DNA from: Hysterangium stoloniferum
Lineage: Eukaryota > Basidiomycota > Agaricomycetes > Hysterangiales > Hysterangiaceae
NCBI GenBank assembly: GCA_015178975.1
Contig: WHVD01000048.1
Span: 1 to 64,000 of the forward strand
Length of the DNA: 64,000 nucleotides
Direction: 5' to 3'
The position numbers and the translations under genes were made by a program. Shown one piece after another: positions 1 through 64,000 of this stretch (its first letter is position 1; each line of letters opens with the position of its first letter). The notes under the pieces were generated by a model. That model had not been told where the DNA came from. It saw nothing but the letters and a program-made list of their open reading frames with translations, and ran no database searches.

Positions 1-948
1 TCGGATGTTAGCCAAGGCTAGTGGCCCCAAATATATTTAACATGTTTGAGGACAACTGCAGAGCTTGCAGGGATAATCCAAAGTGACTATATGCGTTCTT
101 ACGTCGGCTCAAATCACACAGCTTTATAACATCTGCAACCCCAGCTGCAAAGTGAGTTGAATAAAGGGTTTGGTTGATATGTCTCCGGATTGTCCAAGAG
201 AAACGAATAAGAATTGTGTCCAATTGATGGTCGAAGACCTTTGTCAGGGTAACCATGTTCCTCCAACATTGATGTGGGGTTCTAATTAGACCCTACTGAC
301 ACACGACACACAAGTGCAAGGTGTGGCCACCTCGCACAGGATGTCACGTGCGTTGCGACATAAATGCCCAAGCAGGTCACTGGTGACTTGGTCCTTGGCC
401 GAGCTGCGCATGGCGTCACAATGCGGAAGGAGAGAAACCGAGAATGGCGATGGTATCGAGGCTGCGCCACTGTGGTACACGCGGATTCGGGGTCGGAAGA
501 TTCAATTATCAGTGTTAGAGTCAGCGCGATTATGTGCACACCAGACTCAGGAGATTCCAACTTGGATTCGTGTGCGTCAGAGTCAGACTGGTAGGAAAGT
601 TCCATGGACGGATGTAAGACGGTGCTGGAAGATAAAATAAAGTGAACGTTACCGTACGATGGGCCCAATGAACGAAGCAACCACATTCAGGTGATTGATG
701 TGATCGACGAGAAGCATGAAATCGTCGAAGAAGGTTCGTTAGAAGCAAATACTGCAACACAGTGAGTCCAACGTGTCGAAATCAAGACGAAGCGTCAATG
801 ACGCTATACTGATGTGATGTTGTCGAAGAAATTTTTTCAATACAGCTCCAGCAATATCTCGAAACCATGGATCTTGATGAATACAACATCGGAGAAGCTG
901 TGTATGATATGTATAATAGTAAGGTTCTTGTGTGTGATATTGTCTGTT

Positions 949-1095
949 ATGCTTTTAGTGGCAGGATGAAATGATGTGATGTCGCGACGCACACTTCCAA
1001 CCAGAATTCAATGCAACCTCTGATCGCCGTGAACTCCTCTACAGATAAGTTGACGCACGTGGCAGATCCCTTCCACGAGGGCCAAGGGAAAGTGC
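949..1095 (-). pseudogene. Fragment of a paralogue of the 775-aa loop gene (left arm)
   Basis: The minus strand encodes a short stretch including LSVEEFTAIRGCIEFW. It matches, at protein and nucleotide level, the last exon of the host gene at 8579-11261, which has CHVRQLSVIELNAIRAYF at the equivalent place. Only about 45 codons are alignable, and the left-arm copy shifts frame within the match where the right-arm copy reads through. I read it as a remnant of a gene-family member carried along in the duplicated arm, not as a working gene. The nearby ORFs on both strands have no visible family features. Confidence 0.6.
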
Positions 1096-1215
1096 CGCGG
1101 CAGGGTGTGGCGCTGCCGCGCAAGTGTCGCGACACCTCAAAATGCCCTCCAAATACGCATTTAACTAGCATAAAATAAATATAGTTTTGTATATATTCTT
1201 CATAATATATCATAT

Positions 1216-2468
1216 GTCTACTGGGGCTCTGTGTAAGGCTGTGGTATCAGCCTCACTCAGTCAGTAACGGACAGGACAGAATTATCGTGTTTTGTCGTTC
1301 TACTTTTCATACATGTGTTTTTAACTGCTATATAGGAATCGGAACCCTTGATCTAGATCCGCCGGGAGGGGTGTACGGAGAAAGCGATCGTGATTTGAAT
1401 CTCATCTCAAGTTTGGGCTCGGTCAGGGGAATAGTCGGAATGCGGTTGTGGTTGGCCGTGTCTGTGGTAAAGCCTGTCAGGATTACACTCTGCTAATTTA
1501 CCTTAAGACTGGGTTTTAATGTTTAAAATTGTGAATTAGCCACTTTTTTAAGAGTATATATCATTTAAAATGGTATTTTGAGTATTAACATTCAAAATAT
1601 AGCTATGTTTTAGTTTGAAGCCAAAATGTATATTCGCGGCAATTGTCCACTTTTTTGCGGCACCCCTCACAGCAGTGCGCGGCACCTACACAGTGAGATT
1701 CAATGCCTTGACAGAGTCCTGACCCAAAGCACACTATATCATTTGGTGGCACTCTGATCAGCTTTTCTACTATCCACTGTCATTGAGCATTGTTTCTTTC
1801 CAGTTATTCTACACTTCTGTAAGAGTTTAAGAATCTCTTACTTTGGAAAGGTACTATCCTCCCTCTTAGATAGTTGTCTCTTTTCTTATTTTTTATAACT
1901 TGCTCTTTGAATAGGTTAGGAGTACCTGCTGATAGATTAAGACAGTGAGAAGTTACCTCTTTCACTTATACAGTGTGAGTGGCTTCCACTCTAGACTGTA
2001 AGGTGTAGGTTTAGTGTTTATCTGTTTTGGTCACTCCCACAGCAACAGATTATATTATACCAGTCAGGGAAATATATATACAATACACTGCTTACTGGAC
2101 TTCCTGAAATTTACAGTATTCAGTTATTCCTCTTACATATTCTCTAATGGTATATCATCATAACATTTTTTTGAACTGATTCTCATGTATTATTTATATA
2201 GTTTCTGTTCCATCATTTTCACAAACTATTTGGATTTCATTCTAGGCCTGATATTGTCAATACCAAAGACAATAAACCAAAAATATCTATTCCTGGAAAA
2301 GGTATGCCACATTTCCCTTAGTGATGTCTTTATTTTACGAATTATATACATACTGTATGTACAGTAGTTGTTGGGCTGTACCATCAGGGACCTTATCCAC
2401 CTAGGATGTTACCTGGTTATAACTTGGACGGTATGTACAAGCCATACTCAATTATTTAATACAGAAGA
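1216..2468. other. Arm sequence without a recognisable gene
   Basis: About 1.25 kb between the paralogue fragment and the transposase remnant. It becomes AT-rich after about 1500. A stretch at 1215-1487 begins with tgtctac and ends with gattaca but has no flanking duplication. From about 1800 the sequence may be the 5' non-coding part of the transposon, but I could not find terminal inverted repeats that fix its edge. Confidence 0.5.
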
Positions 2469-5400
2469 ATGAATTCATTATTGACAGGAAATCCTTTTGG
2501 TTATTTTTTAAATCCAAATTATATCAACCTATCTATATTCAATTCCCAAGCCCAATCTCACACTGTTCCTGATGATATTGCTTCCAAGCCACCAATCCCC
2601 AATATTACCATTACTACTCCCTCAATTCCTTTATCAAAATTACCACCAAAGCCCAACATTACCATTACTGCTCCCTCAGCTCCTTTCCCAAAATTAGAGA
2701 AATTATCACCATCTCCTAACTTCATATCTGGGAACCATCTCAAGGATCTACAATCATCTATTGGACCAATGGAAAATAGAAAAGTTAAAGACTGGAATGG
2801 ATGGCCCAATGGTGAATGGTCATATCAGTTTACACATTCTGAATATGAAGTTCTCAACAATTATCTGTTCACTGGGCAACCATAGTGCTATGTGGGGATA
2901 AACACCATGATATAAATTCTTTAACTTTAGATGGTGGAAAGCATACAAAGTGTAAATGTTTGGGTATCATACATTGCAAAAATCCTGACTGTGATATTGT
3001 CATTCAGCCTCAGACCAGAGATGCTGGTATTCAGAAGCTAGTTGTGACTGTGGATGGAATTTACATCATGTGACATGCAATGTACTGTCCACACTTATTC
3101 ATTATGAAAATGGGATTATGTATCACAATGGTGGGACACATATTCACCAACAACCCACTCATAAACTCCATCTTCTTTCCAATAAACAATCTCAGCTCCA
3201 CAAAATATTTCAGGAACATCCAAAAATGGGCTCACTACAATTAGCTGTTGGCATTCCTGGATTTTCTGGTCCAGGTACATCTGTCACAGTGATATCCCCA
3301 GTTCTATTAAATGTTGATCGTATTTGGTATGGGAAGAAAATTGTTCACAAGAGAAATAAGATTATTGGAGGGACTGCAGATTGGAACAGTTGGCTGAGTT
3401 TGGATCTCATCATCCTGATTTCTTATGTTATAGTGAGGTTGGACCAACTACAATCCTTGTACTTCAAACTTCTTGGATGGAGATACAAATAATGCTAGAT
3501 GTTGTTAGTATGATGCTGTCCATGGATTTGTCTCTGATGCTGCACATGGCTATTAGAGAATGAGTGATTGGGTGCTTATAGTATCATATGTATATTCTCA
3601 ACATCTTTATTGTTGGGTTCCAGTTCTCTTCTCAGCAGCTAATGGCACCACTTCCAATCATTATCGAATACACTTTCTAATGCTGTTTCAAAGTATTGCC
3701 TCTCAATGTCAGAAGCAGGGACACCAATTAACTGATGAAATGTTTGCATGTGTTGTTGATTTCAGTCAAGCTCAGGCAAATGGCTTTGTGGAGGCTTTTA
3801 TTCAGTTTTGGTCAACTATGGAAGGCAATACACAAAATAATGAGGAATTAACTAAGGCAGAAAACTCACTTTTGAAAGGATGCTATCAGCATTTTTGTAC
3901 TGGCATCACTCTTCTCAAAAGGATTAGTGGTGTGGTACAACCCCAGCTACAGGACACTTTTGAATCATGTGCTCTAGGTTTGTTAGAGACGATCAATGTA
4001 GAGGCCTTTAAAGCACATGCTGCAGTGCTTATACATGACTTTCCAGGTGTTAAAAACTGGATGGATTGGTGGCAGCAGGATAGACCTCCTTGAATGCTTT
4101 TTAAGCCATTTAGAACCATGAAAGAAGATCTCTGGGAGCAACTACCAGATACTACAAATGCTGAGGAAGCCATGCATTTTAGACTTTACAGTGGGCTTGA
4201 TCATAATTTAGGACTTATGGAAGGTCTAGAGGGATTATTTTCATTTGTGAATCTTCTAGAGATGCAGGGCATTGCCAAACAATCAGGAATACCAGTGGCA
4301 TATGGGACTATGAAACCTTGGACTAAGAATGCTCATCAGTTAGAATGAACTAAAGTCCACTGAAATCCAACTTCTAAAAGATTTCAAAATGATGGTTGTC
4401 CACCAGATACTGCTAAGGCACTTATTCTTGGTACTAAAGGCAAGAAAAAGAAATCTGTTTTGATTCCAGGATACCAATGGAAATAAAACTCCTGTTGATA
4501 CTTCTCTTGAACTCATATACCAGGAAGTTGATCACCATTGGCCAGCATTACATCAAAATCTTTCACAACTGGATACTCAGTTATTACTCTCATTTTTATA
4601 CCATATTTTTGAAGAGTGTTTGATTACTGTTGGTGAGGTATTTAATGGTCAAGAAAGTATTATTGATTTCTACCAAACATGATCAGTTATGTGAACAACT
4701 TCAAAAGAGGTTTATTAAAGCAATTAATGAGCCTGACGTTCTCATGGGTTGGTTTGAGAGGGCTATTCAAGAGTTTCATAGCCATTCTTGTGATAATGTA
4801 ACACTTCCATTTCTTGAAGCCCAAATAATCCAACTCTGCTCTTGTAAAACCCAAGAAGAGGCACATTATCAACTCACCGGCCTGCCAAAGACACAAACAA
4901 TTCACTATCTTCAACTCAAACACTACCAGATGGCAAATGGCAATTTGCAATCATGGTTATACTCACAAGTTCTTCCAAGCTCAGATCATGTAGAGGCTTG
5001 TTGGAAATCTGGATACACATTCCTATCATGCTTGTTTTGTCCCTGGATTATGAGGGCTTGACAGAGACATGGTGTCTGCCTAAAAAGCTCAAATTATTTC
5101 AGAATTCAAACCATCTTGAAGGTCTCCACTACAACCTTGTAGGGAAAGCCATCTATTCACCATCTGTTCAACACTTTACATCAAGGTTCCATAATGGCAA
5201 TGCTATCTATGAGCATCATGGTTTACAACATTCAGGATCCTCAGTAAAAATACAAAAAGGTACCATATCACAATACCTTGAAGAGAAGATTCAGACAGTT
5301 TCAGGCATATCTTCATATGCCAGTGCTGTTATATATGTGTTGCAAGGCGGAATTAAATCACAGGAAGAGTTTCAAAAAATACAAAAAAAAGTCTTGGCTG

Positions 5401-6050
5401 ATCACCATATCCTTTAAAACTACAATTCTTCAGCAACACTGCCTCAAGCCACTCTAAATGCTACTATATTTTCTCTATTTCCATCAAAGAAACACTTTTG
5501 GCTTGCAAACCCCAGTAGGCATGATATTCAAGATTATATTTGTATATCACCACAAGACATTCCTCATGTGACTCCAAAGCAAATTCAAATCACTCCAAAT
5601 GCACCTAGTACACTCAAAAGATAAAATGGCAATCAATCTCCTATATCAATCCAATCTGATGAGGATGATACAGCCGCCTATCCCCAACAGAAGTATTCTC
5701 AAAGATACCTTCAAAGAGTAGAGTCTGATAGTGAAGGCCAGGTGGTCATTCATAAAGCAAAGCCCAAAAGACTCCCAAAATATATGTCTATGCCTGCCTT
5801 ATCTCCAATACCTGAGATTCCTGGGATAAGTTCTAATGCTTCATTATTTCCAATCTCATGTCACTGTGGACATACTGGTGATGGTAATGAGGAAGCAGCT
5901 CAAGGATTTACCAATGACTACATTCACTGTGATGAATGTCATAATTGGTCTCATGTTGCTTGCCAATGTGAAGGAAGAGCTAGTAACCTTGGTAATAAGC
6001 CATTCATTTGTGATGAATGTGATATGGTTCAGATTCAACTGGCATTGTGA
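2469..6050 (+). pseudogene. Decayed DNA transposon with GCM-like zinc region, DDE core, USP-like region and PHD finger (left arm)
   Basis: Successive open stretches in changing frames encode one recognisable protein order. A proline-rich N-terminus (2469-2885) ends in WPNGEWSYQFTHSEYEVLNN. A cysteine region CKCLGIIHCKNPDCDI (about 2950-3010) and a further Cys/His part follow, resembling GCM/FLYWCH-type zinc folds of Mutator-like elements. The DDE-like core (about 3520-4340) includes SDAAHGY, VVDFSQAQANGF and DTTNAEEAMHFRLY, a combination I recall from Agaricomycete transposases. A distal part (about 4950-5260) has HYNLVGKAIYSP and HFTSRF, similar to the His box of ubiquitin-specific proteases. 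A PHD-type Cys/His pattern (5851-6030) ends it. At least six frame changes or stops break it, and the same breaks occur in the right arm. Family assignment is from memory; domain homology is inference. Confidence 0.65.
5851..6040 (+). other. PHD-finger-like coding segment of the transposon
   Basis: One frame reads CHCGHTGDGN, then HCDECHNWSHVACQC, then FICDECD. The spacing of Cys pairs with a WSH core is typical of a PHD finger (C4-H-C3), a module that usually reads histone tails. Its place at the C-terminus of a transposase suggests a role in targeting to chromatin; that is inference. Confidence 0.6.
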
Positions 6051-6170
6051 CCTCAATCAGAATGGTATGTGAGCTTGTTTGATATTTGGATGACCTCTTA
6101 CAGTTGTGTTTTAAATAGCTCAACAGCTCAACAGCTAAATAATCATGCTATTCAACCTTTGCACAAGCAT

Positions 6171-8208
6171 TCCCCATCAGCATGCTTTGTGCAATGGAGC
6201 CTGTGTGTAATCCCGTCGTCAATTGGGATCACTGGCAGTCACACAAGTTGACAGGACCACAGTGTATTGTCCAGAGCAGAACAAGATACAGGCAAGTGCA
6301 GCGTACGGTAAGATCTAAGGTCCTGAAAACTTCCCGGCTACTTATACCGTACAACACGGTGATTATGTAATCACGTAAAACTAAAGGGTCCGTGCGTAAG
6401 ACTGGGGGCACCAGGATTACACTGCGGCCCCCGGATTCATTTCCACTGGGGGTCCGCTCACCAAACACGGACAGAGACAAAGATAACTATTAAAGCCCTG
6501 TGATTGGGTGGCTAATTCTCTCGGTATCTTAGCGTTAGCCGCAGTGATCGGCAAGTGGGGGATCTTTATAATGTCGTAATTAAGGGTACACCATTTCTAC
6601 AGACCAATTTTTACCCAGTCCATACAAGCTAATCACGAATAGCTCGATTGCGGGGTTATCTTGAACATCATCGTCATGATGGGCTCGATATTTCAAGCGT
6701 GATCCCAAACCCGATATTACTACAGGAGTTCATGAGGCGAATTCGTCGTCACCTTCCCTCGAGGCTTCCACACTGCTTCCATCTGTTTTCGTATATTGCT
6801 TTAGGTTTTGCATAGCTATGGGTGTACTACTTACTCTTAATTAACTGTACCGACTCTGCGGCAATCGTTACAAGCTTTTCAACTACGCACTGTGAGTGAT
6901 CGGAAATTTCCCAAATTCATTCGCCCTGACTTTCTTCACGATCACGGTAACTTCCAAAAATTTCCTCGGTAATGCAAGAAGCTGCAACCTGGCGAAAGAG
7001 TTTCTACTCATTCCACTCATTTGTCATACAGTCGTCATGGAGCTTTCCATAAAGACTCTGGGTCCTTACCTAATGGTTTGATCGCGGCAAAAGACGCGTC
7101 TGAGACCAGGATAGCCCCCGTAATCGCTTACAGTATCTCATTGAACGGGTAAAGCTGGGTCTTGGCAGTCTTCAATCCAAGAATAAATTCAGTCGGTAAC
7201 CCAAAAAAAACAAAGGCAACCCCGAGATTCACTCACGGTAAAGTATACTCTATCAGCCTTGTACAGCAATGTTCTAGCTTGTCAATGTCCCTATCCCAGC
7301 CACCACAACCTGAGGGTGGCTGCCCCCTGCAATCATATAGATCCCATAATCACTTCAGTGTTTGATTTACTTCAGCCGAACGCTTCCTCAATAGCCTTTG
7401 TCGGGAATTCAGGACCTTTCCCAATTTGTTAGCTACCTTGCCAATTGCATGCGTGATTTTTTGTCCTGCTCAATCGTATGCCGTAATAGTGGAGCCGGGA
7501 CCTGCCACGGCTCTATACGGTGTTGTTAGAACCAGAGTTGGTGGGGTTACTAGACTTCAGTCACTTAGATTCTCTGACGACGATGCCAAAATTGGACCAC
7601 GTTTTCCGTCATGGCGGAAGGAAAATTGGTCATGCAGCTAACTTAACCTCAAGCGCGACACCTATTGCTATCATACACCATCCTGTAATGTATTTACCTT
7701 ATATTCTTGACCTGTATTTCACTACCGCACTCGAGGCTAGAAAGAGCCAGTCAATTGCCTGCCACGGGGAGGCGGGGGAAGGATACATACATGATCTGTA
7801 GGCTGTGCTGTATATCATTGTTATACCGTGCATGATATGATTTCTGTCTTCGGAGGAGGTGACGGGGCACTTCTGACGGGTACTGTCGACTGCCAGTCCT
7901 TTGTGTCCAGTCTCGGCTCCGTCCGTCGTGTCATTATGATGTGTGATTGTGAGTATGATTGGTTGGGTGAATGGGTATCTAGACGTATACGTTCCGAAAC
8001 AGTCTGCCTATATGCGCTTGGGTTTTGTGCAAGCACCCCAGCAGGATCCTACCAACGTTTTACAACCTAACTTATCCCCAAATCAATTCTTTGTCTGATC
8101 GCCTCGGCCTCAATAAGAGTTTAAAATAAGTCTACAGTTCTCCACTTCTGTATATAGCTAGCATTTTGACCACTACAAAAGGACCAGACACCGAGAAAGT
8201 GTTCACAA
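6171..8208. other. Loop DNA, no supported gene
   Basis: Unique sequence of balanced composition beginning at the inner edge of the left arm. It carries several short ORFs of 60 to 93 codons on both strands, none with recognisable motifs or convincing splice partners. It may be a decayed host gene, but I cannot identify it. Confidence 0.5.
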
Positions 8209-8578
8209 TCAGTGACCCAGTTCACCGACATCCACGATACCCCATCCGAACTGAGTTACCACCGATAAACAGCGACTATTTGATAGTTCCGACGACCCGG
8301 TGAACGGCGTGGCGATCAAGTGCAGGAGATGGCGAGCATGTTTAATGATGTCTGAGCATCTCCACGCTGTACAGCTATCCTCTGTCGACCGGCCAATCGC
8401 CTTGCAGTTGCTAATAACCCGGGAAAGAGCGCCGATAGTGGATTCTGTACGCACTTGGACGCACGCATATTTCAGATCCGGAGATCTAGTTATGAACTTG
8501 ATTGTCATTCTTATTATGTTCCGAATAGACCACAACATCCATGTGTCCGGGGTTAAATTTCCCGACATCGGCAATTCT

Positions 8579-11261
8579 CTAGTATCTCAGTTGATTACGA
8601 CAGTATTTGCGGAAGAATATAGGGACGTGCCGTATGATTGAAACCATAAAAGAACCAACGATAATGAGCTGGCTGTTATTGGCTATGAACAGCGATTTGT
8701 TGTCAAGGAAGTTCTCCAGTATTTCCACGTTGATGAACAAAGATCTCGTAATCTTAGTGCTTTGAGTCAATGTCTGGATACCCATTCTGATATGTCTGAG
8801 CACAGAATTGAATACCTCTCCAGATATGTCTAGAAACCATGTGTCCTGGGAAACACAATGCATGAAAAGCCGCTGGAATCTGTAGACAAAACGTCCGTGT
8901 TGATTCAACGAGGTCTCAAAGTAGGCTCTGATGGCATTAAGCTCTATTACAGACAGCTGACGCACATGGCATACGCTTTCGATGACATCCGCAATGGCAC
9001 CAATGAGGAGGGGATGTTGGTTATCAGAGTCCGATAAGTAGCGGGCAATTAACACAATAAATGTAGAAGAAATCTCATCCAAGCTGGTGTGAAGCATCAA
9101 TGTTGTGATGGAAATATAGAGTGGTGTCGTAATGGGGGCTCTTGATGTATTCGTATCCCACCATCGAGCGCCAGGGCAACATAAAAAGGCGCGAACCAAT
9201 GATGCCATCAACTTCAAGGTCATAGTGTCATGATTGTTCGTTAGCTGTATTTCATCATAACTCAACCAGAAGTCCCCTAAGATTCTCGACGCTCGTTCTC
9301 GAATTTGAAGCGGGTATGTGGGTCTACAAAGCGTAAGTAGGTCAAGTCCATCCCAATGCTTGACGCCGCTGAATTATCCTTACCTCAACAAATCAATGCT
9401 TTCTTGAATTACTATTCCCCATCTTGGAAGAGTTGCAGATTTGTGCAGGAACTTGTTAAGCACCTTGTGTCGAGATGAGAAATCCATCATTAGCCCATAC
9501 ACAGTCAACTTTGCCATCAACCTAGCCTTTCTTGCATTGTAAAGGACCCGCAACCCAACCCTTTCCAACGCGAATGCTACGGGATGGCCTAGGTCTATTT
9601 CAATGCTGGAAGTTGTGTCAAACTCCACCTCCACTCCTGGGTCGAGATTGGATGTGGTAGACCTCCCCGACATCGTAATAACAGTCGGTGGTTCATAGTA
9701 GGCCGTTTCGCCTTGACACTGACACAGGCAGCATGTAAAGATTCCGTGATAACAGCACTATATACTTGATTACTCACCAAATCGTCAACCCAAACCTCTA
9801 CATGGTTTGGAGACAGTGGGATGTGCTGGTCGTCATCGGGGGCTAGGTAACATAAATTGTGCCCAGTTTCGGTGCAACTCCATCGTCCTCGAAGTTGCGC
9901 CCGGAAAATCTCCCTCATACCCGTGTTAATGATTTGATCCCGTTGTTCTGATTTCAATACATGTGGGGAATCCAAGGGTGGTCGCTCATCGACGCCCTCT
10001 CGGAGGTTGGACGTGGTGTTGGTGGAACTCCATGGTGTCTTGCCAAAAGCGGGTAGATCATGGTAGCTCATATTTCCGTTGCACTGAAACGCACAGGATG
10101 TGACAAGATTACATGAAAATGGCTTTATACTTTACTCACCAACTCGTTAACCCAAACCTCTACATGGTTTGCAGGCAATGATATGTGCTGGTCGTCATCG
10201 GGTGCCCGGTAACATAAATCGTGCCCAGGATCGTTACAGCTCCATCGTTCTCGAAGTTTCGCCCGGAATATTTCCCTCATTCCCGTCTTAATAATCAGGT
10301 CCCTCTCTTCCTGGCTCAATACACCTGGGGAAACGAATGGTAACTCCTCAACGCCTTCTCGGAGGTTGGATGTGGTGTTAATAGACCTCTCTGGCATCGT
10401 AACAACGGTCGGTGGGTCACGGTGGCCGTTGTTTTCTTGACACTGAAACGCGCAGGAAGTGATACAGACTACATGATAATGATGATAATGGGATTATACT
10501 TTACTCACGGGTTTGAACTCGTCAGCCGAAACCTCTACGTGGTTTGCAGACAGCATGTCCTGGTCGTCATCGGGGACCCGAGAACTTGAAACCAAAGGTG
10601 GTAGCTCCACAACGTCTTCTCGGAGGTTGGCTGTGGTGTTGATGCACCTCTCCAGCATCTTGACGGCGGTCAGTGGATCATGGTAAGTCGTTTCTCCTTG
10701 GCACTGCAACTCGCAGGATGTGATACAAATTACATGATTATAGCATAATACCTTGCTCACCATCTCGTCAACCCGGACCTCTCCATCGTTTCCGGACAGT
10801 GGCATATGCTGGTGATCATCTCCCTCAATGCCTTCTTGGTGGTCGGATGTTGTGTTGGCGGGCCGCCCTGACATCTTAACAACAGTTGGTGGGTCATGGT
10901 AACTTGTTTCTCCTTGGCACTGAAGCGCGCATAATGTGATATACATTTCATGATAATAGCATTATATCTCACTCACCAACTCGTCAACCCAAACCTCTAC
11001 ATAGTTTGCAAACAGTGGTATGTGTTGGTCGTCATCGGGGGCCCGATAACATAAATCGTGCCCGGATTTGGTACAACTCCATCGTTCTCGGAGCTTCAGC
11101 CGGAATTTTTCCCTCATTCTCATATCAAGCATACGCTCCAGTTCCTCCGAGCTCAATACATCTGGGGAAACTAATGGTGGTGGCTCCTCGACGCCTTCAA
11201 AGAGGGTCTCACTCGTTACCATATCGTGAATCCTCAGAGTCGTCTCGTTGAAAGTAGACAT
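8579..11261 (-). CDS. Spliced host gene, about 775 aa, with tandemly duplicated exons; function unknown
   Basis: My model has seven exons: 10977-11261, 10761-10919, 10509-10703, 10140-10442, 9778-10083, 9384-9718 and 8579-9323. All six introns are GT-AG and 56 to 66 nt long, and the joined length is exactly divisible by three (776 codons with stop). Exon 1 carries a core with W61, C63, H68, C71-Y72, H80 and W91, in the pattern WSC-x4-HDLCY-x5-DDQH-x8-VEVWV. The core recurs in full in exons 4 and 5 and in shortened form in exons 2 and 3. Exons 2 to 6 each begin with CQGET or a close variant followed by a YHDPPTV-like stretch. Residues from about 440 to 775 are unique, look helical, and contain CHVRQLSVIELNAIR. 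The W-x-C/CY/W pattern resembles a short fungal domain I have seen in Agaricomycete proteins, possibly metal-binding; no function is known to me. Fragments of a paralogue lie in both palindrome arms. Confidence 0.75.
9719..11261 (-). repeat. Tandem exon duplications inside the 775-aa gene
   Basis: Exons 2, 3, 4 and 5 are phase-0 at both ends and start after a near-identical acceptor. Each begins with TGC or TGT and CAA/AAC codons and ends with a VEVWVDEL-like stretch before gtgag. Exon 1 ends the same way and exon 6 begins the same way. The period is about 160 to 305 nt of exon plus an intron of about 57 to 66 nt. Symmetrical phases mean units can be gained or lost without a frame change. Confidence 0.8.
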
Positions 11262-11302
11262 TGATGGGCAATAGTCATACGCACACCAGAAGGGGATGCT
11301 GG

Positions 11303-11311
11303 GTTTTTATA
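11303..11311 (-). promoter_or_regulatory. Possible TATA box of the 775-aa gene
   Basis: The minus strand reads gcgctataaaaaccc about 45 nt upstream of the proposed ATG at 11261. The distance suits a TATA element with a short leader. No other promoter signal was identified. Confidence 0.35.
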
Positions 11312-11938
11312 GCGCAATTAGCCGGAGAGTTTATTTCCAAGTATAGCATTATGCTCGTGCTTACACAGGATACACAGCGGTTCAACCATTCTTTTTAAAC
11401 AAAGCCCACTCATCCTCCTTCAATCATATACGCTCCAAGATACGCTCAAATTAGCTTGGTATTTTCGACACCAATTTCTTCCTTACACTTCATCAGATCA
11501 TCTACTGCAGAAAGAACACATGGCAGCTAGGAATTTGGTAAATTGTCATCGCATCGCAACAAGAACGCATGCTGCGCGTCTATGGCGTAAGCCGATGGGA
11601 AAATTACAAGCATAGCATGGGGGCCGTAATTGCACACTATTCACGGTGTTTCACCCTTCCTCAGGTTTCTTAAATAAGACCACTGATAAACATATAAGAT
11701 TCAGAATATTCCCAAGTCTTTTTAACTTCTTACGGTGCACGAGATCCTCTTTTGCCGAAAACGGGCAATAATTGCCAGGCAGAGCAATTATCAAATTGTC
11801 ACTGCATGATGAGGTAACTCAACAAGAGTTCTTGGGCGCCTGAGTTCATGACCAGAGCGATTCAGCCGCCTGCTAATCGACAAGTGACATCGTCACGATG
11901 CCCTCAATAATCCAGTGCAAATGAGGTGAAACCTTGAG
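11312..11938. other. Upstream flank of the host gene, no gene seen
   Basis: About 630 bp between the 775-aa gene and the copia insertion. No convincing ORF or repeat. It ends with ataag (11939-11943), the left copy of the copia target-site duplication. Confidence 0.5.
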
Positions 11939-11943
11939 ATAAG

Positions 11944-12214
11944 TATTAAAAATAGTATGAGTTGACTCTATTGCAATACACAATATACAAGGGTTTAATA
12001 AGCTTGTAATAAAAGTACTTGTGTCTCAATATCTTGTGTCAGTTAGTGTAGCACCTCCTGACAATATAGGTTGGATGCACTGGGAGGTGTATTGTGGTTC
12101 TGACACACATTAACCTCCAAATGCATGGTCCACAATTAGCATCTTCATATGAAAAGTTGCAATAATTGGTGGACTCCCCCTATAAAAAGGTGTGTTTCAT
12201 CATCAAATTTAACA
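11944..12214 (-). repeat. Copia 3' LTR
   Basis: 271 bp; on the minus strand it starts tgttaaattt and ends tatttttaata. It carries a TATAAAAA-like signal. It is almost identical to 17247-17517. Confidence 0.93.
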
Positions 12215-12252
12215 CACCCCCTTGATGAAACACTTTTTAATCCCATATCTGT

Positions 12253-13920
12253 TCAATTTCCTAATCCCATCATAGATCTGAACTTTTCCACCTTTGGTTT
12301 TGGTAATGCTTTGGTTAAGATATCTGCCAGCATTTCATCTGTTTGTAGGTAGATAGGGTTGATTGATTCCATGTCACATAACCAGTAGTAGCATAGGTCC
12401 AGATGTTTCATTCGTCCATGATGTTCTGGATTCTTGGCTACAGTTAGTGCTGACTGGTTGTCAATGAAGAGTTTTGATGGACATGGTGCCTTGTATCCCA
12501 ATTCCTTTAACAGGTTCTGCATCCAACAGATCTCCTTCCCTGCTGCAACTGCAGCAACATATTCAGCTTCTGTGGTGGATAGTGTCACAATTGGTTGAAG
12601 TTTGCTGCTCCAACATACTGCTCCTGATCCCACTTTGATTATGTACCCTGTTGTTGATTTTCCACTGTCCTTGTCTCCACCATAACTAGCATCACTGAAG
12701 CCAACGAATAGATCTGTATTTAATGGATCAGGACCATATGTGAGTTTCATATCCATAGTTCCCTTCAAATATTGGAATAGATGCTTGACAGCCTTCCAAT
12801 GTGCTATACCAGGGTTTGAATTAAACCGAGCCAATACTCCTGCAGTGTATGCAATGTCGGGAGGGGTGGTAGTGGCCAAGTACATCATGGACCCAACTGC
12901 ATTAATGTAGGGAATGTCACGCATTTCATTCTGTTCCTCCATGGTTTTGGGTGACTGATCTGATGATAGTTTTGCCCCTGGATCCATGGGTGTACCCACT
13001 GTATGACAATTTGACATCCCAAATTCCTGTAATTTGTTCAAGATGTACTGGCATTGTGATAGAGAGATAGTCCGCTTTTCTCAATCTCGTGTGATTTCAA
13101 TGCCTAATAGGAAAGATGTAGGTCCTAGATCCCTGAGTTTGAAATGTGTAGCTAATTCAGCTACAAAATCATCCAGGACTTTTTCGGATGGTCCTGCAAG
13201 GGTGATGTCATCTACAAATATGGGAACAATGACTTTGATTCCATCTTGTTGATAGATATAGACCGATGGATCAGAATAAATCTGCTTGAAGTCCATTTTC
13301 TCTAGTACACTCTGCAGGTGTTTGCTCCAGAGATTGCTTGCCTGCTTGAGTCCATAGAGCGACTTGTCTAGTCTACATGCTACATCTGATCCTCCTTGGT
13401 GAAATCCTTCTGGCTGGACCATGTATATTTCTGCATCAATATCACTGTTGATGAATGCATGTGATATGTCAACTGATCGGAGGTGAAGGCCTTCTGCTGC
13501 AGCCAGTGCTAATACTAGACGAATAGTAGCATGGCACATTGTTGGGGCAAAAATCTCTGTATAGTCAAATCCTGGTCTCTGGTTGTATCCTTTAGCAACC
13601 AATTGTGCCTTAAACTGTTCTATTGATCCATCTGCCTTTCGTTTCACTTTGAAAACCCATTTTGATCCTATAGCCTTTTTTCCTGGTGGTAGTTTCATTA
13701 TAGTCCAAGTTCCATTGCTCATGTGTATGTTTATTTCCTCCAAGGCTGCCTCTCTCCATTGTCTTGCCTGTGGACCATTCATTGCCTCTGTAAATGTCCT
13801 TGGTTCAGAAATAATTGACACATGTGCCTCCTCCAATTCCACTTCATCGGTACTGTCAGAAGTGGTAGGATTGGGTTCCCAGGTTTTCCACCATTCATTA
13901 GGAGGTTTCTTGTTGCGCAA
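12253..13920 (-). pseudogene. Copia reverse transcriptase and RNase H region
   Basis: The minus strand encodes the copia RT, with GSKWVFKVKRKADGSIEQFK, DVACRLDKSLYGLKQA and the VPIFVDDITLAG catalytic segment. The RNase H part has LFVGFSDASYGGDKDSGKS and STTEAEYVAA. The region ends beside the 3' LTR. As part of a fossil element it is not contiguous in one frame. Confidence 0.9.
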
Positions 13921-13926
13921 AGGTTT

Positions 13927-16320
13927 TCAAATAGCAATTGGTCTGTTATCTTCCTCCTCCTCTTCCTCCTCCTCATTATCTGTGATCTGGGGGGATGGTG
14001 TGATAACATTGTCTTTGGATTCAGGTACAGGGAAATCATGATCCTCCACAGGGGCAGTTGGTAATTCACTCAGTAGATTATCATCTTCTTCAACAACTGG
14101 ACCCCCTGGGATATAATCCCTAGTACTTGATTCATCCTTCCCACCAGTATCTGGAACTTGTGGTGGTTGGTGTTTCCATGTGTATCGTTCATCAAATTCA
14201 GCTCGTTCACTGATCACTATCCTTCTTGTCAATGGGTTGTAGAATAACCATCCCTTATACCCTTCAGGATACCCAATGAAGATGCATTTCTCCATGTGAG
14301 ATCCCAGGCTTGATCGTTTATCCTTTTGAATGTGGACATATGCAATGCATCCCCAAACTCTGATGTGACTGATATTTGGTTTCCTTTTGTGCCAAATTTC
14401 ATATGGGGTTTTGTCCTTTAAGGCAGATGATGGGCAGTGGTTCCAGATGTGTACAAATGCAGCCAGGCAGTACTCCCAGAAGTTCTTGGGTAGTTCAGAC
14501 TCTGTTAGCATGGTTGTAATCCCTTCTGCTAATGTCCAGTTTGCACGCTCTGCCATTCCGTTTTGCTGAGGTCTATTACGGACTGTATGCTGATGCAAGA
14601 TACCATGTTTATCGGTGAATTCAATGAATGCCCTTGACATATATTCTCCACCCTTGTCATCCCTAAGTTTCTTTATTTTCCGTCCAAGGAGGTTTTCTGC
14701 AAATGCTTTGTACCGTTTGAATGCCCAGAAAACACCACTTTTGGACTTGATTGGGATGACGTAATAGAATCTTGAAGCCTCATCAATGAATGTAACCCAA
14801 TAGTAACATCCAGATCGGGATCTTGTGCCAATATAATGTAAATCTGTATGTACCAACTCCAAAGGTTCATTGCAGTGATGTTCTGAGGGGGGAAATGGGT
14901 TGGCATGCATCTTTCCTGCAAGACATGGTTCACAAATTGGATCTGGTTTATCCTTTGAATTAAGTACCAATCCTTTGACCATGTTTCTTCTCATTAGATT
15001 CTTTATCCCCTCATAGTGGTGATGTCCCAATCTTCTATGCCACAGAGACAGATCTAGAGGTAAAGTAGAGGACATGTGCACATTCTCCATTTTATTTATA
15101 ATAGTCTTGCCATCCAAGTAGCCCACATTTCGATCAGTGATTGATGCAGTGAATAAAAGATTCCCATGGCGATTAAATCTTATGGTTTTGGATGAAATGT
15201 GTACGTCAAATTCTTTATAATGTGTGAGGTATAGGACAGCAAGAAGATTATTATGTAAAGCTGGAACATGTAATACTTTTGTGAATTCAACCTCCTGGCT
15301 AACTCTTCCATCAATGATTGGTTGAAAAATAACACTCCCAACACCTTCAGAATATACAATTCTATTGTCTGCAAGTTTTATTGGGGTTCTGTATGGGGTA
15401 TAGGTGTGGAACCAGTTGTAATGGGGTGTCATATGCGATGTGGCCCCTGTGTCTGTATTCCAATCATAGATATTAGCTGAGGTTGCACATGCATCATGTT
15501 GTGAAAAGACACTTGCTTTTCCTGTCTGTTCCTCTACTTCCTCTATTTTTGCCTCTTCCATCTTGTTAGCACTGTTGCGTGACTGCCAGTATTGCTGTAT
15601 CTTTTCTTTATTCCTTGGCTTTGGACAGTCATAGCTGAGGTGCCCTTCCTTGTCACAATTATAGCAAACCATCTTTTTTCGATGCTTGATGGGTGCTTTG
15701 GCCCTATTAACCATTTCTCCACGGCGATTGCGATTTAGTTCCTCGCTTCTAAATGCCTGGAGAATGGTATTCTTGTCCAACTTCTCCATTAGTAATAATG
15801 ATGAGGAGAGGTGTGCATATTCCTCAGGAAGAGCCTGGATGAGTGCCATGCATTGTAATTCTTGATCCAACTTTTCAATTGTGAAGTCCTTTGGGCGCAG
15901 GTTTTGAATAGTCCCCATTGCTTTATCAATTCTGACACCCAAATCCATCAAAGACTCCTTTTCATCCTTTTGGATTGAGAATAGGTCATCATAGGCATTG
16001 AAGCGGGCTCCTGGTTTTTGTTGTAAGTGTGTCCTTTCCAACAAGTCCCACATTTTGATTGGATCTTCTTCAAATCCACGGAAATGCACCCTCTGATCAT
16101 TTTCCACCATAAGATATATCTCTGCAGCTGCTTTCTCTGCCTTTGTTTCCCACTTCTCAATGTTATCACTGCCATTTACTGGCATTTCTTTTCCACAAAC
16201 AAGCTTCCAATAACCCAACTTCATCAACCATGCCTTCATTTCTCCAGACCATTCTGGATAATTTTGGTTGTTTAATGGTTTGAATTTTGGTAATGATTCT
16301 GAGGATGTCATGCTTGACAC
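13927..16320 (-). pseudogene. Copia gag, protease and integrase region
   Basis: A 797-codon open stretch begins MTSSESLPKFKPLNNQNYPE-like and runs through a UBN2-type gag. A CCHC knuckle CYNCDKEGHLSYDC lies near residue 220. The aspartic protease signature DTGATSHM is near residue 290. A GAG_pre-integrase HRRLGHHHYEGIKNLMRR and an integrase core with HTDLHYIG, DDKGGEY and NGMAERAN follow. This covers the 5' part of the polyprotein only. Confidence 0.9.
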
Positions 16321-16451
16321 AGTAGGGAAATTTTCGAAAATCCGAAAATTAAGGTTTCTTGCTTATGCAAGCAAAAGTGACAGGCTCAACCAAACACAAA
16401 AGTTGGTTTGTTATGCCTCCAAATTCAAGTACTTATAGTAATGTGTATTAC

Positions 16452-17217
16452 TGTTACGACCGGACAATCCCGCCAGACTCAGGGCACTAACCCGTACGCC
16501 CCCACGTGCTACAAGCACCAATCGTCTGATTATAGGATTTCCCGCCTGGACTCCGTTATGACAAGACTTGTTACGTTCAACCACATTACGACACATATCA
16601 GTCACCGGACTTCCCCTGGACTCCGTCCCTGTCTATGTCCATCTTCATCCCATGCATCAGTCACCGGATCCCACTCAGAATCCCGTCACCACTCTATTTG
16701 AGCCCCGTTCCCGTTTTAGTCAAATGACCTGTCACAATTCGGACTCCGCTCCGTTCCGTCCCGTTCCTAACACCAAATTTGGTGTTTACATTTCCTGTTT
16801 GTGTTTTGTTAGTTTCGTTTTCATTATTACCGGATTAGTATGTTCATTCACTCCATGGTCTATTTAAACTGGCAGATGTTGTACATACAATCCAGTCAGA
16901 AAATTAGCTTAGATTCCCCCCTTTAATCTACTATATTTTCCGCCCTAAAACCCTACTCTTATCAGACCGCTCGCACTAGTCAGAGCCCACGGGCTCCGGC
17001 GCATCTATCTCTCTCAACGATCTCGACTCACGACTTACGACCTACGACCTACGACTTACGACCCACGAACCCCGCCTGGACTCCCCGGGCTTCCCGTCCG
17101 TCCGTTTGAAATTGGACAACATGATCTAGTGAGGGCGCAGCCTATAAGCTGAAGCCAAGTCCTACCGGATATCCCGTGGGTTTCTCTGGAGACCCGGCCT
17201 GTGTGTGTATCCTAACA
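16452..17217 (+). mobile_element. Solo LTR of Ty3 family A, nested in the copia element
   Basis: 766 bp beginning tgttacgaccgg and ending cctaaca. It is flanked by the 5-bp duplication attac (16447-16451 and 17218-17222). It matches the LTRs at 38660-39472 and 56156-56974. There is no internal region, so this is an insertion followed by LTR-LTR recombination, younger than the copia insertion it interrupts. Confidence 0.92.
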
Positions 17218-17246
17218 ATTACAATTAGAAGCCGGGGCCCATAACC

Positions 17247-17517
17247 TATTAAAAATAGTATGAGTTGACTCTATTGCAATACACAATATACAAGGGTTTA
17301 ATAAGCTTGTAATAAAAGTACTTGTGTCTCAATATCTTGTGTCAGTTAGTGTAGCACCTCCTGATAATATAGGTTGGATGCTCTGGGAGGTGTATTGTGG
17401 TTCTGACACACATTAACCTCCAAATGCATGGTCCACAATTAGCATCTTCATATGAAAAGTTGCAATAATTGGTGGACTCCCCCTATAAAAAGGTGTGTTT
17501 CATCATCAAATTTAACA
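17247..17517 (-). repeat. Copia 5' LTR
   Basis: 271 bp, partner of 11944-12214, followed on its outer side by the target duplication ataag at 17518-17522. Confidence 0.93.
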
Positions 17518-17720
17518 ATAAGAGCCCCCTTGCTTTACTCTTCCTAGATATCCGGAAACATAGCATTACATCTAACCAGTCTTCTCAAGCTCTTCCCACG
17601 AATTTAGGAATTTGCCGGCCAGTCCAAGAAATTCATCGAAAATATATTCCAAAGTCCCTAGCGATCTCATATTTGTTAACCTTATCCAGATGCAATGGTA
17701 TCGGTTAGTTAGCTAAGTTA

Positions 17721-18397
17721 CAGTTGTTCCAAGTACCTAAGGTGGAGTTCAGAATTTAAAAGAAATCCCGCCACAGACAAATTGTGCCATATCTCCAGAG
17801 TGGTAATTAAGACATAATAACATGTTATGTGTATGATATTGTATTTGGTGTTATGACAGGGTATTTAGTATTCAGTGAAATGTCATTGCAATGGTTCCCC
17901 TTAATTCAATTCTCTCTATATTTGCATATAAGCTGGTGGAATACTATGTATTGTATCCAAACATCACCTGAGCTGTGAGGCCTAATACTACCTTTTGAAC
18001 GAGTTATACTACTCACTACCAAGTGTGCATACAGTAAGTGGCACAACTTGTTCAAAGGGTGGTATTAAGCCTCACACCTTAGGGTATATTCATACACAAT
18101 ATATGGTATTAGTCCCACCAGCCTATATTCAAATTGAAGAAGAATTGAATGAAGGGCAACAAATTGCACTGATATTTCACTGAATATTAAATAGCATCTC
18201 ATTAGCCAACTATATACATAAATATATATACCTATACTATATACATAAATATATAGACCTAGACTATATAGCACATACCCCAAATTGTTTTGTCTTAATT
18301 GGGTCCCTTTCCTGAGATAAAGCACAATTTGTCTGTGGGTTGAAAGCAGAATTTTTTTTAAAACTTTGAACTCCACCTTAGGTACCCAGAATAACTG
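17721..18397. mobile_element. Foldback MITE 1 (Tc1/mariner-like, TA-flanked)
   Basis: 677 bp that is close to a full-length palindrome. Both ends read cagtt then a diverging few bases, then gtacctaaggtggagttca inward, and acagacaaattgtgc pairs further in. The two halves remain alignable to the centre near 18050. A TA dinucleotide lies outside each end, as expected for Tc1/mariner target sites. No transposase is encoded. A short further fragment of the family lies at about 19290-19400 in the opposite orientation. Confidence 0.85.
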
Positions 18398-18399
18398 TA

Positions 18400-21281
18400 A
18401 GTTCTTTGCGACTATATCAAGTTGCTTATCCGTTGGTTTTTTACAAGTTTTTTTGCATCTTTTACCCTAGTTCCTGAAGGTCCTTCCAATATAGTTGCCC
18501 ACCTGTAGAATTTTGGTTATGTAGCATTTTAGTTTTGGAGTAATGTAATGCCAAACCTTGTATCCCTCACTTCACTTATTGGCCTTTCTGATCCCCAGAG
18601 GATAGAGGTGACAACTGTTCCATGGAATTAGTTAACCACAACACATGCCCAAGGTGTTATAATTGAAGGGTTATCACATGCTCTGTTAGAAATTAGGATC
18701 TAATAGTGAACTCAGTCTCGTATAATAGATATAACAGACTATATATAAAATACCTAATAGTGAACTACAGTACATGTAAGCATACTGGAACACATAATAA
18801 TAAAAAGCGGCTCACCTCAGTCTCATATAATAGACATAATGGACTGAGGTGTGGGGGTATTCTGGCTATAGTATATATACTAGGAACAGCAATTAGTGAT
18901 ATGAACGAAGGTGATATGTATGTAGTAAGGGGAATATGAGACAATGAGACATGCGGGCCCCACCTTTGTTCCTTATGTGCCCATGTGGTCCCTTGACCCT
19001 GCATACTCTTGTTCATCTAAATATAGCAAGAGGTTTTACGGTGTTATACAACATGCTCCTGATCACAAGGACAACTAAGGCAGTTACATATACTATACCA
19101 CAAGGTTATGAGGTACTGATCATGCCTTGCAACCATTTCAGTTGCTATGTCCCATATTTTTCCGATATTGTCTACCCTCTCATTTCTATTCCTTAAACTT
19201 CATATAAGAACAATCAATGTTGCCACTCAATACCTCAGTCGATTCTCACTGTGTGTCGACTGAGGTATGTTACCCATCTATATTTTCTATATTGTATAGA
19301 TCTATATATTTATGTATATAGTTGGCTTTATGAGATGCTATTTAATATTTAGTGAAATATGAGTGCAATGGCTTCCTTTCATTCATGTCAGTCCAAGTCC
19401 ATGATAATTCCTTTGCCTTAGACAGTATGTACTGTATATTGGCAGTCTACTTGGTGATGTTGCACTAGATATATAACAAAGATTGAATATTGCTATGAAA
19501 TCAGCTGAGTTTGGTCAAAAAGAGAGGTTGGATGATGTTGATCATGAGTCTACAATGATATTGCTGTCTTATACAACTGTTATATGTATCTAGTCAGTTG
19601 GACTATACATATATGTGATGGAGGCTGGATATGGTCAGGATGTTGGAAGTGAGATCAGCTGAGAATTTAATATACTATAGAGACCTTAAGTTCCTAAGTC
19701 AAGTACTAAACCAAGGATCAAAGACTGTGAATGGGTGGGATTTAGCTTCAGTTTATATGCTGCACCATTACAAACTATGCAGCTGTCCTGGTTTCAAATG
19801 AATTTGTGACTTCAGGATGGGCAAGGAATAGGATTAGAAGAGGAATGAGCCTGCAGCTCAGGAAATATAAACGTATTCAGATGTAAGTTTAAATGTAATG
19901 TGATGTAACACAATATTCAGATTGGATTGAAAATACTATTTCTCCATGTATATATAGATAGTGGAATTATTTTAATAACAATCCAGAGATATAACAAGGA
20001 TGCAAGGGATACATATATGTTAAGCTCAGGCCTTACTGGGCAGGAGTGAACTGGGGAAAATCTGTAGAAGTTCCAAGGCTTCATCTTATGTGCTGTGCTT
20101 TTGCATGATCATTGGGTCTTAGCTTCAGACAGGGGGGGGGGTACAATTATCCCAGAAAGTCTGAAAGTACATGACTGGTCAAAGAGTTGGGAAACCCAGG
20201 GGTTCTGAAATATACTGGTGTCAAGTTTCATAGTTTAGCTTATAGAAGATAGGTTGTAGCTAAGTTGATATGCTGATTGAATTGTGGTTTAAAAAGATTA
20301 ATAGACTATATAGACTAATTTATTATTGTACTACTAATCTGCTGAAACAAAAAGACAAGACATGTGAGTGAGAAAATAACAGGATTAACCATTCTGGAGT
20401 ATATGGGTCAAGTTGATATGGGAACAGGTACCAAAACACAATATCAAGTGAATATATACATGTCAAAATGTAATGAGGAACAAACTGGGTCACAGATTAG
20501 TAAGTGTCTAGAGAATATGAGAAGTCCATATGAGGTCCAGGTCAGAAGCCACTCTTATAGCAAGGAAGGGCTATTACTGGGAGGATCTGGGTCCTAACAA
20601 CACAATACAATGAGACTAAGATGGGAAAACAACAAGAACAATAAACCCCAATGAGAATGGATATTGGATACTAAGACATCAGCTGAGATATATTGATTGG
20701 GTATAACATTATAGCTGAGAATATGGTCAGCATGGTCATAACAATATTCATTCTCTTAGGTGGTGTTTTTTTTTTCTGTATTATTATAGCTTTCTCTTTG
20801 GTTGTGTCATGAAACAGGTAAATTTGATATCAATTACTCAAGCCATCGATTAAACTGTCATGCTACAGTCCATTTTACCACCCTCAATACAATCTAGGTT
20901 TGATTAGTATACCTTTTGTTCTCTAATCTTACAGAGACAATTGCTATGATGCACATATTCAACATACCAATATTACTGCTTAACCCATATTGACCCTACT
21001 AGCTTTCTAAACTATTGATGTTTGATACATGTAGTTAAAATAGCTATTTGTGAATGAACAGTCAATACTCAAGGTGTATATCTTTTCTTAGTTACGTTAG
21101 TTTAAGACAATTGTAATTGTGCATGTGCAGTTGGCAGCATCATTTTATGTATATAAACAGCAGAGCTGAATTATGAAATACAAGCCTTTTAAACCATCTT
21201 AAACTACACAGTATCATCCCATTTGCATTTATGCATCTTATTCCACATGTTCTAGGTTTACAGGATCTTACCTTCTCAGGT
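18400..21281. other. AT-rich loop DNA without genes
   Basis: About 2.9 kb with no supported coding region. It holds a MITE 1 fragment (about 19290-19400), a direct repeat built on cagtctcgtataatagat and cagtctcatataatagac (about 18710 and 18818), and two perfect short inverted repeats built on acctcagtc (18813-18851 and 19231-19268). Confidence 0.6.
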
Positions 21282-21283
21282 TA

Positions 21284-21900
21284 CAGCCCTTTGCATTATG
21301 TAAGGCACATGCTAGATTTGCAGGAAAATATTGCTGAAAATTGTGAACCATGTAACTCTCTCAATAATTGACCAATTGCCTTGTTTCCCAAAATTGCAGT
21401 CCATTTGAGCTTGTGAACCAATTCATAAGCCAACAGATGTGTCCCTCCAAATGAGCTTGTAATATGTTGTTTTATATGTATCTAGGTAGTAAAAAATGAC
21501 AGTGCCTGGCTTTTGCTGTCTAAATACCAGCTGCAAACCAGTATGAGGGTAGTTGTATGCATTTACTCAGCAAACTCACTCACATTAGCTCTGACTGCAA
21601 AAGCCAAACACTGTCATTTTTTACTACATAGATACATGTAAAACAACATATTACAAGCTCATTGGGAGTGACACATCTGTTGGCTCATGAATTGGTTCAA
21701 GCTCAAATGGACTGATTTTGGGAAACATGCTGTAGGTCAAATTTTGGAGTTATAACATTGTAATATACTAGATATATAGTAAAATACATATATGAAGTTA
21801 CAAGACAATTGGTCAATTATTGAGAAAGCTACAAAGTTTGCAATTTTCAGCAATATTTCCCCACAAGTCTAGCACACACCTTACATAATGCAAAGAGTTG
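21284..21900. mobile_element. Foldback MITE 2 (TA-flanked)
   Basis: 617 bp nearly palindromic over its whole length. The left end reads cagccctttgcattatgtaa and the right end, reversed, reads caactctttgcattatgtaa. Inner segments such as gccaacagatgtgtc and ataattgaccaatt pair with their reverse complements. TA lies outside both ends. It has no coding capacity and a sequence unrelated to MITE 1 apart from the layout and the ca at each tip. Confidence 0.83.
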
Positions 21901-22099
21901 TAATGAGAATTCTCCTTGTCATTAATATGACGTACCTTAGTTACACAATCCAAATGAAAGCAATTTGTTCCCTTTCCCATATTCTATTCTACCTTTAAAT
22001 ACTCACAAATAATAACCCTAAATTAATAGACTACTGACACACTCAGCCCTTTCATATATTATAGTTGTTGTCTTTAAGTTGCTGCTAAGTAATTAAGGA

Positions 22100-22952
22100 T
22101 TCTGTGAAGACCTGTTCCTGGAGACTCTACAAAGTATTTCTCAGATATCATATCAGGTTCCAAACCATCTTCCAGACTAGTATCAAGATCCAGAATCCAC
22201 TGGAACCTGACCCTCATCCCTCAAGTACCCTTCAACTCAAATCACATTCTGGTATTCTGTCCTTGACTAGGCACCTCCTGTTATGACCCCATCAGACTCT
22301 GCCCTTTCCCAGCTGGCATCTCAGGACACTTGATCATTTCCTCACATTTGTTCTATGTATATACATCTTTAATCCAAGACCCAACCTTCACTCAATCATG
22401 CCTGTCAACCCTTGTCACTTCTCTATGCCAATGTTCCAACCTGCCTGGAACCCATGGCATTCTCAGAAAAACTGACTTACCTTTCCCTCTCACTTCTTTT
22501 TTGCCACCTCCTCTCACACCTGATCGGCCTCCTGCTGCCTCTTCTTCACATGCACCACATCCCAGTGCTTGCACGCAACCTCTTCCACTGCCAGTTTCTT
22601 TTCCTCAGCCTCTATGGCCACCAGCTCCTCCCTTCTCCTTCCACTCCTCCTCCTTGTGTGCCTTCCTCTTCTCCTCCAGCAGTCATCGATGTTCCTGTGC
22701 ACTAGATGGTCCACTCGGGACTGACATGGTAGTGACCGTCAACTGAACTGGGAATGGCTTTGACCCCGAACCCATGGTCATGTTGGTCGAGGAAGAGAAG
22801 TGGAAAATCAAGCACCAGAACCCCTCGAATTTTTATATGTAAATTTTTACCGAGTCACATGATGTTTTGACACACCAACCATACCCGACAAGTTTTATGT
22901 ACGGAATCTAGATTTTCGGCCTCCTTGGGATTTCAGCCAAATGGGGGGATAC
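22100..22952 (+). mobile_element. 3' internal fragment of Ty3 family B
   Basis: This segment runs up to the family B LTR at 22953 and stands where family A elements carry their antisense gene region. Part of it (about 22135-22460) recurs in reverse orientation at about 58848-59040, again next to LTR debris. On the minus strand (about 22392-22785) lies a glutamate- and lysine-rich segment starting MTMGSGSKPFPVQ, laid out like the family A antisense region. Fossil; only the 3' end of the element is present. Confidence 0.6.
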
Positions 22953-23680
22953 TGTTACAACTGTGTCGCAACCTGACAGTCCCCGAGGTTATCGCCACAT
23001 TTCAAGTTATTGTTCAAGTCATCACATCAGAAACTGTCAGTCTCCCGATGCTGATGTATGCTTTCGTGGTGATCAAACTCTGTTTATGCCCCCATCAAAA
23101 TATACTCATACTATCTGGTTAAACTCTGACACATCCCTTTTTATTATGATGATCTGTTCTACTCTATGTTTCACATATGTCTATATATACTTGTAACCCT
23201 CAGAGTATTTCCTTTTCTTGTAATCCCACTCTCAGTTATTTAACAGCCTCTGAACTAATTGTAACCTTCCCGTTCCTAGTCAAGTTTATTTGTCAGTAAT
23301 GTTTCCGCTCTTCTCTTAGTTGGTATTTTCTAGATGCCAATAATTTGTATATGAATCTGCTGTAGTTGTAGTTAATGGGCAATCAGAATATCAACTCAGG
23401 ATACCCTTTTCACCTCTAGAAGTCTCATACTAAGTATTCTGCTATCTGCCTTCGTGTGCACTTACCCACTTTCGGTTTCTGACCCTCTTGGCCCGACACT
23501 CGACTTATCCTTCCGATTGGTAGTTTGCTGAGAGGTATTTGTTAGGACTAGTCTTCGCCTGTCTGAAATTTAAGGACACCCAACAGATAGTTGCGAGAGT
23601 GCAGCACATAAGCTGAAGCCAAGTCCTTCCGATCAGTCCTTGTCGCCCTACCAACACCAGTCAGTTTTCAGTTCTTAACA
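22953..23680 (+). repeat. LTR of Ty3 family B, copy 1
   Basis: 728 bp, starts tgttacaactgtg and ends ttcttaaca. A second copy lies at 60466-61207. The flanks do not match each other, in keeping with a 3' LTR of a partial element. About 105 bp of unassigned sequence separates it from the right palindrome arm. Confidence 0.8.
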
Positions 23681-23907
23681 ATAGTAGTACTTCCCATTTT
23701 GGGCAAGGGCACCCAAACCAGGTCTACATGTGATTAATATGCACTAAGACAATTGAAGGTGAATTTGGATTTGGAAACTTACAAGAGATGCTTGTGCAAA
23801 GGTTGAGTAGCATGGTTATTTAGCTGTTGAGCTGTTGAGCTATTTAAAACACAACTGTAAGAGGTCATCCAAATATCAAACAAGCTCACATACCATTCTG
23901 ATTGAGG

Positions 23908-26900
23908 TCACAATGCCAGTTGAATCTGAACCATATCACATTCATCACAAATGAATGGCTTATTACCAAGGTTACTAGCTCTTCCTTCACATTGGCAAGC
24001 AACATGAGACCAATTATGACATTCATCACAGTGAATGTAGTCATTGGTAAATCCTTGAGCTGCTTCCTCATTACCATCACCAGTATGTCCACAGTGACAT
24101 GAGATTGGAAATAATGAAGCATTAGAACTTATCCCAGGAATCTCAGGTATTGGAGATAAGGCAGGCATAGACATATATTTTGGGAGTCTTTTGGGCTTTG
24201 CTTTATGAATGACCACCTGGCCTTCACTATCAGACTCTACTCTTTGAAGGTATCTTTGAGAATACTTCTGTTGGGGATAGGCGGCTGTATCATCCTCATC
24301 AGATTGGATTGATATAGGAGATTGATTGCCATTTTATCTTTTGAGTGTACTAGGTGCATTTGGAGTGATTTGAATTTGCTTTGGAGTCACATGAGGAATG
24401 TCTTGTGGTGATATACAAATATAATCTTGAATATCATGCCTACTGGGGTTTGCAAGCCAAAAGTGTTTCTTTGATGGAAATAGAGAAAATATAGTAGCAT
24501 TTAGAGTGGCTTGAGGCAGTGTTGCTGAAGAATTGTAGTTTTAAAGGATATGGTGATCAGCCAAGACTTTTTTTTGTATTTTTTGAAACTCTTCCTGTGA
24601 TTTAATTCCGCCTTGCAACACATATATAACAGCACTGGCATATGAAGATATGCCTGAAACTGTCTGAATCTTCTCTTCAAGGTATTGTGATATGGTACCT
24701 TTTTGTATTTTTACTGAGGATCCTGAATGTTGTAAACCATGATGCTCATAGATAGCATTGCCATTATGGAACCTTGATGTAAAGTGTTGAACAGATGGTG
24801 AATAGATGGCTTTCCCTACAAGGTTGTAGTGGAGACCTTCAAGATGGTTTGAATTCTGAAATAATTTGAGCTTTTTAGGCAGACACCATGTCTCTGTCAA
24901 GCCCTCATAATCCAGGGACAAAACAAGCATGATAGGAATGTGTATCCAGATTTCCAACAAGCCTCTACATGATCTGAGCTTGGAAGAACTTGTGAGTATA
25001 ACCATGATTGCAAATTGCCATTTGCCATCTGGTAGTGTTTGAGTTGAAGATAGTGAATTGTTTGTGTCTTTGGCAGGCCGGTGAGTTGATAATGTGCCTC
25101 TTCTTGGGTTTTACAAGAGCAGAGTTGGATTATTTGGGCTTCAAGAAATGGAAGTGTTACATTATCACAAGAATGGCTATGAAACTCTTGAATAGCCCTC
25201 TCAAACCAACCCATGAGAACGTCAGGCTCATTAATTGCTTTAATAAACCTCTTTTGAAGTTGTTCACATAACTGATCATGTTTGGTAGAAATCAATAATA
25301 CTTTCTTGACCATTAAATACCTCACCAACAGTAATCAAACACTCTTCAAAAATATGGTATAAAATGAGAGTAATAACTGAGTATCCAGTTGTGAAAGATT
25401 TTGATGTAATGCTGGCCAATGGTGATCAACTTCCTGGTATATGAGTTCAAGAGAAGTATCAACAGGAGTTTTATTTCCATTGGTATCCTGGAATCAAAAC
25501 AGATTTCTTTTTCTTGCCTTTAGTACCAAGAATAAGTGCCTTAGCAGTATCTGGTGGACAACCATCATTTTGAAATCTTTTAGAAGTTGGATTTCAGTGG
25601 ACTTTAGTTCATTCTAACTGATGAGCATTCTTAGTCCAAGGTTTCATAGTCCCATATGCCACTGGTATTCCTGATTGTTTGGCAATGCCCTGCATCTCTA
25701 GAAGATTCACAAATGAAAATAATCCCTCTAGACCTTCCATAAGTCCTAAATTATGATCAAGCCCACTGTAAAGTCTAAAATGCATGGCTTCCTCAGCATT
25801 TGTAGTATCTGGTAGTTGCTCCCAGAGATCTTCTTTCATGGTTCTAAATGGCTTAAAAAGCATTCAAGGAGGTCTATCCTGCTGCCACCAATCCATCCAG
25901 TTTTTAACACCTGGAAAGTCATGTATAAGCACTGCAGCATGTGCTTTAAAGGCCTCTACATTGATCGTCTCTAACAAACCTAGAGCACATGATTCAAAAG
26001 TGTCCTGTAGCTGGGGTTGTACACACCACTAATCCTTTTGAGAAGAGTGATGCCAGTACAAAAATGCTGATAGCATCCTTTCAAAAGTGAGTTTTCTGCC
26101 TTAGTTAATTCCTCATTATTTTGTGTATTGCCTTCCATAGTTGACCAAAACTGAATAAAAGCCTCCACAAAGCCATTTGCCTGAGCTTGACTGAAATCAA
26201 CAACACATGCAAACATTTCATCAGTTAATTGGTGTCCCTGCTTCTGACATTGAGAGGCAATACTTTGAAACAGCATTAGAAAGTGTATTCGATAATGATT
26301 GGAAGTGGTGCCATTAGCTGCTGAGAAGAGAACTGGAACCCAACAATAAAGATGTTGAGAATATACATATGATACTATAAGCACCCAATCACTCATTCTC
26401 TAATAGCCATGTGCAGCATCAGAGACAAATCCATGGACAGCATCATACTAACAACATCTAGCATTATTTGTATCTCCATCCAAGAAGTTTGAAGTACAAG
26501 GATTGTAGTTGGTCCAACCTCACTATAACATAAGAAATCAGGATGATGAGATCCAAACTCAGCCAACTGTTCCAATCTGCAGTCCCTCCAATAATCTTAT
26601 TTCTCTTGTGAACAATTTTCTTCCCATACCAAATACGATCAACATTTAATAGAACTGGGGATATCACTGTGACAGATGTACCTGGACCAGAAAATCCAGG
26701 AATGCCAACAGCTAATTGTAGTGAGCCCATTTTTGGATGTTCCTGAAATATTTTGTGGAGCTGAGATTGTTTATTGGAAAGAAGATGGAGTTTATGAGTG
26801 GGTTGTTGGTGAATATGTGTCCCACCATTGTGATACATAATCCCATTTTCATAATGAATAAGTGTGGACAGTACATTGCATGTCACATGATGTAAATTCC

Positions 26901-27487
26901 ATCCACAGTCACAACTAGCTTCTGAATACCAGCATCTCTGGTCTGAGGCTGAATGACAATATCACAGTCAGGATTTTTGCAATGTATGATACCCAAACAT
27001 TTACACTTTGTATGCTTTCCACCATCTAAAGTTAAAGAATTTATATCATGGTGTTTATCCCCACATAGCACTATGGTTGCCCAGTGAACAGATAATTGTT
27101 GAGAACTTCATATTCAGAATGTGTAAACTGATATGACCATTCACCATTGGGCCATCCATTCCAGTCTTTAACTTTTCTATTTTCCATTGGTCCAATAGAT
27201 GATTGTAGATCCTTGAGATGGTTCCCAGATATGAAGTTAGGAGATGGTGATAATTTCTCTAATTTTGGGAAAGGAGCTGAGGGAGCAGTAATGGTAATGT
27301 TGGGCTTTGGTGGTAATTTTGATAAAGGAATTGAGGGAGTAGTAATGGTAATATTGGGGATTGGTGGCTTGGAAGCAATATCATCAGGAACAGTGTGAGA
27401 TTGGGCTTGGGAATTGAATATAGATAGGTTGATATAATTTGGATTTAAAAAATAACCAAAAGGATTTCCTGTCAATAATGAATTCAT
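23908..27487 (-). pseudogene. Decayed DNA transposon (right arm copy)
   Basis: Inverted copy of 2469-6050 with the same domain order and nearly all the same frame changes. The PHD-like segment lies near 23920-24110, the USP-like segment near 24700-25000, the DDE-like core near 25610-26440 and the proline-rich start at 27487. One extra single-base difference lies near 26030, where the reading frame differs from the left arm. Shared decay shows that the element was already broken when the arm was duplicated. Confidence 0.65.
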
Positions 27488-28860
27488 TCTTCTGTATTAA
27501 ATAATTGAGTATGGCTTGTACATACCGTCCAAGTTATAACCAGGTAACATCCTAGGTGGATAAGGTCCCTGATGGTACAGCCCAACAACTACTGTACATA
27601 CAGTATGTATATAATTCGTAAAATAAAGACATCACTAAGGGAAATGTGGCATACCTTTTCCAGGAATAGATATTTTTGGTTTATTGTCTTTGGTATTGAC
27701 AATATCAGGCCTAGAATGAAATCCAAATAGTTTGTGAAAATGATGGAACAGAAACTATATAAATAATACATGAGAATCAGTTCAAAAAAATGTTATGATG
27801 ATATACCATTAGAGAAATATGTAAGAGGAATAACTGAATACTGTAAATTTCAGGAAGTCCAGTAAGCAGTGTATTGTATATATATTTCCCTGACTGGTAT
27901 AATATAATCTGTTGCTGTGGGAGTGACCAAAACAGATAAACACTAAACCTACACCTTACAGTCTAGAGTGGAAGCCACTCACACTGTATAAGTGAAAGAG
28001 GTAACTTCTCACTGTCTTAATCTATCAGCCAGGTACTCCTAACCTATTCAAAGAGCAAGTTATAAAAATAAGAAAAAGAGACAACTATCTAAGAGGGAGG
28101 ATAGTACCTTTCCAAAGTAAGAGATTCTTAAACTCTTACAGAAGTGTAGAATAACTGGAAAGAAACAATGCTCAATGACAGTGGATAGTAGAAAAGCTGA
28201 TCAGAGTGCCACCAAATGATATAGTGTGCTTTGGGTCAGGACTCTGTCAAGGCATTGAATCTCACTGTGTAGGTGCCGCGCACTGCTGTGAGGGGTGCCG
28301 CAAAAAGTGGACAATTGCCGCGAATATACATTTTGGCTTCAAACTAAAACATAGCTATATTTTGAATGTTAATACTCAAAATACCATTTTAAATGATATA
28401 TACTCTTAAAAAAGTGGCTAATTCACAATTTTAAACATTAAAACCCAGTCTTAAGGTAAATTAGCAGAGTGTAATCCTGACAGGCTTACCACAGACACGG
28501 CCAACCACAACCGCATTCCGACTATTCCCCTGACCGAGCCCAACTTGAGATGAGATTCAATCACGATCGCTTTCTCCGTACACCCCTCCCGGCGGATCTA
28601 GATCAAGGGTTCCGATTCCTATATAGCAGTTAAAAAACACATGTATGAAAAGTAGAACGACAAAACACGATAATTCTGTCCTGTCCGTTACTGACTGAGT
28701 GAGGCTGATACCACAGCCTTACACAGAGCCCCAGTAGACATATGATATATTATGAAGAATATATACAAAACTATATTTATTTTATGCTAGTTAAATGCGT
28801 ATTTGAGGGCATTTTGAGGTGTCGCGACACTTGCGCGGCAGCGCCACACCCTGCGCGGCA

Positions 28861-29005
28861 CTTTCCCTTGGCCCTCGTGGAAGGGATCTGCCACGTGCGT
28901 CAACTATCTGTAGAGGAGTTCACGGCGATCAGAGGTTGCATTGAATTCTGGTTGGAAGTGTGCGTCGCGACATCACATCATTTCATCCTGCCACTAAAAG
29001 CATAA
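28861..29005 (+). pseudogene. Fragment of a paralogue of the 775-aa gene (right arm)
   Basis: Reads GICHVRQLSVEEFTAIRGC in one frame, against SVCHVRQLSVIELNAIRAYF in the last exon of the loop gene. It is the cleaner of the two arm copies. The alignable stretch is short and no splice partners were found, so I treat it as a gene relic. Confidence 0.65.
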
Positions 29006-29692
29006 CAGACAATATCACACACAAGAACCTTACTATTATACATATCATACACAGCTTCTCCGATGTTGTATTCATCAAGATCCATGGTTTCGAGATATTG
29101 CTGGAGCTGTATTGAAAAATTTCTTCGACAACATCACCATCAGTATAGCGTCATTGACGCTTCGTCTTGATTTCGACACGTTGGACTCACTGTGTTGCAG
29201 TATTTGCTTCTAACGAACCTTCTTCGACGATTTCATGCTTCTCGTCGATCACATCAATCACCTGAATGTGGTTGCTTCGTTCATTGGGCCCATCGTACGG
29301 TACGTTCACTTTATTTTATCTTCCAGCACCGTCTTACATCCGTCCATGGAACTTTCCTACCAGTCTGACTCTGACGCACACGAATCCAAGTTGGAATCTC
29401 CTGAGTCTGGTGTGCACATAATCGCGCTGACTCTAACACTGATAATTGAATCTTCCGACCCCGAATCCGCGTGTACCACAGTGCGCAGCCTCGATACCAT
29501 CGCCATTCTCGTTTCTCTCCTTCCGCATTGTGACGCCATGCGCAGCTCGGCCAAGGACCAAGTCACCAGTGACCTGCTTGGGCATTTATGTCGCAACGCA
29601 CGTGACATCCTGTGCGAGGTGGCCACACCTTGCACTTGTGTGTCGTGTGTCAGTAGGGTCTAATTAGAACCCCACATCAATGTTGGAGGAAC

Positions 29693-29941
29693 ATGGTTAC
29701 CCTGACAAAGGTCTTCGACCATCAATTGGACACAATTCTTATTCGTTTCTCTTGGACAATCCGGAGACATATCAACCAAACCCTTTATTCAACTCACTTT
29801 GCAGCTGGGGTTGCAGATGTTATAAAGCTGTGTGATTTGAGCCGACGTAAGAACGCATATAGTCACTTTGGATTATCCCTGCAAGCTCTGCAGTTGTCCT
29901 CAAACATGTTAAATATATTTGGGGCCACTAGCCTTGGCTAA
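29693..29941 (+). other. 82-codon ORF at the outer end of the arm, unassigned
   Basis: An open stretch begins MVTLTKVFDHQLDTILIRFS and ends just before the outer limit of the arm; the left arm has it on the minus strand at 8-256. It may be a further exon of the paralogue relic, being in the same orientation and about 700 bp downstream of it, but no similarity to the loop gene is visible. Coding status is uncertain. Confidence 0.3.
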
Positions 29942-29948
29942 CATCCGA

Positions 29949-30830
29949 ATCATGAACGACATTCGGTTAAAATAAGATATCATTGAAAGTCTGAAAACGG
30001 CCTCCCCCATCGCCGTTTCGATACATGTCTTGTTCAGGCTTCAGGACAGTGTTCAATCGACATTATTGATGATCTGATAGGGAAATAGTTTGCAATAAAC
30101 CGAGGCCTTTCACACCGTGCGAGGCACTGTGTTGGACGAATTCCTTGAACTACTTTTTCCCATTGAAACCTTGCCATTGAAGCTGCCGTAGGTCGAGAAA
30201 ATATAATAGCGCATATAGTCGCTGTTCGCCACCGCCGCGCGCTCTGCAGCTTGTATCCATTGATGCCATACATGAGTTGAATACCCTTGCAGGCACCACC
30301 AGTGGCTAGACCCGATATCCTATTTATGAACGACAAGCATTTCAAAGAGTAGGTTGATTTGAGAATTGTATCAAGCTGCATAATTTGACGCAATGTAGAA
30401 GCGAAGATACCCCCTTGTAATCCTCACTGCGAGGTTCTCTGGACTGGTGTTGAATGTATTGCGAGCACTACCCATGGCTGAAATCAAATCGGACGTACTA
30501 GCGATAACAGTTTCAACCGAATACCACTAGGCCATCTCAAAGCAGGCCCTGTCACCGTTATCCTCGTATCATTTGTTTGGGAGAACAGGAACCCAGGCGA
30601 AGCCATTGGACAACACCATGATCAAAACACCTACACTTCTTCACATATCGTGAACCTTCACCTTGGATAAGGGAAAAGTAACTCACGGTCATGGGAAGCA
30701 GAATCACTTACCAACTAAGGGGTGAAGAATACCCACGACGACCAGCCGTGTGGCTCCACGAGAAATCTCGCTTGTGTTGTGTTTCAATATTTCAGTCGCT
30801 AGAATTACATTTCACATCACGAGAATGTGT
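29949..30830. other. Unique DNA right of the palindrome
   Basis: About 880 bp with a 119-codon ORF on the minus strand (30034-30393) and an 82-codon ORF on the plus strand (30691-30939), neither recognised. It could be host gene remnant; nothing firmer can be said. Confidence 0.4.
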
Positions 30831-32315
30831 CTTACTCGCTATCCCGACATTTCCCCTACTGCTCCCAATTATGTTGACTGGATTTCATTCCACCAATTGT
30901 CATGTTCGACTTATTGTATTTCGAGTACTAGCGAAATAGCCACTTGTTCAATCCAATATTAAAGAGGGCATCGGCCAGATCTGTGGGCCTCTTTAACGTT
31001 GGAGGATACTGTGAGAGTATCTTGGGGGCTGGAATATTGAAGGAGGGTGAATGGGCCCATTTAAAATGAAGGGAATGACACGGTATATCAGCTGCAAGCA
31101 CAATCCCAACATTATATCTGGAAATTGACTCTCCGTCTACCTACGGCATGAAAATGTAGCATATCTCCTATTGAGAATTTACAGAGAAGGTGGATTAGTA
31201 TAGCCTTAAGAACTCTAAAGCTGCTATATTATGTGGTGACAATTCACTAAACTGCTCCTAGCTGTCATGTGTGCACTTCGAAGGAGACAATCTGACGAAG
31301 TGTAAAGAATAGTTTAGGCAATAATCAGGCAACTTGAGGTATCCTAGAGCCTGTATAACTCAAAGCAAAGATATATTTTGTTGTCCCTATTGCGAGATGA
31401 GTACATAGTTAATTTCTTAGGTTGATGGCTGATCGTAACGCTGCACACTTTTAACAGTATCACCGGAGTCCTTAAATATTGCGAGGCCTCCCCTCCAGAT
31501 TAACAACGGTTTCCTGGAGCCATATGTCACATATGTGGGGTGTGTGTTTTTTTTTGGCTTATGCTTCTTCCTCATCTAGTCTGATCTCCGGGAGCTAGCT
31601 GTGACTAATATATCACTTCCAGCGTGTCAAACCACAATCTGTCCGCATCCTCGTTTACACACGTGGCTATGGAAATGTTGACAAGCAACGTATCCCCTTC
31701 GACAACGCCGTTCTCTAGGCCGCTGTCGGCAAATGCGATATCCTCTCCATTGAGGATCTCTACTCATACATGAGATCGTCGCAGTTGGCCCCGGTCTCGA
31801 ACAGCTATTTTCTTTGTCACGTCTCGTTCTGTTCAGTATTTAACAACATACCTTACCTTCCACTGGCCTCAAATTTCCTCTGGCCTTTGGAACCATCCCG
31901 CTGATGGTGGCCATGTAGGCGAACCACCCAACGCCAACACGCCGATCAGGCAGATAAACTATTAAATAGGCCATGATCAACTACTAAAAATTTTCAATGC
32001 CCGATGACCTCCATCTACCTTTGGGGGTTATATGAATGCGTTTGATCAGTTTGCGAGTGCGAGGTAAGATAAGGTTTTGGGAACAGTTTTAACCGTGGAT
32101 CAGGGATTTAAACAAAGGCTGTAACGATGATTTCTAGACTTGAGACTTGCACATCAGAAATTTGGAGATTCATAGCCAGTGTAGATAGTTCAGCTATGTA
32201 GATTACCCAGAATCCTCTGTAAAACAAGGAATTATATGCCACTGACATGCGCTATGTAGGACTAAAATAAACTTGAAGAGAAACAACTTGGATCCGAGCT
32301 GCCTTTGAGTTACTT
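30831..32315 (+). repeat. Tandem duplication, unit 1 (about 1.49 kb)
   Basis: Begins cttactcgctatcccgacat, and the same start recurs at 32316. The copies keep clear identity throughout with scattered substitutions and small indels. Inside, at about 31625-31830, the plus strand has a coding-looking stretch containing VRILVYTRGYGNVDKQRIPF and, after an in-frame stop, CDILSIEDLYSYMRSS. I do not recognise the family. The unit may include part of a host gene that was duplicated. Confidence 0.9.
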
Positions 32316-33785
32316 CTTACTCGCTATCCCGACATTTCCCCTACTGCTCCCAATTATGTTGACTGGATTTCATTCCACCAATCATCATGTTCGACTTATT
32401 GTATTTCGAGTACTAGCGAAATAGCCACTTGTTCAATCCAATATTAAAGAGGGCATCGGCCAGATCTGTGGGCCTCTTTAACGTTGGAGGATACTGTGAG
32501 AATATCTTGGAGGCTGGAATATTGAAGGAGGGTGAATGGGCCCATTTAAAATGAAGGGAATGGCACGGTATATCAGCTGCAAGCACAGTCCCAATATTAT
32601 ATCTGGAAATTGACTCTCCGTCTACCTACGCCATGAAAATGCAGCATACCTCCTACTGAGAATTTACAGAGAAGGTGGATTAGTATAGCCGTAAGAACTC
32701 TAAAGCTGCTATATTATTCACTAAACTGCTCCTAGCTGTCATGTGTGAACTTCAAAGGAGACGAAGTGTAAAGAATAGTTTAGGCAATAATCAGGCAACT
32801 TGAGGTATCCTAGAGCTTGTATAACTCAAAGCAAAGATATATTTCGTTGTCCGTATTGCGAGATGAGTACATAGTTAATTTCTTAGGTTGATGGCTGATC
32901 GTAACGCTGCACACTTTTAACAGTATCACCGGAGTCCTTAAAAATTGCGAGGCCTCCCTTCCAGATTAACAACGGTTTCCTGGAGCCATATGTCACATAT
33001 GTGGGGTGTTTTTTTTTTTGGCTTATGCTTCTTCCTCATCTAATCTGATTTCCGGGAGCTAGCTGTGACTAATATATTACTTCCAGCGTGTCAAACCACA
33101 ATCTGTCCGCATCCTCGTTTACACACGTGGCTATGGAAATGTTGACAGGCAACGTATCCCCTTCGACAACGCCGTTCTCTAGGCCGCTGTCGGCAAATGC
33201 GATATCCTCTCCATTGAGGATCTCTACTCATACATGAGATCGTCGCAGTTGGCCCCGGTCTCGAACAGCTATTTTCTTTGTCACGTCTCGTTCTGTTCAG
33301 TGTTTAACAACATACTTTACCTCCCACTGGCCTCAAATTTCCTCTGGCCTCTGGAACCATCCCGCTGATGGTGGTCATGTAGGCGAACCACCCAACGCCA
33401 ACACGCCGATCAGGCAGATAAACTACTAAATAGGCCATGATCAACTACTACAAATTTTCAATGCCCGATGACCTCCATCTACCTTTGGTTATATGAATGC
33501 GTTTGATCAGTTTGCGAGTGCGAGGTAATATAAGTTTTTGGGTACAGTTTTAACCGTGGATAAGGGGTTTAAACAAAGGCTGTAACGACGATTTGTAGAC
33601 TTGAGACTTGCACTTCAGAAATTTGGAGATTCATAGCCAGTGTAGATAGTTCAGCTATGTAGATTACCCAGAATCCTCTGTAAAACAAGTAATTATGGGT
33701 AGTCTATGCCACTGACATGCACTATGTAGGACTAAAATAAACTTGAAGAGAAACAACTTGGATCCGAGCTGCCTTTGAGTTACTT
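32316..33785 (+). repeat. Tandem duplication, unit 2 (about 1.47 kb)
   Basis: Direct copy of 30831-32315, joined head to tail. It ends gagttactt like unit 1 and carries the same coding-looking stretch at about 33085-33290 with the same stop. That shared stop means the fragment was already non-functional, or spliced differently, before duplication. Confidence 0.9.
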
Positions 33786-34098
33786 ACGTTGGAAATCTGT
33801 TACACCATTTTGGTTTTCAGGACGAACAGCGAACGATTGAGATCAACCCTGGGGACCCCTTCCATTTGGCAGACGATGGATAAAAATTCACAAGTATCAT
33901 ATATACCTGAAGTATAACGTGCGTACTAAGTCACGGCCAGCGTACCAATGGAGAGGGGGTTGTAGACAAGGGTGAGGTACTGAGCCTATGAAAGAGAAAA
34001 TGGCATAGGAACATGACGACATAAAGGAAAGCGACCATGGTGAATCAAAATGACAAAATGAGCTGCATGTAAATATGACAGTTCTAATCGGTGACAGC

Positions 34099-35452
34099 CT
34101 ACGCATAAGAGCATCCACTGGAATATCCTTGAAGACTCTTGTTCTTATTCCTTTCCTCTTCGTAAGCCCTTTTAAATGTGATATATTCCTCCTCAATCCT
34201 CTTCTTCTCCTTCCTTTCATTCTCGGCTATCTTCTCGGATAAGTCATCAATTATCCAACAGTGTATCACAATACGTACCTCTTCGAGTCTCTTCTTATCC
34301 TTCCGTTCATTCTCGGCCATCTGCTCGGATAAGTCATCGATTATCCAACAATGCATCATAATACGTACCTCCTCGAGCCTCTTGTTCTCCTTCTTGAGCC
34401 TCTCGTTCTCCTTCCTTCTCTCTTCGGAATTCTTTATTGCTTCCTGAATACATGATGGGATGAGTACTTGATTATTCTAGACTGTTCCCAATACTCACCA
34501 CCTCTAAAGATTTACGCTCCCTATATTGCCGAATTCTTGCGTTTTCCACTACCCACGCTTTTTCAAATGGTTGTAACATGTCCTCAGGCTTGCGGCCTTG
34601 TGTACCCATGGGGATCGTTTGGCGATAAGGCAAAATAGGAAGTTGACAAGTACCCAACTTCCTCTTCGAAGGTTTAGCAACAGTTCTGACATGTGTGTGC
34701 GATTGAACAGTACGGTAAACACATGCAGCAAACCAATAGCATTGGTTTGGTATAATGGTGTAGTCGACGGCTTGGAGACGGACGACTTTGACCAAAGTAA
34801 CGAGCTTTGATAGAGTGAATGGCTCTCTGATGCCCCTCAGATCCAATGATTCGAGTGTCTCAAACTCCCGCCATGGCTCGAGGAAGGCAGTGGTACCGTC
34901 AGGAGAAAATTGGAGCTCGTCTGAGGCGTCCTGGGAAGACGATGAGATGGAAACATCGACGGATATATCGGTCAAAGAACGAGGCGGGGACTTTCTGCTT
35001 GTTTTCGGGGATCCTATGTCAAGGTTGGAAGCACTTTCCGGAGACAAGTCACTAAGAGGGAGATTGGAGGTAGGAGGAACAGTGGTGGGAAGGTTAGACC
35101 CAGGATGTTCTTCGTTCTTCTCCTTCCTAAGTCGTTCCACCACGACATAAGATCTTCTAGGAGTTCGCTGGGGTCCTTCGGTTTGTTCAACGAGATGACA
35201 TAAAAGAAATTCGTGTTCCGGATAGCGCAACATCTTGTTAAACTCGACGCGCTCTACTGTAATTTTGTCAGGGTTCTTGTCCATCGTCACGCAGCTGGAG
35301 GCATCTATGATTGGAATCTTAGTCGGCTTCCGAGTATCAGCGAAGGTGCCATTCTCCCTGTGAAACAGGAATTTGCTATTTTCTTTGCTCATGATGTAGT
35401 GGCGTAGATAAACGGCGAATTGGTAGCTGAAACGAAGGAGATACGCTAACAT
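34099..35452 (-). CDS. Spliced host gene, about 400 aa, QCYWFA-motif family with C-terminal coiled coil
   Basis: My model has four exons: 34499-35452, 34369-34443, 34279-34320 and 34099-34230, with GT-AG introns of 55, 48 and 48 nt, all phase 0. Residues 60-100 hold VERVEFNKMLRYPEHEFLLC. Residues 120-185 are a Ser/Pro-rich linker. Residues 208-250 hold EPFTLSKLVTLVKVV followed by QCYWFA at 237-242. From about residue 300 the chain is charged and heptad-like, rich in Glu, Lys and Arg, as a coiled coil. The arrangement of an LTL-type helix plus QCYWFA matches, from memory, an expanded Agaricomycete family of unknown role. The 48-nt introns are multiples of three and lack stops, so retention would add 16 residues each. 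The start may instead be the Met at residue 21. Confidence 0.75.
34189..34368 (-). repeat. 90-bp tandem duplication of an intron plus mini-exon
   Basis: Two head-to-tail 90-bp units, each with a 48-nt intron starting gtacgtatt and a 42-nt exon. The exons encode MAENERKDKKRLEE and IAENERKEKKRIEE. The unit boundary preserves both splice sites and frame, so the duplication lengthens the coiled coil by exactly two heptads. Confidence 0.85.
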
Positions 35453-36515
35453 GATCGTAGTGCCTGTTTAGTGTTAAATAGTAGATATATATATTCAAAC
35501 ACGAGGTTGGATTTTACTATGGACAAAGTCCAAGTTTTCGCAATGCGAGGAGGGAAACGCAACGTCGAGCCTCGAGGCGATGACACACTGGTACACAGGA
35601 TAGCGCTTGCGTTTTGAGAAGCAAGTAGTAAAGACGCCCGGCTACTTGACACGAGGATTGGCAACCTTGGCGATATGGACCAACTGTGGCCAATAGATAA
35701 GCTATCAAAATGAGTGTTAATCTAACGATGCGTTTGAAAATAATACAGCCAGCGAATCGAGGCAGGGCCGTGTTTCCGTGTATCGGGGCAAACGCGGGTG
35801 ATAGACACATGTCCTGTTTTCTTTTGTTCCACTCTTACACTGTTCCACCTCAGATATATAAACCATAGATAGCATGCTATTATACACCCATTATAAGAGA
35901 CTAAGTTTATTCTATAGTCACCGTTCTACAAGTGTGTCGGGAATAGTGAGAAGCTCAATCCTCTTTTCGAACGAAAGATTGCGAATGAGTAATCGATGCT
36001 TCGGCGATTAGACATGATCCTTGCCAGTCCAAGGCAGTTCAGTCTTCGTTCACGGAGCCCCTTTAATTGCCTGGGTAGCTGCGCCACTGAACATCCTTTT
36101 TAAAATAGTTTCAAATAATAACACGTACTCTTCAGCCTTGTCCTGATCCACGCAGCGTTTGTAGGAGGACTTGAAAGGCCACAATCGGTGTTGGAGAACA
36201 GCCGATATCTATTTCTACCATCATGCCTGATTATGATTAACCAGCAAGAGTTTTTAACCCAGTGATATGTGGGGCGAATGAGAGCTTTCTGTGTGATTGC
36301 AATGTGGGAATAATTTGATCCAAACGGTTGAGTGTGCATGTGGTTTCACATTCAGCTCACCGTATATATGGGGGTTGTCAATGCAGATGACTCCTTTTGT
36401 GTTTGGCAGCGTGTTCAATAATGATGCTTCCCCAATGTTTCATTTTAACTTATTTATTGGCAATTATCTAACTGTAATCTACGAAGAACTGTGTCGCTCC
36501 TGGTACTGTAGCAAA
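35453..36515. other. Host flank without supported gene
   Basis: About 1.06 kb upstream of the QCYWFA gene. It has ORFs of 72 to 97 codons on the minus strand (35446-35810 and 36100-36339) without recognisable motifs. An AT run gaatatatatatc near 35485 could be the promoter of the gene. The Ty3 debris starts at about 36516. Confidence 0.45.
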
Positions 36516-38400
36516 AATGTCTAACCAGCCTTCCGGTTTGTGCGATATTCAAAGCTTTCAAAACATGGCGAAACATTATTTGGAAGGATCAGCTCACCCG
36601 ATAGATGTTATTACTGACCACAAAAATTTAGTTTACTTTTCAACCACAAAACTCCTCACCCATCGGCAAGCCCAATGGTCCGAATTCCTCTCCACTTTCA
36701 ATATGGTAATCTGCTTCCATCCTGGCCACCTTGGTGGAAAACCCAATGCTATGACTAGATGATGGGACATCTATCCTAAAGAGGGGAGTAGCGACTACAC
36801 CACAGTTAATCCACATAATTTCAAGCCTATGTTTTCATTGGAACAACTCCACTTACCTCATTCATCCAGTCTTGCGAAGTGTTATCCTTATGGATACCAA
36901 AAAGCTACATCAAGATATACTATCAGCAATTCCATTAGACCCAGTCACCCAAGCACACCTTGATAACCCATCCGACCCCGATCAACCCCAATGGACACTA
37001 GACTCACAAGGTTTCATTAGACTCACAAGGTTTCATTAGACTTGACAACTATGTACATTTATGTACCAGATTCCGACACCCTTCAGCTGCGAATCCTACA
37101 ACATAAGCACCACCACCCGATCTCAGGACATTTCAGCCTCAATAAGACTCTTTCACTCATTAGAAGAGAATATACATGGCCCAGCATCTAAAATTTCATT
37201 AAGCACTATTGCAAATCTTGTACAACATGTTTACACTCTAAATCACAGTGACACAAACCATATGGCCTACTCAAACAATTACCAATACCAGAAAAACCCT
37301 GGAACTCGATTTCTATGGATTTCATTGAGCACCTACTGGTGTCCAAAGGTCATACAGCAATCCTAGTTGTTGTGGATTGGCTCACAAAGCAAAGTATTTT
37401 CATTCCAACATACGACACAATAACATCTGTACAGTTAGCCGAATTATTCGTCACCCATGTATTTTCCAAGCACAGCATTCTGTCACATGTCACATCCAAT
37501 CACAGATCCGAGTTTGTCTCTCACTTTTTTAGTTCACTCGGAAAAGCACTAGACATGAAATTACACTTCACTTCTGGCTATCACCTGGAAGGCAATGGCC
37601 AAACCGAACACATGAATCAAACTTTGGAACAGTACATTTGTGTCTATTGTAACTATCAACAAGACAATTGGAAATCACTACTACCACTAGCCAAATTCAC
37701 ATATAACAATGCACCAAATGCCACTACTGGCATTTTGCCTTTCTTCACAAACAAAGGCTACAACCCCAATATTGCAATCCACCCGGAACACAATCTCGCA
37801 TCCACCTGTGCTCAAGACTTCGTTACAAACCTTGATGAGCTACATCAAGAACTTCGTAAAACTATTGCAATGGCCCAAGAACGATACCAACAGTCTGTGG
37901 ATAAAAATCGACTTCTGCCTCCTGATCTCAAGATCAGAGACCGAGTATTCATTAAAGCCGAGTTTTTCTGAACTACTAGACCCTCTAAGAAGCTCTCTGA
38001 AAAATATTTAGGTCCTTTTGAATTTATAGCACAAGCTGGCACACTTTCATGGATGCTTCAGCTTTCCAACAACATGCATGCAGTGCACCCAGTATTTCAT
38101 GTATCTATGTTAGAACCTTGTGTTGCTAACAATATACTGGATCACATACTGTACAACCACCACCTCCACCAATAATCATTGATGGAGAACCCAAATTCGA
38201 GATATCGGAGATCCTAGACTCAAAAATCGACAATTGCCGATGCTCATGCAAATTACTTTATTTGGTTAAATGGGCTGGCTATGAAGGTACAGATGAAGAA
38301 ACTTCATGGATCTAGCTACAGAGCTCAGCAATGCCTTGTAGATTGTTTTAGGGTTTCATCAAGCTTATCCAAATAAACCCAGTCCTCTAAATTCTCTATA
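36516..38400 (+). mobile_element. Ty3/gypsy pol fragment (RNase H end, integrase, chromodomain)
   Basis: In order it encodes the RNase H end with [20 protein letters not shown], then the integrase core. The core has NSISMDFIEHLL, VVVDWLTKQSIFIPTYDT, HRSEFVSHFF and NGQTEHMNQTLEQY. A tail with HPVFHVSMLEP and a chromodomain-like WLNGLAMK segment follows. It is closely related to the pol of the 48.5-57 kb element. No LTR of its own is seen at the left; it is a broken fossil with several breaks. Confidence 0.85.
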
Positions 38401-38659
38401 TAAGTCTTCTCATGTGGTATCTGACCTTTTCCTGACTATGCCTTATGTATTCACGCTATGCCCAACTCCATCACAACTTGACACTTTCAAGCACTGCTCA
38501 AGTTGCTCCCCAAGAGACTCTATGGCGCTGGTTTGTTTCTCCAGCCCGACACCCAAAAGTCACAACTGCTTGGTCATTAGACCTTGTTGTCACAGTGTCT
38601 CAAATCAGAACCGTGTCCTCTCTGAGAAGTAGGTGCACATCAGGCAGTTCTGCTCTTCC

Positions 38660-39472
38660 TGTTACGACTGGACAATCCCGCCAGACTCCAGGCACTAACC
38701 CATACGCCCCCATGCCCCACACGCACCAAATGTCTGTTTATAGGATTTCCTGCCCGGACTCCGTATGTCAAGACTCGTTACGTTCGACCTCATTACGACA
38801 CATATCAGATACTTCCCCCAGACTCCGTCTCTGTCTATGTCCATCTTCATCCCATGCATCAGTCACCGGACCCCGCTCAGAATCCCGTCACCACTCTAAT
38901 CGAGCCCCATTCCCATTTTAGTCAAATGACCTGTCACGATTTAGGACTCCGCTTCCACTCCGTTTCCCGCTATGGGTTATGCTCTGTCATGATTTGGACT
39001 CCACTCCATTCCGTCCTGTTCCTAACACCAAACTTGGTGTTTATTATTCCTGTTTTATGTTTTGTTAGTTTCATTTCATCATTACTGGATTTGGTATGTT
39101 ATTCACTCCACGGTCTATATAAACTGGCAGATGTTGTACATACAATCCAGTCAGAAAATTAGCTTACATTCCCCCCAGTAATCTAATCCATTTTCTGCTC
39201 TAAACCCTTGCTTGATTCACACCGCTCGCACTAGTTGGAGCCCATGGGCTCCGATGCATCTATCTCTCTCAACTATCTCAAATCACGACCCATAACCTCC
39301 AACCTATGACCTACGACCCACGAACCCCGCCCGGACTCCCCGGGATTCCCGTCCACCTGTTTGAAATTGGACAACATGATCTAGCGAGGGTGCAGCCTAT
39401 AAGCTGAAGCCAAGTCCTACCAGATATCCCCCGGGTTTCTCTGGAGACCCACCCTGTGTGTGTATCCTAACA
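38660..39472 (+). repeat. Family A 5' LTR of the degraded copy
   Basis: 813 bp, tgttacgactgg to tcctaaca. It is followed directly by gtattttctcac and then the gag leader. It carries a TATATAAA-like signal near 39115 followed by a conserved agatgttgtacatacaatcc. Confidence 0.9.
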
Positions 39473-39509
39473 GTATTTTCTCACTAACACTTGCAGATTG
39501 TTTTCAATA

Positions 39510-39836
39510 TGCCACCAAGAAGAAATACACACACACAGGCATCATTACCTGGACCGTCGACTCTTCATTCCCCATTAACTTTGTATACCAGTCAGACGCT
39601 TGCGAACCAGTCAGAATCCATGGAAGAAGCCCATATCGAAGAAGTCCCAGAAAACCAGGACGAATCTGAGCACGAGGACGAATCTGTGGCCCCCAACAAG
39701 GGTAAAGGTGTCGAAAATCCTTCGCCGAGTCAACGACCACACTTGGAGGATCCTACTTCTGAGTTTTTAGCAGGCACTATAGATAAATTTATGATGCACA
39801 TGCTTGAAGAATGAAAGAAAAAGGAACAAGAACCTC
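39510..39836 (+). pseudogene. Family A gag N-terminus
   Basis: Starts at the first ATG after the 5' LTR and matches, residue for residue in long stretches, the gag start of the 48.5-57 kb element (QASLPGPSTLHSPLTLYTSQ). It is followed by an acidic segment rich in Glu and Asp. Only the beginning of gag is present. Confidence 0.85.
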
Positions 39837-39849
39837 CATGGGAGGATAT

Positions 39850-40506
39850 CTGAAAAGTATACCAAATTCTAATATACTCTAAAGGTCATTTAAACATCTG
39901 GGATGTGATTCAAACATAATTTGGTTTTTAAAACTTTCAAAAAGTTTTAAACTCTCTCATACATTACAAACTAAAGAATCTTTCTGGACACAAGTAGACA
40001 ATAAAAAAAATTAGTAGTTTGAAACACTAATACTTTTAAAAAATAGATACCTTTAGATAGTCCATTCCATGCATATGTATATCATTGGCACCTCTAAATA
40101 CATATGTATTACTTCGGAATAGATCTGTCAATCTGAACAAATTTCTACTTGATTCAACATACCCAGAATATATAGGGGGGTTTACTTAATAAAGAAGGCC
40201 ATAGGATGAAAAATTTCCAATGACATCTCATATATTTTACTAGGAAATAACTACAGTTTAGTTTTAAAAAAACAAATTAACAACAAAAGTATTAGCAAGT
40301 ATTTACATAACTTGGAAAACCATATACAATAGGTTCTATTAATTGACTCTGAATTATTTAGAATGTAATATGAAGAATTGTTTCTTATGATTGGTGGTTA
40401 ACAATATAATACTCTCAGAGGATATGTCACTATTTAAAGATGGATTTTTGTAGCAATTTTGCTTTTATTAGTAAACATTTGATATTATAATGATTACGGA
40501 CAACCT
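39850..40506. other. AT-rich non-coding stretch inside the degraded family A copy
   Basis: About 650 bp of markedly AT-rich sequence lies between gag and the end of pol, unlike the element's own composition. No ORF, LTR or terminal repeat was seen. It resembles in composition the AT-rich DNA at 43059-44211 and 48060-48498. Confidence 0.6.
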
Positions 40507-40512
40507 CCCTGG

Positions 40513-40900
40513 TATTTCATGTTTCTATATTAGAACCTTGTGCTGCTAACACTATCCCAGATCGTGTGCAATCTCCACCTCCTCCGGTCATCATTGATGG
40601 AGAACTGAGTTTGAAATATCACAGATTTTAGATTTAAAAATTGACAAGCATTGACGCACTTGTAAACTGCTTTACTTGGTCAAGTGGGTGGGTTATGGGG
40701 GCACCGATGAAGAAACTTCATGGATTTTGGCCACGGAACTCGGTAATGCCATGGAAATCGTTACTGACTTTCATACAGCTTACCCACTCAAACCTGGACC
40801 ATTATCATCTCTCTGACCACATTCCGCAGACCCTGTGTTACGTTTGGACTCATTTTCATTATTCCCTGTCGCCCTATGTCTCTCTTTGCTTTTACAGGTT
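40513..40900 (+). pseudogene. Chromodomain end of family A pol
   Basis: Encodes the end of pol, with a VSMLEPCAANTIPD-like stretch and a chromodomain core like KLLYLVKWVGYEGTDEETSW of the sister copy. It ends with LKPGPLSSL. Chromodomains on integrase define chromoviruses and are thought to steer integration to heterochromatin. Confidence 0.75.
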
Positions 40901-41012
40901 CTGACATGTCTGTCAAGTCCTCAAGCAGATTTTCCAGCGGACTTTGACTTTGACTTTTATGTTTTTTTTTCACACTTTACTTTTGTATTCAAAAATTATT
41001 ATTAAACTTTTA

Positions 41013-42461
41013 TTACTCTTCATCTACATTGATGGGGCTGTTCTTTTTCCCTGCCTCCTGTTTTTCCGCCTCAGCTTTTCCCACCTCATTCATCTCCTCG
41101 GGTAGCTCCACTATCTCCGTGGGCACCTCCTCCTCATCTGTACCAGCTTCCTCGGAACTCCCAGCCTCTGGCTTCTCATACACAAAGCCGGCATACTCCA
41201 TCAGGAACTTGAAATGGTCCCTGCAGATTGCACGGAGATCATTGGCCATGATAACGCTGACCTTGTTGCTCTTCCAGAGCAACTCGTTTTGGGCTTCTAT
41301 TCCCTCAGCGATCCATCCCAAGGCTTCCTCCAGACCATAGTATCCATCTGACCCACCATTCTCCCATGTACTACCAGACCCTGCAGCCTGCTCATGAACG
41401 AGTGAGCACCTCGCCTTGAGGTGCACGCACTGGTAACACCCCAGGCCCTGGCCGGACTTCCGATTACACTCAGTGTTCTGGTCATTACAACTGGAACACC
41501 ACGGGTCATTCCGAGTTGGTAGGTGGACTGGTGCCGCCTTCCTTGCTTTCTGTGAAGAGTGGTATAAGTTCTGACTGTTCTATATACGAAGAAATGAGTA
41601 TAATGAGAAGATGGATGGTTCGAGAAGGATGATTCGAGTGGAGGCCTCGACTGCTATAGTTCGAGGCCTGAAGTGTTGGATAGTTCAGATATTGCTACCT
41701 ATGTAGTAGCTGACACGTCACCCTGATCACCGCTCATAGTAGACCTAGTTTATGTCTTACAAGTGGTGGTTCTTGGGTAAAGGTGTGTCTGAGTTCTATT
41801 TGGTGCCGAGTGCACCCACAAGTATACACAATGCTTCAAACTAATGAAATGATGGAATATTCGAAGAATATAAAAGATAGATAAATATGAATAGAATGTG
41901 TAAAATATAAATAAAATAAAAGGAGTGTTTTACCACAATGAAACTGTGGTAAAAGCATACTCCTCACACTTTCTGTTGATACAGTTAGCTCCACAGTATT
42001 CCCATGGACCCGAGACTCACCTTGTTGGGGCTTTCTGGCTCCCCCTCAGACTTCAATTCAACTTCTGTTGCTTTGCGCTGAAAATGCCAAGTCAGAAACA
42101 CATGACAAGTCAAAATACTGGGACTTACCTTGCCCGCAACCACCGCGGCTCTCTCCACGGCCACCCGGGCTTTCTCTGCTGCCACCTTGGCCTTCTCTGT
42201 GGCCGGCCACCCATGCAGCTCCCTCCTCATCCCTCTGCTTCTGCCTCGCAGCCTCCTCCTCCACAGCCACAGCTGCCTGATACTCCCTATTCAGGGCCTC
42301 CTCGACCTCCCAGGCTTCTCGTTCCACCTCTCTTCGCTGTCAACATTTCTCATCCTACTGCACCAAGATTTGGGCAGCAGACAGCAGCGCCCAGTACTGA
42401 TTGCCCATGGAGGGCCCGGTGGTTGGCATAGGCTTACGTGGTGTGGGCTTTGGTCCCATGG
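41013..42461 (-). pseudogene. Antisense accessory region of the family A copy, Zn2Cys6-type pattern
   Basis: It lies between pol and the 3' LTR on the opposite strand. It starts MGPKPTPRKPMPTTGPSMGN near 42461. Then comes a Glu/Arg/Ala-rich coiled-coil-like part (about 42060-42330). Near 41397-41510 a cysteine array reads C-x2-C-x6-C-x9-C-x2-C-x6-C, which fits the fungal Zn(II)2Cys6 cluster. A segment with GWIAEGIEAQNELLWKSNKV and an acidic tail rich in EE follow. A solo LTR-D (41551-41968) splits it. The sister element has the counterpart at 49528-50493. It may be a captured host gene or a genuine element gene; it is now a fossil. Confidence 0.65.
41551..41968. mobile_element. Solo LTR-D, copy 1
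   Basis: 418 bp from tgtgaagagtgg to actcctcaca, flanked by the 5-bp duplication ctttc (41546-41550 and 41969-41973). A second copy, 474 bp, lies at 51532-52005 in the other family A element. The end accacaatgaaactgtggta contains a short inverted repeat. No coding part of this family is in the window. Confidence 0.92.
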
Positions 42462-42669
42462 TATTGATGATGGGGGTAATAAAGAAGAAGAAATTTCTAT
42501 TTTTTCAAAAATTTATATAGGCTCGTCATGTTTGAACCTTTCCTTCCAGATCACATGACTCTTTGACACATACGTGTAACTGACATGACTTTTGACACAT
42601 GCGCATAGCCGACAAGAACCTTATCGAGGTCTGGAGCCTCTTTGGGACTTCGGCATAAAGGAAGGGTAC

Positions 42670-43058
42670 TGTTACAACTGGACAATCCCGCCGGACTCCA
42701 GGCACTAACCCGTATGCCCCCACACCCCACATGCACCAAATGTCTGTTTATAGGATTTCCTGCCTGGACTCCATACATCAAGACTTGTTACGTTTGACCT
42801 CATTAAGACACATATCAGTTACCGGACTTCCCCTGGACTCCGTCTCTGTCTATGTCTGTCTTCGTCCCATGCATCAGTCACCGGACCCCGCTCAGAATCC
42901 CGTCACTGCTCTAATTGAGCCCCGTTCCCGTTTTAGTCAAATGACCTGTCATGATTTAGGACTCTGCTCCCACTCCATTTCCCGCTATGGGTTATGCTTT
43001 GTCACGATTTGGACTCCACTCCATTCCGTCCCATTCCTAACACCAAACTTGGTGTTTA
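42670..43058 (+). repeat. Family A 3' LTR, partial
   Basis: Begins tgttacaactgg after the purine-rich aaggaagggtac and matches the first half of the 5' LTR up to about 43058. Confidence 0.85.
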
Positions 43059-44211
43059 TTTGTGGTGTATTAGTCTTATTTTAATACTATTTTCTGAAAA
43101 AGGAGTCCAATGCTCTATTAAAATGTGCAAATACTCAATTCACTACAAGGTAAAATAATTTAAGTATTTGATATTAATCAGTGGCAGCCTGAATAGACTT
43201 AGAACCCCTGAAGTCAAGAGTTTACTTGAATATATGCACCCTACTTCGCAAAGAAGGTTTTGAGAGCTGCTTGTGCAAGCTTGTTCTTTTTCTGTAAAAA
43301 CACTACTAAAATATGAATAACAATTCACTGATTCCGAAACTAGATTCAACTTCGATTCTAGCTAGTTTATATATATTTTATACTATTTATCAAACAGTAA
43401 AAATATTTATAAACAGGTCAAAAGATTAGATATAGAATAAAACACTATTTGGCTAATATATGCTTTATTTACACTAACCTACAGGGTCTACTGTGATACT
43501 AACTTATCAGGATCTTAATGTAGTCTTAAGGATCTTGCAAGAATATTCTCAGTATTTATTTATGCCAAAACCAGGTAGAAATTAGAATATATGTATTTCT
43601 AATCTCAATATAACCTAAAATATTTATTACTTTAATTGATAACCAACTACTCAACTAGAGGTGGATTAGTAATAAAGGATAGCCAGCTACTCAACTAAGA
43701 GGTGGCAAAAAGGGAACAAGATTGTTTGTTTATTTATTATTGATTGATAACCAACAGCTCAACTAGAGGTGACTAAGTGTATGTATGTATTTGTCCAACA
43801 GCCCAATTAGGGGTGGAATATAACTGCTTCCTGCAGTGGCACACTGATGTGGCTGGTTAAGATGGTTAAAATAAGTTATATTTCAGTGGTGGAGCAGAGC
43901 TCCTTATATACAGTAAAATCTGAGACATGGGAGAATATTCTAGCTACTTGTTTTACCTATTTTTAGCTATTTTACCTGGAATCTGCTGGAATATTCCAGG
44001 AGTTTCTACTACTTTCCATTGTAGCATATATACTGATGTAATGTTCTCGCGTGTCGCAAAGTTTGATGATTTTCGTGCACATGCTGATTACATAATTTTC
44101 CCACGCGTGTCACAATGTTTCCATACATGTGACATTATTATTATTCAGCTGTTTGTGACAGCTGAGTCGCGTTTGTGACAACTTGTGACAAGTCGTCGCA
44201 TTTTGTGACAA
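43059..44211. other. AT-rich DNA with scattered CAACTAGAGGTG-type repeats
   Basis: No supported gene. Between 43640 and 43820 a motif of the form caac-x-gctcaactagaggtg occurs four times at irregular spacing. After 43920 motifs such as cgcgtgtcacaatg and ttgtgacaa recur, leading into the 19-bp array. Confidence 0.55.
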
Positions 44212-44306
44212 CAGTCATTTGTTGTGATGACAGTCACTTGTTGTGACGCCAGTCACTTGTTGTGATGCCGGTCACTTGTTGTGATGAATGTCACCTGTTG
44301 TGACGA
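44212..44306. repeat. Five-copy 19-bp tandem repeat with internal dyad
   Basis: Five units in a row with consensus cagtcacttgttgtgatgc. Each unit contains the dyad GTCAC-N5-GTGAC or a one-base variant of it. Related ttgtgacaa motifs precede it at 44170-44212. The array lies about 280 bp upstream of the DIRS-like coding region, so it may be that element's own control or subterminal repeat. Confidence 0.85.
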
Positions 44307-44589
44307 ATTTTCCCACGCATTGCGCAATAAGCGCCAGATAGCCGACTTAGAAGATATTTAGATAAAAAAGAATAAACAGTAGAAATTCGATAGCTCTTGG
44401 ATCGGACAAATGTAATTTGTACGAGTTCTTTAGTGATCATAGGTCTCACCCAATGCCACTGTGACAATCTCCCCTATTGTTCACTAGCGTTTCTCCCCTT
44501 CTCTTCGTCTCTGTTCCTTCATCTCCCATCTCACAGGATGCTTGCAGCATCTGTGATAGTTCTTTTTATTTCATGCCCGTTAAATTTCT

Positions 44590-47150
44590 GAACTCGACGG
44601 AGCAAGACCACCGGCGGGCCACTTCGCTGGCCACACAATACTTACGATACGGCACATTCCACTGCTGGCTTCGATGGGTAGCCCATTTACTCGCAGAAGT
44701 AACAACAACTGGCAGCGCTCCAAACTCCTTTTGCCATGCCCGCCCCGGCTAGTGATCCAAGACCCACTCAGCTTCACTCAATTTTATGCTGGTGTGCGCC
44801 AGCGTTCGCGCCACTTCAAGCCTACACGCCGCCACACCCACTTCCTTGGTGCCGAGCTTGGACAACATTTAAGTCCGCTCCTCTGTGACGAGTCCGCAGC
44901 ACCCATTACTATCGCCGGCCCACTTCTTCCTGGCTTCGCGTCTTTCCCTCCCAGGATGGCTCTCGCTCATCCCAACCACCTCCCGAGCTTGGACAACATT
45001 TAAGTCCACTCCTCTGTGACGAGTCCGCAGCACCCACTATTATCGCCGGCCCACTTATTCCCGGCTTTGCATTGGAGGAAGTCTTTCCCTCCCCTGATAG
45101 CTCTGGTCTATCCACTGACAGCTCTTCTCTTTCCCCCGAAGTTCGCACATCCACTAGTTTACCTCGCAGCGCTGAGCCACTGCTCCTCTCCATTGAGTCA
45201 AAGGCGCAACCATCTTGGACCTCTGCACTAGCATTGTCCCCTGCTGATGGCGACTTCCTGCTTCCCCATGCTCACCTCTTCCCCCCTCGAGGGAATCCTC
45301 TGCCACACCCCAACTCCGATCCCCGTATCAATACATCTCCAGGTGATGCCTCCACGCTGCCCCGTGTATCCTCTACCCTCAACCGAGATGCATGGGCCTT
45401 TTTCTTGGCGGACTATCCGGACTGACCGTTTGTAGTCGCACTACTACACATCATTGACCATGGCTGTGACATCAGCTTCAGAGGTGACAGGGCATGTAGC
45501 CAATCATGTCCTAATCTCCCTACTGCTTCCTCCTTCCCCGAGGCAATTGCTTCTGATATTGACACCCAGCTCGCGCATGGGTGACTTCAAGGTCCATTTC
45601 TATCCCCACCTTTACCTCATTTCCGCTCCTCACCACTGGGTGTCGCTGCACGAAAGCATTCCCATAAACTTCGCCGGATCCATCATCTCTCTTGGCCTCC
45701 TGGTTCCTCCGTCAATGATGGTATACCAGATTCTGAAGCACATATTAAGTATGATATGTTTCAGACTGCCGTCACTGATCTCATTGAGTCTGGCCCTGGA
45801 TCGATCATGCTCAAATTGGATCTCAAACAAGCCTTTCATCACATTCCTATCCGACCAGCTGATTGGCCACTACTGGGTTTCCATTGGGCAGGAAATTTTT
45901 ATTATGAGCTATTCCTTATGTTTGGTCTGTGCTCTGCTCCATATATCTTCAACTTATTCTCTGAGGGCCTCCACTGGATCTTACACCACCATCTTCCTGC
46001 CTTCATTTGGCATTATTTGGATGATTTTTTGCAGATTTTCAAGCCACATACCCCACTTCCCCTTATCCATGCAGCTCTTGAATGGACCTGTGGCTTAGCA
46101 AATACCCTTGGTCTCCGTTTCCAAGAATCTAAGATTGAGGGTCCATCAACCTGCCTCGAATACTTAGGCATTAAACTTGACTCCATGGCTATAGAAGCTC
46201 GTCTACCTGCAGGTAAACTGACATATCTGTCAAACCTTCTCATCAAATGGCAGGCCAAGACGCATTGCACCCTCCACGAGTTACAGGAACTAACCGGGTT
46301 CCTTCAATTCTGCTCTCAGATCATCCCTTTCTCCAAAGCCTTCATGCACTCACTGTTCAATTTCACAATGTCATTCACCTCACCTTTTGCTCGCCGCCGT
46401 CTTACTCGCCCTGCACGTCACGACATCACTTGGTGGGCTACTTATGCCCCCGGTTGGAATGGAGTCCATTTCATCTCCCCTGCTCGAACTACCCTCCACA
46501 TCTTCACTGACGCAAGTGGTGCAAAGGGTGCAGGTGGAGTATTCGGCAATCGATGGTTTTCTTGTCGAATTCCTCATCGTTATTCAGGTGCCGACATCCA
46601 AGTTAAAGAATTTTATGCCATTATCCATGCTATTTTATGCTGGGGTCCCCATTTCCGGGGCCATCATGTTATCTTTCATACTGATAACCAAAATGTACAT
46701 TCCGCTATTTTGAAGCTCTCCATCCGCTCATCTCCCACGATGGAACTCTTGCGTCAATTCCTTGGGCTTGCATCCCAGCTTGACTTCCTTTTCGAATCTA
46801 AATGGCTTCCTTCCAAGGAAAATTCCATTGCTGATGCTGCCTCTCGCTTTGAATTCACCTTCATGTTCTCCATCGCCCCCAATCTCAATCTCAAGGCCTC
46901 CCCCAAGGTTCTCTCTCTCAAGTCAACCTACAGCCCTACTGAGCCTCACCCTATCATTTCCATTATCTCATAACGACATCGGGTCTTCATGGCCGCATTC
47001 ACAGACCACTTCTCCCAGTCCTCCGGCCTTTCTAAGCTCTGCCCCACTTGGCCCACGCCTGCTGCCATGGATGCCTGTCTATCATCTGTGGTCGCAGCCG
47101 GCTCCCGCTTTAGACCACAACATGATGTTGTTCACCAGACTGGAGTGAGA
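44590..47150 (+). mobile_element. DIRS/Ngaro-like (tyrosine-recombinase class) retroelement remnant
   Basis: At 45756-46973 a 405-codon stretch encodes the reverse transcriptase, with LKLDLKQAFHHIPIRPADWP, GLCSAPYIFNLF and HYLDDFLQIF. The RNase H part has IFTDASGAKGAGGVFGNRW and KEFYAIIHAI. This RT type, with LGFHWAG and EGLHWIL, is that of DIRS-like elements. Upstream (44590-45750) a Ser/Pro-rich region occupies the gag position; downstream a short MAAFTDHFSQSSGL stretch may begin another gene. No tyrosine recombinase or terminal repeats are visible. Fossil with several breaks. Confidence 0.8.
44854..45090 (+). repeat. 131-bp offset tandem duplication in the gag-position region
   Basis: The segment starting gagcttggacaacattta at 44854 recurs at 44985 with a few substitutions over about 100 bp, including gacgagtccgcagcaccca and tatcgccggccca. 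Confidence 0.85.
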
Positions 47151-47289
47151 TAAAGATAACCTACACATGTACACGAGCGCCTACTCACCTAGGAGTTTGT
47201 CATCGCATACTGTTGCAACTTCACAGTTCTTAAGCGTTAGATTTTGAAGAATCCTCTGTATCACACAACACGAATGCATGCTGCAGTTC

Positions 47290-47558
47290 TATACTGACAC
47301 ATTGATTGACAAACAAGTACTATTATTACAAGTCTATTACCCCCGTTACACTGAGCAAAATGAAAATCATGTTGGAATCATGTGGTCATCATGGTTGAGT
47401 TACATATATTACAACACAACTGGACATTGTTATAAGTACATCATTGTGGGACAGCAGAGCAGAAAACTGTGATCAACTATCTATCAGAAATTGGCAACCC
47501 GTCTGTCTGCACTTGTAGATTGTGTATTACAATAAGCCAACTCATACTATTTTTAATA
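47290..47558 (+). repeat. Copia LTR 3' fragment with a 170-bp insert
   Basis: 47290-47339 and 47510-47558 together match the end of the copia LTR at 62796-63059 (actgacacattgattgaca, then ttgtgtattacaataag). Between them lie about 170 bp absent from the other LTR copies. The insert shows no clear terminal repeats. Confidence 0.65.
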
Positions 47559-47569
47559 TGGGATTTCAA

Positions 47570-48053
47570 TGATAAGTGTTGTGCTGCTTTCAATCTTTTA
47601 AAATATTCTTTTTCTTCAACTTCCATCCTTTTGGATTGGAAACTGGGCTGCCTGCTCATTGTTGAAATGTATGCCTCGGACTATGCATTGGGTGCCATTT
47701 TATCTATCCAGAACTGGGATGGAGAGATTCACCCAGTTTCTTTTCTCTCCCAGACTTTTAACAGACCAGAACTTGATTACAATGTCCATGACAAAGAACT
47801 ACTCACAATTTTTGAAGCCTTCAAAGCATGGCAACACTGTTTGGCGGGCATGGGAATTCTGGTTGACATTGTTACAGATCACAAGAACCTGGAATATTTT
47901 TTAACCATGAAACTTTTGACCCACTGGCAAGCCCAGTGGTCCAAATATCTGTCTGCCTTTAATATGATCATCCATTTTCAATCTGGCCACCTTGGCAGAA
48001 AACCCAATGCTTTGACTAGACATGGTTTCTATTCTAGTGATTTTCCTTTATGA
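47570..48053 (+). mobile_element. Ty3/gypsy RNase H fragment
   Basis: Encodes [46 protein letters not shown] and HFQSGHLGRKPNALTR, the Ty3 RNase H domain, ending where the spacer before integrase would begin. It is the same region as the start of the 36.5 kb fragment but more complete. No flanking LTR. Confidence 0.85.
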
Positions 48054-48059
48054 TCTTTA

Positions 48060-48498
48060 AAGGTCAATGTGTTTTCTCCCTTCTTATTTGTATGTGTCTT
48101 TAAATTACTGTGTTCAAGTGGTTTTCTAATAGTTATCATTTCTAAACCATGTTTGTCACAAAATCTTTGTATGATTCTTCTTATTTTGGGACATTTTAAC
48201 TTTGGAGCCTCTTTAGCAGTGTTGTAGCCATATTAGATGCCAATGAATGGACTAAGTCATCTATTAAAGAGTGACTATTCAGCATCTTATTTTGTATAGG
48301 CTTATCTTTCATGATATTAACACAGACATCTAAACATAGGTCCTTTTATTTTTAGTTTATTTGATATATTATTATTTTGTTTTAAAATACCATTAAATTT
48401 ATTGTTATTCTACTATGTATATTATATATTACATATGGTTATATTACATACTATATATGGTTATATTAAGAATGAAAAATGAATTATTCCAACTTTAA
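48060..48498. other. AT-rich DNA left of the family A insertion
   Basis: About 440 bp, very AT-rich, with a short repeated catatggttatatta-like motif near 48435-48470. No gene. Before the Ty3 insertion it was contiguous with the AT-rich island at 56980-58840. Confidence 0.6.
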
Positions 48499-48503
48499 AT
48501 ATC

Positions 48504-49318
48504 TGTTAGGATATGTACAGGGTGGGTCTCTGGAGAAACCCGCAGGATATCCGGTAGGACTTGGCTTCAGCTTATAGGCTGCACCCTTGCTAGATTGTGT
48601 TGTCCAACTTCTGACAGGTGGATGGGAATCCCATGGAGTCTGGGCAGGGGTCGTGGGTCGTAAGGTTGTAGGTTGGAGGTCGTGGGTCGTGAGTCGAGAT
48701 TGGTGAGAGAGATAGATGCGCCGGAGCCTGTGGGCTCCAACTAGTGTGAGTGGTGTGATTCAAGTAGGGTTTTAGAGCAGAAAATGTATTAGATTACTGG
48801 GGGGAATCTAAGCCAATTTTCTGACTGGATTGTATGTACAACATCTGCCAGTTTAAATAGACCATGGAGGAAATGTCATACCGAATCCAGTAATAATGAA
48901 ATGAAATGAGCAAAACATAAAACGGGAATAGTAAACACCAAATTGGTGTTAGGAATGGGATGGAATGGAGAGGAGTCCGAATAGTGACAAATCATAAACC
49001 ATAATGGGAAACAGAGCAGGAGCGGAGTCCGAATCATGACAGGTCATTTGACTAAAATGGGAACGGGGCTCTGTTAGAGAGGTGATGGGTTTACTGAGCG
49101 GGGTCCAGTGACTGGTGTGCAGGACAAGGTCAGATATAGACATAGACGGAGTCTGGTGGGCTTTCCGGTGACTGGAACACAATGTAATGAAGATGAATGT
49201 AGATGAGTCTGATGTACGGAGTCCGGTGGGAATTCCAGTAAACTGATAATGGGTGCGTATAGGGCACAGGTGCATATAGGTTAGTGCCTGGAGTCCAGTG
49301 GGATTTTCGGTCGTAACA
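48504..49318 (-). repeat. Family A 3' LTR
   Basis: 815 bp; plus-strand reading starts tgttaggatatg and ends ggtcgtaaca. The element-internal side carries a purine-rich tract on the minus strand (aagggagggtac). Confidence 0.93.
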
Positions 49319-49527
49319 GTACCCTCCCTTTATGCCGAAGTCCCAAAGAGGCTCCAGACCTCGATAAGGTTCTTGTCGGCTATGCACATGTGTCAAAAGT
49401 CATGTCGGTTACACGTATGTGTCAAAGGGTCATGTGATCTGGAAGGTAAGGTTCAAATGCGATGAGCCTATATAAAAATTTGAAAAAATGGAAATTTCTT
49501 CTTCTTTATTACCCCCATCTTGATGAA

Positions 49528-50493
49528 ATGGGACCAAAGCCAACACCATGCAAGCCAATGCCAACCGCTGGACCCTCCATGGGCAATTTGTATTGGGTGC
49601 CGCTCACCGCTGCTCAAATTTTGGTGCAGTGGGAGGAACAATGCCGACAGTGAGAGGAGGTGGAAAAAGAAGCCAGGGAGGTCAAGGAGGCCCTGGATAG
49701 GGAATACCAGGTGGCTCTGGCCACGGAAAAGGCGGCATAGGAGAAGCGGAAGAAGGATGATGAGGAGGCTGTGCGGGTCGCTGCAGAGAAGGCCCAGGCG
49801 ATTGTGGAAAGGGCCACGGTTGTCGCGGGCAAGGTAAGTCCCAACATTGTGACTTGTCCCTTTTTTGTTGACTTGGCTTTTCAGCACAAGGCAGCAGAGA
49901 TCGAATCGGAGTCCAAGTGGGAGGCAGAAAGCCCCAACAAGGTAAGTCTCGAGTCCGTGGGAGTACCGTGGAGCTACCCATCAACAGAAAGCAAGGAAGG
50001 TGGCGCCAGTCTGCCTACCGACTCGGAATGACCCACGGTGTTCCATTGTAATGACCAGAACACTGAGTGCAATTGGAAGTCCAGCCGGGACCCAGGGTGC
50101 TATCAGCACGTACACCTCAAAGAGAGGTGCTCGCTCGTTCACAAGCAGGCTGTGGGGTCCGGTACATGGGACAATGGCAGGTTGGACGGGTATTCCAGTC
50201 TGGAGGAGGCCTTGGGATGGATCACCAAGGGTATTGAAGCCCAGAACGAGTTGCTCCGGAAGAGCAACAAGGTCAGTGTAATAATGGAGAACGATCTCCA
50301 CGCACTCCACTCGGACCATTATAGGTTCCTGGTGGAGTACGCCAGCTTTATATATGAGAAGCCAGAGGCCGGGAGTTCCGAGGATGCTGGTTCAGATGAG
50401 GATGAGGTGCCCATGGAGATAGTGGAGCTACCTGAGGAGATGGCTGAGGTGGGGACACAGGAGGTGGGGAAAAACGACAGTCCCATCATCTAG
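49528..50493 (+). pseudogene. Antisense accessory region of the family A element
   Basis: It starts MGPKPTPCKPMPTAGPSMGN, opposite in strand to gag-pol. A Glu/Lys/Ala-rich helical part follows (about 49650-49830). Then come a Cys-rich segment (about 50030-50150), GWITKGIEAQNELLRKSNKV, and an acidic tail ending in KNDSPII. It corresponds to the minus-strand region 41013-42461 of the sister copy. Splice-like gtaagt motifs occur after the helical part, so introns are possible. It is decayed here. Role unknown; a nuclear DNA-binding or regulatory role is suggested by the zinc-cluster pattern in the sister copy. Confidence 0.65.
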
Positions 50494-50751
50494 TTAAAGT
50501 GTTGGGTTTGCTGCCGAGATGGCCAGATCAAAAATGGATAGTCATATTGAAGGTGTGGACTTTGATTCTTATGTTTTTCATGCTTTACTTTTATATGTTC
50601 AAAATTATTATCAAGTCTTATTATTTTATTCATCTACATCTGCTTAAGGACTTGAAAGACATGTCAGAACCTGTAAAAGCAAAGAGAGACATAGGGCGAC
50701 AGGCAATAATGAAAATGAGTCCAAACGTAACACAGGGTCCATGGAGTGCGG

Positions 50752-51282
50752 TCAGAGAGATGATAGTGGTCCAGGTTTGAGTGGGTAAGCTGTATGAAAG
50801 TCAGTAACAATTTCCGTGGCATTACCGAGTTCCGTAGCCAAAATCCATGAGGTTTCTTCATCGGTGCCCTCGTAACCCACCCACTTGACCAAGTAAAGCA
50901 GTTTACAAGTGCATTGACGCTTATCAATTTTTGAATCTAAAATCTGTGAGATTTCAAACTTGGGTTCTCTGTCAATAATGACTGGAGGAGGCGGAGATTG
51001 CATGTGATCTGGGATAGTGTTAGCAGTACAAGGTTCTAGCATAGAAACATGAAATACCGGGTGTACCGTGCGCATGCTATCTGGAAGCCGTAGAGTCCAA
51101 GAGACTGAACCTACTTGTGCGATTATTTCAAAAGGACCTAAATATTTTTCAGCAAGCTTTTTTGATGGACAGGTTGTCCAGAAGAATTGAGCTTTGACAA
51201 AAACACGATCGCCAATCTTGAAGTTTGGTGGCGGGATCCAGTGTTTGTTCACTGAATATTGGTATTGCTCTTGGGTGGACAT
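50752..51282 (-). pseudogene. Family A integrase tail and chromodomain
   Basis: Contains HWIPPPNFKIGDRVFVKAQF, GPFEIIAQVGSVSWTLRLP, HPVFHVSMLEPC, then the chromodomain core LYLVKWVGYEGTDEETSW. The aromatic and charged residues of the chromo fold are in place. It ends LKPGPLSSL. Confidence 0.88.
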
Positions 51283-51299
51283 TATTGCAGTCCGGAGTT

Positions 51300-52830
51300 C
51301 CTCGTGGAGCTCATGGAGGTCCTTGGTGAACTCTTGAGCGTGAGCAGAGGTGAGATTTCATTCTGGATGTACTGTAATATCTGGATTATATCCTTTATTT
51401 GCAAAGAATGGGAAAATGCCAGTAGTGGCCGAAGGTGCATTGTTGTAAGCAAACTCTGCAAGTGGTAACAAGGATTTCCAATTGTGCTGTTGGTAGTTGC
51501 AATATACGCAGAGATATTGTTCCAATGTCTGTGTGAAGAGTGGTGGAAGTTCTGACCGTTCTATATACGAAGAAATGAGTAGAAAGGAAGGATATTGACC
51601 TATTCGGTGCAATATAAGAGAAAGTGAGAGAAAGAGCACAAGATGACGAAGGAGTCAACGAGTGCGATGGTTCGAGTGGAGGCCTCGACTATTACAGTTC
51701 GAGGCCAGAAGTGCTCAGTAGTTCAGATATTGCTACTTATGTAGTAGCTGACACGTTACCCTGATCACCACTCGTAGTAGACCTAGTTTGTGTCTTACGA
51801 GTGGTGGTTCTTGGGTTAAAGTGTGTCTGAGTTCTAATTGGTGCTGAGTGCACCCACAAGTATACACAATGCTTCGAACTAATGAAATATGTGATATTCG
51901 AAGAATGTGAAAGATAGTAAAATATGAATAGAATATGTAAAATATAAATAAAATAAAAGGAGTGTTTTACCACAATGAAACTGTGGTAAAAGCATACTCC
52001 TCACAGTCTGATTAATGCACTTGGTTTGTCTGTCGCCTTCCAGGTGATGTCCAGATGTGAAATATAACGTCATGTCCAAGGATTTCCCGAGGGATCTAAA
52101 GAAGTGAGACACGAACTCTGATCCTTGATCGGAAGTCATGTGGGATGGAACTCCATGCTTGGAAAATACATGGACGATGAAAAGTTCTGCTAACTGCACG
52201 GACATAATTGTGTCATAAGTAGGGATGAATATACCTTGTTTTGAGAATCTGTCAACAACGACTAGAATGGTGGAAAAGCCTTCGGAATCCAGTAGGTGTT
52301 CAATGAAATCCATAGAGATAGAATTCCATGGATGTTCCAGTACTGGGAGTTGTTTCAAAAGGCCGTATGGCTTGTGTCACTGAGATTTCGAGTAGGGACA
52401 AGTAGTGCAAGATTTACAATAGTGCTCAACAAATCCACGGAGTCCGGGCCAAGTGTATTCTCTTCTTATTAATGATAGAGTTTTGTTGTACCTGAAGTGT
52501 CCTGAGAGTGGATGATCATGTTTGTAATGAAGGATCTTGAGGTGGAGGCCGTCGGAGTCCGGTACATAGATCCTATCGTCAAGTCTAATGAAATCATGCT
52601 GATCAAGAGACTACCGAGGTTGATGGGGGTCCATGGGATTGTCTAGGTGAGCTTTAGTTATCGGGTCTAGCAGAATTGCTGATAGAATATCTTGATGTAA
52701 CTTCTCGATATCCATAATTATAATTCCACGGACAATGGGATTGATGAGGAAAGTTATGCAGACCAATGCGGTAAGTTGTTGATTCGTGAAAATAGGTTTC
52801 AGGTTGTGCAGGTTTACCATGGCATGGTCG
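51300..52830 (-). pseudogene. Family A integrase core region
   Basis: Encodes the zinc-binding and catalytic parts of a Ty3 integrase, with NSISMDFIEHLLDSEGF, VVVDRFSKQGIFIPTYDT, DQGSEFVSHFFRSLGKSL and EQYLCVYCNYQQHNWKSLLP. A solo LTR-D lies within it. Confidence 0.85.
51532..52005. mobile_element. Solo LTR-D, copy 2
   Basis: 474 bp from tgtgaagagtgg to actcctcaca, flanked by gtctg on both sides (51527-51531 and 52006-52010). It is inserted in the integrase region of the family A element and therefore younger than it. It matches 41551-41968 with an extra internal stretch. Confidence 0.92.
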
Positions 52831-52899
52831 TTGCTCCCCTCTTTAGGATAGACGTCCCATCGTCTAGTTAAAGTGTCGGGTTTGCCACCAAGATGGCCA

Positions 52900-54832
52900 G
52901 GTCAAAGTGGATAATCATATTGAAGGCAGATAGATATTCAGACCAGCGGGCCTGCCAGCAGGAAGGTTTTGTGGTAGAAAAGTATTCCAGGTTTTTGTGA
53001 TCTGTTACAATGTCAATCGGAGTTCCCGAGCCTTCCAAATAGTGTCACCACACTTTGAAAGCTGAAAAGATTGCCAGGAGTTCCTTATCATGAATGTCAT
53101 AGTTGAGCTCTGCTCCGGTAAAAGTCCGGGACAGAAAAGCCATGGGGTGGACTTCTCCGTCGGAGTCCTGGATAGACAGAATGGCTCCAAGTGCATAATC
53201 AGAGGTGTCCATTTCAACAATGAGTGGGAAGTCCGGTTTCCAATGTGACAGAATAGGAGCTGAAGAAAAAGAATTTTTTAAAAGATTGAAAGCTTTTTGA
53301 CACTTATCATTAAAATTCCACGGAGTATCCTTATGCGTAAGATGGGTAAGGGGTACCGTGATGTCAGAATATCCATGGATAAACTGTCAGTAAAAATTGG
53401 CAAAGCTGAGGAAGGATTGTATATCTTTAACTTTTCAGGGTTCAGGCCAATCTTTGATGACTTGCACTTTAGTTTCATCCATGCGGAGTCTGTTGGGTCC
53501 CATGATGAAACCCAGGTATTCCACGGAGTCCATGTCAAAAGTACATTTTTTACCATTCACGAATAAACCATGTTGTCTGAGTCTCCAGAGAATTTCACGG
53601 ACTTGTTTGTCATGTTCCGCAGGATTCTCGGAGTATATAAGAATATTGTCCAAGTAAACAATAATGCATACATCGAGCATGTTGGAGAAAATGTTGTTGA
53701 TAAAATGCTGAAAAACAGATGGAGCATTGGTGAGTCCAAAGGGCATCACCAACCACTCGAAGGCCCCATAATGGGTTCTAAAAGTGGTTTTCCATTCGTC
53801 GCCCGCAGTAATCCAGACCAAATGATAGGCGTGTTTGAGATCTATTTTGGTGTAAATCCAGGCATTCTGCAGAGCATCGAGCAGATCAGATATAAGTGGG
53901 AGTGGATATTTATCCTTTTTGGTGACAGCATTGAGTCCTCTAAAATCAACACATAGTCTAAGGGATCCATCCTTTTTTCTGACAAACAGAACAGGTGCTC
54001 CAAAAGGAGACTTTGAGCGTTGAATAAAGCCTATGGACAAATGTTCATCCAGGAAATCGTGGATTGCGGAAAGTTCCGTGGATGAGAGTGGGTAGATATG
54101 TCCTAGGGGTGGCTGGGCACCATCTTTGAGATCTATTTTTAGGTCGTATTCTCTGTGGGGCGGAAGCCTGTCAGCTTTCTGCTTGCTAAAAACATCCACA
54201 AAGTCATGATATTTCTCCGGGACACCTTCTAGGTCAGCAGCTTGCTCAGATTCAGATGCCGGAGTTGAAAAATGTCCAGTTGCTTCATCAATTTTTAAGT
54301 TGATAGTGAACGCCTGGGACCTGTCCATTTTTGAAGCCCTAATAAAAGCTGCAGCATTAATCAGAGAAATAGACGGAGGTGCCATGGGTCCCGGGGAAGC
54401 CATGGGTGCCATAGGGATCACAGGAGTCCTCGAGACTGCAGGTGCCGGGAAGGCCATGGGTGCCATGGAGGCCAGGTCAGGCACAGTTTCCTCGGCTGCC
54501 ACAGGGGTCCAGAAAGTTATACTGTTAGCTATCCAGTCAATCAACAGATTGTAGCAGGTAAGCCAGTTGTGTCCTACGACCACCGAGCAACCTGAGTCTA
54601 ACTGGGTCACATAGAAAGTGACCAATTGAGATGTTCCACACAGGAAATGGATGGGTAAATCACAAGCATGGGTAACAACCGAATTAGCTGTGCCATCGAA
54701 GAGGCAGAGACTGACGGGATTTATGGAATAAGTTGACAAAGAATTTTTTTGCGTGAATTTTGTATCTAAAAAGAGCAGATGCATTGAGGCAAGTAAACTC
54801 TTGAATGTGTGGAGAGGCAATGCAACCCCCAA
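52900..54832 (-). pseudogene. Family A protease, reverse transcriptase and RNase H region
   Basis: Encodes a retropepsin-like N-terminal part (SGCSVVVGHNWLTCYN). A linker rich in APMA-type repeats follows. The Ty3 RT has YHDFVDVFSKQKADRLPPHR, GAPVLFVRKKDGSLRLCVDF, MPFGLTNAPSVFQHFIN and IIVYLDNILIYSEN. A thumb and an RNase H portion follow. The linker repeats give a misleading ORF on the opposite strand. Confidence 0.9.
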
Positions 54833-54879
54833 CCTGCACGGAGTCCACAGGTTGCTTACTCTTTTTTTGAGTTAAAAGC

Positions 54880-56119
54880 CGGTTTGTCCTTTGATGGGGT
54901 TTCCATGGAGGCCTTGGCTGTTCGACCCTTTGAAGAGTTTGTTTTTGCCAGTGGACATTCTGGGACTTGATGACCAGGTTTCCCGCACAAGAGAAAGAGG
55001 TTATTGTCCATGCGATGTTGTCTTTCCTGTGGGGTTAATTTGCCATCAGGTCCGAGTTTGCCTGAGAGGTCGGGTTTTCTGGCTTGCTTGCCAGACTATT
55101 GACCCTTGTTATTGTCCTTGTTGTTGTTGTTGTTGTTGTTGTTTGAAGACTTTTTATCATTCTTCTTCTTGTCAGATTGCGTGGAGTTTTGGTTGCTGGT
55201 TGACGAGTTGTTGTTGTTGTTTTTATTGGCCATGGACTTGTTCACTTTGTCTGCAGAAGTCTCGTGGGCAACGTCCGCACGACGTTCCCAATAATGTGCA
55301 TCCACATTTTGAGCCTTGAGGCGCATACGGGACAGGGTTTTTGGCTTGCCATCTTCTCCTTTTGAGACTTCGTCTTTAAGGTGGGATGGCAGACTGGCAT
55401 AGAATTGGTGGCAGAGAGCGGGATCACCCCACTGACAATGAGCTGCAAGGTTATTGAATTGGATGATGTAGTCTGTGATGCACTGCGTGTCCTTCATGCG
55501 AAGATTTGTGAGACTATTCTCGGCTTCTCCTGTCAGGTCATATGGGCCAAAGTTGGTTTCAAGCTCCTCAACAAAAGCATCTCAATCTTTGAGCCAAAGT
55601 GGCTCTTCCTCGGAAATTCTGCTAAAAGCTGGTTTGAACCATTTCAATGTGGATCCCAACAAATATGAAAGTGCATAGTTGACTTTTCGGGAGTCCATGG
55701 AGAATGCAGTGGATCGATCACGGAAATTGAAGTGACATTGCATGAGGAAAGTAGAGAGTTTGTTTGGGTTGGAACCCATGAAGGGTTCCGGAGCATTGAC
55801 TTTTGACCATAGAGGTTCTTGTTCCTTTTTCTTTCATTCTTCGAGCAGGTGCATCATAAATTTATCTATAGTGCCTGCTAAAAACTCAGAAGTAGAATCC
55901 CCCAAGTGCGGTCATTCGAATGGCGGAGGATTTTCGACACATGGATTCGTTCTCGTGCTCAGATTTGTCCCAGTTTTCCAGGACTTCTTTGATACGGGCT
56001 TCTTCCATGGGTTCTGACTGGTTTGCAAGCATCTGGCTAGTATACAAAGTTAATGGGGAATGAAGAGTTGATGGTCCAGGTAATGATGCCTGTGTGCATG
56101 TATTTCCTCTTGGTGGCAT
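54880..56119 (-). pseudogene. Family A gag
   Basis: Starts MPPRGNTCTQASLPGPSTLH at 56119 just inside the 5' LTR. The middle encodes a Ty3-type capsid, with YALSYLLGSTLKWFKPAF and DYIIQFNNLAAHCQWGDPAL. An Asn-rich run (about 55105-55230) follows, then a CCHC-like LCGKPGHQVPEC near 54960-55000. Fossil. Confidence 0.85.
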
Positions 56120-56155
56120 ATTGAAAACAATCTGTGAGGCTTAGTCAGAAAATAC

Positions 56156-56974
56156 TGTTAGGATACGTACAGGGCGGGTCTCTGGAGAAACCCACGGGAT
56201 ATCTGGTAGGACTTGGCTTCAGCTTATAGGCTGCATCCTCGCTAGATCGTGTTGTCCAACTTCTGACAGGCAGATGGGAATCCTGGGGAGTCCGGGTGGG
56301 GGTCATGGGTCGTAAGGTCATAAATCAAAGGTCATGGGTCGTGAGTCGAGATTGGTGAGAGAGATAGATGTGCTGGAGCCTGTGGGCTCCGACTAGTGTG
56401 AGCAGTGTGATTCAAGTAGGGTTTTAGAGCGGAAAATGTATTATATTACTGGGGGGAATCTAAGCCGATTTTCTGACTGGATTGTATGTACAACATCTGC
56501 CAGTTTAAATAGACCATGGAGTAAATGTCATACTGAATCCAGTAATAATGAAACGAAACGAGCAAAACATAAAATGGGAATAGTAAACACCAAATTGGTG
56601 TTAGGAAAGGGACGGAATGGAGTGGAGTCCAAATAGTGACAAATCATAAACCATACTGGGAAATGGAGTGGGAGTGGAGTCCGAATCGTGACAGGTCATT
56701 TGACTAAAACAGGAATGGGACTCTGTTAGAGAGGTGACAGGTTTACTGAGTGGGGTCCAGTGACTGACATGTGGGACGAGGTCAGATATAGACATAGACG
56801 GAGTCTGGTGGGTTTTCCAGTGACTGGAACACAATGTAATGAAGATGAATGTAGATGAGTCTGATGTACAGAGTCCAGTGGGAATTCTGGTAAACTGATA
56901 ATGGGTGCATATAGGGTGTGGGTGCATATACATAAGTTAGTGCCCGGAGTCCAGCAGGATTTCCGGTCGTAACA
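56156..56974 (-). repeat. Family A 5' LTR
   Basis: 819 bp, partner of 48504-49318. On the minus strand it is followed directly by gtattttctgac and the gag leader. No canonical TGG-type tRNA primer site is evident at the LTR edge. Confidence 0.93.
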
Positions 56975-57027
56975 ATATCTTAGATAGGATATAAGCACAT
57001 ATCATTCTACAATCATTACAGATCAAG

Positions 57028-57516
57028 ATGTCTACTTCTTCAACCTCACTCCTTATTCCTCCTGCTTATAGCTCTTATGTCCCCAACAAAATGGTAACAA
57101 TTATCAGAACTAGGAAGCAAAATCCCTACATTCCAAAATGTCATCAAATGCCAATTGATGGTCCTAAGGAAAAAATATACTACATCAATTATGATGATTT
57201 GGGACTAAGTCCCCCATATAAATTTCAAGATGAGATTGACGTTCTATTCTTATCTGAAATGGGATATTACAAGTTTGTAGGGCTTGAACCAATCCCTCTG
57301 TGGTCATATGGTAATGGGATCCTGATGTACAATGCAGTATTTACTCATCATAACATGGCTATTGTAGGTAAACACATTTTTGAGGTGTTTATATCCTTCA
57401 GAAAAAGGTTAGATGAATACCCAGTTGAAGAGAGAGTTGAAAGAGTTGAAGAAGTTCCAACATCTTCTGGTTGGTGGAAGAGACTACTTTGTTATTTCTG
57501 TGTTTGTTGTTTCTAA
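57028..57516 (+). CDS. Uninterrupted 162-codon ORF with a cysteine-rich C-terminus; unknown protein
   Basis: Starts MSTSSTSLLIPPAYSSYVPN and runs without a break to WWKRLLCYFCVCCF. No signal peptide or long membrane helix is evident; the middle is aromatic-rich (YYINYDDLGLSPPY, MGYYKFVGLEPIPLWSYG). Residues 131-142 are a short charged VEERVERVEE stretch. The last 15 residues form WW-basic-LL-Cys cluster (Cys 155, 158, 160, 161), which could be palmitoylated or bind metal. It lies in AT-rich DNA unlike the neighbouring Ty3 element, whose edge is only 54 bp upstream. tataag near 56990 could be a TATA element. I do not recognise the family; an origin from another mobile element or a virus is possible. 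Confidence 0.55.
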   Translation: MSTSSTSLLIPPAYSSYVPNKMVTIIRTRKQNPYIPKCHQMPIDGPKEKIYYINYDDLGLSPPYKFQDEIDVLFLSEMGYYKFVGLEPIPLWSYGNGILMYNAVFTHHNMAIVGKHIFEVFISFRKRLDEYPVEERVERVEEVPTSSGWWKRLLCYFCVCCF

Positions 57517-57694
57517 CTGTCATTAGTAGCATTTGGCTGCAAATTTTAAAAGTTACAGATTGTTAATACAATTTCAGAAAAAGTGGAATATTTTGATACA
57601 ATATAATAAAAATATCACATGAGGTAAAATGAAATTACATTGAATACATAACTAACTATGAGTATTTTGTGAATACAATCCCTATAATTCTAAA

Positions 57695-57877
57695 ATGACA
57701 GAAATGATGCAATCATTTGCCAAAAAAATCTACCTTAGTATAATAAAAATTGGAAAACCACCTGACTCAAGTAAAATAAGAGGTAAAGGTAATAAAAGAA
57801 GGCATAAGGACTATGAAAATAGAGAAGAAGGTAAAAAGATTTTACATAACTTAAGAAAACTCAAGTTTATATGGTGA
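57695..57877 (+). CDS. Small basic ORF (60 aa), uncertain
   Basis: MTEMMQSFAKKIYLSIIKIG followed by a Lys/Arg-rich tail. It lies 180 bp downstream of the 162-codon ORF on the same strand. Low-complexity basic composition in AT-rich DNA can arise by chance, so support is weak. Confidence 0.2.
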   Translation: MTEMMQSFAKKIYLSIIKIGKPPDSSKIRGKGNKRRHKDYENREEGKKILHNLRKLKFIW

Positions 57878-58840
57878 TGATAAGGTGATATAAATTTTAT
57901 ATTGTTCTAAATATTTTTAAAAATTAATGTAGGAGGATAGTCACACTTCATTGAATATACAAAATTTTATGGAAAAGTCCTTATATTTTTAAGTGAGACC
58001 ATTTCCTTTGGCTATGACTATAGGTTTTAGGAGTTTATATTTCATTACCCCAAAATTTCATCTTTAAAACTTGTATACTCTTTTAAAATATGCACAAATG
58101 TCATGGTTAACCAAAATTATTTGGGTTGTTACTTAATCTTTGGGATAAAATGCATTCTCTAATATCTCCATGACTTTTAAAATGTCCACAAACATTATAA
58201 TTAACCAAAATTATTTGGGTTATGACTTAATCTTTGGGATGAGATGCATTCTCTAGTATATTATGCAAACTTTCAAATGTAGTTCATATAATTTTAATTT
58301 AATTTAAGTTTATTTGGTTTAGAAAGTTCACCAGAACTATCTGCCAACCAATCCATGTTGTGGAATTTATCCCCAAAAGGATGATCTATATATGTTTGTT
58401 TGACTAACTTTTGTCAGATACAAGATAAATATTAATATTTCCTTATTCTCCAGAGTATCACCTGATAGACTGAATTTACTTAAATATTAATTTTACAACA
58501 AACAATATAAATATATATACTTTAGTGGATAAATAACTTTTAAAGATTTGGGTTATCCTCCTATGTAGATATTCCAATAATTGTACTACAAGTCTGGGAG
58601 TATAATAAGACCTATTTGGAACTGTTTCCAAACTAAGCATATAATAACGAGTCAGATAAATGAAGATACAAGGATGGGGACAGATCAGGGAATAAGGGCA
58701 AGAACAATAAACAAACAAATGACTATCTGTCAACCAGTCAGTTACCAAATGTGGAACAAAGGAAGTGAGCCAGAATATCCACAGATATCCAGTACTATCC
58801 ATAAATGGATCCTAACACTATAATCCTTAAATATGCATAT
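57878..58840. other. AT-rich DNA with a roughly 92-bp direct repeat
   Basis: No supported gene. ccaaaattatttgggtt occurs at about 58113 and again at about 58205, within a longer similar segment that includes acttaatctttgggat and gatgcattctct or a close variant. A 108-codon ORF on the minus strand (58476-58802) has no recognisable features. Confidence 0.55.
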
Positions 58841-59040
58841 TTCTGGGAAAGCCACAGGTTCCAGCTAGGTTGGAACCGTGGCATAGAGAAGTGACAAGGG
58901 TTGACAGGGATGATTGAGTGAAAGTTGGGTCATGGATTAATGGGATTTGAGTTGAAAGTACTTGAGGGATGAGGGTTGGGTTCTGGTGGATTCTGGATAT
59001 TGATACTAGTCTGGAAGATGGTCCAGAACCTGATATGATG

Positions 59041-59406
59041 TCTAGAAAATACTAACTAAGGGAAGAGTGGAAATACCATTGACAAATAAACTTGACCAAG
59101 AACAGGAAGGTTACGATAAGGTCGGAGGCTGTGAGTAACCAAAGGTGGTAACTACAAAAAAGGAAACAGTCCATGGTATTTATGACATAGGTGAGACATA
59201 GAATAAATGGATCATCAAAGGATAAAAGGACATATCAGAGTATAACCAGATAGTACAAGTATAATTGACAGGGGTTGTAGTGGGGTTTGATTTCTGTGAG
59301 GTGTACATCAGTGTCAGTTTTACTGACGGGGGCCAATTTGACAATGTGATGATGACTTTGAGGTGATAGCATTGTTGGATATCTTCGGGTTGTGACAGTC
59401 ATAACA
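59041..59406 (-). repeat. Partial LTR-C (minus)
   Basis: On the minus strand it begins tgttatgactgtcacaaccc and matches 60410 onward and 61208-61510 of the plus strand. Shared blocks include atccattta-type and ccatggactgtttccttttt-like segments. Confidence 0.7.
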
Positions 59407-59483
59407 ATTTGCCACCTCACACCCTCTAGAACACTTTTGTTACTTCACATTTAGTTCTACCCTGATCCCCACCTCTTCCTATG

Positions 59484-60035
59484 TGTTAAGATCTAAGCAA
59501 CATGGGGGAGGAGGAATCTAAGTTGGGGGGCTGATGATATGAAATGAGCTAATTTGGGGGCCAACAATAGAGATCATACTAGTCAGGAGGTCCAACTCTA
59601 TAAACATAGTGGAGCTTGGATTCAACCTATGTGTTGTGCCCTCACAAACTGTTAGGGTGCTCCAGTATTTCAAATGGAGTGGATAGTACAATAAAAATGA
59701 AGATCAACACTTAGCTCAATTGACCAGTTGGCCAAAATACTAAGAGTTATAAGGTAAGAGTTCATGGCTTGCTGAAGAATGTCTTCGAGAGTATTGAGAA
59801 GGGAGGAAAAAGACTGAGAACTATGTAGTAGAGGGTAATCTAAGTCAATTTTCAAACTGGAGAACTGTAGTATATGTACATGGAAAGAGTTTCATACTAC
59901 TGTGGGATGGATGATTGGAGGGCCAATTGGAGAAGTAAGAGTCATGACACGTCGAAAAAGTATTGGAAGGAACAAGAAACAAGCGAGAACTAAATGTGAT
60001 GTAGCAAAAGTATTCTAAAAGGTGTGAGGTGGCAA
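59484..60035 (-). repeat. LTR-E (minus), approximate limits
   Basis: Plus-strand reading begins tgttaagatctaagcaaca. Blocks such as ttggattcaacctatgtgtt and gactgagaactatgtagtag-like sequence match, reversed, the LTR at 61889-62293. The right limit is approximate. A further short reversed piece (59407-59460) repeats its end. Confidence 0.6.
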
Positions 60036-60114
60036 ATATTGTTTACATGTAGGATGGATGAAGGGAGAGCATTGGAATGGAGATAGAACAGAACACCTAA
60101 AGGGGTAAACTACA

Positions 60115-60350
60115 ACACAGCAGGTTTCAGGGTGCCAAGGAGGTGGTATGGTGTCCCAGGCTCTGATATCAGGGTGCTGGAGGGTTACCAGGGTAAGAAC
60201 AAATTGCAGGGGCTGAAAGACAGGGATGCCAACATAAACCAAGTGTCAGGGTCCCAAGGCAGTGGCTCCAGATCCTGAGGCACTGATTTCAGGGTCCTGG
60301 AAAGGTTATCAAGGTAAGACCAAGTTGTGGGGGCCCAAAAGGGTGATGAT
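60115..60350. repeat. Two-copy tandem repeat of about 115 bp
   Basis: tcagggtgccaaggaggtgg at about 60127 and tcagggtcccaaggcagtgg at about 60246 begin two similar units that continue through gatatcagggtgctgga / gatttcagggtcctgga. It lies between two LTRs and has no gene. Confidence 0.75.
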
Positions 60351-60409
60351 CCTAACACTGTGCTTCTTTTGACCCATCACTACTTCTCACTTCTTTGATT
60401 GACCCTCCA

Positions 60410-61888
60410 GTTACGACCATGTTGCAACCCAAAGATATCCAATGATCATCACATTGTCAAATTGGTGTTACGACTGTGTCACAACCCTGTCACAAACTGA
60501 TGGTCCCCAAGGTTATGATGATTCTAGTTACTAATCAGTTTCTCACATCAGAAGCCATCAGCCACCCAACACTGATGTGTACCTTCATGGCGATCAAACC
60601 CCATTTACACCCCTGTCAAAATATACTCATACTAGCTGGTTATGCTTTGATACATCCCCTTTTTATTATATTGACCTGTTCTACTCTATGTTTCACATAT
60701 TCCCATATATACTTGTAACCCTTGGACTATTTCCTTTTCTCATAATCCTGCTCTCAGTTAATCACGGCCTCTGAACTTATCATAACCTTCCCATTCCTAG
60801 TAAAGTTTATTTGTCAAATAATGTTTCCGCTCTTCCCTTAGTTAGTATTTTCTAGATGCCAATAACTTGTATATGAACCTGCTGTAGTTGTAGTTACTAG
60901 GCAATCAGAATATCGACTCAGAACACCCACTTACATCTCCATAAGCTTTACACTAAGTATCCCACTCCCCACCTTTGTGTGCACTTGCCCACTCTCAGTC
61001 CCCAAGCCCTCGGCCCGACACATGACTTATCCTTCAGTTCCAATCAGTAACTCACTGTGAGGAACTCGTTGGGACTAGTCTTTGCCCACCCGAAATTTAA
61101 GGACACCCGATGGTAACTTGCAAGGGTGCAGCACATAAGCTGAAGCCAAGTCCTTCCAATTGGTCCCTGTGGGCCAACCAACATTAGTCAGTTTTCAGTT
61201 TTTAACAATTGACCCCTGTTGGTAAAACTGACACTGACATACACCCTCATGGTGATCAAACCCCACTACAGCCCCTGTCAATTATACTTGTACTATCTGG
61301 TTATACTCTGATATGTCCTTTTATCCTTTGATGATCCATTTATTCTGTGTCTCACCTATGTCATAAATACCATGGACCATTTCCTTTTTCGTATTTACCA
61401 CCTTTGGTTACTCATGACCTCCGACCTTATCGTACCCCTCCTGTTCTTGGTCAAGTTTATTTGTCAATGGTATTTCTGCTCTTCCCTTAGTATTTTCTAG
61501 ACATTGATAACTTGTATATAAACCTGCTGTAATGTAGCTACTAAGCAATCAGAATATCAACTTAGATACACCTCTAGTTTCTGACTCTGCTATCTGTTCA
61601 TGACCCCCGCATTCCAATGCCACCCAATTTAATGACCTCTGCATTCCAACACCATCCAATTTCATGACAACCTACATTTACAACCTCAACCTCGACTCTG
61701 ATATCCGTCACTTCAGTTTCCGACTGTTTGCATACACCTCAGTTTCTGATGGCTGAGTATTACCTTATATGTTTGAAATTTAAGGATGTTTGATGGTACC
61801 TTTGTGAGGGTGCAGCACATAAGCTGAAGCCAAGTCCTTCCACTCGGGCCCTGTCAGTTCCCCAAACCTCCCATCTTAGTCCTTAACA
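60410..61888 (+). repeat. LTR-C (plus), split by a solo family B LTR
   Basis: 60410-60465 plus 61208-61888 correspond to one LTR, shown by the continuous reversed counterpart at 59041-59406, in which the flanks of the insertion are adjacent. It ends gtccttaaca. Confidence 0.75.
60466..61207 (+). mobile_element. Solo LTR of Ty3 family B, copy 2
   Basis: 742 bp, tgttacgactgtg to tttttaaca, flanked by attgg and attga, a target duplication with one difference. It matches 22953-23680 and is inserted in LTR-C. Confidence 0.82.
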
Positions 61889-62293
61889 CCTCCACTCATC
61901 TGTTACACCTTTGTATAAATTTCCTACCATGTATGCTACTACTCCTCAGTTCTAACATTGACTTAGATTACCCCTGTTTAGTCTTCAGCCATCTTACTCC
62001 CTTCCTAATACTCTCAGAGACATTGTCAGCAAGCCACAACTCTTTACCCTATGACTCTTAGTATATCAGCCCTCCAGTTGATTGAGCTAAGTGTTACCTT
62101 TAGTTCTTATCATACTATCTACTCTGTTTGAAATAATGGAGCACCTTAACAGTTTGTATGAGGGCACAACACATAAGTTGAAGCCAACCTCCACCTGTTT
62201 TATAGAGTCAGACCTCCTGACTACATAGTACAATCTCTATCGTCAGCCCCCTGACATAGTGCCCCCTCCTCAACCCTTACTTAGATCTCAACA
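61889..62293 (+). repeat. LTR-E (plus)
   Basis: Ends agatctcaaca. It carries the cacataagttgaagccaa block shared, in variant form, by families A, B and C (cataagctgaagccaagtcc), which marks these LTR families as relatives. Confidence 0.6.
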
Positions 62294-62299
62294 CACCTG

Positions 62300-63059
62300 C
62301 AGAATGTACTGAAGAAAATGGACTTCAAGTAGATTCATTCTGATCCCTCTGCCTAAATATATCAATGAGATTGAATCAAAGTTATTGTTCCAATATTTCT
62401 AGATGGTATCACCCTTGCAGGGCCATCAGAAAAAGTCCTGGATGATTTTATAGTTGAACTAGTTACATACTTCAAACTCAAGGATCTGGGACCTACATCT
62501 TTCCTATTTAGCATTGAAATCACATGAAATCAAGAAAGGCAAATCATCTCCCTGTCACAATGCCAGTATATCTTGGATGAATGAAACATCCCGACATGTG
62601 CTACTACTGGTTATGTGACATGGTAGAAAAGGAATTAATTAACTCCCCCCCCCCCATATACTTACAAACAGATGAAATGCCAACAGATATCCTAACCAAA
62701 GCATTACCAAAACCAAAGGTGGAAAAGTTCAGATCCATGATGGGATTAGGCAATTGAACAGATATGGGATTAAAAAGGTGTTTCATCAAGGGGTGTGTTG
62801 GAAATCATGATGAAACATCTCCTAGGGGCAGTTTGCCTATTCCTCCAACTTTTTATATGAAAATGCAAATTGTAGACCATGTTGTTGGAGGCCAATGGAT
62901 GATTTAACCCATGTACACCTAAACTAGCACCAAACCTATCATGTCAGAAGGTGATTCACTAACTGACACATTGATTGACACATGAGTACTTCTATTACAA
63001 GTCTATTAAACACTTGAAGATTGTGTATTACAATAAGTCAACTCATACTATGTTTGATA
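62300..63059 (+). mobile_element. Copia remnant: RT/RNase H scraps and 3' LTR
   Basis: 62300-62760 carries short pieces of copia pol similar to the loop element (LAGPSEKVLDDF, LKDLGPTSFLF-like, LTKALPKPKVEKFRSMMGLG). A tract tcaaggggtg precedes an LTR at 62796-63059 that starts tgttggaaatcatgatgaaa. It is related to the LTR of the loop copia but clearly diverged. Fossil with many breaks. Confidence 0.8.
62796..63059 (+). repeat. Copia-type LTR, diverged
   Basis: 264 bp, ending aactcatactatgtttgata. Similar in its last 60 bp to the loop copia LTR and to the split fragment at 47290-47558. Confidence 0.75.
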
Positions 63060-63813
63060 GTCCTTCATGCCTCCTGTGAGAGCAAAATATATTCGGGTGA
63101 ATACTTAATACCTGGGATGGTTGGAACGAGGCCGAACCTCAAAGCTGTGGTTATTCCATTTCGACCGTATTAAACAGCGTTCCGTTCACCACCGTCCAAA
63201 CATTAGTATACACTTTATTGGCGCGCCTACACAAGGCAGTCGTAAAGATAATCGAATGTTGCCCTGGCATATAACGATTGTGTACGTACTCGAATTTGGA
63301 CTCCTCATCATCATCCAGATGGTTATGAGAGTCTGCCTGTGTTCATGCTTTGGAGCAGTTGCACAAAGAATCTCGAACAACAAGTTGTAGTCGTTGCCAG
63401 CAGATGTCAGACCCAATTTTCCTGGCAAGGTTTTCGTCATTAGAAGGGACGCAAAGGGAACTTGATCAGGTTAGATGAGAAAGCTCCTGATATCTCGTAT
63501 ATTTGTAAGAGTAATAATGTTTAATATGGTCCAGTGTAGATTCTATGGAAGTACAGGTGGACGTTGAATACTGCAAATTTCTGACGTGCTGGTCTGGAAA
63601 TTATGGATATTACAGCCTGTTTTACCCCTCCCTCCGGTTTATAAAATGCACCCAAGTACCATGGATCGCCTCAGGGTGCTCTTATGTAGTGCTGCAGAAG
63701 GTCACCTACATCCTACATCTCCAGCTCCGGCTGCGGACCAGAGTTTTATTTCCTCTGCGAGTGCCCCAGGTTCCGACTCCTCTCCGGTTCGAGAAAGTTC
63801 CTGGGCTCTCCGT
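63060..63813. other. Right-edge host-like DNA, no firm gene
   Basis: Composition returns to balanced GC. Overlapping ORFs of 84 to 89 codons occur on both strands at 63121-63440, with no recognised motif. It may be the 3' flank or 3' exons of the gene at the edge. Confidence 0.4.
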
Positions 63814-64000
63814 TCAAAGTGCCTCCACTCTCTCCTTGAGTGCTGCACATTCCTCGATTTCTTCCTGTCTAGCCCGGTCAGCTCTTTCGGTCGCCTGTAA
63901 AGAGAGCAAGGTAAGAAGGCAAGCGTGGTGAGTTGACCACGTTGGTTGCACTTACCGCAGCAGAGCTGTATCCCCTCCTCAACGCCATAGTAACACTTGC
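63814..64000 (-). CDS. 3' end of a probable spliced gene, cut by the window edge
   Basis: On the minus strand a coding stretch MALRRGYSSAA is followed by a consensus GT-AG intron of about 60 nt (starting gtaagtgc, ending ctttacag, with ctcac before it). The next exon reads ATERADRARQEEIEECAALK and stops at 63814. The C-terminus is charged and coiled-coil-like. The 5' part lies outside the window. It could be a host gene or, given the neighbourhood, an antisense region of another Ty3 element. Confidence 0.4.

Follow-up and report, generated by a model that had tools for sequence, protein, structure and literature searches.

How did a 6.2-kb segment come to be present twice, in opposite orientation, at the very start of a long contig of Hysterangium stoloniferum, and does the pair belong to the genome or to the assembly? 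The contig (C420, 595,804 bp) is one of 554 in an assembly of 111,116,353 bases, and its bases 1–64000 make up the window, the whole 64,000-nucleotide stretch analyzed here. The content is eukaryotic, and protein resemblance points to a fungal, probably basidiomycete, host; the copia element had first suggested Drosophila, but the translations spoke against it. A COX1 search gave no hit. By self-BLAST, window 1–6170 matches the reverse complement of 23788–29948 with 99.66% identity over 6175 columns, including 2 mismatches and 19 gap columns, which far exceeds chance expectation. The inverted pair is real in the assembly and, judged from its sequence, probably also in the genome.

1–6170, plus strand: left arm, its outer end truncated by the start of contig C420 (self-BLAST)
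6171–23787, unstranded: spacer (loop) of 17,617 bp, mostly other repeats in the parts searched (6171–8671, 12500–15000, 18400–23787)
23788–29948, minus strand: right arm, with a second copy, including both flanks, in contig C331 (12975–19147)

A preliminary description had called the structure a giant palindrome, with 6.2-kb arms that align throughout with a drift of about nine bases around a 17.6-kb loop. These dimensions are correct (1–6170 against 23788–29948; 6170 − 6161 = 9), and so is the inverted orientation of the arms, but palindrome is too strong a term for two arms 17.6 kb apart, which form a spaced inverted repeat. It had also stated that the outer end on the left is not seen, and position 1 is indeed the first base of C420. 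As the contig starts there, and as homology at related loci (e.g., C388:36463–37503 beside 37504–38123) is continuous across the equivalent of 29948|29949, the left outer end is not a repeat boundary.

Contents and setting of the inverted repeat

Read from the outside inward, each arm consists of part of a relic, Y (1–1078 on the left), followed by part of a dispersed coding repeat, X.

1079–6170, plus strand: repeat X in the left arm, 107 bp shorter than its extent in the right arm
1232–1488, unstranded: 257-bp insertion in X, shared by the two arms and C331 and missing from all eight other fetched copies that cover it
23681–28876, minus strand: repeat X in the right arm, adjoining repeat Z at 23680, whereas X extends further in six other copies
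28877–31000, unstranded: multicopy relic Y, crossing the outer boundary of the right arm; its inner part corresponds to left-arm 1–1078

Copies of X are mostly 84–96% alike among the matches listed (33 scored of 1,843 candidates), and inverted X pairs within one contig are also found on C554 and C20, so that substrates for recombination between inverted copies are common. Y has many relatives at a likeness of about 75%, on C388, C63, C547, C257 and other contigs (40 scored of 923 candidates). The open frames of X gave no Pfam family over threshold, the best sub-threshold match being a PHD finger (0.0011), and comparison with the PDB likewise returned PHD fingers (E 0.00066 at best). X may be the product of a KDZ-type transposon with a WRKY-GCM1-like zinc motif. 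The terms PHD, GCM1 and WRKY are absent from the main text of PMC12730594. Since the arms combine X and Y, the left inner edge lies inside X and the outer edge is the contig end, we reject the idea that they are the terminal repeats of one transposon, in agreement with the composite nature that had been ascribed to them.

The loop holds repeats of several kinds.

6206–6422, unstranded: 217-bp high-copy repeat, with 97–100% copies on many contigs, 35 bp inside the left junction
11944–17517, minus strand: copia-type LTR element with 271-bp terminal direct repeats that differ by 2 mismatches
22470–23680, unstranded: interspersed repeat Z, adjoining the right arm

The 217-bp repeat carries TGTAATCC/GGATTACA close to its ends; it appears MITE-like and is probably a small element that was active recently. 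The copia-type element has matches of 98–99% over the whole 2.5-kb query in at least 26 other places (40 scored of 256 candidates). At 21273–21909 lies a palindromic fold-back repeat, roughly 0.6 kb long, with an inner stem of 107 nt at 93%; it has copies of about 90% on many contigs, and contig C331 terminates inside it, at window 21338. Relics of a multicopy gene-like family occupy window 6838–11300 and recur at C420:440–584 kb and C539:229–358 kb, with pieces scoring on C420, C539 and C198 (40 scored of 695 candidates). One open frame of this family, 8579–9373 on the minus strand, gave no Pfam family over threshold, and by eye the protein resembles the arm relic Y.

We reject a second haplotype for the whole region on the basis of one gene family and of the pieces searched. 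The family of second-largest RNA polymerase subunits has three loci (C519, C223, C100), by our inference as many as Pol I, II and III should contribute to an assembly with one copy of each, and searches for near-identical second copies of 6171–8671 (apart from the 217-bp repeat), 18400–21337 and 57000–59000 found none, with short fragments reaching 98%. Concerning the persistence of the structure, the preliminary description had proposed recent formation, gene conversion between the arms, or a special chromosomal setting, subtelomeric or dispensable DNA being its examples. The first two accord with the near-zero substitution between the arms described below, whereas a subtelomeric setting found no support in a genome-wide search for the TTAGGG repeat, with no five-unit run on C420. 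Such runs occur at two places, both interstitial (C97:47085–47114 and C112:544633–544668, on contigs of 150,716 and 2,014,536 bases, respectively). Each of them lies about 1.8 kb past an X copy (C97:41237–45308; C112:546451–550538).

A third copy and the differences between the arms

Contig C331 (21,596 bp) is a reverse match to window 32315 down to 21338. Against window 21338–30816 it shows zero true substitutions, as the six nominal ones at 24462–24469 form a 6-column block of two run-length indels (an A run longer by one base and a T run shorter by one), and along the inner flank of the right arm (23787–21338) it differs by one indel and no substitution. Because C331 holds the right arm with both flanks, that arm and its junctions are backed by two contigs; and because it is a further near-identical copy of the segment, the likeness of the arms is no peculiarity of the inverted pair. 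Among 40 scored of 148 candidates for junction 6170|6171, C420 alone spans it.

Farther outward C331 and the window diverge, by 4.5–7% of bases per 200-base bin beyond 35.2 kb. C420 has a tandem pair of roughly 1.48-kb units (30830–32315 and 32315–33785, 95% alike) where C331 has one, and in 88 varying columns C331 agrees with the second unit in 68, with the first in 6 and with neither in 14 (the first 13 columns of this alignment belong to a slice of C331 that is longer). C331 may be a leftover allele of the right arm. Another contig, C131, is a 93.7–95.8% relative of the outer flank, with no X match in the fetched 20 kb. The flank common to C331 and C131 (94–96%) includes a 331-aa open frame with no Pfam match (34472–35467, minus strand).

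In pairwise alignment the arms differ by substitutions at 6143 and 6151 and otherwise by single-base run-length indels. Both substitutions fall in the final 28 bp of the left arm, on the loop side, and over the other 6142 bp the left arm, the right arm and C331 are identical in three-way alignment except for run-length indels. Near-zero substitution of this kind argues for recent formation or homogenization. Private indels number 16 in the left arm, 3 in the right arm and 11 plus the 6-column block in C331. All 16 of the left arm lie at 438–2139, that is, within its outer 2139 of 6170 bp (0.347^16 = 4e-8 under an even spread, a post hoc figure), and its inner 4031 bp have none; those of C331, with the block, all lie within arm coordinates 4472–5622. 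Over 2140–6170 the counts are 0 for the left arm, 2 for the right arm and 11 plus the block for C331. The clustering in the left arm suggests an under-polished contig tip.

Two features mark the inner end of the left arm.

6093–6170, plus strand: probable hybrid zone, beyond right-type bases at 6073/6092 and with T at 6143/6151, unlike the right arm and C331
6159–6194, unstranded: small hairpin with a 12-pair stem, one bulge and an 11-nt loop whose first base (6171) directly follows the arm

All 12 other fetched X copies have A at 6073 and 6092, where both arms and C331 have G. The left arm carries T at both 6143 and 6151, and the right arm and C331 carry C. In an ungapped comparison from a shared word at 6156, T occurs at 6143 in two of the 12 other copies (C24, C20; a gapped comparison counted seven) and at 6151 in six (C232, C112, C547, C54, C97, C63), and none has T at both; chance figures for these sites are post hoc. 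As the arm is right-type at 6073/6092 and then takes on T states that are found singly in other X copies, its last 28–78 bp probably derive from another version of X, making a hybrid repeat at the junction. Alternatively, the two T states may be fresh mutations. The hairpin may be a further scar or a product of chance; it was chosen after the fact, and the window has 12 hairpins of at least 11 pairs.

Origin of the left arm

The explanation that we favor, tentatively and with somewhat less than even confidence, is that two oppositely oriented copies of X recombined ectopically and so gave rise, recently, to an inverted duplication. A broken end at the left locus would have borne a stub of a different X copy, which now forms the last 28–78 bp of the left arm. 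By folding back in cis on the same strand, or by invading the sister or homologue, this stub would have paired with the right-arm X. The paired stub could then have primed outward DNA synthesis that crossed X, entered relic Y and covered at least 6.1 kb, perhaps running past the contig end, while the 17.6-kb segment between both X sites would have remained single copy as the present loop. We infer the break, the fold-back or invasion, the origin of the hybrid edge, the direction of copying and its total length from the finished sequence. In favor of such a duplication, true substitutions number zero in 6142 bp of the arms vs. 2 in the last 28 bp, and the left arm stops inside X and not at the end of an element. 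The 257-bp insertion shared with C331, the right-type bases at 6073/6092, the abundance of X with its other inverted pairs and a layout like that of human inverted duplications also speak for it. Against it, the left junction is known from one contig, at its tip, C331 is a near-identical copy outside the pair, and the loop is long for a fold-back. The hybrid turns on two sites at which no other copy of the 12 has both T states, and this slightly lowers our confidence in the duplication and slightly raises that in a chimera. We expect the arms as such to have no function.

A different history, which we regard as unlikely, is that the inverted pair is older and that its arms have been kept alike by gene conversion, from arm to arm or from C331 to an arm. 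The conversion tract would stop 28–78 bp before the left inner edge, where old variants would remain, and the location of both differences at the very edge of the arm (2 in 28 bp) is what such a tract would leave. C331 and the right arm show a similar style, with no substitution over 21338–30816 and then a rise to several percent. Conversion does, however, require that a left arm was already there and that its X and Y were arranged as in the right arm, and the differing edge is seen at the inner side alone, the outer edge lying beyond the contig.

The main technical rival is a chimera of assembly or library origin, in which the contig tip was put together from reads of the right arm or C331 and the true sequence to the left of 6171 is another copy of X. 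This too seems a minor possibility. It draws on the tendency of assemblers to err in near-identical multi-copy sequence, on the position of the arm at a contig tip, on the confinement of its 16 private indels to the outer 2139 bp and on C420 being the only contig to span 6170|6171 among the candidates scored. An assembler jump between X copies should, however, leave kilobases of true X next to the loop, if the reads are kilobases long, and only 28–78 bp of foreign X adjoins it. Moreover, the consensus of the left arm looks independent, as its inner 4 kb are free of private indels, unlike the right arm and C331, and at a real repeat, too, loop-anchored reads would leave errors that increase toward the tip.

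Less probable still, though compatible with a real duplication, is that the left arm actually comprises tens or hundreds of kilobases of the right side of C420, collapsed by the assembler. The duplication would then be very young and seeded by the X pair, and the left 6.2 kb would be the part that loop-anchored reads could reach.

We consider it very improbable that C331 supplies the outer part that the left arm lacks and has a 2.4-kb tail of chimeric origin, so that there are two copies and not three. In that case the arms would continue outward over the equivalent of 29949 to about 35800 and diverge increasingly, from 0 to several percent. C331 does extend beyond the arm (from 12974 to about 8700), where it is related to the right flank, its own error cluster at 4472–5622 lies near the expected chimera site, and searches with the loop piece 18400–21337 and the right-flank piece 57000–59000 yielded no allelic contig (no match longer than 300 bases exceeds 94%). 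Against this, C331 holds the inner flank of the right arm virtually unchanged and carries C, not T, at 6143 and 6151. Finally, an artefact from a missed adapter or a fold-back read would yield a palindrome without a loop and is ruled out by the 17,617-bp spacer.

Relation to known inverted duplications

If the inverted duplication is real, it is a fresh natural example from a eukaryotic genome rich in repeats, with a readable junction and caught before substitutions accumulated; it would then show dispersed repeats restructuring such regions. If it is an effect of assembly, it cautions that a contig tip lying in near-identical repeats can pass for a giant palindrome. The locus is undescribed among the matches listed in literature searches on fungal inverted segmental duplications and palindromes, KDZ transposons, repair mechanisms and assembly-artefact inverted repeats.

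Mammalian sex chromosomes carry large palindromes whose arms are kept alike by arm-to-arm gene conversion. The present locus resembles them in having near-identical inverted arms with a spacer, and differs in that its arms are made of repeats and relics and show no sign of long persistence. Comparable too are human inverted duplications, in which, according to excerpts of PMC3907307, the spacer was single-copy in all 21 sequenced junctions (766–70,466 bp) and a hybrid Alu or LINE lay at the spacer-inversion junction in three of the 21. Two inverted copies, a kilobase-scale spacer and, probably, a hybrid dispersed repeat are features in common, whereas the arm at a contig end, the repeat-rich region and the third near-identical copy are particular to the locus described here; the same excerpts place 20 of 21 sequenced spacers below 15 kb (PMC3907307), and 17.6 kb is long for a fold-back loop.

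Foldback inversions in Saccharomyces cerevisiae have been attributed to single-stranded hairpins of small- and large-loop classes, and the secondary steps are reported to have given no indication of break-induced replication that depends on POL32 (PMC7467729). These are likewise inverted duplications, and the large-loop class may have its parallel here, but the yeast work used a laboratory genetic system and the present case is a static sequence alone (PMC7467729). Short foldback insertions at breaks are also on record (excerpts of PMC11724301). An inverted duplication is thus of a known kind, and no new kind of system is indicated by this locus.
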